Origin: Allacma fusca
Lineage: Eukaryota > Arthropoda > Collembola > Symphypleona > Sminthuridae
Length of the DNA stretch: 64,000 nucleotides
Assembly (NCBI GenBank): GCA_947179485.1
Contig: OX359247.1
Location: 56,765,131 to 56,829,130 of the forward strand
Reading direction: 5' to 3'
Under the pieces are notes generated by a model. The model saw only the letters and a program-made list of their open reading frames with translations, was not told where the DNA came from and made no database searches. Both the position numbers and the translations under genes were made by a program. How positions within the stretch are numbered: position 1 is the stretch's first letter; every line of letters starts with the position of its first letter. Positions 1-64,000 of the stretch are shown here, one piece after another.

Positions 1-1257
1 GCGGAGCAGCTTTTCGCAAGTTGCTCAAATTACAAAACCCTCTATGAGACAGCATGAAGTTTCTCTTATTGACCCGAAACAACCAGCAAATCCAAATTTA
101 TCTGTACCTACCTTTTTATTTGATTTAAACGAACTATATCCCGCAAAATAAAGTAGAGATTGATTTTCGGTCTGTCATTTTTATTCGTGGACGAAGGTTC
201 TGTGGCAATAGATCCGGGTTGCAATAAATTAGTTTTGAATGGCCATTGTTAGTTTATATTTTTGGTGTTTTCTAGTTGCTTTACATTTGGAAGAAACCCA
301 CAGAAAAGCAACTAGATAACGCAAAACAAATATAAATTAGCAATTTCAATTAATATATCTCAAACTTATATATTCAAATGTCTGTAATGTCTAAGGTTTT
401 TTAATAAAGTCTGCTAGGCTGTCTTAGGATTAGAAAACACTTTGACGGTAGTCCCATCAATTCACTTTTTAAATATCTTTCGTAATCAGCAGCAGTAGTG
501 GTTGGAGCAAATCCTTAATTTTATTTGCCGTTTTCTTTTGCACTTGTTCCCCAAACTTTTGATACTATTTTTATCATGTTTAGGAAACGTGTGGAGTAAA
601 AACGTCCCTCTCACTACTTTTGTTGTTTTTGTTCGGGGACATGTTACTGCAGCACAAGCGTACGACATATTAAATATCCTGTTTTTCAGCGAACAAATTA
701 ATATTTTTAAAATAATTACTTTGAATTAGAACTATAATTAAACTCTAATAAAAGGCCACCAAACACATCTAACAATAAGAATACAGGGAACTCGTCTAAA
801 GAATCTTCCACGGTGACGTCACGCGTTCGATTTTATTTCGCGCGGTTTGCTCTTATGGGGATTGTCTCTACCATATATTCTACTAGCGTAAACAGCCATC
901 GGCTTCGCCAATGGAAACTACATATATATTTCATATGCATTAGCCGTTTAGCAATTTTGTAGTGTGTACTTGCGAATCTATAAAGCGCGCTTAGAAGAGA
1001 GAGCGAAGATTTAAAAAACTCTCTTATGGCACGGCCAAATTATAGTATTTAGTGATTTACCATGCTTCGGATGTATTAAATTACCATGCGGATGATGCTT
1101 GATGCATAAAATACAAGGCAGAAGTGTGAACGTTACTAAATGTATGCAAGAATTTTTGTTTAGCACATTTAATGTGTGTGACGTTACGGTTGATCAAAAC
1201 TACTTCGTTTTCAAAATTCATGCACGTTTTGAAACAATTTCTATAATTTTGCAATAA
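1..1257. other. intergenic, one hairpin
   Basis: AT-rich sequence with no coding signal I can support. Two overlapping short open frames on opposite strands near 486-729 look like chance. The only structure I see is the imperfect inverted repeat at 245-344, listed separately. Confidence 0.5.
245..344. repeat. pre-miRNA-sized imperfect hairpin
   Basis: Two arms of about 40 nt, 245-284 and 304-344, are imperfectly complementary around a short loop near 285-303. The left arm reads ATTGTTAGTTTATATTT and later TCTAGTTGCTTT; the right arm is its complement with several mismatches and bulges. Size, arm length and mismatches resemble an animal pre-miRNA, but a tiny foldback transposon or decayed MITE would look the same. 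No coding potential. Confidence 0.4.
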
Positions 1258-1454
1258 ATGAAGGCTCGAAATGAAGAAGGGCTGTTTTTGGAGAAAGGCT
1301 GAAGGAAGAGTGAATTAATTTGAAAACTGAAGGAAGGCTACCGGAAGGCAAACAATTTTAAAGGCTTCATTCATTGGTAGGAAGAAGGAAGGCATTTTTT
1401 TTAAAATTGTCCTTTGAAGGCGTGAAGAAAGGCCATTTAATTTGGACATCTCTA
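1258..1454. mobile_element. one-ended hAT-like fragment, word GAAGGC
   Basis: The stretch is built from GAAGGC/GGAAGGC words (GAAGGCTCG, GGAAGGCTACC, GGAAGGCATT, GAAGGCGTG). Its right edge reads GGACATCTCTA, which in reverse begins TAGAGATGTCC and fits the hAT terminal consensus YARNG. I find no matching left terminus and no 8-bp duplication of the right flank ACGTACAC, so I read it as a truncated copy of the word-array transposon type seen throughout the window. Confidence 0.45.
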
Positions 1455-2744
1455 ACGTACACGCTTGATTAGTATGTACTTTAACAACAGGATTTAGTCA
1501 CATATGTATATTACATTGTACGAATTACACGTGTGTATTCAAAGTAATACACATAATGTGACGACCCTACAGCATAAACTCAATGTCAGGTGCATTATAT
1601 AATATTATACAACAACAGTTGTATTGCACTCGTCCTGGACAACGAGTGTCAATGTTACTAGTTCTTTTGTCTTTTTATTTGATGTTATGAAAACGTTAAA
1701 ATTATGTTAGTTGTCCAGATCATGGCTTTAATACATATTTTCCATCAAAATGATGTGAGTAGGAAGAATAAATTCTCCTAAAACGTTTTGCCTGCATATC
1801 ACTTCACATCATACAATTTACTGCTGAAATTCTGATATACACATACTGATATGATGATACGCCATGAAACCAGAGGTAAGTTACAGTGCTTTATTTTCAT
1901 GTGCTAATATTTTATGAACTGGATAATACAAACATTTAAAACGGATTCAATCTACTATTATAAGATAGCTTGGCTAATGTGAATGGCACAGCCTATGAAC
2001 TATGCTGAGTAACACAAATGTATGAGGGTGGTTATGACTGGAGGAGCTGGAGGTTCTAAACTAAAGTACACTGCATTATGCAATAAATGGGAATACTGTT
2101 GAAGATAAGGGAGTAATATTAGAGAGTATTTATTGTAAGATGGTTCAACTCAGACTGATTTTCTCTTTACGTAGGACCCATTTGGACTCATGTCTCCCTT
2201 AACAAATAAAGTTCACATGACCTTAGGTTAATATTAGCATAAGTCACTGATATGTTTCAACAGGCAAAATCATTTGACCATCTTCGATTGTATCTCGCAA
2301 CTTCTGTGCATATAAGATTAATTCTCTGGGCACCTTTATAGCTCCAAGATATCGCCACGCATGGAATCTGTCAAATATAAGTTACTAGAAGTGTACAAGT
2401 ATCTACTGTAGCCTTTGGTGTGACGGGTGAATAAATTTAAAAATCAAAATAAGTTGGTTTAACAGGCCTTTGTCTGAGTATGTCGACTAAGCAGTTGTGT
2501 TGAAAATATCTTCCCTGGGCCCTGCATTGCCTTGAAATGATCGTAAGGCTATCTCAAGTTGCAAAAAGATTTATTCATTTTGACATTTCACTAACTATAT
2601 ATTATCATAAGTGTGTTACTGAGTCAAATCAGCCTCACATCACTCAGAATCACTCACTATGAACATAAAATTCAAATGGAATAAAGTGTATATGCTTCCT
2701 CTTTAGGACCATTTATAGTAAGCGTTTCTCATATAAATACTAAT
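1455..2744. other. intergenic, nothing recognised
   Basis: AT-rich sequence without open frames of note. A small motif GGAGGAGCTGGAGG near 2040 resembles the first bases of the LINE at 25455 but is too short to call. Confidence 0.5.
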
Positions 2745-2752
2745 AACATTAA

Positions 2753-3426
2753 CAGTGCTCTCAATTTTACTCATTACTCGAATTTTTTATAAAGTGAGTA
2801 AGTGAGTATTGTACTTACTCGTACTCACATCTGCGAGTATGAGTAAGTAATGAGTAAGTAATTTTAAAAAGGTTGATGTTTAAGTAAGTAAAGAGTAAGT
2901 ACGAACACTCATTCCCCGGTGTAATGTAAGTAATGAGTAAGTAAGACGAACTGCAAAGTATCAAAAAGTAAGTATTGAGTAAGTAAACTCTTCTTTACTG
3001 GAGTAACTACCATAGAAAAAATGTTCTCCGACAATATCCATGACTTATATATGGTTTATGGAGGCAGATAACACAGGCCATAGGCAAACAATGCCTTTAA
3101 ATACTTGCGACGATGCAAATCGTTAAACTTGAGTCGTTGACTACACTACCAAAGATGGCAGTGACTTGGATTATATTTGAAAATGAGTAAGTATTACTTG
3201 AGTACTATGCAGCAAAAGTAAGTAAAGAGTAAGTAATATCAGCTTATTTTTGCGAATAAGTAAGTAAAGAGTAAGTATTACACTGCGACCCGAAATTTTG
3301 AGGGAGTAAAGAGTAAGTAAGATAGCCACCATTAAGCCCCTGAGTAAGTAAAAAGTAAGTACTGGACATCATGAGAGACAAAATTATGAGTAAAGAGTAA
3401 GTAAGGGTGTCTAACTGAGAGCACTG
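2753..3426. mobile_element. non-autonomous hAT-like element, word GAGTAAGTAA
   Basis: A 674-bp element. Both ends begin CAGTGCTCTCA when read inward (11 identical bases), fitting YARNG. It is flanked by a perfect 8-bp duplication AACATTAA at 2745-2752 and 3427-3434. The interior is dominated by GAGTAAGTAA/TAAGTAATGAG words, in the opposite orientation (ACTTACTCGTACTCA) close to the left end. A short unique core lies at about 3000-3180. No transposase frame exists, so it must have been moved in trans. The boundaries are firm; assignment to hAT rests on the 8-bp duplication and the terminal consensus. Confidence 0.9.
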
Positions 3427-3434
3427 AACATTAA

Positions 3435-4160
3435 TAATAATGTGGCAGTGTGAGGTAACGATAAGGATTCAATGTCAGGTGCAAATGTATGCGCATTTAG
3501 TATTATTTTGCTGGTAATCATAATCAATGTGTGACATTGCCAATATTGTTAGCCACTTGCCTTTTTTCCGATACAAATCTATAAAAACGTTAAAACATGC
3601 TAATTTTCCAGATGGCTCTAATATATTCCGCTAATGAAAATTGAAATAGGAAAAGAATATGCGTAATTACATATTTTCCGACTATCTGTACTTCACCATG
3701 TATTAATGCATACACATCGGATGTACTCACCACGAAAACGGAAATGTATTTCATAATTGTAATAATAAATCTAATGTAATATTCGGCGATTACACATTTA
3801 TATTTAGTTCTAATTTTTAAGGGCGTGTTAATGCGGTACTTAATGTTCAAAGTTTCTGGGATTTCGGCACTACTGTATACTTACCAGGAGGAATGTTTGT
3901 ATTCGAAAACTCAAAAAATTGTTTTAATTAATTTCCATAATATGAGATGACATACGGTTAACCATCAGTCGAGTGCAAAATATGGAGATACTTCCAAGGA
4001 TGGCAAAAATGATTACTCTTCAATAAAAAACGAAATAATAAATTATTAAAATGAGCAAAGGAACATTTTTAGCGACCAATTAAAATACGTAATCAATATT
4101 TCACAACAGACCATATTAAACTTATCAAAATTTACTCTATGCGATCGCTTATTAAGTGAC
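3435..4160. other. protease upstream region
   Basis: AT-rich sequence between the GAGTAAGTAA element and the protease promoter. No repeats or coding signal that I can support; an 86-codon minus-strand frame at 3590-3850 has no recognisable content. Confidence 0.45.
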
Positions 4161-4169
4161 TGAAAATAG

Positions 4170-4177
4170 TATAAATA
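4170..4177 (+). promoter_or_regulatory. TATA box of serine protease gene
   Basis: TATAAATA lies 87 bp upstream of the protease ATG at 4257. This spacing implies transcription starting near 4200 and a 5' UTR of about 55 nt. Placement upstream of a convincing gene is the main support; no transcript evidence is available. Confidence 0.55.
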
Positions 4178-4256
4178 TAGCAGCAACTCGGATTAATTAT
4201 ATCACATTTACTCTTCATTTCCCTCCAAAAACATCAATGCAATAAAAAACCGAGCC

Positions 4257-5404
4257 ATGAAAATCATCATTAGTTTTCTTTGCCTTTCGGCAACTGTAGC
4301 TACAGGTAAGTATTCCCCTTCAAAAATTATCTCCAATATTAATTATTATTTTTGGACTGTACATTGCTACATAATACTGTGGTCTAACAACATATTTTCT
4401 GAATAGCTCTTCCAAATCCAACTTCCACTGTTAGCCAAGTTCCCAAGTTCGGAAATCTTTCAGAAACTTCACCTTTTGACAATACCCGAGGAATCTTCCC
4501 TAACATAGTGGGGGGTGTCCCGGCGACGCCTCATGCTTTCCCGTATCAGGTTTCTCTACAAGTCCGGCCTTGTTGGAATTGTAACTGGAGACATTTCTGT
4601 GGTGGAAGCATTGTTGCACCTGACAAAGTTGTAACGGCAGCACATTGCCTCGTTGGAGAGGTTCCTGGTAGTATCCGCGTAATTGCTGGAGAGCACCGCC
4701 TTTCCAAAATCGAGCTCACCGAGCAAAATGTGACTGTTCTGGCTGCTATAAGTCATCCGGACTTCAATTAGTAAGATCAAATCAGTTGATAATTTATTTA
4801 CTATGGAATTTTAATGTTTAAAATAGTAACAAGACTTGCTCTTTCTTGGGTTTCATTTTTTGGCATGCTCCTACTTCCTACTTGTTGCAGTAATACAGGA
4901 GATTATGATTACGCTGTGCTGCGATTAGCATCTCCATTGAGATTGAATGAGTATGTCGAAACAATTTCTTTGGCTTCTTCGGGATCCGAACCATCAGGGA
5001 ATTGCACCAACACTGGATGGGGCAATACAAATGCAACTCATCCGGTATTTCCGGACGTTCTCCATGTTGTGACTTTGCCTATTGTTCCTCGCCCCATCTG
5101 TACAGTAAATTACGAAAACTCCCCGTTTAAAATTACCGAGCGAATGGTTTGCGCTGGCGATGTTGGAAAGGGTTCTTGCCATGTAATTTATTAATATGAT
5201 TAAGTTTTTAAAACGAGTGCTTTAATAAACAGGATAATTGAATATAATGTATCTTGTTTTAAGGGGGATAGCGGCGGACCCCTGGCCTGCAATAACACTT
5301 TGACTGGAATTGTCTCTTGGGGGAAGAATCCTTGTGGTCAGAGTAATTCCCCTACAGTGTTCGCAAATATTGCAGCAATGAGATCCTGGCTTGATGGACA
5401 ATGA
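4257..5404 (+). CDS. S1A chymotrypsin-fold serine protease, secreted zymogen (4 exons)
   Basis: Exons 4257-4305, 4407-4770, 4891-5182 and 5264-5404 join in frame through GT..AG introns to 281 codons plus TGA. The start is the first ATG after a TATA box and opens a signal peptide ([17 protein letters not shown]). A propeptide of about 32 residues ends FPN before the mature IVGG (residue 50). The triad is His96 (TAAHC), Asp144 (DYDYAVL) and Ser238 (GDSGG). The residue equivalent to chymotrypsin 189 is Gly (232), not the Asp of trypsins, and 226 appears to be Thr, so trypsin-like Arg/Lys specificity is unlikely. Chymotrypsin-, elastase- or brachyurin-like activity is more plausible. Oddities: Asn, not Arg/Lys, precedes IVGG, and His occupies the usual Gln192 place. 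A likely extracellular digestive enzyme; the physiological role is inference. The splice model is mine but phase-consistent. Confidence 0.88.
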
Positions 5405-5481
5405 AAATCTGTTGAGGACTTGTTTAATGTATTATTTTAACTATTTACTTACCTAGGGCATGGTTAATTGGTTGTGGTTAC

Positions 5482-5513
5482 AATAAACCTGTTTCAAATC
5501 TTAAAGTAATAAA
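5482..5513 (+). terminator. protease poly(A) signals
   Basis: Two AATAAA hexamers, at 5482-5487 and 5508-5513, lie 78 and 104 nt after the stop codon, the usual spacing for a short 3' UTR. Confidence 0.6.
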
Positions 5514-5519
5514 CACTAA

Positions 5520-8030
5520 TTTCGACTTCACATTCAGCATTTAGTACTCAAACATCTTTCTCTTTTGCTACAAATTTTTATTGTACAAGGTTTGAACACG
5601 ATTATTTTGAGATTGTTTCGTAACTTTGTGTTATACAATTTTCTACTTACCTAACAGTAACAATTGGATACATATTTAATTATTTCATAAATATTTGATG
5701 TCACTTGACAATGACAGATGCGTTAAAGATTACGGAATACACATCATACCTCTACAAATATAGATAAACTTACTAAAAATGGTAACCTTAAAAGACAAAA
5801 CATTTGGAAGCAACAATTTAATAGGAATAATAAAACAGTATACGCTATGCAAAATAATGGAAATTTGTGAATACATATGGTCGGTGAAAGACATATGGTC
5901 TAAATCTCATTACATTTTACAGATAGATTCAAATAAAATAATCTACTAACTGATAATTAGGTACCTTAAACACAATGGACTAATAATGACAAAATTAATA
6001 GCCAAATGGATTGGATGTAATTTTTCCTAACATTTTTCCTTGAAAAAGGAAATATGCACTTGAATCATATATTTGTTACCATGCACATACAATTCATTTT
6101 ACATTTTGTAAGACAGGAAATGTCTATAACCGATTTTTCTTTTACGGAGGCTTATATTTATTCTAGTTTATTCTGGCTTGATGCACAAAATCAGGTTATT
6201 TTACTTGTAGAAAAACTAAATATGCATCCAGATCTAAGCTAGATGATATTTCTTTAGTTGGTTTTAACGCGGAGGTGTGAGCTAAGCTTTCCTAGGTTTA
6301 TAGTATGTTCGTTGATTTTTATCATATGTTTTAGGCATTCGTGATTTATGAAGATGCGTGTATAAACTGCTCGAAAACAATTTATTTAATACTAAACTTT
6401 TACATTATAATGTGCTGATTGGGATCTTGTGCTCTTTTCGTATTTTTTCTTGATAAATAATAAAATGAAAGACTTTTTCCCCGCCGAAATAAGAGAGTGG
6501 TTCATAAATGTTTTATTCTCGTAGTTTGCAATCAAATTTAAATAATTAGATATTCAGTTTACTTCTTTCAACTTGTAGAATATATTGCCCCCCCCCGAAG
6601 GTCACAGCAGGAGTAAAACTAGTGGTGGAACATTCATTTCTGAGGAACCCAAAACTTTTTATGTGAAAGAGCATATCACAAACCACCTGCCCACACCATC
6701 GTCTAGGCATTTGGAGGTATGCAAACGTATCCCTGTAAGTACTTGATGCTTTTCGTTGCGTTTGGGAATCATTACGTGAATATACCTCCGTACAATTATC
6801 ATTGACATACCTTGAAAGGCTTGTACTTCAGAAACGAGTTTCGGGTGCTAATTTCGAGTATTGATGCAATAAGCAGAAAGAGTGAGCCGCAAGTATACTT
6901 TTAAAGTGAAGAAGTTATGGTTTTCATTTCTATACCAGTGAAAATCATTGAAAATCTTACTGGCATGCATACTTCCATGTGCCTTTTAGATATACAGTAA
7001 AACCTAACTAATGAAAGCGCCATTTTATCCACTTCCGTATGAACCAGTTCAGTACTGCATGATATGTTTAATTTTTTAAAAGCTAGTGTTTAAAAAAATT
7101 ACTGCTATAAAAGTCAAAGGTTAAAGTTGCTAGTTCGTTCACACAGCGACTCCTATAGTACATGGGATAAGAAATAAATACTAATTTTTAGAAGTAGTAT
7201 AAATTATTGCTATCATCACCAGTCACCACATTGGATTCTCCCGTCGTATGACGTAAAGATTCATTTCTATCATCTATTTTGTCTGTAAAACATCTATATT
7301 GTTAGAATGAATATAAAATGCAGAATTCCTAAGTTTCTTTATGGCGGAAGTTGCCAAAAATTCTGTTGCATTTTATAATTTGTACAGTGAAATAAAGTAA
7401 AAAGGATTCCTTATGAAATTGGCTACAATTGCAGGGATTTGACTTATTTTTATGAACTATGTTACTTTTCATGGAAAACAAAGTTCCTCACTTTCTCTTT
7501 TTCGTCTCTGTGCCTGAGTTTCCCCAAACTTGTGATTCATTTTTAGATGCGATGTCGACAATTATCAACTTAAGAACTATTTTGTTAGCTCGTTGAAAAG
7601 CTAATAATTATTAATGTTTTCTACAAAAAGCTCCACAGGTATTTTGGAAAATTTTGAAAAGGGTAAATACATATTGTTTTCTAAAATTTCGTATAGGTTT
7701 CTAATGACATTCTTGGATGACCCCTGTAACTTGAGATTTTGGACTAACGTGAGGAAGCAAGTTTTGTAAACTCTGAAAAAAGATTTACTAAAACATTGGT
7801 GAAATGATTTTTTTTATTATCATTCCAACATATTAAATGGTTTCTTGGCATCCTGTGCCTAAATTAATTGAATGTAAGTTAATGATAAATAATAAATGTC
7901 ACAGTACCGAAATATGCACTATGTTGTTGAAGATTGTTGCAAAATCTTAATAAACACTATTTACTATACATTCGTATGCACCTGTGTGAATGCTGATGAC
8001 TGATGGCAGTGTAAAGTATAAACTAAATAT
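5520..8030. other. intergenic, nothing recognised
   Basis: About 2.5 kb of AT-rich sequence with no gene, RNA or repeat that I recognise. A C-homopolymer of about 10 bases lies near 6590. A 62-codon frame at 6054-6242 has no recognisable content. Confidence 0.5.
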
Positions 8031-8350
8031 ATTTATTAAGCATACTCATCCGCATGACCCAGACAAGAATAAGTGAGCATATAGCATTAGTTCCTCCCGT
8101 AAGTATTCTCTGAGGATTACAGACTCAAACATTACACGGTAGTTCGTATTAAGGGTATGCTCCTGTGAGTTATTATTGTATGCTTCCCTGAGACATGAAT
8201 AAAATAGGTCTAGTATAAGTTTTAAGAGCTTTTAAAAGTATGAGTCAAGCACTTCTAGTATGCACAACTCTTAATGCTTAATATGAGAAATTAGCATACT
8301 TCAAACTGCAGTTTGTAGTTTAACAATCTTCCATACTTCCTCATACTTAG
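8031..8350. repeat. AGTATG/CATACT word-enriched stretch
   Basis: The hexamers CATACT, GTATGC and AGTATG recur in both orientations (AGCATACTCATCC, GGGTATGCTCC, AAAGTATGAGTC, TAGTATGCAC, CATACTTCCTCATACTT). This resembles the interiors of the word-array transposons, but I find no clear terminal repeats or target-site duplication, so it may be a decayed copy or chance. Confidence 0.25.
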
Positions 8351-8459
8351 ACGATGGTGAGGGTGCAGCTTTTGATTTATTGAACGGTACTCACCGGTTT
8401 CGGAATCTTTCATCAGACTACGACAAATAAACTTGTTTTAATAAAACAAATAATAAAAT

Positions 8460-9243
8460 AAAACCCGGCCCACCACCTGGCTAAATATTCTATATTCAAC
8501 CCTGCCCGCTTTATGCACTTCACATTTTGCGAAGCCCGATAAAAACCCGGTCTCCAAAATTTTTTACAACCCAAACCCGCTAAAACCCGATCCTTAAATG
8601 GTTTTAAAACCCGATGAAAACCCGGCCTTTTAGTAACAATTGAATCCGCTGTGAAACCTTTATTTACATATTCTTTTATATTTACATAGTATCCATCCCC
8701 ACTCATCACATTCAATAAACGTGCACTCACGGATCAAAACTTATCAAGATTAACTATCAAGCTTAAGGGATCGTTTCAAAATGTTTAATGTGCACGTATT
8801 AAATACAGTAAACGTTTATTTAGCTTTAGCATGAATATATGTACATGAAAGCAATGCTTGAACTCTGCGCAACGTCAAATATGCATGCCACCTATCTGTC
8901 CTTAATTCTATTCTAGTAGAATTGTCGGATCATTTTTAATTTCTGACCCGCCCGAAACCCGAACTGAAAAATAAATGCAGGCCCAAGCCCGATCTTAACC
9001 CGGTTTCATTGTTTTAGTGCAGCCCGAACCCGGTCGGAGCCCGATGTAAGTTCGTATTTGCAGCCCGAACCCGGCCAAAAACCCGTCAGTAAGACTGAGT
9101 AGCTAAATTTGAAGCTACGTGAAATGCAGTTGACCCCCCTGAAATTCCATTTTTTGGGGATTTTGACCCCCCTTGGAAAACACGCCTTGTACATGTATGG
9201 GGCCGGCCCAAATCAAACAGCCCGCTTCCGGGCTTCACCTCTA
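8460..9243. mobile_element. decayed hAT-like fragment, word AACCCGG
   Basis: Two blocks, 8460-8650 and 8945-9100, are rich in AACCCGG, AACCCGATGAAAACCCGG and GCCCGAACCCGG words, separated by ordinary AT-rich sequence. A right-hand edge at 9243 reads GGGCTTCACCTCTA, i.e. TAGAGGTGAAGCCC inward, which fits YARNG. No matching left end or 8-bp duplication was found, so the copy is truncated or several fragments overlap. Confidence 0.4.
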
Positions 9244-10259
9244 GATTGTAGATTGGTTTTGGGATTTCCTGAGAACTATTGGAAGTACTCTACGTTGAGA
9301 ATTGTAAATGAGCATAGTACTTACAAATAGAGCCAGGTTGGGAGAAAATCACTCAGAAGGAAAAGTATGAGTGTCACACGCGTCTCACTATAGACAGGAG
9401 ACTGGAGAAAGTATTAATTAACTGGCTGGAGAGTTAGAAGCTGAAAATAATTGTTTCGTTGGAGGGTGGGAAATTATTATTTGCTGGAAGGCTGGAGGTA
9501 TCTAACATTTTTAAAGAGTTAATTCCAAGGAGAGGGAAATGTACCCAATATTTAAATTTAAAAACAATATAGTAAAATTTAATGAAATCTAACTTTACTT
9601 TAAAAACTTGAAAATAACAAGTTTGTATTACTAGAATACATAAAAAATAAGACCCAAAATTGCAACTAAAAGTAGATCCCTCTGAATATGCTTATCTGAG
9701 GCTAGCAAGGCTTTGCGGCTGCCCTTTGGTGCATTACAACCAAAAATCATCAAACAGTTTTGGTACATAAAATGCAAATGAAACGTTGCAGAGGTAAGCG
9801 TATTTTTACGCACCTTAATTAGTATGTCCTTGTTATAGTATTGCTCAAATGTTGTTTGTGTGTTAATAGAAATTGGCCGGTATTCAATAGTATTGAATTT
9901 GAGTAACTCTCCCTGTAATTTCAATGGTTAAAGAAAATGAATGTGACTGTGATAACTTGAAAAATAACCATTGCGTTAAAGGAGTGTTCAATTATTTTTG
10001 TCCCCATAGATAAAATTGGTTCAGAAATCACATGTACCACGAGTTTACTGTACTTGAACAGAAATATTGAGGAAAATATTCCAAATTATGTGAAGAATAT
10101 TCCAGAGTACACAAATTGTAAATTGGAATATTCTCATATAAATTATTTTTGTTCTTATAGAGCTGCTAAAACATTTTTGCTATTTCTGAATGAAAAGTGT
10201 GATAAGCAGAGTCATTTTGTAGGTCGGGACAAGAATTGGAACTCTCTCTTGTATCCAAT
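9244..10259. other. intergenic, nothing firm
   Basis: Contains a GGCTGGAG/GGAGGGTGGG-rich patch at about 9330-9510 that may be another word-type remnant, then AT-rich sequence. Frames at 9631-9924 (minus) and 10054-10269 (plus) carry no recognisable domains. Confidence 0.4.
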
Positions 10260-10331
10260 TCCTCGGTAGTATAGTGGTAAGTATCCCCGCCTGTCACGCG
10301 GGAGACCGGGGTTCGATTCCCCGCCGGGGAG
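10260..10331 (+). tRNA. tRNA-Asp (GTC anticodon)
   Basis: A 72-nt cloverleaf. Acceptor TCCTCGG pairs with CCGGGGA (one T-G wobble) with discriminator G. The D-arm region contains the A box TAGTATAGTGG, the anticodon loop CTGTCAC gives GTC, and the T arm contains the B box GGTTCGATTCC. No intron. A T-run follows shortly downstream and would suit Pol III termination. The sequence fits the usual metazoan cytosolic tRNA-Asp very closely, so I expect it to be functional. Confidence 0.96.
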
Positions 10332-10466
10332 GAATTATTTTGCACTTTTTGTAGAGTCCAAGGTAGGAACTTTAAAAGTGCCCCATTGAAATTGCAGTGA
10401 CTAAATTATTTGTGCAGTTTTCAATAATAAAGTATTGCGTTTACGGCCCAACTCCAGGGTGTACAG

Positions 10467-11886
10467 TAGTGGTCGGATCGATTCAATTTGATTCGAATTT
10501 TTCAATTTGATTCAATTTGAAGCTTGAATTGAATCGAAAAACCGATTTTCGATTCAATTTGCCCCAAAGCAATTCAATTCGATTCAATTCACTCAGTGAA
10601 TCGAATTGAATCGTAAATCGAACGATTCAATTGGGAAAATACAAAATTTTCCTTATGTTACTGGAGTGTCGTATACATATTATAAAGGGTATAGTAAAAG
10701 CTAGGGATTGTCGATTTGAAAATGCCATGGCATATTGGGCATCATGCCTGCCCAAAATGCCCTGGCATTTTGGGCATTTTCAACTTTGGGCAAATACGTA
10801 GATTTTGGGCATATTCGGCACGGGCATTTTGGGCTTTTTGATTCCTGGGCATATTCGGCATTTTGGGCATATTCAGTTCAAATATTCGGGTCGATTAACC
10901 TTTCCAGACGTTATTGGTCGCTACTACTTCCACTTCCTACTACTGCACACTACCCCGCTCACATCGTTATAACTAAAAACGATTACTCGACGGTTTTAGC
11001 ACACAGGTAAATAAATCTGGCGAGTAGACAATTGTAGGGGTTGTTGTTTTTAAAACGTCTAACCATTGTTACTACTGGACAAAACTCATATTTTGGAATC
11101 CAATAAACTATGACAACCTCGAATCACTGGTCAGAAAATTTGAGAAATTTTATTTACGCTGGAGGCGGAGCAACTGATACAGAGGATGAAAGTTATACAA
11201 ATCAAAGTTCTGATGGGGAGGATTTTTGATGACGTATTTATCACTCAAGTCTTCTGATTAACTTTATACAAAATGCAACAAAATTGCATTCGTCAATAAT
11301 TCAATACAAAGTGTCTGTATGATACACAGCGAGTATCTTTTGAAATATAATACATTTAAACAAAATTGCCATGTACGCCTTTCATAGGATTTCATTTTAA
11401 TAGTGAATAGTGGAATTTTTGGCATTTTTGGAATATTCCCGGCTGAAAATGAAAACAATGTCGAATATGCCCAAAATGCCGAATATGCCCTGCCGAAAAT
11501 GCCCAAATTCAGGGCATTTTCCCAATGTGCCAATATGCCCAAAAATATGGCACGTTGGCGGGCACTTTGGGCATATTCAGCTTGGCAGGCATTTATGCGA
11601 GGGCATTTTCAATCGACATTCCCTAGTAAAAGCTACGCTAAAATAACAAACGTTGTGGTATAAATAGAATTTGGACTTGCGGAAAAAAAGTACCCGTGCG
11701 CAGCCGAAGCGGTTTTGATGAATTGTTTGGATTGCAATTCACATGATATGATTCGATTCAGTTCAGTACCCAAATCGAATCATTCGATTTGGTTTTGCTG
11801 CAAATCGAATCGAAATACTACTGAATCGAATTGAATCGAATCGAATCGAAAATTTCCAATTCTGAATTGAATTGGTCCGACCACTA
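10467..11886. mobile_element. non-autonomous hAT-like element, word GATTCAATT
   Basis: A 1420-bp composite bounded by an exact 8-bp duplication GTGTACAG (10459-10466 and 11887-11894; it fits nTnnnnAn). Both ends read TAGTGGTCGGA inward, followed by YCRATTCAATT. The element's own sequence is about 490 bp, packed with GATTCAATT/GAATTGAATC words in both orientations. A second element (10702-11625) has inserted into it. The termini are shared with the element at 21384-21892, but the word is different. No coding capacity. Confidence 0.92.
10702..11625. mobile_element. non-autonomous hAT-like element, word GGCATTTTGGGCAT (copy 1, nested)
   Basis: A 924-bp element inserted into the GATTCAATT element with an exact 8-bp duplication GTAAAAGC (10694-10701, 11626-11633). 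Ends read TAGGGATTGTCGATTTGAAA and TAGGGAATGTCGATTGAAAA. Both flanks are built from ATGCCC/GGGCAT words; the middle, about 10890-11400, is ordinary unique sequence. A near-identical copy lies in inverse orientation at 18911-19834. Apparent open frames here are by-products of the repeated words. Confidence 0.93.
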
Positions 11887-11894
11887 GTGTACAG

Positions 11895-12408
11895 TCTTCC
11901 TTCGAAATTGGTTTTCTTTTATCAAACCTCAACTGCTGATTTTTGTTAAATGCATGGTCAAAATACTAACGCCATTCTCATTAAAAATTGTAAAAACAAA
12001 GTTTAGTTGTTAATAACTCGAAACAGTTAATTCAAAACTTCAGCAAAATTACAATTTACTGGCAGATAAGAAGTCAATAGATGTGGTTTTACATTTTTCG
12101 AATTTTTACTGCATACGGGCTTTGAAATTTTAAAGGAACACATCACGCTACTCTGTGCAAATGCATTGACATTTTTATCAAGGAGCAGAATATGTGTACG
12201 GTTAGGTTCATTCAATTATTAGCAGAAGAAATTCCTCGTTATGACAACAAAGTAACCGCCTGCTTAATGTTCGTATGAAAAATGTCGCCGATCGTAACAA
12301 TTGAAATATCTTGGATTATCTACGATGTGTAGCCCATACTTTGTCTTAAGTGTAGTACACACATTAAGTGACTACAGTTTTAATAAATTACTTATTTTTG
12401 TAATGGAA
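11895..12408. other. spacer between transposons
   Basis: AT-rich sequence between two DNA transposons; no feature recognised. Confidence 0.5.
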
Positions 12409-12416
12409 CTTAGAAT

Positions 12417-13628
12417 CAGAGTTGCACAATTGAAAATGCCATGGCATTTTCGGCATTATGCCTGCCAAAAATGCCCTGGCATTTTGGACATTTTCATATA
12501 ATGGCATTTTGGGCATCTATGGCACTTTGGGCATCTATGGCACTTTGGGCATCTATGGCACTTTGGGCATCTATGGCACTTTGGGCATCTATGGCACTTT
12601 GGGCATCTATGGCACTTTGGGCATATTGAGCCTAGAGCAGGCATTTTCGGCATATTCGCTCCAATTTTTTAAATATAAAGCTTTAGCTACCTGGTAATTT
12701 TGCAAAATAAGTCACAAAACAGTATGTTGGAAATAATTTTAATATTCAACTGGATTACATGATAAAATTATAGAAATAAACGGATGAAACCTGGAGTAAG
12801 TTGACGTAGACATATTTATGGAAAAATAATAACTATTATTCTATTTTGCTTATTTTGTTGTAAAAATTCGCTTGAACACCGTGTCTGTAATTATTTAGAC
12901 TTCAAGAACAAACATATTCGGGCAAAGATGCAACACAAAAAGATAAAATAGTTGTTAAAAGATTAAAAATGTCTTTTTTGTGCGCTTCAAAACTCGTCAT
13001 CATCTACATATATGTATTTATTGTTACATTTTGGAATCCTAGAATTATTATACTGGTTTACTTGGCCTAATGCAATTTTCAAAGTCGACACAAAATTTGC
13101 TACGGAAGCTCCAAGTTTTGACATATATGATAACTTTCGCATCTTATGCATCTAATGAAAATGTAAAATTTTGTATACTTTACAAGCCATTATCAAAATA
13201 CGGAATTTATGCTGGCACTGTGCAAATTGTTCTTTCCAAATCCCGAAGTTTTTTATAATGTACAGCGTTGAATGTTTGCAACTCCGTTGGGGCTTAAATT
13301 TGTTTTAAGGATTATTGAAATAACCACTCGCCATAAGAACCGAATTAGACGAATTAAATTCTTTTTTTAAATCAACTATAACATTTTCTAAAACTGGATG
13401 GGTTTGATTATGCTATGAAAAACTCCCTTATATTCGCTAAAGGAGCAATAATGGTCATAGTGTATAAGTTTCTGTAAAAATGCCCAATATGCCCAAAACG
13501 CCTGCCGAAAATGCCCAAAATGCCGGGCATTTTCAGAGTAAGGCATTTTCAGGGCATTTTCGGCATTTTCAGGGCATTTTCAGGAGGGCAGGCATACAAC
13601 CTAGGGCATTTTCATTTCTGCAACCCTG
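12417..13628. mobile_element. non-autonomous hAT-like element, word GGCATTTT, different termini
   Basis: A 1212-bp element with exact 8-bp duplication CTTAGAAT (12409-12416, 13629-13636; fits nTnnnnAn). Ends read CAGAGTTGCACAATTGAAAA and CAGGGTTGCAGAAATGAAAA, matching at 21 of the first 24 positions. Subterminal blocks at 12435-12655 and 13478-13612 consist of ATGCCC/GGGCATTTTCGGC words like those of the 924-bp elements, yet the terminal bases belong to a different family. The core, about 12660-13470, is unique AT-rich sequence without a gene. Confidence 0.93.
12512..12621. repeat. 18-bp tandem array inside transposon
   Basis: Six copies of an 18-bp unit ATCTATGGCACTTTGGGC lie in the left subterminal block of the element at 12417. 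Because 18 is a multiple of three, the array stays open in several frames, which produces spurious protein-like repeats on both strands. Confidence 0.9.
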
Positions 13629-13636
13629 CTTAGAAT

Positions 13637-14470
13637 ATTGTTTTGTAGTTGAACTTAGTATAGTATTTTGCAATGGAACTTAGGATTCAATGTTCCAATG
13701 GAACTGATCATAGCCTTTTGTAATAGAACGTGGCATAGAATTATGCAACGGAACTTACCACGTGCATCTTATACTTAACATGACACTCAACAGTGGTGCA
13801 AATTAGAGTTCAACAATGGCACTTAGCATGTTTCTCTTCTGAGTTTTAGCAATATTAGTTTAATTGAATCAAGCTTCGATTATTTCTACCGATTTGTATT
13901 TCGAATTATGTTTAGAATATGGTTTTTGCTTATTTCTAACAATCGACAGTGAGATTAACCGCAACTAGTCTTATTTGTTCTGAAGCAAAAAGTGTATTTG
14001 TGATGACCGGATGTGCACCTGTACCCCATCGGTTTTGTACGTTCTGTTTGGATACTTAGAGAGAACAGTAGTTGACACATGTAAGTGTTTTAAAATTTAT
14101 ATCAACATTTAAGTGTTTTTGGGTATAGAGTGCATACTCTCTATAAGGAATATATTTGGCCTGTCCTTGCATATATAAAGTACATTTACATATATAAAAC
14201 TACCTACACAAGTAAATCCCAGCGGGAACAGAATATTACAATAGATATACAGGTAGATCACTGTATTATAATTAATCTTCGTACAACGGAATGCTTAGTC
14301 GCCGACCAACATTAAGTTTCTTTCCGGATTCTTTTCAACTATTATGTGTACGGCATTTGGAAACAGCCTTTATGTTGCAATGTTCCTGTTTGTACGACTA
14401 ACGTTCTAAACTATGCTTGTATTTAAATGAATCTATTCAAAATTAAAACAACATTTTAATTGACAACACT
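13637..14470. other. spacer, nothing recognised
   Basis: AT-rich. The motif GGAACTTA recurs loosely at 13640-13830 (TTGAACTTAG, GGAACTTAGG, GGAACTTACC), echoing the flank of the preceding element; no clear structure. Confidence 0.4.
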
Positions 14471-14828
14471 ATGCGATACAAACAATTGGATGATCCAGCA
14501 GGCGGTGTTGCCGTGGAAGATGAAGTAATGTTTTCCCAAATTGATGGGCTTCCGATATGGGAGCAGTCAGCAATTCGGATCTTTAAAAATGTCAAAATAC
14601 AGTCGATCATTTCCTCAAGTGTATCTCTACTAAGGCACACAACTTTAACTACTGCCACAAAAAATGCATGCCCCTGCAACTCCTTGCTAAATGAAGTAAG
14701 AAACACTGCTGCTATGTATAAACTTTACGAGAGCTACTCTAAACTGATTGTGTTTGAAAGGCATACTTTTACTATAGCCTTCATGACAAAAAAATTTTTA
14801 GCTCAATGTAAACCATTTGCCGCATATA

Positions 14829-15008
14829 ACGAGAAATAATCCGTTTCTTAAAATACTTATTCGATCATCATTCTTTAAACATTCTTATCAGTATCGTGTT
14901 GTAAAAATATGGAATATGATCCCTAATAACACCCATTGTCTAACAAACATAAAATACTTTCAAATTGAATTATATAAATGGCTTATCTATAAGCGAACCT
15001 TAAATTAG
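14829..15008 (+). pseudogene. probable 3' tail of a non-LTR retrotransposon ORF2
   Basis: The frame here contains RSSFFKHSYQYRVVKIWN followed by MIPNNTHCLTNIKYFQ and a short basic end. The pattern R-x-x-FFK-x-S-x(6)-K-hydrophobic-WN-x-hydrophobic-P is typical of the extreme C-terminus of Jockey/CR1/RTE-group LINE ORF2 proteins. No RT domain is visible upstream, so this would be a severely 5'-truncated copy. An open frame just upstream (14471-14839) is not recognised and may or may not belong to it. Confidence 0.4.
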
Positions 15009-15009
15009 T

Positions 15010-15690
15010 TATAATTGACTGTAATAATTTAATTTGTTTGAAGATATTGTTATTTAATATTTAAATACCTCTTAATTAGTTTTATGATTGTCTAGCAATG
15101 TGAATCATAGCCTTCTGCTGTGTTGATTTGGCGTAATAAAACAATTACATTAGATTCCACATTAGTTTGTGCAATGCACTTGATATACATTTCTAATAAA
15201 ATATAACTGTGTAACCATAAAAGAAAATAAACTAATATGTAGCAGACAATTTAACTCTCGCTTGCCTAATAAACGGGCAAATAAAATCCCAATCGGTAAA
15301 TATCCATTTAATAACACAACACTAACAATTCACATCGTCTATTACCGTTATTGAGAATATCAATTTTTTGTCAACTTGTATTTCATACTTACAAGAAACA
15401 TTCTATGCTTACTTAATAACAATACAATATTTTATCTCGCCGACATTCTACGATCCTATTCTAGTTATATCCCACTTACAAACTTATTACCCTATTATAC
15501 CATTTAATTTGCAAATTGAAAAACAAATAATTTTCTGATCAAGAATATCAACTATAGGTTCAAGCAAGACATGGGTGTCCTACCATAAAAGCACATTATT
15601 GCTTCATATAATAGGAACATGGAAAGAATCTAACTTGGTAATCCACGAGAAAATGTTGGTAATAACTTTTACTAGTGTAAATTATTAACT
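15010..15690. other. spacer, nothing recognised
   Basis: AT-rich sequence; no coding or repeat signal I can support. Confidence 0.45.
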
Positions 15691-15692
15691 CA

Positions 15693-16230
15693 GTTTTGTA
15701 GATTGACAACTAAATGCGTCGGGGTATTTAATTTTAATAGCGTACCGACGACGGATCCAGAAAGGGTAACTGTTGTTGAAGAACTTCTGGAGGTCGGCAA
15801 AATGTTAGAATTCTACCAAAATGAAAGAAAACAACGTGGAAACGTTCTCTTCATACGCGAGGAGCTGGAGAACATCAACCAAAAAAGAGACGTATTGCCC
15901 CAACTGCAAGATTCGGCCTACCCACGACTACAAATTACTGTATTGCCAATCAATCGGTTACACCTGATGATGAAGAATACACCCCACCGTAAGCAGTAAA
16001 GCCGTATGTTGTCAAACGGACGCCGGCTTACAAGCAAATGCAACAATTTCTCACTAATTTTTCAAACACTATTAGAATTGTATGTAAACATCTAATTTAT
16101 TGTGCATTGTTTTGTTTTAGCTCACGTTTTGGAAACATTGAAAGACACCGCAACGAGAATGGTTTGACATGAAAGACAACATTAACACCAAAGAAATTGG
16201 ATGCGGCACTAAGCGTGTTATGCAATAGGG
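15693..16230 (+). pseudogene. broken coding fragment, family unknown
   Basis: Downstream of a splice-acceptor-like TTTTGTAG, a frame without an ATG runs to 15999 and encodes a hydrophilic, helix-rich stretch (VTVVEELLEVGKMLEFYQNE and following). In another frame the sequence reads DDEEYTPP, a stop, then AVKPYVVKRTPAYKQMQQF, up to a donor-like GTATGT near 16080; an acceptor-like TTGTTTTAG follows near 16120. Protein-like composition in shifting frames with an internal stop suggests a decayed multi-exon gene or processed remnant. I do not recognise the family, and it could be chance. Confidence 0.3.
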
Positions 16231-17275
16231 CAGAATGACTGAAAATGTCATAAATTTATTTATTCACTATTCTTTTTCACTACTCTAAATCAAAATTATT
16301 TTGGGGAACGATAACAAGTGTCTTTTTCTGTTGAAACAACAACACATAGATATACACATTCTTCTATTTCAATTACATTAACTGGTTGTTTTAATTACTA
16401 AACATATAAATGTTTGGAACAATTTGAATGTTCAAACTATGTGCAATTGCTTCACTAAAATAACCCTCTAAGTAGACAATTCCCTGCAAGCATATCAGAA
16501 TATAAAGCCACTCAAAAATTCTTTTATCTTTAAGCAAAATAAAATGATTATTAAATTTGAACTTGGCCTCATATATTTCCGTCCCTATTCTTTGGTTTTT
16601 GTAAATGATGTGATAAAACATTTGTGAAATTTGAACATGTATATTAGTAATTTTGACTATTTGTCCGCAGGCCTTAGGCTTTCCTTGAAATTTAATGCTA
16701 CTGCTACTCAACGATTTCGTATAATAGTTCATCCTAACACCTGAGTTCTGTGAATTGTTTTTGCATGGTTTTAAATATTTTTTCATTATTTGTGGGGGTG
16801 GGCTCTGACAGTAGCTCGTTATAAATTTACGTAAAGGCAAAGTTCATCTCTGACTTGGTACTAGAATAAAATTATAAAAATTAAGTATTAGGACTCGATA
16901 ATACATATTGCAACCAGAGTCAAATGCTGCAGCTAAATTATATACATGCGCTGTAACTTTTCTTTCTAGAAAATGAACCGAAACACCGAATGAACTCAAC
17001 TTGTTCAACTCATCTACAATCATTGACAGCAGCTCGATAATTCGAGGGCTTGATTTCCATATTTATAAAAAGTTTATAAAATCTAATTCCGCAAATTTAT
17101 GTTGTGGAAGATGCTATGCACTGGGCGTACCATACCAAACACCTACAAAAAAGTGCTTCTTTCCATGTCACCGCATCGTAAATTGTTAACGGTTATAAGT
17201 GCATATATGTTTTTAACTTATCACAGAAATATAAATTTATTACTTGTTTATTGAAAAAACAATACTAAGAACTGC
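16231..17275. other. spacer, nothing recognised
   Basis: A 149-codon minus-strand frame at 16391-16840 has no recognisable domain and AT-driven composition; I do not call it. Confidence 0.4.
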
Positions 17276-17283
17276 ATACAAAT

Positions 17284-17857
17284 TAGAGCTTCCAATGTGG
17301 TCAACATTTGTGTTCCGTAAGGAATTCCGTTCCGTTCCGAAACCTACAAATAATATTGTTCCCGATACAGTTCCATATGTCGGGGCAACGGAACATTTTA
17401 ATCTAAATCATTCGGAACAAACAAGTAAAGTTCTGTTTCCGTCAGAGTTTGTGTTTTGTTCCGGAATATGTTAACTTTTCTGTTCCGAAGCAACCCGGAA
17501 TTTTTCGCGATATATACATTATATGCAAATTATACTATATGAGACCTAGACACACCTTAACATAGAATGGCAATCACTAATTGAAACAGCTAGTTTTACT
17601 ACTCAGAACCGCACGTCAGAAATCGTGCAGGGATCGGAACGGGACAGAATAATTCCGAGTTCCGATGACATAAATTATGTTTGGCATTTTCCGTGCCGAT
17701 GATAACAGCCGTCCCGGTCGCAACATCGTCAGTACAACAGAACATTGTTCCGGTTTTGTTCCGATTCAATTACGAAACCAAACAAATGCCCCGAAAATGT
17801 TCCGTTCCATTTCCGAACACGGAACTTCGTGATTTCGGAAACCCGTAGGAAGCTCTA
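17284..17857. mobile_element. non-autonomous hAT-like element, word GGAACGGAAC / GTTCCGTTCCG
   Basis: A 574-bp element with perfect 8-bp duplication ATACAAAT (17276-17283, 17858-17865; fits nTnnnnAn). Both ends read TAGAGCTTCC inward. The interior is rich in GTTCCG/CGGAAC words (TTCCGTTCCGTTCCG, CGGAACATTTT, GTTCCGGTTTTGTTCCG). No coding capacity. Confidence 0.9.
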
Positions 17858-17865
17858 ATACAAAT

Positions 17866-18329
17866 ACATGAATGCCTCTCAGATTTCATCTACTCGAAGA
17901 AATAGAATGGCGTTCAGAAGTTCATCTATAAGTCTCGTTCTTCGGTCTGACAAAATGTAAGCTAGAACCAAAAAATTCGCTCGACTCATAAAATACTCTT
18001 TGCAATATCTCGCAAAGCTTCTAGACCTTGTCCTGACCACTAATCAAATGAAAAGGATGTTTCTCCGTTTTCATGAGGTTTCATAGTTGTCCAAAGCTTT
18101 GATCAGTTGACCCGTATTGGATGATACTCTGTTACGCCACTACTCTTTTCTTTTTCCTTCAAGAACGTCTCGAGATCATCTACCTCATGCATGTTTCTAT
18201 GCATTTCTATACATATATGGCATAAGAAAAGCACGTGTTGAAAGAAATAGTACAAGTGAAACGAAACAGAAGCGTCTCATTTTAGATCAGCCTTAAGCTT
18301 TATTGGAGCTTACAAGTTGGCAATGCATG
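17866..18329. other. spacer, nothing recognised
   Basis: Ordinary sequence without a gene or repeat that I can identify. Confidence 0.45.
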
Positions 18330-18528
18330 GGTTTTGTAAAAACGGAAAATAACGTTTATATTTTTGGTTATGGTTTACGTTTTTGGTTTTGCAAATCCAA
18401 CCGTTGGGTTGTTTTAGTTTAACGTTATTACATATTTTCCGTTTCGTTTTCGTTACTGTAAACCGTTTTCTATTTTTTTCGATAATAACGTTATTCAATA
18501 ACGTTATGAATAACGTTATCCATCTCTG
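18330..18528. mobile_element. one-ended hAT-like fragment, word AACGTTATT
   Basis: Rich in AACGTTAT/AATAACGTT and related GTTTACGTTTTTGG words. The right edge GTTATCCATCTCTG reads CAGAGATGGATAAC inward and fits YARNG. No matching left end, and the right flank GTTTAAAC is not duplicated on the left, so the left end is missing or diverged. Confidence 0.45.
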
Positions 18529-18902
18529 GTTTAAACCAAACCAACCCTGATTTCAAGTAATCACGTTTGCGCAAGTCTCCATGGCTGAGGGAGTTTTCGA
18601 TTCACTTACGATTCACTATACTAAATAAACTTAAAGTGGAATTTTAGTGCATCATTTTAAGAGACCCTAGTTAACTTGTTCCGTGTGTAAATACAAAAGA
18701 ACGCTCAACACTCATATGGCTCGGCTCCGTAGAAATTGCTTTAAAAATGTTCACCCATTTTTACAATAGTATATGACAACAAAACCTAAAAGGAGTTCTG
18801 TGTTACCGAAAATGTCAACTGAGACACCAGACACACCGGCTACTCGACACCAGAGTAGATCTCCATTCCAGTAGTTCTCCAGATTATATTTCAATAGAAA
18901 AA
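18529..18902. other. spacer, nothing recognised
   Basis: No feature identified between the AACGTTATT fragment and the 924-bp element. Confidence 0.45.
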
Positions 18903-18910
18903 ACAATATG

Positions 18911-19834
18911 TAGGGAATGTCGATTGAAAATGCCCTCGCATAAATGCCTGCCAAGCTGAATATGCCCAAAGTGCCCGCCAACGTGCCATATTTTTGGGCA
19001 TATTGGCACATTGGGAAAATGCCCTGAATTTGGGCATTTTCGGCAGGGCATATTCGGCATTTTGGGCATATTCGACATTGTTTTCATTTTCAGCCGGGAA
19101 TATTCCAAAAATGCCAAAAATTCCACTATTCACTATTAAAATGAAATCCTATGAAAGGCGTACATGGCAATTTTGTTTAAATGTATTATATTTCAAAAGA
19201 TACTCGCTGTGTATCATACAGACACTTTGTATTGAATTATTGACGAATGCAATTTTGTTGCATTTTGTATAAAGTTAATCAGAAGACTTGAGTGATAAAT
19301 ACGTCATCAAAAATCCTCCCCATCAGAACTTTGATTTGTATAACTTTCATCCTCTGTATCAGTTGCTCCGCCTCCAGCGTAAATAAAATTTCTCAAATTT
19401 TCTGACCAGTGATTCGAGGTTGTCATAGTTTATTGCATTCCAAAATATGAGTTTTGTCCAGTAGTAACAATGGTTAGACGTTTTAAAAACAACAACCCCT
19501 ACAATTGTCTACTCGCCAGATTTATTTACCTGTGTGCTAAAACCGTCGAGTAATCGTTTTTAGTTATAACGATGTGAGCGGGGTAGTGTGCAGTAGTAGG
19601 AAGTGGAAGTAGTAGCGACCAATAACGTCTGGAAAGGTTAATCGACCCGAATATTTGAACTGAATATGCCCAAAATGCCGAATATGCCCAGGAATCAAAA
19701 TGCCCAAAATGCCCGTGCCGAATATGCCCAAAATCTACGTGTTTGCCCAAAGTTGAAAATGCCCAAAATGCCAGGGCATTTTGGGCAGGCATGATGCCCA
19801 ATATGCCATGGCATTTTCAAATCGACAATCCCTA
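18911..19834. mobile_element. non-autonomous hAT-like element, word GGCATTTTGGGCAT (copy 2, inverted)
   Basis: A 924-bp element, the same length as the copy at 10702-11625 and in opposite orientation, with an exact 8-bp duplication ACAATATG (18903-18910, 19835-19842). I noticed only a few substitutions against copy 1 over the aligned regions I compared, including the non-word core. This implies recent movement of both from the same source. No coding capacity. Confidence 0.95.
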
Positions 19835-19842
19835 ACAATATG

Positions 19843-20650
19843 TACCTTCAAAATTACCATATTGAAGGATAAGAAAAGTGGAAATCACCGAACGGGTCCA
19901 AAAACCCGGATCGATGGACGGATACCATAATCAGTAGTCACTATGACTTTTCGTATATTCTGTTGAAGGGATTTAATTTTAAAAAGCTGTTTGCTTAGTT
20001 GCTATTTAAAATTATGCCATACTAGCTATTTGCCTTTTTCCATAAAATTGGGCACCGAAGCACTGTTTAAAGAGTACGTGACTGTCCTATTGGAGTACCT
20101 GTGACCAAGACAATTAATCGTTTACGTCTTCAATAATAGAAGTGCTTTAAACTTTTTTAAGATACATGATCTACTGTTTAAATAGTGTATTCATCAAGTT
20201 TTACTAAGATTAATGAATAGCTATGAAATTAATGTTGTGCACTAACAAGTTAAAAATGTGTTTCAAATTAGTTATCCTGAGGGTGTATGCATGGGATTGT
20301 GTACATGTTTTAAGGAAACGGACACTATAAAAGTTCTATAGTAAGTTTCTTAGTAGAGATAAATAATATTGTGTTAGCTTACAGTAAAGTTCTCCCAGGT
20401 GATGTCAAGCTCCGAGAGGAGATACTATCGACGCAAATGGGAATGAAAGCTGGCCTATTAAGGGCAGGTGTGTTACGCACTCATATCTCCAATTGGCCCA
20501 TGAATTTTCAAGCTGTTCTGTGCGAAATTAAAGAATGTGTGCACATGCAATGTAAATCTCTTCAAGGCTTGATTAAGAAATTCAAACTCGATGGTTGATA
20601 GTGTTTGCACTCTCCTTACGGATAAAGTGTCAATCTATGGTTGACAGTCA
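19843..20650. other. spacer, nothing firm
   Basis: Contains a 75-codon frame at 20371-20598 next to an acceptor-like TTAGCTTACAG; its product is not recognised and no matching donor is evident, so it is not called as a gene. Confidence 0.35.
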
Positions 20651-20657
20651 CTGTAGG

Positions 20658-22374
20658 GTTGGATGTAGTGCCCCTCATGGGTAAAAAAATCCTGTACCTG
20701 GACCAGTTCCTGGACCCATATAACGGGTACTCTAAATTTTGTACATTTACTCTGGAGCATAGTACTCGAGTGCAACTTTATACTAGAGTTTGAACTCAAG
20801 TGCGACTGGAGATTCAAATATGCATTTCCTTTTTCCTATTTCTATCTATGTTCAACTTGAAATTCAAATATGATCTGTGGTTTGGAACTTAAGCTTGAAC
20901 TCAAGCATAACTTAAATATAATTTGAACTTATGTACTTAGATGTAGTTTCAGAAAGTTATTGTATTTATTATAAATTGTATCTAGATCATTGTGCGTTTA
21001 AAATATTCACACTTTTTTCAATTTGTCTTGGTGAAACTGCATGTAGAACATTTTGTAGCAATACGAAAATATACGCCGATAATTTTGCGTCTGTGCCAAC
21101 AATTTATACTGTATGTCAGTTAACTTGCAATAACTATTTCCAGTTGCAATTGTATCCACGTTATTTTGCAATTGCCTTACCAACTGCAAGTAACTCATGA
21201 ACTGATTGCAAGTTCAACTTCGGTTATTTACTAATTGACTCAGTTTAGCAAGTACAGTTACGACATTACTAGTACTTGTATTATAAATTATAGTAAGGGT
21301 AAAGGTTCAGGTTCAGGTACACAGAAAAACCCGTTTTGATTTTACCTGTTAGGACCAGGTCTAACAAATGAAAGACCTGAACCTAGTGGTCGGACCAGTT
21401 CAGTTTGGTTCGCAAAATTCAGTTTAGTTCGGTTCACAAAGTAAACTGAATCGAAAATCAAAATTTCAGTTCAGTTAGCTATTCTTCGGTTCAGTTCAGT
21501 CCAGTTTCCTCTGTGAACTGAACTGAACTGATTCCAAAACAGTTCAACGCGCCAGGTTAAAACTATAACGTAAATAGTTTCCGTTTTGGTAAGTACAATA
21601 TATATAATATATGTTTGTACATACATATAAGATATGTTCTTATATATGTATAAATATATAGCACGGCAAATGCAACCGTCAAAAATGAGAAGTGCGTCAT
21701 GACAGAAACAGGCTTTATTGTGCATGCATAAAAATCAGTTCAAACAATTCAGTTCAGTTCAGTTTGACGCTGAAACCGAACCATTCAGTTTGGTTTGTGT
21801 ATCGAACTGAACCAAAATTTGTATGAACCAAAATGAACTGAACTGAACTGAACTGAAATTTTCAGTTTTGAACTGAACTGGTCCGACCACTACCTGAACC
21901 TGATCGCAAAAGACCTGAAATGTTTGGGTTCATTGATTTAAAGTTAAAAGCCGTAGAATTTCAAGCTTGCAAGATGATTTCCATCGAAAAAGCAATGGTA
22001 GGGTGTCCCAGGAACCACTGAACAGGCATTCTTATTCATTTTAAATATATTTTGTACTGCAAATATCCAATCGTACTTTAAACACAAGATAAAATAGTAG
22101 AAACGTTATGATTCTCAAATACCCAAAACATGTTCAGGTCCGGTCCAAAACTACCCGGGTTCAGGTCGTCTTGGGTACTTTTTCGGGTTCAGGTACTAAT
22201 CAGGTGCGGGCACTACAAAAACGCAATTCGGTCAGGTTCAGGATCAAAAAATTTGTACCTGTTAAATGGGTACATTTTCAGGTACAGGTTCACACTTTTG
22301 AGGTACACAAAGTTTGGGTCCAGGTCCAGGAACAGGTTCGACTGTTTTGAACCCATGCGATGCACTAAATCCAA
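20658..22374. mobile_element. hAT-like element, word GGTTCAGGTAC, with unusual flanks
   Basis: The inverted ends read TAGTGCCCCTCATGGGT (from 20666) and TAGTGCATCGCATGGGT (from 22367), fitting YARNG. Subterminal blocks at 20690-20730, 21300-21383, 21893-21930 and 22130-22345 carry GGTTCAGGT/ACCTGGACC words. Instead of a direct 8-bp duplication, the flanks are complementary (GTTGGATG left, AATCCAAC right), so the inverted repeat extends to GTTGGAT and the true boundary is uncertain. A second element (21384-21892) has inserted within it, exactly at one of its CCTGAACC words. Confidence 0.7.
21384..21892. mobile_element. non-autonomous hAT-like element, word AGTTCAGTT (nested)
   Basis: A 509-bp element with exact 8-bp duplication CCTGAACC (21376-21383, 21893-21900). 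Both ends read TAGTGGTCGGACCAGTTCAG inward. The left and right thirds are built of AGTTCAGTT/AACTGAACTG words; the core (about 21550-21730) is AT-rich. The first 13 bases are those of the element at 10467, whose word is GATTCAATT instead. No coding capacity. Confidence 0.94.
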
Positions 22375-22431
22375 CTTCGGTAAACATAGTGGTAACTTTA
22401 AAATATTGTTCAGTTGTTCAAACACCAGGCT

Positions 22432-24072
22432 CAGTGCTGCCCTAGTCTAGTCCGACTAGACTAGGAAACTAGGGAATTGAATAGAATAGGCCAGATGTAG
22501 GAGCAAATTGAATAGACTAGACTTGAATAACCTTGCTGCAAATTAAAAAGGAATAGAATAGACTAGAATAGTCAGAATGTTAACATAGAGGGAATAGACT
22601 AGAATTGACTAGTGCGATAGCACTATTCCCTCGTCTAAGGAGGACTGTGAGCTTTTCAAATGCACTATGGGCACAATCAAACATACGACTAAAATTTGCG
22701 TTTATCAAGTAGGAATCCGTTTCCTATTTTGTCAGTTCTGCCTACTTATGTAATGTATGTCAGAAACACATTGCGGTGCTGTACTATTTCTTTTTATATG
22801 AAAATTCTTCTCACACTTGCCATTTCATTAAATACTTAGTTAGCGTTTATTCTGGCACTTTTAACCAAATTATCCTTATTACCAATTTATCCAACTTTCA
22901 TCAGGATCCCCTTACACCCTTTGATTTAACCAGAACTTTAACAAAAAACTAGATTTTCGTTACACGATCGGAGTTCGGGGATTTCAAGACTGATGTGTGG
23001 GAGTAACAAGAGACAAGATTTTTAAAATTAATTTCCCCCCAAAACGCGGAGAAATCCCCCCACATTTGCGAAACGTATTTCACGATTAAAGCTAATCTGT
23101 CGCCAATTGCCATTAAAACCACATCAGTTTCTTGCACGCCAGCAGTAATTTTCAAAAAAGATCTGAACTTAAGAATCCTCCGTCGAATTTTTTAAACCCA
23201 AAGACGAAAAAATTGAGTAACGCAGATCCCAAGCCACAGCCATTATGAAGTACCAGTCATTTTTTGAGCAATAAGCTTCATTTTCTCCAACCTTAAATCG
23301 AATGTCTTACATTAGGTCAAATAGTCCTCACAGAATAGTTCGCTCATGAGCATTAAACGAGAACGTTATCCTTCCTTGTACTGCTATGCTTGCTCGTCCC
23401 GTCCCGTTATACGTACGACCAAAAAGCGTGTCCCGCCCCGAGTACAGTAGTAACTGAAATTAGCTAAGACAAGTAGCACTTTCAATATACTTTTGCTGAG
23501 CTAATAAGGAAAAGAGCACACTGGAGTTTTCTGAGCTACAATTTTAGGTTTAAGTTCCAGAGAATTCCATTTTTGCAACGTGTTAAATAATAATAATTTA
23601 TTTTTTTGTTAAATATTGACGTGCGAAAGAGTGACTTATTTGATATGTTGCAACGTACTTTTAAAATATTATTTTGATTGTGAGGTTTTTTATATTATAA
23701 ACTTCATGTGAATACCGGGTAGGTATACGTTTTGTTCCTGTTCCCAAACCCGCTTTTGTTCCTATATTTTGGGAACAATTTCTATGTTCCCAAACGTTTC
23801 CAAAACTTGTTTGTTCCCGTACGCACCCATTCCTGTTCCTGTTCCCAAAAACCTGGGTGTCTCCTGTTACCATGGACAGCACTAGTTGTGGTGTATAATG
23901 AATAGGTGAATAGACTTGGAATAGACTAGGATTTTTTTGACTTGGAGGGAATTGGAATAGACTAGAATAGCCAAGTCACAAGGAGAAATGAATAGAATAG
24001 GAATAGAATAGTACAGCTTGAGTACGTGGTGGACTAGAATTGACTAGACTAGAAAGTAAACGGGCAGCACTG
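22432..24072. mobile_element. non-autonomous hAT-like element, word GACTAGAATAGA
   Basis: A 1641-bp composite with exact 8-bp duplication ACCAGGCT (22424-22431, 24073-24080). Both ends read CAGTGCTGCCC inward. Subterminal blocks at 22440-22640 and 23900-24055 carry GACTAGACTAGG/GGAATAGACTAGAATAG words. The interior includes patches from other word families: a CGTCCCG patch near 23395-23445 and a GTTCCC patch at 23690-23884. No transposase frame. Confidence 0.92.
23690..23884. mobile_element. one-ended fragment, word GTTCCC, inside the GACTAG element
   Basis: Rich in GTTCCTGTTCCCAAAC words. The right edge CCATGGACAGCACTA reads TAGTGCTGTCCATGG inward, fitting YARNG. The left terminus and target-site duplication were not found, so this is a partial copy of another word family. 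Confidence 0.4.
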
Positions 24073-24080
24073 ACCAGGCT

Positions 24081-24422
24081 CAATAAACTTAAACCATAAC
24101 AGGTCGGAGCCAAAGATTAAAAATACTTTCTGACGAATTAGAAAGTCTTCCTGCAACAAATCATAAAAATGTGTCGGAGATATTGGAAGGGGAAATATCC
24201 GAAAATTTAATCATTTTAGATAACCAATCAACTTTCCATTCGCGGAGCTTCCCGTGACTTGATTAATATATTGGCTAAGTTCTAAACATTTTGAATCTAA
24301 CAATGCATTCACAAGATCTAGAAATCCTGGTAGTCTTAATTCAAGGGGATTAGTATGCTACAGGTGTGTCCAAATTTCAATCGTCCAAAGTTTGGGAGGC
24401 TGTGTATACAAATACTGGGAAA
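24081..24422. other. spacer, nothing recognised
   Basis: Short intergenic gap between two transposons with no feature I can identify. Confidence 0.45.
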
Positions 24423-24651
24423 GATGTGAGTAAGGCTTCCATCCGACCGGATAAATCGAATATCCGATCCGAATCCGATCCGAACCGAAATTTTCGGAAA
24501 ATTTTTCTTATTATCCGACCTGACCGTTACGGATCGGATAAAAATTTTATTCATCCGTATCCGATCCGACCCACGGATATCCGAAATTATCCAAATTGAT
24601 ACCATTGGGTGATGAAAAAAGTATTAGGAATTTTCACTGCAAAAATGCATT

Positions 24652-25454
24652 AGCTTTTTACTACACCACAATATTAATCATTTTTGCATACATTACGTAC
24701 ACACCAGTGGTCGTCACGGGAACGGGTAAAACCCGGGTACATGGGAACGGGAACGAGTACAGGAACGGGTACGGGAACAAATATTTTGTTCCCAGCCAAT
24801 TTGGGTACGGGAACGGGAACACACTCAGGTGGACCCGATCACCGGGAACAGGAGTGGGAACAGGAACAGAGATTTTCAATTTGTTCCCGTTCCCATCGGG
24901 AACGGGTACGGTCTACGCATGATCCCGTTCCCATACCTGTTGTTCCCGGGATCGAGTGGGTACTTTTACTGTCTTCTAGGAACACACTCAAATATGATCT
25001 TGGAAGACTTATTAATAGTATTTATGTAAACAATTCAATTTGCATATTCCATTGTATTCTTTTGTTCCTGCAATTTCTACACACATATCCTTGCCTTAAA
25101 GATAAAAATGTTAGAACTCCTTTTTCAGTACAAATGAGGTATTTTCTAGAATAATTCTACAAATTTATTATAATAAATATTGAAATAATTATTATTAGTT
25201 CATTCTTTTTTTTTGCAAGTTTTACTCTTGAAAAATTGATTGCTCGAATTAATGCTTTTCAAATAAGACTAACAAAGGAAAACTAATCCGTGCTGGCATA
25301 TATTTTTCAGTGTGTGTATGCAGAAAATTATCTATGGGCCAACAATGATCTTAAATATTAAGTACCGTTTTGAAATCCTCATCAGCATTCAATTTTTTAT
25401 TGTTGGAGAAGCAACATCACTGATCCATTCGTTGTTGCATCTTTTCCCAGTATG
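24652..25454. repeat. left copy of ~800-bp direct duplication flanking the LINE
   Basis: These 803 bp recur as 30336-31143 (808 bp). The only differences I see are a 6-bp GGAACA insertion in the right copy and one base in a T-run. The unit begins at AGCTTTTTAC, outside the GGGAACGGG element, includes that element's 8-bp target site and its left 750 bp, and ends at CCCAGTATG exactly where the LINE begins. It therefore duplicates this locus, not another copy of the element. Confidence 0.93.
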
Positions 25455-25695
25455 ATAGTGGAGGAGCTGGATGGAAGGAGCTCCAGAAATAAGCTCCAGC
25501 ATCAGGAACACATGAACTAGTGTCAAGTGTAGTGTATCAGCTCTTATTCAGTGTCAATAAAAGCAGAATTTTGCGTTTATTGAGTGGACAATCAAGAAAA
25601 TTTACATTTTTTTTGTTCCACGTGAAATCCGAAAAATATTGTGAAATTTGTGAAATTGCACAGAGGTGAAGGGGAAACCCTTGAAAAGCCTCGTT

Positions 25696-26826
25696 ATGGA
25701 TAGTATTGGGAACATACGGAAATTTGGGTTCGTCATTGAAGGTGACCCAGAACTGAAGATTGAGGACTATGTAGATGCTATTATAAGAATTGTTGAAGAG
25801 TGCAACATTGACTCATTTGGTTATGTTAGGAAGAACCTAGGGTTTTGGTTCAAAACAGAAGAGGCAGCTAACAAGATAAAATTAGAGAGTACATTAGAAG
25901 TGAAGGATAGAACCTTACAAATGTGGCAGTATACGAACCCGATAAGACAAGTGAAACTGATGCATGTGCAGCCGTTTCTAACCAATGAGGCATTATGCAA
26001 AGAGCTATCTAAGTATGGATCTATTCAAACACAAATGAGAACCGAGCTGCTATACCTTCCCAGTGGGAGAGCGACTACAATTAAAAGCTTTACAAGAACC
26101 GTAGGTATGTCCTTCAGACGAGATCAAATCCTGCCACCTAAGCTAAACCTTGAGTTTGAGAAAGAGTTGTATGTTGTTACAACACAAGTGGGTAGAAAAA
26201 AATGCTTTATATGTCGAAGCACATCACATGTCAGCAAGGACTGCCCGGAAAAAGATAAAAATGATGTTAATACTACTAATAATAACGGGATAGATGCCAC
26301 TGCAACCTTTAATATGCAGATACCCTCATATGCTGTAGTAGCTAGTGGAAGCAATGTTGTGACAGTATCATCACAGTTGAAAAGACAAAAACCTAATCGT
26401 AGGAAAACGGATACTGATGCAAACGATACAAACACAACAACGCAAAGCCCAATTGGGCCTATTTTCGACATTTTAACAAATAGTAACTCAAACTCGCCAG
26501 TGAGCAAACGCACGCTCGAAATAAGCCCAACTTTCTCCCTGAAGTGGAATAAGAAAATGTCAAGAGACTCTCCTGCAATTTGTGAAGCAAACCCTAGCTG
26601 GAATTTCAGTGAATGGAAAGATTGGAACTTTTGCAAGGGGAAAGCTCCTATGTCACCTAGTGAACTTCTTATTATACTACAAGATTATGACCAAAACCAA
26701 AATGTTTCAGTATCCTGCGATCGAAACCAATTCAAAGAACTTCTTCTAGAATTAAAACCCCTCTTGCGTGAAGCCTCATTGAAACAGAAAATCTCTGAAA
26801 TCATACAATCAATTCCACCAATATAA
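25696..26826 (+). CDS. LINE ORF1, nucleic-acid-binding protein with CCHC zinc knuckle
   Basis: 376 codons from the first in-frame ATG (25696); ten upstream in-frame codons lack an ATG. The N-terminal 170 residues look like a globular RNA-binding part. It is followed by a zinc knuckle with C-x2-C-x4-H-x4-C spacing (CFICRSTSHVSKDCP), then a low-complexity Asn/Thr/Ser-rich region and a charged C-terminus. This arrangement is typical of ORF1p in Tx1/I/Jockey-type LINEs, which coat the transposon RNA. The ORF is intact and ends in TAA that overlaps the ORF2 ATG by one base, implying stop-restart translation of ORF2. Confidence 0.85.
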   Translation: MDSIGNIRKFGFVIEGDPELKIEDYVDAIIRIVEECNIDSFGYVRKNLGFWFKTEEAANKIKLESTLEVKDRTLQMWQYTNPIRQVKLMHVQPFLTNEALCKELSKYGSIQTQMRTELLYLPSGRATTIKSFTRTVGMSFRRDQILPPKLNLEFEKELYVVTTQVGRKKCFICRSTSHVSKDCPEKDKNDVNTTNNNGIDATATFNMQIPSYAVVASGSNVVTVSSQLKRQKPNRRKTDTDANDTNTTTQSPIGPIFDILTNSNSNSPVSKRTLEISPTFSLKWNKKMSRDSPAICEANPSWNFSEWKDWNFCKGKAPMSPSELLIILQDYDQNQNVSVSCDRNQFKELLLELKPLLREASLKQKISEIIQSIPPI

Positions 26827-29800
26827 TGCATTTCAAAATACATACTCACAATATACAAGGGCTCGTAAACCCAAAGAAACAGACAGAACTAAAAAAGTAT
26901 CTCCATATAACTCAACCAGAAATATTATGTCTCCAAGAAACCAACTATGACCCACGAATACACACATTTAAAAATGTCAAAAACTATTCAACATACTTTA
27001 ACACAAAAATACAAGCATGCAGTGGCACGTGTGTCATAATCAAGAAACCAATGGCGAGACTAGACAGGATTTACATGAGTTCCGATATCCAGCATCTTAT
27101 TACTAATGTAAAAATTATGCCTTTTCTCAGTGATCATGCAACATACCAAGTAATGTTAAAACTCCAAATCGAAAATGGAAAAAGGGCTATATGGAAGTTT
27201 GACAACAGTCTTTTAAAAAGTGATGAATTTATATGTCATTTGAATAGAAAGTTTGACACATTTCTAGCTAAAGACCTAAAATCAATTGATGATTATGAAA
27301 TCCTAGGGAGTGACATAAAAACGTGCTCCATTTCATTTAGAAATTATTTTGAAAGACAACTCCAACAATGTATAAACAGACTGTGTCAACAGTACCAAAC
27401 AGCTATTGTGAGTGCTAAAACCAACTCAAAAGATTTGTATGAAACTTTCTCCAAAGATTTTCTTGTGCAAGAAAAACTATGTGATGCCATCCACAAAATA
27501 CCTGAGCAAAAAATGGAAGTCTCTATTGGAGATGCGCTTGCTAATTTCACTGTAACTGAAAGACTTAAACACGTCAAAGATTTCTTTAAAAATAAGTATC
27601 GACCATCTGAAACAATACCCATGAGAATTGAACACTACCTTAAAGAACTTCCTGAAATAAGTAATGAGATCCGTGAAAAACTCAATTGTGATTTTAGCGA
27701 GGAGGAATTTGATAAAGCCATTTCATGTCTCCAGAACAACAAAAGCCCGGGAGTTGATGGACTGACCTCAGAATTTTTCAAAGCATTCAAAGAAAAATAC
27801 ACCAAGGTTGTGTACTGGCTACATAATGAAAGTTTGAAGAATGGAATGCTACCCAAATCTACGCGACTAGGGTGCATTTCTCTTATTCACAAGAAAGGCA
27901 ACCCGCAAGACTTACGCAACTGGAGACCTATAACCCTGTGCAACACAGACTACAAAGTGATTTCACTTGTGATCAAAAATCGTATCGCTCCAGTGTTATC
28001 TCATGTTGTTGGACAATATCAAACGTGTAACATAGCAGGACGAACTATTTTTGATAACTTATCATTTATAAGAGACGCATTTGATAACACAACAGATGGA
28101 GCATTAATATCACTAGATCAGGAGGCTGCGTTCGATAATGTCAACAGGTTCTATATGTTAAAAGTGCTACAAAAATTTGGTTTCCCTGAAAAAATCTGCG
28201 CTACAGTGAGTCTAATGTACATGTTGAATAAAGTCATTGTAAAAGTGGGAATTTCTCTAACAGTAAGTATAGAAGTGTCACGAGGTATAAAGCAGGGAGA
28301 CCCAATTGCGTCAATAATCTACGTTTTGTGTGCAGAACCATATTTGAGGAGTATGAACAATAAGCTAACTGAATCAGGGAAAAGCCCCGTCACCAATTAT
28401 CCAAAAACTTTCTTGAGTGCTTTCGCTGATGACACTCATATATTTGTAAGCTCCTCAGAACAAATCAGTATTGTTGAAAATGAAACATCGCTTTACTTAA
28501 AAAACTCGGGCGGGAAATTAAATAGGTTAAAGTGTTCCGTATACCTCTTTGGCACCTGGACACAATCCTCTCCTGTAATTAATTTTCCTAGATTTGGGCA
28601 TATACTTTGGAAAGCCAAACTATATGCTACAAAACTGGGAAACCTTACTCTCAAAGGCAAAAGCCAAGATTAGTTACTACGAAACCAAATACACTGAGGC
28701 AAATCTCTTTACGAAATCCGTAATTCTCAATACTTTTGTGTTATCTTTGATGTGGTTCACACTGAAAACATTAGACCCTCCTAAAGAATTTATTGATGAA
28801 ATGCATGAACTAATTAATAATTACCTGTGGGGAAAGAGAAGAAAACTTGTTAAACAACTTTTTGTTTTCTTACCACATAGCAGCGGTGGACTTGGTGTCA
28901 AGGACATACTTGTTCAAACGTCCATATTTAGACTTCGATTTGTTAATATACTAGTAAATGCTTGTAACGAAAACTATTTTCTTGGACATGCCTCCAGAAC
29001 TGTTAAGGAGATAATTGCGAGTCATAAAAAACAATCTCTTAACAATTTCTACGAAAATATATTTAATGTTATTGGTGATTCAAAAGTTTGTTTTCTCCAA
29101 GCAAACGAGGATTTGCTGAATACGATAAAAACTACTAACCGTAACTACATTAGTGAATCAAATGGTACATTTATTCAGAGCTTAGGGTATCACCACCTTT
29201 TTAGCGTAAATGAAATAAAACCCTCAGACGAAATGATATCTAGTGTCAAAATGAGAAGACTCAACAAATTAAGAGCTGAAATATCGTCCATAAACATTAC
29301 ACGCCACGAAAATAATTTATTATCAGTTTTCCACCCAATTAGCAAGCAATACGTGAGTCTCAAAGACCGAAATTTCCAAACCGCGTTAGTTCTCAACCAA
29401 CACGTACCAAGCCAGCAAATAATCAAAAAGATAACAAATTTTAAGTGGCAAAATCTTAGACCCTGTCTATCATCTCAAGAAAAACTAGTCACATGGAGAA
29501 TATGGCACGGAGCAGCTCTAACTCCTAACTTGGCCTTCCACATGGGTATGATTGAAACATCGGATTGTCCATTCTGCTTGAAGAAGAATCCGCAAGTAAC
29601 TCATTTTCTCTACTGCAACTACTTTGAGGACATCTGGATATTTATCAAAAGCATAGTACAGAAGAAATTCCCGATGAAAATGAAGCATAGGATACATGGA
29701 CCAGAGAAATGGAGCTGTTTTAATCACTTTATATATGCAGCACACCAATTAATTTTCCAAGAGTTATACCTCTATATTAATGGTCTAAATATAACGAAAA

Positions 29801-29970
29801 CTCCACTACTCAAATATAAGCAGAAAATTTATGAGTTACTCTACGGAGATTTCCAAAGACATGTACTTGCTATGGGCTTAAAACTAGGCTCTTTGAAATT
29901 CCATGTTTATTGGTTGGATGCTGAATTCTTATTTAAACTAACGGATGTGAGCATAGATATACGGCTCTAA
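26826..29970 (+). pseudogene. LINE ORF2: endonuclease (deleted core), reverse transcriptase, C-terminal zinc motif; frameshifted
   Basis: The first segment (26826-28673) starts with AP-endonuclease motifs (HNIQGL, CLQET), then jumps from CVIIKK directly to RLDRIYMS and SDHATY, so roughly 100 residues including the GDFN motif are missing in frame. RT follows: NNKSPGVDGL, NWRPITL, SLDQEAAFDNVN, GIKQGDPIAS, AFADDTHIF. Near 28580-28594 the frame changes and continues to 29970 as the thumb/C-terminal region (NWETLLSKAKAKI, SLMWFTLKTL), with a zf-RVT-like motif (WRIWHGAAL, CPFC, HFLYC). Without the frameshift and deletion the protein would be of ordinary LINE length. The enzyme would nick target DNA and reverse-transcribe LINE RNA; this copy cannot do so. 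Confidence 0.88.
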
Positions 29971-30335
29971 TGACAAAATACGTTCTGAGCGCATTCTATA
30001 AATTACATCGCATCCAAAGTGCAAATGCAAAATACTTCACATGAGTATCCCTCCCAAAGTCAATAAAAATGCACTTTATTACGACAGAAGTGATAACCAG
30101 ACTGCTCGTCTAGCTGGGAGAATTCGGCCACTCCTGTAATCCATTAGCCGTGAAGCTTACGAGTGTGGATGGGTAAACTTACAGATTCATAAGATAATGC
30201 GAATGTCCAACCTTAAACAGAGAAAATCATAGACGCCAAAATCCCAAAGGCGTCAAATTTTGTAATGAAACGATCAAGTCACTAAAACAATATTTCTGCA
30301 ACAACTTTAAATAAAGATAATATGATGGAAAAAAA

Positions 30336-31143
30336 AGCTTTTTACTACACCACAATATTAATCATTTTTGCATACATTACGTACACACCAGTGGTCGTCA
30401 CGGGAACGGGTAAAACCCGGGTACATGGGAACGGGAACGAGTACAGGAACGGGTACGGGAACAAATATTTTGTTCCCAGCCAATTTGGGTACGGGAACGG
30501 GAACACACTCAGGTGGACCCGATCACCGGGAACAGGAACAGGAGTGGGAACAGGAACAGAGATTTTCAATTTGTTCCCGTTCCCATCGGGAACGGGTACG
30601 GTCTACGCATGATCCCGTTCCCATACCTGTTGTTCCCGGGATCGAGTGGGTACTTTTACTGTCTTCTAGGAACACACTCAAATATGATCTTGGAAGACTT
30701 ATTAATAGTATTTATGTAAACAATTCAATTTGCATATTCCATTGTATTCTTTTGTTCCTGCAATTTCTACACACATATCCTTGCCTTAAAGATAAAAATG
30801 TTAGAACTCCTTTTTCAGTACAAATGAGGTATTTTCTAGAATAATTCTACAAATTTATTATAATAAATATTGAAATAATTATTATTAGTTCATTCTTTTT
30901 TTTGCAAGTTTTACTCTTGAAAAATTGATTGCTCGAATTAATGCTTTTCAAATAAGACTAACAAAGGAAAACTAATCCGTGCTGGCATATATTTTTCAGT
31001 GTGTGTATGCAGAAAATTATCTATGGGCCAACAATGATCTTAAATATTAAGTACCGTTTTGAAATCCTCATCAGCATTCAATTTTTTATTGTTGGAGAAG
31101 CAACATCACTGATCCATTCGTTGTTGCATCTTTTCCCAGTATG
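30336..31143. repeat. right copy of ~800-bp direct duplication flanking the LINE
   Basis: Partner of 24652-25454. It begins immediately after the LINE A-run and runs without a break into the remaining part of the GGGAACGGG element at 31144, showing that this copy is contiguous with the original locus. The extra GGAACA hexamer falls in a GGAACAGGAACAGG word and is explained by slippage. Confidence 0.93.
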
Positions 31144-31966
31144 GCATTTTAAAGTGTTGAAATTTGTTATACTCGGTATATAATCTCTGAAGATTTAAAC
31201 AATTAGTTATGTTTGCTATAGGGATGCGTTTAGCCGCCCTGCACATTGTCTGATTATAACTTCAAAACGAAGGGTTTGGTAATTAAAAAAATTAATGATA
31301 ATTTTTACCACAACTAAGTACAACACGACCTGGACCCGGGAACGGGACCGGGAACACTAGCTGTGGGAACGGGTACGGGTCCAGAACATTTTAAATTTCT
31401 GGGTACGGGAACAGGAACAGATCCGGGAACGAATTTTTATTAAATTCATGGGAACGGGTACCTAAAATACTGTTCCCACCATCACGGGAACGGGTCCGGG
31501 TACGGGAACACTTAAGGGGAGTACCCATTCTGTGGGAACAGGAACGGGAACGGGAACAAACTTTTTGTACCCATGACGACCACTGGTACACACTGAAGAG
31601 AAACTTTACAAGCACCGCTGTAAAAAAGCACAGAATTAATAAGAAAACACGTAAAAAGCGGCACAGTTACTTCTTGGGCAAATTGTTGTTGCGCACTTCG
31701 TTCTTATTGGTCGCTCGAACGCGATAAAAATTTGATTTTCGGATTGTCGGATTATCCGATATTTATTATTCGTGATCCGAACCGATCGGATAAATTCGTT
31801 TGCAAATCCAAACCGATCCGAATCCGATGACCGGATAAGGGGTACGTATCCGATCCGATCGGATTGTGTTCGGATCGGATAAGTAGTGTATCCGATCCGA
31901 AATTTCGGATATCCAATCTTCGGATATCCGCGGATCATCCGATCGGACGGAAGTCTTAGATGTGAG

Positions 31967-32934
31967 GTTTCCAAATAATATGGTTGGATGGGGAGCCGTC
32001 AACACACTACAGGTTGTTAGTATTGTTACACCTTTGTAGTGGAGTCGGCAGATAACTATAGTCCATTCACCCTATACACAACGCAAAAGCTGCCTGATGT
32101 CCAGGATTGTCCCAAACTGCCCCGGAATTGTTACATTTGTCCCGGAGGAAGGAAGAGAGCCTTCCTTGACACAAACTGTTCGGGAAATGCAATAAAATTC
32201 CTGAACAGGCTTTTAAATATTTTGTCTGTTTTTGCAGTACCGTAAATGTTCGTTCAAATACCCGAGTGGCAAGTCTGTCTTCCATCCAAGTAATGTCAGG
32301 TTTAATATGTAAGAATTACTAAGTTAATTCTTCAATAGGATGGAACAAGGATTGCTTTACCCCTTAAGCAGCAAAAATTATTTTTAATTGTTGATGCAGA
32401 TTTGTGTCTGGGAAACACAGTATTGAATAAATTGAGTATCTTAAGATTAATTTCCATTTTTCGGAGAGAAACCTTCCCCCTAGAATGACACTTTTATCAC
32501 TAACCACGACTAAATTTAAAGTAAATTTCTCGAAATTTAACAATTTGTGCGAAACGATCAAATCTATCAAGATTTTTGTTATCTGCGAGTTAATTACAAA
32601 CATAATGCGGTAGAAGATAAAGTGTCACAGCGGGAAATTCCTAGTGTAGATTTGCCCTTTCGACTCCCGTTAGCCATGCATTTGTGTAGAGTTTTCAATC
32701 TTCTAAAATTGATTTGAACGGGCACGTAATTCAATGGTAGTTTAATCAAAGCTGAATGCAATGATAATCTCAATTTTGAAGCTAAGCTGAGTTCTGGAAT
32801 AATAGGTAGAAAATAAAATACTTCTGCTTAAAACCAAATCGTCTGGCAATTATTGCGGTTATTATTTTTAGACTGACAATAGGATAATATTGTGATACTA
32901 TGCCGTTTCTCGGCAATTATTTATCCGTCAATTA
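31967..32934. other. spacer, nothing recognised
   Basis: No gene or repeat identified between the nested transposon cluster and the DIRS element. Confidence 0.45.
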
Positions 32935-33132
32935 AATTAAACGATCAAACGAACTTACCTGAAGTTCGATCGTAATTCTACGAATGAAGACTCGTCCTGA
33001 ATAATTACTAATTGTATGCTTCTTTGCATGCACCAAATTACACAATATCCAAAGCTAAAAGTTGCGATAGCAACTAAAAACAAAGAGTATCTCATCTTCG
33101 CTCATAGATCTTAGGCCTGCTACTGTTCATTA
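32935..33132. repeat. DIRS left inverted terminal repeat
   Basis: The inner 130 bp are the near-perfect reverse complement of 39503-39640, including the AAAAGTTGCGATAGCAACT foldback. The outer tip (AATTAAACGATCAAACGAAC onward) is absent from the right end but is complementary to the internal region starting at 33181. Confidence 0.9.
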
Positions 33133-33180
33133 TAGTTCAAAGATTAATTTTGCACAACTAGGGAGGGTTAAGGGAGGGAG

Positions 33181-33294
33181 TAATTATTCAGGACGAGTCT
33201 TCATTCGTAGAATTACGATCGAACTTCAGGTAAGTTCGTTTGATCGTTTAATTCTACTTCATTCGACTCGTCCCTCATAATTACTAATTGTATG
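33181..33294. repeat. DIRS internal complementary region
   Basis: The first part (33181-33250) is the complement of the extreme left tip of the element. The second part (ATTCTACTTCATTCGACTCG onward) is the complement of the extreme right tip at 39615-39661. In the accepted model for DIRS elements this region templates joining of the ends into a circular DNA intermediate. Confidence 0.9.
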
Positions 33295-33457
33295 ATGTTT
33301 AAAGCCTGGTGCAAAATTCGCCGTAATAAATGGAGTTATACACCATATTTAATAGTACGAAATAAATGAAAGGCAATAAATGTATTCTTAAAGAATGAGA
33401 TAAGAGATTTTAAGACGAAATAAACCAAATCAACTTCCAAATGTACGCAAATGGTAG

Positions 33458-34417
33458 TTATAGTTGGAAGACAGTCTTGGCAAAGGAATCTTCTGAGGCT
33501 TGTATAGGTCTGTTGTAGAAACGAGCAAAAACTGAGGAAGTTGCTGACCAGCCCGCTCGTTGACGTATCAGATCCACAGAAAGACCCCCTCTTGATGCCG
33601 CTGAAGTGGCTGCGTGACGCACGCTATGAGCACAAAATATGTTAGTGTCAATCCCACTAGATTTTAGCACTGCTTTAATCCAGCGACTAATGGTTTGAGA
33701 TGTGACAGGAACATGAGGAGAAGGTAAGCCTAGGAACAATAGGTTCTTAGAAGCATCTCTAAAAGAACTTGTACGGGATACATAGGCTGAAAGTGTCCTA
33801 GCAGCACATATATGAGGATGGTCGCTGAAGAATGGAAGGTACAGGAGAGGTTGAGGAGAATTAGGTTTACTGGTTTTAATGGCTGCTGATATACGAATTT
33901 CAATACCCTCTGCATTGAGTTGTAGATCATCCAACATAATTTTCGAAAATGTCTGAACCCGATGTGCTGTTACCAGGCTTATCAAACCAATGGTTTTGTA
34001 TGTAAGTTGTTCTAGAGTTAAACTATCCAAAGGTTCTAATTTCTCCAAGTAGCGTAAAACAACTGAAGGGTCCCAAGTTTGATTATACCGAGGTTTGGGT
34101 GGTCGGGTCTTCCCAATACCTTTCATAAAGCGACGTACTAACGGATGTGAACCTACACCTGAGGTTTCAGTTCCGGTGGAGAGAAGAGAGAGAAGTGATC
34201 TTGCACAATTAATGCTATTATATCCTAAACCTCTTGTAAATAAATATTGGAGGAACTCAATGGAGCTGTTGACACCTGGTAGGTGATGGTTGAAGTTGTT
34301 GTCATTGCAGAAAATTATCCAATGATGAACATAAGTTTCGTATTGCTTCCATGTTGAGATCGTGAGAGATGCTAGAATAGTTTGAATTGATTCAGGTGAG
34401 AAATTGTTTTGTTCCAA
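33458..34417 (-). CDS. DIRS tyrosine recombinase (integrase)
   Basis: About 319 residues of lambda-integrase-fold tyrosine recombinase, which would integrate the circular DIRS DNA. Visible catalytic elements: Arg in TAHRVQTF, the H-x-x-R box in CAHSVRHAATSAA, and the nucleophilic Tyr in FARFYNRP near the end. The N-terminal half (STWKQYETYVHHW) resembles a core-binding domain. The frame has no upstream ATG between the previous in-frame stop and this region, and its 5' end overlaps the pol frame by about 46 bp. Translation must use frameshifting, splicing or a non-AUG start, or an ATG was lost. Otherwise intact. Confidence 0.88.
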   Translation of the reverse strand: MEQNNFSPESIQTILASLTISTWKQYETYVHHWIIFCNDNNFNHHLPGVNSSIEFLQYLFTRGLGYNSINCARSLLSLLSTGTETSGVGSHPLVRRFMKGIGKTRPPKPRYNQTWDPSVVLRYLEKLEPLDSLTLEQLTYKTIGLISLVTAHRVQTFSKIMLDDLQLNAEGIEIRISAAIKTSKPNSPQPLLYLPFFSDHPHICAARTLSAYVSRTSSFRDASKNLLFLGLPSPHVPVTSQTISRWIKAVLKSSGIDTNIFCAHSVRHAATSAASRGGLSVDLIRQRAGWSATSSVFARFYNRPIQASEDSFAKTVFQL

Positions 34418-37014
34418 CGTTGTCCGGATAAGAGTCCTGCCATCAATGAGAGTTGAGAGTTCAGAGGATGTTTCCTGTCACAGAAAAAGAGTAAATCATG
34501 TTGAGGTTGAATAATAATAGGGTCACTCCCTAAAAGTTGAGTAAACAGGGGAAACCAATGTTGACCAGGCCAGAAAGGCACAATCATGACACCTACAGCT
34601 TTATCAGATATAATCTTTTGCAAAATACGAGGAATCATATTGAAAGGTGGGAAACAATAGAAATTTAAGTTCGTCCACTGTACTGTAAAAGCATCCACTC
34701 TCCAACAGAAAGGGTCGGGCTTCCACGAAATGTACTTTGGAAGTTTCGCGTTTAAATAACTAGCGAACAAATCAACTTCAAAGTGGAAAGGTAAAACAAA
34801 ATCTCGAATTTTATAAAATGCCGCATCGCATAGCTCCCACTCAGTCTCAAAATTAGTCGAACGTGATTCTGCATCCGCTTCAAAGTTTTGAGCCGATAGA
34901 ATATACGACGCGTATATGTGAATATCTCTTTTTTCGCAAAACTTCCAAATGTCTCGTGCCAAATCATTCAAGACTGGATATTTGGTCCCCCAAACCTATT
35001 TATATACGAAATAGCTGTCGTATTGTCTATTCGCATAAGTACTCGACAGTTGTAGAGTGATTTAGCAAACGTACGAAGACCGTAAAAAGCAGCGGTAATC
35101 TCCAAGAAATTAATACTCATTTGAGTTTGTTTAACGCTCCAGAAACCACTTGTTCTGTTTCCGTCGCAAAACGCTCCCCAACCCGATTTTGAAGCATCTG
35201 TGAAGATCTCCAGCTCAAAATTATCTCGGAGAATACGATATCCCACGTTAGTATTGATTGAACCATACCACCATGCTAGATCTGATCTACATTCCTGGCT
35301 CAGGCGAATTCTGGAATCGAAGTTGTTTCCAAGTGTCAAGGAAAATGTTTTAAAATGTTCAAGACGCTTCGTATATAACATTCCATAAGGAACGGCGGGA
35401 CAACAAGAAATCAAAGTGCCAATTATTTTGGCCAAATGTCTAATCGTAAGTGAGTTGGCCTTTAAACCAGTAGAAACAGTAGAAGTTACTCCTGCCTGTT
35501 TCTTTTCTGGGAGTGAGATAGTCATCGTACGCGAATTGAAGGTAAATCCCAAATACACAATTGACTGCTTAGGTAGCAGAATTGATTTCTTATAATTTAC
35601 TACGAGACCCAATCTTTCGAAAAAATCGCGTGTTTGATATTGGCTAGGCAAGTTGAATAGGATCTACCCAAAAGGAGAGAGTCATCAAGGTAAATACAAT
35701 TTTCGAAGCCTTGAGAACGTAGATATCGAATTGGTTCTTTTAAAACCTTTGTAAATATTCTGGGAGCAATGTTCAGTCCGAAACAGAGGCAATTAAATTC
35801 GTACAAGATTCCTTGCCAAGTAAATCTCAAATACTTTTGGTGACTTTCATGAATGGGGATAAGAAAATAAGCATCCTTTAAGTCAATAGAGCCCATAAAA
35901 CATCCTGGGGTGAGCAAACTTCGGGCAGAACGAAAATCTTCCATCTTAAAGTGTGGGCATGAAATAAAAGTATTTAAATGGGTGAGGTTGATAATAAATC
36001 TGTATCCACCTGATGATTTCGGGACCAAAAATATATTGGAGATTCGCCTTGAACGTGTTTGCACGTCCTGATTGCTCCTTTAACCAACAGATCCTGTACA
36101 GCTAACTGCATTTGAATTTGATCGGGTTGGTACCAGTGCTCGGCACGGGTACGAAAAATCGGTACCCGTACCCGTATCCGTACCCGAAGTGCGGGTATTT
36201 CAATAACTGGTATCTATACCCGTACCCATACCCGAATATCCGGGTACAAATTTTTCGTACCCGTACCCGCAATGTTATGTCAATCCATGTACCTGTACCC
36301 GCATTGTACCCGTACCCGAAAATACTCGAAAATTGTACCCATACTCGGGTATCTCAGTGTCGTACCCGTACTCGTACCCGGGTACTTTATCCAGATTTTT
36401 TTTAATGTAATACGTAGTACGTTATATGTAATAATGTATGACACCTGAGTGGGTAATTTTGACTAGCTAGAGAGGTATTTGACATTATATATTTTATTGA
36501 AGAGTAGAGCGTTTTTGATTAGAAGTAAAATTATCCCCATTTGATTGTTTATGGGCTGATGGGCGAAGTATTTTATACCACCCAGTCCATATGTACATGC
36601 ATTTTTGGCTTAGGACTTGGCGACTCGATTTTTCACTTCTTGATTTATTCGGCCTTTTACATTAATTTTCTCATCTCAGTAGCTCTGTGTACATGTTAAT
36701 CATTAATATCTTGTTACAAATATCCGCCTTTTCCTAATCAACTACTAATTACAAAAAAATATCTTGCCATCCAACTCATCGGAACTATAATTTTTAAATT
36801 GTATTCATTGTGGCTAATGAAGTATCATGTGCATACGTGTCAATCAGACTATTTATGCAATTAGTAACAAATTACTACATTATGAAGACGTTTTGTATAA
36901 ACTTTTGTTGAATCCTATTCTCCACTTCTATTTTGATATTAATCCTCGCCTGTTTATTAATTATTCTTCCTAAAACCTGTTTCCATAAATATATTATAGA
37001 TAGATATTATATAT

Positions 37015-37369
37015 CGTCGCTGAAGAGGCAAAATGGACAAAGTGCAATTTCAACTAGAAGCAAAATGGTCTACATGCCTTTTTCCTTAAAGGCAAAACGG
37101 AATAGTTGCAAGCTTTCCTGAAAGCAAAATGAACTACATGCAGTTTTCATTAAAAGCAAAATGGTCTACTTACAATTTCGCTTTAAAGCAGAATTGCCAT
37201 TAAGTATACACGCATGTAGACCATTTTGCTTTTAGACGAAATTGCACTTAGTCCATTTTGCTTTTAAAACTTGATGTATCTATTCCATTTTGCATTTAGT
37301 AAAACTGCATGTAGACCATTTTGATTTTAATCGAAAATGCATGTATTCCATTTTGCCTCTTCAGCGACG
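37015..37369. mobile_element. foldback/MITE-like element, word GCAAAATGGTCTACATGC
   Basis: A 355-bp inverted-repeat unit. Both ends read CGTCGCTGAAGAGGCAAAAT inward, and the interior repeats AGCAAAATGGTCTACATGCA in direct orientation on the left and inverted on the right, so the whole unit can fold on itself. Flanks are AT-microsatellite (TTATATAT and ATATATAT), so a duplication cannot be judged. Its ends do not fit YARNG, so it may be another superfamily. Confidence 0.65.
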
Positions 37370-37545
37370 ATATATATAGATATTTATATTATATATATAT
37401 ATATATTATAGATTATATATTATAGATATAAATATATATTATATATACATATATATTATAGATTATATATTATAGATATAAATATATATTATATATACAT
37501 ATATATTATAGATTATATATTATAGATATAAATATATATTTTAGC
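37370..37545. repeat. AT-rich tandem array, period about 50 bp
   Basis: About three copies of a unit built of ATATATATTATAGATTATATATTATAGATAT-type sequence, directly following the foldback element. Probably slippage expansion of an AT microsatellite at the insertion site. Confidence 0.7.
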
Positions 37546-38122
37546 AACACAGTCTGAAATACAGTTACTGCATGTTGTAAGGTTAAAAGGGTATTAACAA
37601 TAAGCTATATGTATTCAGAATTACTAAAAATACCGACAGAATTTTCCAACGGAAGATCCATTATTTTCATAAAATTCATCAAAATGTCTCAAATCTCAAC
37701 ATATCCAAATACTCGGGTACAATGGTCGCGGGTACGGGTAAATGACACCATTATACCCGTACCCGGTGGGTATATACCCATTTTGAAATCCTTGTACCCG
37801 TACCCATACCCGTATCCGTACCCGAAATTTTGAGCCGACCAAAGTGTACCTGGGTAGTACCCGTAATTGTTCGGGTACACAAAATCCGTACCCGGGTAGT
37901 ACCCATACCCGTACCCATACCCGTTTACCCGAGTATTACCCATACCCGTGCCGAGCACTGGTTGGTACAGAGATATACTTCGAGGAGGAAAAGGTTGAGA
38001 TGGTATTTTGCGGAAAGGTATTTTAAACCCCTTATTTGCTGCCAAGACTATTTTGTCGGAAGTAATTTTCTCCCAAGCCTGGTAAAAATACTGTAACCGA
38101 CCAACAAGACGTACCTTTGAAG

Positions 38123-39301
38123 CTATGTTTTCGGTCGGAATGAAGTCCTGGCTTTCTGCCTGTTGTAGTAACCCCCGCTCTGGCGATGACGAGGTTGATG
38201 CGACCTGAGCGGGCTCCGGTAGTTTAAAGGTTTCTTATATGTACTACCTGAAGGTTTATTGGTCGGCTTGTTAAAATTGCTTCCTCTCCCAGAGAACTTA
38301 TTTTGGGAAATAGATTTTAGTTGAAGGAACCCTTTTCCCACCTTTGACATCTCCTCTTGAGATTTGACCTTTGCTTGGAAATCAGAACCAAAAAGCATAG
38401 AATCGAGTTTTGTGTCTTCTGCGACTCGCTTTACTTCGGGTTTGAGATTTCCAGCCACTAATGAGCGTCGAGTAGTAGATATAGAGTGTTGAAGGTGAAG
38501 CAGCATCTGGCTCGCCTTGCCGCACTGACTCATCAAACCCGTCAAATCAATTTCGGAAATTTCTTTCCGCTTCTTCACACTCATGGCCGCAGATATGGCC
38601 CCGCCCAACTGGGTTAGTGAGCCGGCTATTAAAGTCTGCCAAGATACGAACTGTTTATCTCGAGTCAGCACATATTCAGAAATATTTATACCCGCCTGCA
38701 ATTCGGGATTAAGCTTGGGGGCTCCAATGAAATTGCAATTAGATGGAACATGGTTGAGATTTTCCAGCTCCTCTTTCTTTCTATCAGAGATACCGCAAGT
38801 AGCGATTAGGTTCCACTTTGACGCCAAATCTTGGTTGATGGGGTCCGAAAATATCTCCGTCGTTTCCTTGGCAACTCCAACAAGACGAAGGACTTCGAGA
38901 TCACTATCATCTTTATCGATCCTCGTGGACCTTCCATCGCGGGTATTATTACCCTGCGTGGACACAGGAGGTATTGACTCACAGCTCGGATCTCTATGGC
39001 GACGGGATGAACGAGATCGGTATGAAACCGAACGAGAGCTCCGCGAATGAGTTCGACGGGCTAATAGTCTCGTCAATGTGTCCACTTGACTTCGTAGTTT
39101 TCGCATGTCATCTCGGGAATTCGATCGGAAACGGGAACGTCCACGGGACCTAGATCGAGATCTAGATTTCCTCCTGTAAATCTCGCGGTGATAGGATGAC
39201 TGAACTGAACTCGAATGGTTGGAACGCGGGCTGACATGTCGAGAAATGCTACGGCTCCGAGAATTTCCTAGAGGAGACTCAGATTTCTCTAGATTTTCCA
39301 T
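38123..39301 (-). CDS. DIRS gag-like protein with RS-rich domain
   Basis: 392 codons from the first ATG at 39301 (the open frame extends eight codons further without an ATG). Residues of roughly 10-110 are dominated by Arg-Ser dipeptides (KSRSRSRSRGRSRFRS, HSRSSRSVSYRSRSSRRH), like the RS domains of SR splicing factors. A helical middle (about 150-300) and a basic Gly/Pro/Tyr-rich tail follow. Position, upstream of pol on the same strand, identifies it as the DIRS ORF1/gag. It probably binds RNA and packages the transposon; an RS domain could also direct nuclear entry or use of host SR-protein kinases, which is inference. The ORF is intact. Confidence 0.8.
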   Translation of the reverse strand: MENLEKSESPLGNSRSRSISRHVSPRSNHSSSVQSSYHREIYRRKSRSRSRSRGRSRFRSNSRDDMRKLRSQVDTLTRLLARRTHSRSSRSVSYRSRSSRRHRDPSCESIPPVSTQGNNTRDGRSTRIDKDDSDLEVLRLVGVAKETTEIFSDPINQDLASKWNLIATCGISDRKKEELENLNHVPSNCNFIGAPKLNPELQAGINISEYVLTRDKQFVSWQTLIAGSLTQLGGAISAAMSVKKRKEISEIDLTGLMSQCGKASQMLLHLQHSISTTRRSLVAGNLKPEVKRVAEDTKLDSMLFGSDFQAKVKSQEEMSKVGKGFLQLKSISQNKFSGRGSNFNKPTNKPSGSTYKKPLNYRSPLRSHQPRHRQSGGYYNRQKARTSFRPKT

Positions 39302-39502
39302 TCCTAATTTACAAGATAATAACAACCATGGTTAGTTAAAATAAATTGAAAGAATCCAATTAAAAAACCTGTACGGCCAAAATTATGAATATGAAAGATA
39401 CCAGACTACGGAAGTAAGGTGAAAACCGAAATAGGAAAACCAATCGGGAAAATCACAAGAGCAATGTGAAAATACGTCTGGTCTGTCGGGCACACAAAAA
39501 AG

Positions 39503-39661
39503 TAATGAACAGTAGCAGGCCTAAGATCTATGAGCGAAGATGAGATACTCTTTGTTTTTAGTTGCTATCGCAACTTTTAGCTTTGGATATTGTGTAATTT
39601 GGTACATGCAAAGAAGCATACAATTAGTAATTATGAGGGACGAGTCGAATGAAGTAGAATT
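39503..39661. repeat. DIRS right inverted terminal repeat
   Basis: Reverse complement of the inner part of 32935-33132, ending in a tip (GGGACGAGTCGAATGAAGTA then GAATT) that is represented, complemented, in the internal region at 33250-33294. As the 5' side of the minus-strand genes it probably carries the promoter. Confidence 0.9.
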
Positions 39662-40763
39662 AATATTTTTTTATGATGAGTTTTTCAACAAAACATTTGG
39701 TTGCCATTTTTAAACTTCAACAAATGCCCCGGAATTCATGAATTTACAAATGGTAGCACTTCTATAACGCCATTGAATGCTTCAAAAAGTGACGTTACAA
39801 GAGAACGAAGTTATATGTACGTATGTATATGTACATCACAATAAATACAGTTTTTAATGCTCATTATTCAAAATTTGTTACGTTTATGTAGCATCATATT
39901 ACTTTTTAATCAAAATAGAACAAACGATATATCTAAGTAGCAGAAAATACATATAATCAGTAATATCCTTATGTCTCAGCCTTTTTGGGCGTTTTTAGCA
40001 AATCATTATTTCTAGAAATTCTAAAATCCTGAAGCCAGAAATGGTAACATTTCCTGGGAAGCAAATAAACATTCATATTTTCAGTAGCTGACTGAGACTG
40101 CAATAATTATTATTATTGATTTGTACAGATGATATTAGGCTCAATTGAATCCCCACGAAATTTGCAACAAAATAATTTTACAGATCGTTCTTGAAAAAAA
40201 ACGTTAGTTTAGACACTCTCAATTCCCCCATGTTTGCTCCTGAGTATATTTCGTCAACCTTGTTTACTGTTTTTAGCTGACAGGTCTACAACTTCCTACT
40301 TTGGGACCTGTGGAATAATTCTTATGAAGGACATCGAAGTTTCCTACAACCCAGTGTCAAAATTTATTTGGTAAATTCTACTTTGGAAAAAATGTGTCTT
40401 TATAAAGGAACTGACTTTATAATGAGTGGTAAAGGAAGCACCTATTATGTACTACAGCTTGGGAGAAACCATTAGTGACTTTATAGGGAAAGACGTTATA
40501 GGGAGAGTTGACTGTACTATTACATGGTACGTAAATGGCGTGTAAACATCTATTTATTATTTACTTCAATTTTTTCCCTTCAATCCTTATGATTAAAGGG
40601 CACTTTCTGTCCGTTTATTTAAAGTTCCGCGCGTTCATAGTTCAAAGGCCTCTCGCAACGCCCAAAAGGTGGCATGCCAAGCACTCCTTATTATTAACGA
40701 GCACTACCTGTCCGTTTATTAAAGCGCTATCTCTATATTACTGGCCACTTCTGAGGGATCTGT
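39662..40763. other. spacer, nothing firm
   Basis: AT-rich. Near 40600-40730 the phrase CTGTCCGTTTATT occurs twice with similar surroundings, possibly a decayed repeat. Confidence 0.4.
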
Positions 40764-41080
40764 TAATTTAAAGCTTGGCGCGCTCATTTCACTATAAAGC
40801 AAGCTAATACGTATGTAGTATACAACTTGACTGTATAGCCAAGCAAGTCGGTGGTATACACACAGCAAGCAAGTCGAGAAGCACAAGCACAGCGAGCTGA
40901 GCGAGCTGAAACTCTGTTGCAGAGGAGACATTTTTCAGCTCGCTGTGCTTCTCGGTTAAAATAGCTTGCTTGCTGTGTGTGTATATACCACCGACTGCTG
41001 GCCTAATTCTTCGATATATAGTGAAGTTGTATACTACATAGACACGCTATCAGCGCAGCAAGCGAGCAAGCTTTAAATTA
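40764..41080. repeat. long inverted repeat (foldback), arms about 150 bp
   Basis: TAATTTAAAGCTTG at 40764 pairs with CAAGCTTTAAATTA ending at 41080. Further in, GTAGTATACAACTT pairs with AAGTTGTATACTAC, and GTCGGTGGTATACACACAGC pairs with GTGTGTGTATATACCACCGAC. Near the centre CGAGAAGCACAAGCACAGCG pairs with CGCTGTGCTTCTCG. The arms meet around 40920 with only a short loop. This may be a foldback transposon or a transcribed hairpin; arms are imperfect. Confidence 0.8.
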
Positions 41081-41515
41081 CCACTCACCGACTTTCCTTT
41101 CCTGCATCATAGCATGCATCACATAATCGCACTCAAATAGGTTCGGCTTATTGCTGTATAGTATACACTATACACCACCGGCTTATATAGTACTATATAG
41201 CTAAGTAGCCGAAGCCGAAGCCAGCCAGCCGAAGCTTCTATCGAGTCGAAACTCGAAACCACTCTCCTGCTTCGCTCTTCATTTTCAACGAGAATTTCCA
41301 ATAAAGTGGACTTTCCTGGATATGGTTGAACTTTCATGTTCGGATTTACGGATATTTTTACACTTGCTTTGGGAATTGTTTGGACATTTCTCCGGATATA
41401 GTTGGATTTTTGTGTGTTTAGGCATTGTGGGGACTTTTCCTAGGATATTGTTGGGCTTTTATTTTATTATTATTTGGATTTACCCAATTTTAAACATCTT
41501 TTAGACGTGGTTTTT
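41081..41515. other. spacer, nothing recognised
   Basis: GTATACTATACACC-like phrases near 41155-41175 echo the neighbouring foldback arms; otherwise no feature. Confidence 0.4.
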
Positions 41516-42342
41516 ACCCATTGGTAGAAAAGAAGGGTGGAAAGGAGTAGTGACCCATTGGTTTAACCAAGGGTGGAAAGGAGAGGTGACCCAATTGGTT
41601 TAACCAAGGGTGGAAAGGAGAGGTGACCCAATTGGTTTAACCAAGGGTGGAAAGGAGAGGTGACCCAATTGGTTTAACCAAGGGTGGAAAGGAGAGGTGA
41701 CCCAATTGGTTTAACCAAGGGTGGAAAGGAGAGGTGACCCAATTGGTTTAACCAAGGGTGGAAAGGAGAGGTGACCCAATTGGTTTAACCAAGGGTGGAA
41801 AGGAGAGGTGACCCAATTGGTTTAACCAAGGGTGGAAAGGAGAGGTGACCCAATTGGTTTAACCAAGGGTGGAAACGAGAGGTGACCCATTGGTTTAACC
41901 AAGGGTGGAAACGAGAGGTGACCCATTGGTTTAACCAAGGGTGGAAACGAGAGGTGACCCATTGGTTTAACCAAGGGTGGAAAGGAGAGGTGACCCAATT
42001 GGTTTAACCAAGGGTGGAAAGGAGAGGTGACCCATTGGTTTAACCAAGGGTGGAAACGAGAGGTGACCCATTGGTTTAACCAAGGGTGGAAAGGAGAGGT
42101 GACCCATTGGTTTAACCAAGGGTGGAAAGGAGAGGTGACCCATTGGTTTAACCAAGGGTGGAAAGGAGAGGTGACCCATTGGTTTAACCAAGGGTGGAAA
42201 GGAGAGGTGACCCATTGGTTTAACCAAGGGTGGAAAGGAGAGGTGACCCATTGGTTTAACCAAGGGTGGAAAGGAGAGGTGACCCATTGGTTTAACCAAG
42301 GGTGGAAAGGAGAGGTGACCCATTGGTTTAACCAAGGGTGGA
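41516..42342. repeat. 36/37-bp minisatellite, about 22 copies
   Basis: Twenty-two full units plus one degenerate leading unit of GTGACCCA(A)TTGG, TTTAACCAAGGGTGG and AAAGGAGAG. Three variants are grouped: 37-bp AATT units first (and once later), 36-bp units with AAACG in the middle, 36-bp units with AAAGG at the start and end. Each unit holds the near-palindrome TTGGTTTAACCAA. The 36-bp runs stay open in both strands and create repetitive pseudo-proteins. I see no flanking gene to which these could belong. Confidence 0.95.
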
Positions 42343-43640
42343 TCTACGGGTCAAACATGGGGCATGGGCAGGGCCTTGGTGGGAAGTTCCCAAGTGCGCT
42401 CAACCATGATATATTGCTTGAATTATTCTAATGTGTCAAGTCTTAAATCTCATTATACTCATGCATATTCTAGAGTATATGTAAGGGTATCTCGAACCTA
42501 TAAGTAATTATCCCTGCTGAGCAGGGCTTTCTACTAGTTGTTAATATAAGCGCGTACGATTTGGTCATACAACAAGTCTCTACGCCAGGGCTTGATTCGT
42601 AAACTGTTTGGCTTTTAATTTCTACATTCACACTACCACCTCTTCAAGTAATCGTCCCTGTGAAGCACAGGGCTTTTACTAGTACAAATTAAAGAATACG
42701 AAAATATAGGTACTTCGTTTGATTGACAGGAAATATTCGCGGGCAAGCTTCAAGACGCACCACGATAATCTTTAATGCGAAACAGTACTAATTCGCGCTG
42801 CAGCTCAATTTCAACTATTACAAGCGCGATTTATAATAACATTGTGAATAGCGGGAGCAAGTTCTATCCCAAAAATACTTACGCAAGTGGTACGTTTTAA
42901 CCAGAGGTGGATTCATAAAATAATTTTTATCCTGGCTCCAATCCTCAAATATATGTGTGAGCCTTTACGCATGTAATCTGAAGGCCTTCCTTAATATTTT
43001 TTGTACGCTGGCTCGACCTGGGTGGGCCACCCCGTAAAACCACACTTGGTTTTAACTTTCAAAATCTAAGCAGCAACAAGTAGCATGTCTTCAAACGAAT
43101 CATTGAAAGTATTATCAACTTTTAATCTATAGTAAACAAAGCGTTGCAAATTGGAAGGGCCTAATTTTAAGGTTTAAAAAGATATACGTACATAATATTT
43201 AAGTTCAGTGTGCATTAAGCTTTCATATAAATAAAACTAATGTTAGAACTAGTGATTATGGATTACTTCAAATTAATTGATCTCGGCAACTCGTGATAAT
43301 GTTTACTACGCAAAATCACTTAAAAAAATTAGAATCATGTTTAATGTTAAAGAACACGAGAGTAGGCTACAACTTATGTAAACGAATTAGTGTTCCAGTA
43401 ATTAATTTGACCTTATTTGTTGTTAGTGAGTGTGAGTTACATAGAAATATTATCCTTTCATTTCTTTTGATGAATGTGGACTAGGTTTATTCCTAAATGA
43501 ATGTTATTGTTTTTTACTATTTATTGTTCAAGTTTCGTTAATGCCAACAATGCACAATATTATATGAAAAATTGAAATCCAAAAAATTGTTTGGCAATTC
43601 TATCATGCGATAAAATTTTACATTTAAATAAGAAAATAAT
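42343..43640. other. spacer, nothing firm
   Basis: Two similar phrases, GTAATTATCCCTGCTGAGCA with GGGCTTTCTACTAG near 42505 and GTAATCGTCCCTGTGAAGCA with GGGCTTTTACTAG near 42650, suggest a small diverged duplication. No gene recognised. Confidence 0.4.
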
Positions 43641-43654
43641 GTTCATTTAAGTCA

Positions 43655-43971
43655 AATAAATGCGATTTAATTTAACTAAATCCGAGTTAAATTAAATACA
43701 TCCGATCTGAATTAAATAAATCCGTTCTAAATTAAATAAATCCGTTCTAAATCAAATAAACCCGTTCTAAATCAAATAAATCCGTTCTAAATCAAATAAA
43801 TCCGATCTAAATCAAATAAATCTGATCTAAAACAAGTATATCCGATCTAAATCAAATAAATCCGATCTAAATCAAATAAATCCGATCTAAATCAAATAAA
43901 TCCGATCTAAAACAAATAAATCCGATCTAAATCAAATAAATCTTTTTTTATTTAAAAAATCAACAACCCTG
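43655..43971. repeat. 20-bp tandem array with hAT-like right terminus
   Basis: About 14 copies of AAATAAATCCGATCTAAATC, an exact 20-bp period in the right half and more diverged to the left. The right edge at 43971 reads CAGGGTTGTTGATTTTTTAA inward, which fits YARNG and resembles the CAGGGTTGCA end of the element at 12417. No left terminus or duplication of TGGTGAAC was found, so this may be a half-element whose word has expanded into satellite. Confidence 0.7.
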
Positions 43972-44826
43972 TGGTGAACGAAATACAAGGTAATTAGGTT
44001 AAATATTGAACAGTGGCATTTATGTAAGAGTACGAATCCTTTTGGAGTAAGCGGAATTTCTGCAGAATTTCTATTTTATTTCGATATAAACCGCCTATTA
44101 CAATAATACAAATGGACATTCTTGGTCTTTTATTAGTGACCCCCAAAAACATGTAAAAGCGGATACTCCTATAAAATATATAATGATTTGTGCTTTGTGC
44201 GTTACTACGAGGAACAGATCAAATTCCACATCCTGTTCCATATGCAATATGGTCTCATTTAAATTAAAATGAATGAACCCATCCGCAATGAAAAAGGATC
44301 AATCACTCCGGATCTCTGATAACTTATTACTTTAAATATAATCGTCATTTTAATACTCGTTGACTTGTGATCGTCGGACCCGGAACCTGAAGTATCGTAA
44401 GAATTCATAACTGACCCGGAGTTACAGATACTGTATGTATACCTAAATTTGTTAATGATCGTTAGATTATGCAGTGATTGTACACTTAATTCAATCTACT
44501 TGTACTAGTTATATGTAAGTACATTTTTTCATAAAAGAATCCTAAAACCATCAAAGTTTGTTTCTCGTACAATAAAATATCTTTACAAGGTATTCGCAAG
44601 GGACTTAACCGTTACAAAAATCATACCTTGTTAACATTTTTCCCTAAGCACTGTGCACATAGATGAAAGGCAGGACCGAGAGACTGTGGCGATCATTGAA
44701 ATTGCATTGTGTATTGATCCCTCAAAACTGATTTTTTAATGCATAAGGTTTCCCAACAATATAAACGAATCGCAAGTTCTTTTCCCCATCCAATATTTAT
44801 CATTCGTAAGTCAAAAGAATATTTTT
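43972..44826. other. spacer, nothing recognised
   Basis: AT-rich sequence without identified features. Confidence 0.45.
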
Positions 44827-44834
44827 GTCATAAT

Positions 44835-46243
44835 CAGGGATGGGAAACTTACACAGACTACCTGTAGGATTGGATTAACGGATTAAATTGAAAACTTTCG
44901 ATCCCTTGGATTGGATTAACGGATTAAATTGAAAACTTTCGATCCCTTGGATTGGATTAACGGATTAAATTGAAAACTTTCGATCCCTTGGATTGGATTA
45001 ACGGATTAAATTGAAAACTTTCGATCCCTTGGATTGGATTAACGGATTAAATTGAAAACTTTCGATCCCTTGGATTGGATTAACGGATTAAAGCAAAAAA
45101 TTCCGATCACTTGGATTGGATTAACGGATTAAAGCAAAAACTTCCGATCACCTGGATTGGATTAACGGATTAAAGCAAAAATCTCTCATCACCTGGATTG
45201 GATTAAGGGATTGAGGGAAAAAATTCCGATCACTTGGATTGGATTAAGGGATTGAGTGAAAGTCCCAAACGTTTGGATTCGATTAGAGGTTTGATGAATA
45301 CAATTTTCATTGGATTTCCAATAAAGATGCAGATATTAAGGATTGATGAACACAATCGAAAAATCTCTAATGTATTAGCACATAGACCAATTTAAATCTT
45401 ATATAAATGAGGTTTACGGGCCAACATTTCTTAATACATACTTGGATCGTTTGCGCTATTGGCCACCATATATTCGGTAATTCATATTGGGATAATGCGA
45501 TGACGCAAATATCCTAATAGTTGGTTCAAATTACAAGGTTGGTCCTATTTATTCAAAGACATTAGTACGCAGTAAATTATTGTGGATGGAGTGGAACCAG
45601 GAATAGTCTGCTTAAAATAGAAAGATATAGGCCAAATCGCAATTCCAACCTACACATTTATGATACACATTTAAATTATTATATTAAACAGCTGAAATAC
45701 TAGTAATCCAAATAAGCACATATTTGAGACAAACTTAAAGAAAATTTGTTACTCCATAATTAATACACAAAAGCTTAAAGCTCCTACTACGCTCCCACGT
45801 TCTTTTCTCAGATTTATATTTCTACAAACTGTAACGGCATAATTCCTGTTTGAAATCGTTAGCCTTGGAATTGGAACATGTCAACAAACACAAGCTACAT
45901 GTTCATTATGAAACCGCTAGATGTTGAAAAACGTGAACAAAATGTAGCAATGACAGCAGGAGATATAATCCAATCCACACTACTGACAGCAGTGGATTTT
46001 GGGATTAGGATTGACCAAATAATTCACCAAGTTTTGGATTCGGATTGGGGATTAATTCGTCACCATGTAAATAATTGGATTAAACTAATAGATTAAAATG
46101 AAAGCCTTGAACCGGGATTGAGGATTAAGGATTATATGCAAGTTTCCGCAGCACTTGGATTGGGATTGGGATTAATTATTTTTTATAAATTTTGTAATCC
46201 GGGATTAATTTAATCCCGGATTAATAATCCATTCCCATCCCTG
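44835..46243. mobile_element. non-autonomous hAT-like element, word GGATTGGATTAACGGATTAA
   Basis: A 1409-bp element with exact 8-bp duplication GTCATAAT (44827-44834, 46244-46251; fits nTnnnnAn). Both ends read CAGGGATGGGAA inward. The left part (44870-45290) is a tandem array with a 41-bp period, five near-identical units then progressively diverged ones; the right part (45960-46230) holds scattered GGATTGGGATTAATT words. The core is AT-rich. Termini are related to those of the element at 51503. No coding capacity. Confidence 0.95.
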
Positions 46244-46251
46244 GTCATAAT

Positions 46252-49200
46252 AAGCTTGCACTTTGAATTTTGTGATTCACTCAATCACCGTTACGTATAT
46301 ACATATGTACGTATACCTCGTCACTTAATTTGTCAGTTCAAGGCTTTCATTTAGGTCAGGATTTGTTTTTTATTATGCAATAAATATTGGACAGTTACAT
46401 ATTAATATATGAACTCTTACAACAACGCAGTGAGCACCGTAGACAGCTGTGACTTTCAGTTGGGATTCATTCATGCCATTTTTGTCACTTTGTGTCCTGT
46501 GCTAATAGTTGATACGTTATCCCTTTATTAAAAAAACTCGATGCAAGACTTCCCCAGTAAATATATTAGCATAACACTGTCTCAGTACGTGCACAAATGT
46601 TTGCACATCATTTATCACGCTCAATTTTTTCGTGTCAGTGCATAGGATTATGGTATAAATTTTACTCCAATTTAGGCTCATATAGTTGAGAGAGACTGGG
46701 CTGTATAAATAGATACTCGAATGTAATCGTTGTTATTTATTTATGCGTGCATTTCTTGTTATATCAACAAAGTCTTTATCACACTAGTATAGGGACAGAT
46801 CTGGAGTTTGACCCTGGAAACCATACGGATGCTTTAGAATATAACTAAATCATATAAATATATTTGAGATTTAGTGTAGGTTTTCCCGCTTTCAGTATTG
46901 ATTTTAAAAAAGTGATTATTTTTATCACACGTCGCAAATAATAACTGAAGTGTGTGGGAAAACTAATGGGTATTTCCATTGGGGCACCGTATTGCTAAAT
47001 AAAGTATTTTTTGTTCACACATTTCTAGGAAGTAAATGTTTAATAATTTGTACAGACCACTCCGGTATAGAAATCCCCACTTCCTTGGGACTGGCGGAAT
47101 TATCTGGACGCAATCCAGTTTACCGCAGGCTTATTTTTTTCTTAAAAGAGCTTTACATTTGTAAGAACCCAATTTGGTGGATTTTTGGGGTACTCTTCCT
47201 GGGAGATTTAATCGTATTTACATATGCATAGGATGTGAAACATGTGCTGTCAATACTCTCGTAATTATTTCACCTTGTGCCTGTACTTTGCACTTTGCTT
47301 TTTAATACGTCCCTGAACTCTTCAGTGTTTATTGGATTGTCTGATGCTCCAAATGATAAACGATGCACACGAAAATTGCACCGGTGTTATTATTAAAGTT
47401 AAGCTGTTGTGTGTAAGTCAACGTGTACATTTGTATGGGCAGATGAACCAAAGCCTTCCCATCTGCTCACAAAATGATAGTCCAATGTTTATTTTGAATT
47501 ACGTAAATACAGGACGCTTGACTTCAATTCAACCCTTCAAGAACTCCTTATGTACATGTATGGGATGGTCGTATAAAATCTATACAAGAGTATCTAAACG
47601 ACTCGTTGTAGGCTCAGTTCCCGCATGGTTCAGAAGGGAGTGTTTCTTTTAATGAATAATTATTATTGTTCCAGGCGATCAATAATATCCAGGTCTGCTA
47701 ACGTATTTAGTCCAGAGACCATATACACTCCATAGCTTATGACAGTTCCCTCTCTGTATATATTTATAGTTAGGCTGTGGACAAAAAAGGTACACAATGT
47801 TTTGTTTCGTATAAATGCTGCCAGTTGGTAACATATTTGTGCACTGCGTCCATGGGCTCCATGTTCCAGGGGGATTTAATGATGCAGATACATACTTTCC
47901 TGCATCAAGTTTCTTACCTTTCTCTTATTTTTGGTTCCTTACAGTGTACTCTCACTAATGAAGATCTCCATGTTAGCACTTTATTCACAGGAACAATACA
48001 TATTTTGGCACTCTCCCATTCACCCTAATGTTAATTTTGGCTCCAGGAAATTATCAATACAAGATCCAACTTTACTCCTTTCAGAGGTGCGATCTTACAG
48101 TTACATAATTACTTGGAGCTAATGTATACTGTGTAAGGTTTAAAGATCAGGAGGAAATTGCAGTATAAAGAAATAAAGATGCCAAAATAGATATATCATG
48201 TCATTACAGTAAACTCTCACTATGAAGAAGCCTCAATGCAATAGTAGCGATAGTAAAAGTAAAGGGACTTGAAATCATCCTTTTTATAAAGGGACAATCA
48301 TTTTATTTTTTATAAAACGCTGCTCCTAAGTTTTCTATTTTTATTAGTGACACGACTCAAGCTGTTTCCTCTTTTAAGAAAACTCGCAGCTATATTTAAG
48401 AGAGTTTCTTGGAGCGAAATAGAACTGTAAATGAATTAATGCACAGCAGTATGCAATTATACAGTAAAACGTCTTCCGGACTCTTTACATAGTGAGAAAA
48501 TAATCATTCTGTACCCTCGTGCCCGAGGGGGAAAATGTCATATTGAAAACGAAACGGTGAATGATTATGTGAAGGAAAAAATTTAACATGAAATTACAAC
48601 TAAATACTTCAAAAAGCTTTCAATCTCGAACAAAAAAATAAAAATAAACATCTGAGAAATATTGAGTAAAAGAAAAAACAACACGTTAAAGCAACAAACG
48701 TCAACACTTGTAATATTTTCCTGAAACCGTCGGCTAAGATGCAAAATTGGAAAGCAGCAACAGAATAAGCTTTAAAAATCAATAAGCTATAAACTTGCAC
48801 GTTACATATGTAGACATTTTGCTTCATAGCTTTTGGATTTATCTTTGAACGGGCTTCAGGTATTTTTTTACAAAATCCAAGCGATCATCTTTCCTCCTAC
48901 AATTACATCCACAGGATGAAAATGTTCATTAAAAAATATACCCACTCAACTTTGCTTCTTCACGGAAGCTTTATTTATTTTATCCTCTTATTCCATATCA
49001 CGTACACTTGGGTCGGTTCTGGAAATGTAGAATTGAAATATAGCGAAATTGGGTTTAGTTTTATAAGTTTTGCCTCTGCGTGAGCGATTAGTTTCTACTA
49101 GTCTCGTATTTACATTTTTGGTTTGACGGAGTTAGGGGTAACCTTCCGTGTGCAAAAGTCCAATGTTCAATTTCCAAGCGTCCATATACGTACATAAGTA

Positions 49201-51494
49201 CTTAAGTAACAGCGGAGCACAGCTCATGTAATGGATAGGAGAAGTCCGCATTACCCAGTAATTGCATGTGATTGTATTGCAGTACATATATACTTTTGCT
49301 TCGAGACAGATATACATACGTGGTTTTGTCCTGAACTCTAAAGTGCATACATGTTTGTGTACATAGTGAGCTTTACGCCTATGCAAGTATGTATGTATTG
49401 GAGGGATACAGATTTTAAGTTTTGTTTTTATTACCTTACAAAACTACAGCATACTACTAAATTTTAGTATTAGTGGATGTGGGAAAAGGCTTCCTTCTCC
49501 ACTTTGCATAATGTGTCCATGTGTAGTCGGCTTTTTGTACAGAACTGCGCTAAAGCTCCCATATAGTTTCCTTCCTATGGTGTACTTACAGAATATTGTA
49601 GAGCGTTTTAGTAGTATTTTAACAACCATTGCAAATATCAAGGTTATTGCCTTCTTCCAAAGTCCTGTAGCGTTCTCTCTTTCCTTTCTCACTTTGTCTC
49701 AGCTCCGTCACCGGATTTTCGACTAGGTGATTTCGTAGCCCCTACTTATAAGATACGTATGTATACACCATGTACTGTGCACATGCGGAGATCTATGTCC
49801 CCCATCAAAGTCCCTGCGAATTCATTTTGTTTGATTGTCAGTATATATACTACTAAACTACTAGATACACAAACGCTATATTGTACTCTGCCCATTGATT
49901 TCCCATGCTTAGTAATCTATGGCAATAATACAAATCCTCAAAGTACATAATAGCTTTTAAAGTGCCCTATGAGAAATTCCACCGTCCTTAATGGTCCAAT
50001 CATAATTCATAAGGAAATGTAATACTGGATCTGGAATTGCGATGTTAAATGAAATCAATTAGAAGAAATTACAAAGATGAGGACTCCTGGAACTTTGTAT
50101 CTAAATACATGTGTTCAATTTACAAGCACGCAGGGATACTGCATTGTAAGTGCTTCCTTCCCGAAAGCCGTCTAAAAGCTTCAAAACTTGATGCTTATAA
50201 GGACAGAATGTACCATGGGGGTTAAAAAGGGAATGCTCCTCGAAGGAAAAACAGTGGAATGAGTGGACAGTATTGCTATCCTTATTGTTAGTTATATCTC
50301 TGAATAAGACGGTTTATGTAATCGTATAAGATGGGATAGGAACCAAATAATCCGCTTACAATTCACTAACTATGAAATGAAAATCCTATTTAGAGACCAC
50401 AACAGAGAGACTGTCCACCCGTCCTTTAAGGACATGCCCAGAGACAACTATAGTCGGAGTATCTTTGAGGAGGAAAAAATAACATTGTAATGATTGCGAA
50501 AATATGTAATTATTACATCTCTTGCAGAATGGACATATGTCATTCTATCCAAATGTGGTTGAATGGATGTAGTAAATGCTCTAATGAGAGGGTCTGCAAT
50601 CGCTAGAATCTACAGTATTTACATTGACATTGTCCATTAATATATATATAGGTTATGTGGCAGATTTGCATATGTGTAGCTATGACATGAAACATGAGAA
50701 AATTAGAGATTAAAATACTGGAAATGATATCTTACAACACGTAATAGTAATTAGGTGTAATTATATCTATATGTATGTACATACATCGCATGTCACATTG
50801 TGAAAGCTCTGTTCCAATGCTACAATTGGTGGAAACTTGAAATGTTCATACATATGTTTAAATGAGAAGCTCGGAAGAGTAAAATGATAGCTCACACAGC
50901 ACGTTGACAGTTCTTGTTCAATGAGTTTTAAAGCACAGAGCACAACGAAGCGGGTAACGACGTTAAGTGTAAACTTTTACAGCCGCTGATTATTGGAGTC
51001 AAATTTGTTATAATACATGAGTATATACCTATACGTACATATAATGTCGAGGGTATATGTATCCATGTATTAAACTGTCATGAAAATACTGTGGGGCATT
51101 GCATTTCCGGCCTTCTCTATTTTTATCTCATCCTGCGGCTTCCTTCAACGTTCAATGTTATACTAGAGAGCATTCTCGTGTAAGTATTTACAAGTATATA
51201 CGCAGAGATTGCAGACGAAAGCTTGAAAATAAAGTGTGCAGAAATAAAATGATATGTTATTGCAAGTACTGCAGTAGTACGGAAATTACTGCCGAAGTCT
51301 TATCCTCTCTTTGCTCAAATTCTGAATGTACACGTCACCTGAGTTAAAGTAGCGTGTGTGGGGTAAATTTAATTCAATTATATCCAGGATCTTATTAGCC
51401 TGTTTTTTCTGGATCAGTGTATACAAAAGCACTGGTCTCCCTCCAGTAATATAATATGACATGTAAGGTAGACATTTTTGATGACGAAATCAAG
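46252..51494. other. 5.2-kb gene-poor stretch
   Basis: I see no convincing gene, RNA or repeat. Frames at 46950-47231, 47332-47652, 47777-48028 and 49444-49726 (both strands) lack domains, splice context or codon structure that would support them. Possibly intronic or regulatory sequence of a gene outside the window. Confidence 0.4.
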
Positions 51495-51502
51495 CTAGTA
51501 GG

Positions 51503-52693
51503 CAGGGATGTCAATTTCCAATTTTGTGATTACAATTAACGATTAACGATTACTTCGAAAACAAAATGAATTTATAATTACAATTAATGATTAATGGGCT
51601 TATAACTAATAATTAATAATAACGATTAACGATTACTTTAAAAATATTATTCACTGATGATTACAATTAACGATTACTTTAGAAATAATTTTCACTGATG
51701 ATTACAATTAACGATTACTTTAGAAATAATTTTCACTGATGATTACAATTAACGATTACTTTAGAAATAATTTTCACTGATGATTACAATTAACGATTAC
51801 TTTGAAAATATTATTCACTGATGATTACAATTAACGATTACTTTAAAAATAATTTTCCGTGTTGATTACAATTAACGATTACTTTAGAAATAATTTTCAC
51901 TGATGATTACAATTAACGATTACTTCGAAAATAATTTTCATTGATGATTTCAATTAACGATTACTTTAAAAATAATTTTCATTGATGATTGCAATTAACG
52001 ATTAACGATTATTTTGAAAATTAATTAATTGAGGATTGCAATTAACAATGTAATGTGGGTATTTAGATACTGCTTGCATTTATCATTTTAATAAGCTAAC
52101 TTGTACAAAGGGTGAGACGAGGAGTTCAGGATTCTGTTCATGTAGTGTAAACTGCTCTGATCGTAAACAGAGTGTATTATATCCTTTATATTATCAGCCA
52201 GATACACCGGACACTGCTTAGTAAAAACTTCTTCGAACCCTAGACTGCTTAGAATTTTGGAGACGTCGCCAGCCCGATAATTGATGATTACAATTGATAA
52301 TTGATTTTTGAAAACGGCTAATTGATGATTACAATTGATAATTGATTTTTGAAAACGGCTAATTGATGATTACAAATGATAATTGATTTTTGAAAACGGC
52401 TAATTGATGATTACAATTGATAATTGATTTTTGAAAACGGTAAATTGATGATTACAATTGACGATTGATTTTTGAAAAAGGTTAATTGATGATTACATTT
52501 GATGATTGATTTTTGAAAAAGGTTAATTGATGATTACAATTGATGATTGATTTTTGCAAAAAGGTTAATTGATGATTACAATTGATGATTATTTCAAACA
52601 ATCCAAGCTTACTAAATTAACGATTGATGATTAATAATTAGTAATCATTAATCGTTAATCATTAATCGTGATTATTAATCGTTGACATCCCTG
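51503..52693. mobile_element. non-autonomous hAT-like element, words ATTACAATTAACG / ATTACAATTGATAATTG
   Basis: A 1191-bp element with exact 8-bp duplication CTAGTAGG (51495-51502, 52694-52701). Both ends read CAGGGATGTCAA inward. The left array (51640-52030) and the right array (52275-52590) are both tandem with a 41-bp period but have different unit sequences. A unique core lies at about 52045-52275. Related by its first eight bases to the element at 44835. No coding capacity. Confidence 0.95.
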
Positions 52694-52701
52694 CTAGTAG
52701 G

Positions 52702-54313
52702 TCTAAGTTGGAAATTTCTAAAAATTTATCCCAACAATTCGTCATGGGAATTTACCTTGCCGTGTACTCACTAATGAGGAGAGATAAACGCTAATATCTG
52801 TGCATCTCGTTATGTGTTAAGCAGGTTCAATTATATTGCCTCCGCCCAATATGAACACCAAATGACCTTAGCATATTAATTGATTTCAAAAATTCTTTTA
52901 TGTAATACTATGTAGTTCAAGTTGAATTTTTTTTAGTCAACTTCCCTATAATAATTATTATTATTTATGTAGCCTGTAGAATTTCTCACTACAGATGTGC
53001 ACGTATTAAAAAATTTTTAATTCTCATATTTTTACAGCGTGAGAGGGAGATGGTATTCTCTCTCAATCAGTAACTACCAAAACTAACTTTTTTGGGAAAT
53101 AATTCGTAGCTTTCGTAGATTGATGTGAAAGAAAAATAGTTGCTTATTTCCTAGGAGAATGCGTGCCTTCCTATTAGTGTGTCTCCCCGCTGCGTATTTT
53201 TTTTCGAAGGGTTGAGGAATAGGGAAACGGATAGCAAGTATTATGACTGTAATAGAACAAACAGTAAGGCAAGAAACAGTGTGAGTATTAAGAATGAGAA
53301 TATTGTAGCATTGACTTTTTCATGAAGGGCCAAGTCGGCCAAGAGGGCTGGAGGAGATTGGTAGCTTATACGCAAACAAGCCTTTTCGCAAAAATGTAAA
53401 GACCATGCGGATGACGCTAGTGGTTGGCTACATATTTGTGACTGTGCAGTGGATTTTACATGGAAGTAACTTCTGTTTGTAGGTGTTGGGAGTATGCGGG
53501 CACTCTCATTTTACATACTCGGACAAACATGTCCGTCTACCCTGGAACCAGCTAACTTTTTAGAGGCAAAGTGAAACGAATTTTCCGAGTGGGATTTTCG
53601 TGGTATCCGGTCGTCTGGTTGTATGCTTGGGCATTGTAAACGCAACTGTCGAACCAGCCTCACGACGATTCAAACCTTTCACAGTGGCACATCATCTAGT
53701 CAGTAAAAAGCCCATTGATTGTGGAGAAGCTCGGGTAAAGGGTTTGACCTTAAACAATTAAAAAAGGGTCACATATAGATACATTCTAATTCATGCTTCT
53801 CGGACCAGTGGCGGAGCCATCACATGCTGCAGTGGATACAACTTTTATGGTCATTGTTATAATATCTGCCGGGCAAACCTTTAGTTTCCAATAACAGCGT
53901 TAATAAGCCATCCGGAATTAAGTAATACAATAGAATTTGAACTATCATTTAATACCTGCATGTTAAAGTTGTACCTGACAGTTGATACTGAGTCCCATAT
54001 GATACACTTCGATATATCATTTCACCCCTTTGCGTCTCTGCCCTACCAACGATTACTATGCTGAAGGATGGAGAAATAACTCTTGAACTGTGATAGCCTG
54101 TGTGTGAATTATTTGAACTTGTTGGAATTTAACAAATGAAATTCATGCATACTTTTCAATCAAATTCCACACAAATATGACTAACTGCGAGTTCCTAACT
54201 ATAAAGCTCCCACGTACCCATCTATGATAATGCTCCCATCAATAAAATTTGCTTCGATTTACTCCCCAGTTCCCAGCCAATATAAGTGTACTAATTACCT
54301 ACCGTAGCTATAC
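52702..54313. other. intergenic, nothing recognised
   Basis: No feature I can support. Confidence 0.45.
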
Positions 54314-54423
54314 ACATATCGTTGGCTAAATTCTAAAAAGCACTATTTTTATTTTATAACCCATGCTTTTAAACGGGCTCGCAAATGAAAATGGTACTTT
54401 TTAGAATTTACCCAACGATATGT
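54314..54423. repeat. 110-bp inverted repeat / hairpin
   Basis: ACATATCGTTGGCTAAATTC and the following TAAAAAGCAC pair with the right arm ending CCCAACGATATGT at 54423, giving about 35 bp of stem with few mismatches around a 40-nt loop. This may be a tiny MITE or a transcribed hairpin. Flanks show no clear duplication. Confidence 0.55.
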
Positions 54424-54833
54424 AGATACTTTGTGGGCGCTAATAATGACTTCAAATTTCCATTTCTACCAGAATGTTCAATATCCCATCCCTGAATTCC
54501 GGGGGAAATCTTGAGCTTTGGGGTAGGCACTTTATCCTGTAAATTTTTTAAACATTTTGAAGTGCTCATGACAGCACATTTTCAATTTGCAAATACGGGA
54601 TTAGTAAATTATAACTAACCAACAAAACGTCAACGTCTATCTTAAGTACGAGCATTAGGTTAAACAAATCTGTGCAACAAATCCCAAATAGGCTTAGTAT
54701 TATTTAGCATAGTGTTTCTAATTTTTAAAGCGAGTCAATTACAAGGGCCATCTCTTACCCAAAACTAATCCTGCTAAATTTCTCATTTAAAAATTATTTT
54801 TGCATTAATCAAAGACAACCAGTCTACTCTCAG

Positions 54834-54840
54834 TATAAAA
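54834..54840 (+). promoter_or_regulatory. candidate TATA box for the desaturase gene
   Basis: TATAAAA, with an initiator-like CCAGTCC about 25 bp downstream, precedes the proposed non-coding first exon. Assignment to the desaturase rests on the strong donor at 55527 and the acceptor directly before the desaturase ATG. Confidence 0.35.
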
Positions 54841-54859
54841 TCCCTCCTGCAGCCAGTCC

Positions 54860-55527
54860 TGTAATAAAGGCATCCTCCAATACCCAGAACAATTTAATCT
54901 TTCGTTTCGCTCCGACTGTCCGACTGTGTTTAGTAAATAGTAGGAATGCTCCTAAATATTTGTTACCCCATAGAGACTAAACTACGCTTTTACGAGAGAG
55001 TGTATACCGTCCGTCCAGCTTTGAGCCTTATTAGAGATCCAGTATCGAATTGCGTATGTAGTACGTATGTACGACACATAAGGACGCATAGGCTAGACAA
55101 AAGTGCGTGCACGTGTTTGCAAAACTAAATTGAAATTCCCCGTTGGACTCTAGTCTGCTGTGAGTGAACGGAGGAGTTGGATGTTTCCCCTCCACGTGAA
55201 CATCTTCTTCATTCGCTTGCTTCGTGATACCTTTAATAGCGTTTGATGGCCTGACAACGTGCGATCTTCCAGCGTGTTCAGTTTGCTCAGCTCTCGTACA
55301 TCACTCAATTTCATTCAGTGAGCAAGGAGCATCCGTCGGGGTTGGTGTCTCGGGATTTTTCCTCTTCTTTCTGTTCTCCCACATTTACCTATTAAGTCAA
55401 GTCACACACATAATTACATATACCTTTAAAAATCATCATTATTTTTTGAAAGTATATCATAACTGTGTTATTACACTTCTCAACTATCATTAAGTCCTGC
55501 ACTCTTCACCTTTCACATTACAATCAG
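54860..55527 (+). other. proposed 5' UTR exon of the desaturase
   Basis: The sequence ends in a near-ideal splice donor, CAG|GTAAGT, at 55527/55528. The next strong acceptor in the same direction that fits a gene is TAAAATTCAG at 58260, immediately before the desaturase ATG. Several short upstream ATGs lie inside. The exon start is a guess from the TATA box; other UTR exons may exist, for example one ending at the donor-like GAAG|GTATGT near 56189. Confidence 0.35.
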
Positions 55528-58260
55528 GTAAGTTCATCTTCCTGTCCCAGATCACGACATTTATTTCATTGTCACTTTACTGTATTTATTTTACCGTGAC
55601 ACGAACCTTAACTTTTACAGCAATTCCTTGCATGCTTCAAAACTTACAGTCCTTGTTTTGTCAGTTAATTCTCTCTCTCTCTCCTCTCTTTTTCTCTCAC
55701 CCCTAACTTGTCATTATTTTTCCTTCAAAAGATTATATGAGCCTTCCAGCCTTTTGTAAATTGCAAATATTTGCCGCAATTAATGGATTCAGGTTCACTG
55801 AAAGTTTGTTGACTTGTGGTCTTTCTCTCAATTTGGGGTTTGTTTAAAAAGTGCAGGTTTACTTGACAAGTGTTACTTCCACGTTTTTTTTTACTTCTTC
55901 GTTTTTTGAGACAACTTTTATTTATTGTTGTATTTACTTTGAAGATGACGGAGGAGAATAGGGATGGTTGAGGTGCATTTTCAATGTACCTATAGTTTAT
56001 GACTAGTTCTGGTCTTACTCTGTATTGTGTGTGTATTGTGTGTCATTGCAGACGAACCGGCTCCTCCGTTGCTGCAGGAACAGTAATTTAAATTCTGGGA
56101 GTGAGCTGACTGCAATTTTGTGGCCTTAAGAGCTGAATCTGAATCCAGTCTAATTAAATCCAAAGGAACAAAAAGGATCAACGGTTTGAAGGTATGTGGG
56201 AGTATAAACTTGTCATTGTGAGTAATTTTTAATGGAAGGGGTAATAATATTGATGAGATTTGAGCGGAAGTAGATGTAAGTTTGAGAGTTTGTTTGAATG
56301 GGTTGTTTAGTAATTTTTAATTAATGATAATTTATTGTTATTACTAAAAGTAGGGATGGTACTGGGCATGTATATTGAAATATCCTTGTGGTTGTAAGGA
56401 TCATGAGTCGATACTAATAAACAAAATATTGTTGTTAGTACACGTAGAAGCATTTAAGGATTCTATTTTGTGCTGTAATGTAAATAGTTCTGAAGAACCA
56501 TCCACAGGAGCAGGGAATTAATTGTTCGGGGAATGTGTGATGGTACGCATGTTACGGGGGTGATGTTCTGCTGTATTTACTCCTACTACTATATGAATAC
56601 TTGCTGTACTTGGAAGTAGTTGTTATGAGATACGTAGCTCGACGTGATTTTTATTTTATTTTCACTTTGTGAATTGCTAAAGCTGGGTAAAGTGCCGTCA
56701 CACTTCACTCCTTAACGAGCTTTATGGTAGATTATAGAGTAAATCTATGAATTAATTCTGACAAGCTGTGGGATTATTAGTATTACTTTGGTACTGCTTG
56801 GTTGTATGCTGTTCGTGAGACTCTAGGGATGAAGATAAGCATCTGTGAGTATATATGGCATGGCACAGAGATAATATTGAAATTGTTATTTTAGAAGTAC
56901 TTGAAACGTGAGCTAATACCCAGCAATAGGTTAGAGTTGAATGTATTTGGAAATACTGGGAGAATTGGGGAGGGTTTAGTTTGTGGCTGTATACATTCAT
57001 ATATCTATATAACTGATGATATTTTCCAATTTATATTTTGCGTTTTTCTGTATGATTGCACAACTATTATTTAAAAGTGGAGGTGCGTGCAGGATTTAGA
57101 AGACGTGCCGGTATGGCGTGACATAGGAAAACATGCTCATTGACCTTGGGAACGGTCCAAGTCTGGTTAGATCGTTATGCATGCATATGTTGATGTAGTT
57201 AAAAGAAGATGAGGAGAGCAATATATGTATCCTTAGCTTTCTTATCTTGGCTTTGTATAAGTATTAAACTGTTTGGCCAGGATTTCCCATTGCCCCGACT
57301 ACATGCATTCCGTAGCTATGTGTAGGGAGGGAAATACTAGGCTTTGCAACTATAGTAGACGTATTTCTTAAGATTGTCACGCCGTTTTTGCAGGTTGCTT
57401 CAACTGCCTCAGCCCCAGGGCTACCGTCTCTATCTGTTAATTACATACTGTGGGAAAAATGAATACGGACTTGTGATTTGCATTTGTACATATTCCTTGT
57501 ATGTGTGAAAATCACTAAATTTCGTGTACCTAGATAGATATCTATAAAAATATCATTACGTATTATTTAGTAATAAGTAATGCACCTCGTTGATAGGAGA
57601 GATTTTAATGGAATTATTTTCTCATATAGTGAAATCTCATTTTCGAATTTTCACACAAAACCAAATAAAGTCTGACGTTTGACGACTAAACTGCAAGTAG
57701 TATTGTATTATGATTTACATTATAATTGTGAATTGAATTGTTAGTAGTTACGGAAAATGCAATGATTCTAATAACGAAGAGAGAACTATTTTCCATTTTG
57801 ACATAAAAAAACACTATTGCACATTATTTAATAAAATACGAAATAGTCATCCCCACAACTATTTTGAAGGAATTACGTGTATTAAAATATCTTGGTTTTG
57901 TACTTACCTTTTCAATAGATTAGAACATGGCAGAATAATTGACCACGGAGCGCAGGGAGTTATTAATGATTATTGCTATTTTGCTTATAAATAATAAAAA
58001 TGACTTTCAAGAAAGTACAATGATTTTACTTTTCTAAACGCGTATAATAATTTTAATATTCAGACAAATTCTCAAACAGCGAAGTAAATCGGAAATGATG
58101 TATGATGTATCATATTATAGTATGTAGGTTGATTCATAAATCTGTTTTTTAAATTACTTAATGATACTACTTAACTACCATAATGTTGGTTTGGCTCCTA
58201 TTTTAAAGCAGACAAGGTTCTTAAAAATAAATCTACGTTTTTTTTAAATGTAAAATTCAG
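55528..58260 (+). other. proposed 5' UTR intron of the desaturase
   Basis: A 2.7-kb stretch without coding signal, beginning GTAAGT and ending with a T-rich tract and TAAAATTCAG directly against the ATG. No repeats of the word-array type were noticed inside it. Confidence 0.4.
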
Positions 58261-59445
58261 ATGGCTGGAAGCAATAGTGTGCCAGAAGGCGTGAATCAAC
58301 ACAAACCAGAAGACTATGGCTACAAGAAAGTCCCAGGAACTCCCGCACCTATTCCATTGGAACGACCGCCGTTCTCCCTGAAAGAGATCCGAGACTCCAT
58401 CCCTCCACGCTGTTTTGAACGTTCCTTGCTCAAATCCTTCATGCATTTGGGATTCAATATTGTCATTTGCCTGGCTTTGTTCTACGCATCCACATTGATT
58501 AACTATTTTCCAATTTACATCCGCCTTTTCCTGTGGCCAGCCTACTGGTTCGTCCAAGGTGCTTACTTGACGGGTATCTGGGTCATAGCCCATGAATGTG
58601 GTCACCAAGCCTTTTCAGATCATCAAATTGTTAATGACACCGTGGGTCTCGTAATGCATTCACTCCTGCTCGTCCCGTACCACAGCTGGAAGAACACTCA
58701 CCGACGTCATCACCTGAACACCGGAAGTTGTGAAAATGATGAAGTGTTTGTCCCGCCAGGCCGAGCTCGTGTGGAAGAGTCGTTGATCACGGAGATGATG
58801 ATAGAGTCTCCCATGTACAATTTCAGTCGCATGATGATAATGCTTACGGCTGGATGGATGCCGGCGTATCTCTTATTCAACGCCACCGGGCCGGAAAAAT
58901 ACATTGGAAAGAATGTCAATCATTTCTCGCCCACAGCTGTCATGTTTCTTCCGAAACAATACAACGACATTGTGGTTAGTGATGTTGGATTCTTCACAGT
59001 TCTCGGTGGATTGATCTGGCTGGGCATGAACTACGGCTTTGCAAACGTGGTGTTCTATTATGTGATACCATACATGGTTTGCAACTACCACTTGGTGTTG
59101 ATCACTTTCCTGCAACACACTGATACCTACGTGCCTCATTTCCGGGGTGAGGAATGGAGCTGGTTGAGGGGTGCTCTTTGTACTGTTGACCGGTCATTCG
59201 GAAGCTGGCTTGATGGGGTCTTCCATCACATTTCCGATACCCATGTGTGCCATCACTTGTTTCCAACTATGCCTTTCTACCATGCAGAGGAGGCCACGGA
59301 GGCAATTAGCAAAGTCCTGGGCAAATACCGCATGAAGGATGACACTCCTATTTGGAAAGCTCTCTGGAGGTCTTACACTAATTGCAAGTTTGTGGAAGAC
59401 AATGATACCATTGTATTTTATAAGAAGAATTTGAAACAACTGTAA
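58261..59445 (+). CDS. methyl-end fatty-acid desaturase, delta-12 (FAD2-like)
   Basis: An intact 394-residue membrane desaturase in one uninterrupted coding exon. Three His boxes are present: HECGH (111-115), HRRHH (147-151) and HVCHH (328-332), spaced as in FAD2/FAD3-type enzymes, with pairs of hydrophobic segments between them. Other family landmarks are PHF..EEWSWLRGAL, TVDRSFG and HVCHHLFPTMPFYHAEEA. The C-terminus is basic with Lys near the end, compatible with ER residence. The expected reaction is insertion of a double bond on the methyl side of oleate to give linoleate, needing cytochrome b5 and di-iron. This is known in plants, fungi and some invertebrates, absent from vertebrates. 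The ATG directly follows a splice-acceptor sequence, so the intron is in the 5' UTR. Exact regiospecificity (delta-12, omega-3 or bifunctional) cannot be read from sequence. Confidence 0.93.
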   Translation: MAGSNSVPEGVNQHKPEDYGYKKVPGTPAPIPLERPPFSLKEIRDSIPPRCFERSLLKSFMHLGFNIVICLALFYASTLINYFPIYIRLFLWPAYWFVQGAYLTGIWVIAHECGHQAFSDHQIVNDTVGLVMHSLLLVPYHSWKNTHRRHHLNTGSCENDEVFVPPGRARVEESLITEMMIESPMYNFSRMMIMLTAGWMPAYLLFNATGPEKYIGKNVNHFSPTAVMFLPKQYNDIVVSDVGFFTVLGGLIWLGMNYGFANVVFYYVIPYMVCNYHLVLITFLQHTDTYVPHFRGEEWSWLRGALCTVDRSFGSWLDGVFHHISDTHVCHHLFPTMPFYHAEEATEAISKVLGKYRMKDDTPIWKALWRSYTNCKFVEDNDTIVFYKKNLKQL

Positions 59446-62400
59446 CGATTCAACTCCTCGCAACAAAACTGTAAACATAAAGTTACGTTTAATAGCATGT
59501 AATAATTAAGCGTGTAATAACATGTAAATATCTCATCAAACATAGTTTACAGCATAGCTGCAAACTGTGTTTTTATTTACTGAAACATTAAATTAGTGCA
59601 TGTAGCCAGGATAGCACATGCTAGGCGCTAGGTATGCATTATCAGTTAATTTTATATTAGTGTTAATAGCGCTGGCTTCACATTGTAAGGGATGTACTGC
59701 ATAGTCTTACCCCCTGCATTGTAATAGAATCACTTTGTATTAACTTATTTAAGTGTTTTGGTTGACACTGGTGTCCCCTAAGGTAAATATAGTTAGAGTA
59801 TCTACATAGGTAATTACTTTCATTCAATGGCTGGATCAATGCATGCACTTGTTACCCAAATTATAAGCTGGTTAAGGTAGTTTTGTGAATGGTGCGGTTT
59901 TTCAATATCACGTATTTGCTATTGCTATGTTATAATCATTCAGTCGGTAAAAACTGTCAAGTGTCGTACCTATTTGTCAGGATATGTGCTTACAAGTAGA
60001 TATAATTCGCAAACATTTCTAGAGATACAGTTGATTGATTTAATCTTCATCGCTTTTTGTACCCCGAAACTGCATAGCGATAGTGATGGCTTAAAGGGAT
60101 TATGACGCTCTTTAAATCAATAGCAATTTTGCAATTATTAATGTTGGATCCCGGACTAAAGTTTATCCTTGAAAAGCAGTAGCCTGATCATTGACTCTCA
60201 TCGATCATAAACTAATGACATGATGATCGTTGATCGTGCCTCTCACACACGTGTCTTGCCCTTATTCAACACGTCGTATTTGTATCAAGTACGATTTTAT
60301 CTTAAAAGTAGTAGACAGTTTATTAGTTTTAAATAGTTTCTACATACGTAATTATATCAGACGGACTTTGTACTCTTGTGGTAGTCGCGTTAGAAACTGT
60401 TCCTGTTACGCTATTGATGATAGAATAGATGTAGTGTCACTATAAATATAGAAATTTGAACTGGTTGGAATTTCTAATGTTCGCCTTGTATCTTTTAAAT
60501 AATGGTTTTAGTAGGAATGAATGATGACTGAACTGTAATCATTCTTGATATATTTACCATGTACTGTACGTTGGACGTCCTGTTCTAGATAATGTGAACC
60601 CTGACCTTCAACCAGCAGATGCTTTGCGGTTTTGGAATTTATGGAACTTCGATGAACGCTCCAAGACGTCAATGAATGAGTTGTAAAAATTCTAACCCAA
60701 CTTATTAGCATTGGTTATAGCAGTTGGTAAAAATTATTGTTGTAGTTGTAAAAAATACACGTACATAAGTACGTAGCTTGACATTATGCTTACTCAGCGA
60801 ATTAACTAACTTGGAAGCGGGTCACAAAATGAAAATCAAAGTGTAAAGTGTGAACAGAGTTTAATTGTAATTAACTAATTGCTTACTAAATTGAAAAACC
60901 GTTGCTTTTACTTGTAATTACCATAATTATTATAGTAAATATTGTCGACTATAATTATTTACACGTACGCAGTAGAAGATGTAATGTATCTAGAACATGG
61001 TATTATGTGCCATGTACCTCTGAAGCTCCATGTGATAAGTCAATGGGAAAAGACAAAATCCAAAATTAACAAGTGCTATATCTATGTATGTATATATTGC
61101 ATTATTGCAGAAAAGGTGCCTTGGAAAAATTAGTCCGCAAATTTTAAGCAAAATTTTCAATATGCGCTAGTAATTCATAATAATAATATATGGCACTTTT
61201 CGTACGGATGTTTCCAGTAGCGAAGCATTAGTTACATAGTTTAGTTCCATAATTTTCTAATAGCTATAAATTACATCATTAAAGTTTTTCCTCGCTTGTG
61301 AAAACGCAGATAGGGAATTTTTATACGGTTTTGGAAATAATTGACTGGCAGAATCTAATAGACAAAAGTATTGGCTTTTAATTATTTAAATTTGGGTTGC
61401 TCCTAATTTCCACTTACAATTAAAGTTCAGTCATCGAACCATAACGGAGTATAAAGCTACATTGTTTAGCTGCTTCATGCTCAAACGTGATCTAATCACA
61501 TTATCAATATTTAGTAATTATTATTACTAAATTGTTTTGTTTAATGCTATTATTTGTCATTATAGTTGTTTTTGTTATATTAAAAACATAGGCTGGCACC
61601 AGTGAGTATCTAATCTATTGATGTGATATGTATGAAACTCAGTTTTAATGTTAATAATTATTCGATTTTACCATCGTAAAAAATCTGATAGTAGTGCAGT
61701 TGTTTTTACATATGTATATGTGTATGTATCGGTTTACGAATTGAGCCGGATATATTTCAGAGTCATCGTTGACGATGTAAATCAAAATTTGTCTCTAAAA
61801 AACTTACGTATAGATATGAGAATTGCATGGGAACATGCACTTATGTAGTTTGTAGATGGACTTATGTGTAACGTGTTACACAGCTTAAAAAATAAATAAT
61901 CTCTTGTTTTAAAAGTTGCACATTATAGTGCACAAGCTCACATCATGATTTGTTTCCTAGTAATAAATGTTTTATTGGCAAGCAAGATTATTGTGCCGGA
62001 TCATCTCTTGTTCATGTGTACCACTTTGCAGGAATCATGAGAGATACGCGTGCATTTGTTTTCCGTCGGACAAGTAATCCTTTCATTGACATATTTTGCA
62101 CGTGAAAATTATGTGTACATCTTCATTACTGACAAGTGTGCGAATTTTTAAGAGTTTCAAAAACCAGGACAGGACATCAACTTTTCAATGAGTCCTGAGT
62201 GTTCATGCAAACTCACTCAGTCTGACAAAGTTTCACACGGATGTGCAGCTTACGCTCACCAAGCTAAGCTAATTATGAGAGTACTACTGGAAGAAGTAAA
62301 AATTACTCGAATAATAATTCGCTCTAGTGAATGAAATGTTAATATGATAGACGGGAATACGTGCATCCTAAAATGTTTCATATTGAGAGAATACTCTTGT

Positions 62401-64000
62401 AGGTGGGTTACTTATAGCAAGAGTGCACTGTTCAACGAGCAATTTAGACTTTAAAATAGCTAATTGTAAGCACTTTTTCCCTATATCTGTAGATATATGT
62501 ACTAACGTGGCTTCTTATTTGTTGTCACACACATTGTGCATGCCGTCATGCAGGTTGCACAACCATTATGTAATTATATAAATTATATTAGTTTGCGAGT
62601 ACAAATACATGTCAGTAACAAAAGCTTGTTTTATTCCGGAGTTTTTTCTGGGAAATGCTCAATAATCAGTATTTTTACGTGCAGCAATGCTGTTGGTGCA
62701 TTTATTACACTCAAACTTCTAACATCTGGTAAACTTCTAGGGCTCAACAAACTGAAAAGAGGTTTAAATCCCATCTTACGATCCATACAAATAAACGTAC
62801 GTCATATTTATTATCATAAATCACATTTCCTCACTTTTATTTAGATCCGAGCATTTTATACCTTACCATTGGAATCCCCCGACGAGGCCAAAATATTTCT
62901 AGGCTATTTCTCAACCTTCTACCTGACCTCTAAAAATAGCTTGCTCGCGTAATGTTTTCTTCTATTTGTAAATCACCTCTGTGCTATTTTTTAACTTGTC
63001 GATCTCTATTTACAGTAAACTGGTTGTATAGGAGCACCTCCAGCTTAAGTGACAAAATTTGACTGTTATGTCTTGTAAGGAGTGAGGGATTGCAGATATT
63101 GGGGTTAATTTAATTGTGTGAAGACATTTCTATCATTACAGGGACATAACATTTTTCTGGAGCATTTTACATCCAGGGATTACTACAGCAATCATAAATT
63201 ATATTACAAACAAGTAATCATTATATAACTGTATGCAACTGGAAATCGTCGTTGGAGATGAAAAATATACTAAATGTATTTTCAATGTTTAACAAATGAT
63301 ACATTCTGATGTAATTTTAATGTGCTCCTTAAGATTTTATAGAATCTTCATTCGAGAGATTCAAGAGATTGGAGGAATCTGAAAGCCCCAGTTGTAGCCT
63401 TATAGTTATTTACATGAGTGTACTCTGTCTTTGACAGCACCCTTAATAATAAATGTGATTCTATTCTCTATCTATCTTTGTGTTTTTGTCGTGATGTGCA
63501 ACCGTTTCTTTGTTTGCCCCTATAGAGACAAATCGCTTAAAAGAGTGTGTCGGTTATATAGCAGTGCATAGAATATGTATACTCTGTAAACTGTTATTTT
63601 TACATAAGACCCATGTTTCAGCGAAATCTAACATCGCAAGAATGTCTTACATTTAAAAAGTTACAAGATAATTTGAATACTGAATTATTATTCCAGTAAT
63701 GAGAATCTACTCAGGTATGTCATATCTCCGATATTTGATTAGAATGCAGTTACTTACGTGTATGCCATTGCTAAATTTAGCAGAATGACCTCCACCTTGG
63801 GCCTAGTTTACGTATGTACCTATTACACATGCATAAATACCTATTCTTTCTTATATTTTGGACAGACTGTACCCATGCAATTACATATTAAATGTTTTTA
63901 GAAGAATCATATTGTTTCACAATTACAACATAACTGGGCAAATGAGGTAAATACACGGTCCTGATTCATGATCTTGTTAGATTATTGGCTGAAGCTTTTG
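59446..64000. other. desaturase 3' flank, gene-poor
   Basis: No further coding region recognised. AATAAA-type signals occur near 61890 (AATAAATAA) and 61963, so the desaturase 3' UTR could be long, but I cannot place its end. No repeats of note. Confidence 0.4.

What the first reader, a model, noticed from the sequence alone, without database searches (positions are those of the whole stretch)
2745..52701. A community of non-autonomous hAT-like transposons, each filled with its own private repeated word
Thirteen elements here have perfect 8-bp target-site duplications and inverted ends fitting the hAT consensus YARNG (CAGTG, CAGGG, CAGAG, TAGTG, TAGGG, TAGAG, TAAGG). In each, the terminal 8-13 bp are followed by blocks of one short word in both orientations: GAGTAAGTAA, GATTCAATT, GGCATTTTGGGCAT, GTTCCG, AGTTCAGTT, GACTAGAATA, GATCCGATCC, GGGAACGGG, CCCGTACCC, GGATTAACGG, ATTACAATTAACG. 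At least five more fragments follow the pattern. Known hAT transposases bind short subterminal repeats (Ac binds AAACGG-type motifs), so the words may be transposase-binding sites that change in concert within each family. The pattern of one word per family, saturating the subterminal regions, is not one I know as a described system.
Basis: partly seen in the sequence, partly recalled or inferred. Interest (0 to 1): 0.92.

Follow-up and report, generated by a model that had tools for sequence, protein, structure and literature searches.

The report
Springtail hAT transposons with private words
In a springtail genome, many families of one kind of jumping gene each fill their ends with a short DNA word of their own, most likely the docking site of their own enzyme, and between some close relatives nearly every copy of the word differs by the same single letter.

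Summary
The window is Allacma fusca (springtail) chromosome 3. In detail: 13 elements have perfect 8-bp TSDs and hAT-type inverted ends (0 in each of 20 shuffles), each with 13-33 copies of its own word in its terminal 2 x 250 bp, rare in most other families. One insertion has an exact empty site in 5 of 5 sibling copies. Many transposase-bearing hATs of this genome have the same anatomy, and some carry the ends and words of window families. Subterminal repeats bound by the transposase BED finger are a known hAT trait, so the kind is known. The new part is the switching: four sister families share a 13-bp TIR and array layout, but 30 of 32 words differ by the same letter (RGTTY versus RATTY), while 48% of non-word positions differ. 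Transposases found beside each word type differ, within the helix stretch GGTxSLKNH, only by Ser versus Ala, at a position that contacts bases in Hermes. I read this as BED-finger docking arrays rewritten as the finger changes. No binding was measured, the finger-word link rests on few families, two further word switches are weaker, and about half of the sampled transposase loci showed no clear array.

The parts
2753..3426 (.). E1: hAT-type non-autonomous element, TIR CAGTGCTCTCA, TSD AACATTAA, word AGTAAG (GAGTAAGTAA)
   Evidence: a transposase-bearing partner with both ends and its own TSD in L067+L050
10467..11886 (.). E2 (family A): TIR TAGTGGTCGGAYC, TSD GTGTACAG, word TTCRATTY; interrupted by E3
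   Evidence: exact empty site for E3 in 5 of 5 sibling copies; transposase C5:514283 has the same end
10702..11625 (.). E3: TIR TAGGGAWTGTCG, TSD GTAAAAGC, word GGCATWTT; nested in E2
12417..13628 (.). E4: ends CAGAGTTGCACA / CAGGGTTGCAGA, TSD CTTAGAAT, word GGCATWTT (as E3, different TIR)
17284..17857 (.). E5: TIR TAGAGCTTCC, TSD ATACAAAT, word GTTCCG
   Evidence: second copy in L009
18351..18528 (.). single end of an L031-type hAT, word AACGTTA
   Evidence: 92% identical to the end of L031; word clump
18911..19834 (.). E6: second copy of the E3 family, inverted, TSD ACAATATG
   Evidence: 921 of 924 identical to E3
21384..21892 (.). E7 (family B): TIR TAGTGGTCGGACC, TSD CCTGAACC, word TTCRGTTY; sits within a TTCAGG array
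22432..24072 (.). E8: TIR CAGTGCTGCCC, TSD ACCAGGCT, words GACTA/GAATA
24431..31958 (.). E13: ends TAAGGCTTCCAT / TAAGACTTCCGT, TSD GATGTGAG, word ATCCGA (GATCCGATCC); hosts E9
   Evidence: same word in transposase-bearing L068+L059
24705..31585 (.). E9: TIR CAGTGGTCGTCA, TSD GTACACAC, words GGGAAC/GGGTAC; interrupted by a LINE flanked by 0.8-kb direct repeats, so the start is doubled (also 30389)
36134..37960 (.). E10: TIR CAGTGCTCGGCA, TSD GTTGGTAC, word GGGTAC
   Evidence: further copies in L009, L018, L019
44835..46243 (.). E11: TIR CAGGGATGGGAA, TSD GTCATAAT, word GGATTA/GGATTG, partly in a 41-bp tandem array
51503..52693 (.). E12: TIR CAGGGATGTCAA, TSD CTAGTAGG, word GATTAM, partly in 41-bp tandem arrays

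Best explanation
The 13 elements are non-autonomous hAT transposons. The word arrays are subterminal repeats: clustered docking sites for the BED zinc finger of each family's own transposase, which recognises its copies by a short word and assembles on the ends. Shown: TSDs, TIRs, private words, an exact empty site, transposase-bearing elements of the same genome with the same anatomy, and sister families that differ by one letter in nearly every word of homologous arrays. Inferred: that the finger binds the word; that a change at a base-contacting helix residue (Ser versus Ala at position 66, Hermes numbering) goes with RATTY versus RGTTY; and that elements whose words followed the changed finger were mobilised, until nearly the whole array had turned over.
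For: 13 elements, private words; empty site 5 of 5; 513 + 560 exact ends, reversed control 0; 9 of 12 two-ended copies with perfect TSD; words at the ends of transposase-bearing elements; 30 of 32 words switched, non-word positions differ 75 of 156; same-word control keeps 30 of 32; words better conserved than the rest in 8 of 14 comparisons at uncorrected p<0.05; L029: BED finger, hAT dimerisation domain, Hermes matches; helix GGTSSLKNH versus GGTASLKNH for the A and B/C partners.
Against: No binding data. In 6 of 14 comparisons words were not significantly better conserved, among them all three of E10. Only 10 of 20 one-kb 3' flanks of transposases had a strong non-tandem array, and 4 ten-kb stretches (L017, L022, L024, L025) had no clump, although L025 has nearly the finger of L011. 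The finger-word link is not clean: residue 66 varies (K, C, A) in three families with the same word GAAGG, and L064 (T67) and the A partner (S67) share RATTY. In Hermes, mutating sites in one end kept about 70% of activity, and its authors think binding of extra transposases inside the ends unlikely (PMC10368747, passages), so a need for saturation is not established. The A and B/C fingers also differ outside the helix stretch.
Confidence: 0.8

Rival explanations
1. The words are microsatellite-like repeats that grew by slippage in unconstrained subterminal DNA, without binding function.
For: Some arrays are partly tandem (E11, E12: 41-bp units), and tandem steps of 4-6 bp are the commonest spacing in 7 of 11 word tests.
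Against: Words stand in both orientations and at both ends, keep homologous positions between families while the rest diverges, and recur at the ends of transposase-bearing elements.
Confidence: 0.07
2. The one-letter switch is mutational (a C-to-T type process on one lineage) and not selected.
For: The B-to-A change is a transition at one position.
Against: Non-word G/C shows the same transition in 10 of 53 against 30 of 32 words; word position 1 changes in both directions, also A to G; the L027-L059 switch is a T/G transversion, though weaker.
Confidence: 0.05
3. The words bind a host factor (chromatin or silencing protein), not the transposase.
For: hAT-derived BED host proteins with varied specificity exist elsewhere (PMC8097297, passages); some hAT-like frames here lack arrays, such as L022.
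Against: A private word for each family, shared with transposase-bearing members, is not expected of one host factor.
Confidence: 0.06
4. Each sister family was founded once by a copy with an already different array (for example by exchange of ends), so there was no word-by-word turnover.
For: No mixed A-B pair among 26 convergent pairs that I counted in the first 100 rows.
Against: Whole-end exchange is unlikely: aligned arrays are 58-61% identical against 27% expected at random, so the arrays are homologous. A single founder that already had the changed words is not excluded; L074, with mixed words, could resemble an intermediate.
Confidence: 0.2

Closest known systems
Hermes (hAT of the house fly): BED finger and subterminal repeats (PMC10368747)
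   Same: 8-bp TSD hAT; many short subterminal sites in both orientations; a BED finger reads them with one helix
   Different: A single element with one motif; here many families in one genome with private, denser words, and a one-letter switch between sisters
Tgf2/Tol2 and Herves (PMC4890040, PMC3143072); Ac and Tag1 are recalled and seen only in reference lists
   Same: Short subterminal repeats at both ends, bound through an N-terminal finger (Tgf2) or shown to bind transposase (Herves)
   Different: No series of sister families with switched words was described in the passages I saw
CGGBP-type BED proteins from hATs (PMC8097297)
   Same: Diverse binding specificities of hAT-type BED domains; four hAT-encoded ones match their own subterminal regions
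   Different: Mostly host proteins across species, measured on arrays; no aligned transposon ends with concerted change in the passages seen

Membership tests
hAT superfamily | 8-bp target-site duplication | tested here: met
   13 of 13 by construction of the scan, against 0 in each of 20 shuffles; independent: exact empty site in 5 of 5 siblings; 9 of 12 two-ended genome copies perfect, 2 with one mismatch, 1 none
hAT superfamily | Short TIR of YARNG type | tested here: met
   All ends in the table fit except one TAAGA end of E13
hAT superfamily | Transposase with hAT dimerisation domain and BED finger | tested here: met
   Not in the window elements; in partners elsewhere: L029 has PF02892 and PF05699 over cut-off and matches Hermes; fingers of other partners are split by an intron and were read by eye
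hAT superfamily | Subterminal repeats at both ends | tested here: met
hAT superfamily | Transposase binds the subterminal repeats | not testable with these tools
   No binding assay possible
Non-autonomous (MITE-like) hAT | No transposase inside, ends shared with a transposase-bearing element | tested here: met
   For E1, E2 and E7 partners with the same TIR and word were found; for E13 the same word but a partly different TIR; for the other window families none was identified. Of the 10 window frames scanned none matched a hAT family
Hermes-type BED recognition | Same word with same contact residues, changed word with changed residues | tested here: inconclusive
   Agrees for A versus B/C (S66/A66), L027 versus L059 (66 and 70) and the GAAGG trio at 67 and 70; does not agree at 66 in the trio, nor at 67 for L064 versus A. 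The numbering is inferred from the first zinc histidine

The most novel reading that the evidence does not exclude
A single residue of the BED reading helix (Ser66 versus Ala66) went with the rewriting, by one letter, of about 30 docking words at both transposon ends, so that one genome holds a radiation of transposon families kept apart by a lock-and-key word code; this natural series of finger-word pairs would let the BED recognition code be read from sequence.
Probability: 0.4. Interest if true: 0.85.

Novelty: new variant of a known kind. Interest (0 to 1): 0.7.

Why it matters
How a DNA-binding protein and its many sites change specificity together is an open question in transposon and transcription-factor evolution. 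Here sister transposon families in one genome keep the array layout while nearly every word has moved by one letter, and transposases are found beside both words. That makes the question testable with a few finger domains and oligonucleotides, and offers a route to reading BED-finger specificity from sequence.

Tried and rejected
Rejected: that the words are chance; that the A/B difference is an exchange of whole ends (aligned arrays 0.58-0.61 identical against 0.27 at random); a general transition bias (10 of 53 non-word G/C). Rejected as overreach: that every hAT here has arrays. Of the 20 one-kb 3' flanks, 10 had a strong non-tandem array (score 7 or more), L060 a tandem one, L047, L065, L052 and L057 scored 6 (the last two with GAAATT), and L048, L049, L051, L056 and L061 scored 3-4; L075 showed none.

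Led nowhere: a regular expression for unbroken BED fingers; word conservation in E10; genome-wide counts of family A ends (not completed) and of other window families (not completed). The search for Collembola hAT papers gave nothing on the subject (listing only).

Full report
Where it is. The desaturase at 58261-59442 is 100% identical to an Allacma fusca protein. The genome held has 392.7 Mb in 91 contigs and the window lies at C10:56765131-56829130; C10 has 66.08 Mb. The published assembly has 392.8 Mb and a chromosome 3 of 66.08 Mb (PMC10427803, passages); the search terms 'repeat' and 'transpos' had no hit in that paper's main text.

The observation. A scan for perfect 8-bp TSDs with hAT-type ends and at least 10 of 12 TIR matches gives 14 rows, which are 13 elements (E1-E13 in the parts list), against 0 in each of 20 shuffles. 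Each element has 13-33 copies of its own word in its terminal 2 x 250 bp and the others mostly 0-3 (exceptions E9/E10 and E11). Of 33 word clumps found de novo, 26 by my count overlap an element end. Words occur in both orientations; the commonest same-strand spacing is 4-6 bp in 7 of 11 word tests, but not for E3, E5, E11 and E12.

They transpose. E2 carries E3. With E3 and one TSD left out, E2 matches five sibling copies at the junction, each with a single GTAAAAGC (5 of 5). E3 and E6 are 921 of 924 identical, with different TSDs. Of 12 two-ended genome copies with the E2/E7 TIR, 9 have perfect TSDs, 2 have one mismatch and 1 has none. The pattern TAGTGGTCGGAYCRNTTC occurs 513 + 560 times in the genome, its reversed control 0 times.

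Transposase-bearing partners. The hAT dimerisation domain gives 150 scored hits, a lower bound. Of 20 ten-kb stretches around hits, 8 show a perfect TSD and a TIR pair around the transposase with repeated words (L011 and L014 are one family). Of 4 further ones, 3 do, two of them with one TSD mismatch. Of 20 one-kb 3' flanks, 10 have a strong non-tandem array. Of 6 short 3' flanks of L064-like transposases, 4 show a TIR with an array, 1 an array cut by the edge of the stretch, 1 none. L029 has a BED finger and a dimerisation domain and matches Hermes. Matches to the window: both ends of E1 (86% and 90%) lie on a 1,692-bp element with its own TSD, next to a hAT dimerisation hit; the family A (E2) end lies downstream of transposase C5:514283 (only that end was read); two RGTTY ends with the E7-type TIR flank transposase C1:57207940, 3,329 bp apart (TSD not read, and the copy has a stop and a frame shift); the E13 word lies on L068+L059, whose TIR shares TAAGG and little more with E13.

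The concerted switch. Families A (E2), B (E7), C and D share the TIR TAGTGGTCGGAYC and homologous array positions (D by one end only). From B to A, 30 of 32 words have G changed to A at word position 2; positions 3 and 4 are kept in 63 of 64; non-word positions differ in 75 of 156. From C to A it is 31 of 33. As a control, B and C, which share the word, keep the letter in 30 of 32 while non-word positions differ in 49 of 156. The same transition is seen in 10 of 53 non-word G/C. In the first 100 rows I count 26 convergent pairs: 20 A, 4 B (one B end reads ATTTC) and 2 C, with no pair mixing A and B/C. B/C-type ends alone number 114 + 114 in the genome, reversed control 0; the matching count for A did not complete. 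Two further switches are weaker: from L027 to L059 the first letter of TATCC becomes G in 6 of 13 words at one end and 4 of 10 at the other (exactly GATCC in 5 and 2); from E8 to L063 the third letter of TATTC becomes G in 5 of 7 (the L063 end is degraded). The reverse also occurs: E3 and E4 share the word but not the TIR. Words were better conserved than the rest in 8 of 14 comparisons at uncorrected p<0.05; all three E10 comparisons showed no difference.

The finger. In Hermes all base-specific contacts come from S66, N67, R70, Q64 and main-chain atoms of R63 and T65 (PMC10368747, section 7). With the first zinc histidine of our fingers set to H71, a register supported by the L029-ZBED1 alignment, the stretches read: A partner GGTSSLKNH; B/C partner GGTASLKNH; L078 (transposase of L074, mixed words) GGTSNLKNH; L079 (transposase of L071, GTTTC words) GGTGSLKNH; L080 (transposase of L073, array cut, AATTC seen) GGTSSLKNH; L064 (RATTY) VSTLKNH. 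In this stretch the A and B/C fingers differ at residue 66 only; they differ elsewhere in the finger too. L027 and L059, with GGATA and GGATC words, differ at 66 and 70, and also at 69. The three GAAGG families keep N67 and R70 while 66 varies. This is a suggestive series and not a test.

Reading. The arrays are most likely docking sites of each family's own BED finger, as known for hATs in general. What goes beyond the known is the number of private words side by side in one genome and the near-complete one-letter switch over about 30 sites between sister families, with a transposase beside each word. The path is unseen: words may have followed a changed finger one by one, with a tolerant finger as a possible intermediate (L074/L078 mixes RATTY, RGTTY and RRTCC), or a rare rewritten copy may have founded each family.

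Noticed in passing
24652-25454 and 30336-31143: A LINE with reverse transcriptase (frames 25666-29970) is flanked by 0.8-kb direct repeats, 99.1% identical, that begin outside the hAT it sits in; either a very long target duplication or a local duplication.
   Followed up: partly
33458-36064 (- strand): Frames with a phage-integrase-type tyrosine recombinase domain next to reverse-transcriptase-like frames, perhaps a DIRS-type element (label recalled; one search shows only the integrase match).
   Followed up: no
10260-10331: A tRNA gene lies about 130 bp before E2.
   Followed up: no
41533-42342: A 36-bp satellite of about 22 copies, 98% matching.
   Followed up: no
L022 (G000:C5:29097200-29107000): A 566-aa open frame with a hAT dimerisation domain but no TSD/TIR pair and no word clumps in 10 kb; could be a domesticated hAT gene.
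   Followed up: no
L016 (2096-9685): One hAT with GACCA words encloses another with GAAGG words; finger pieces of both are present.
   Followed up: partly
4814-5194: A frame matching trypsin (PF00089, 62.5 bits).
   Followed up: no
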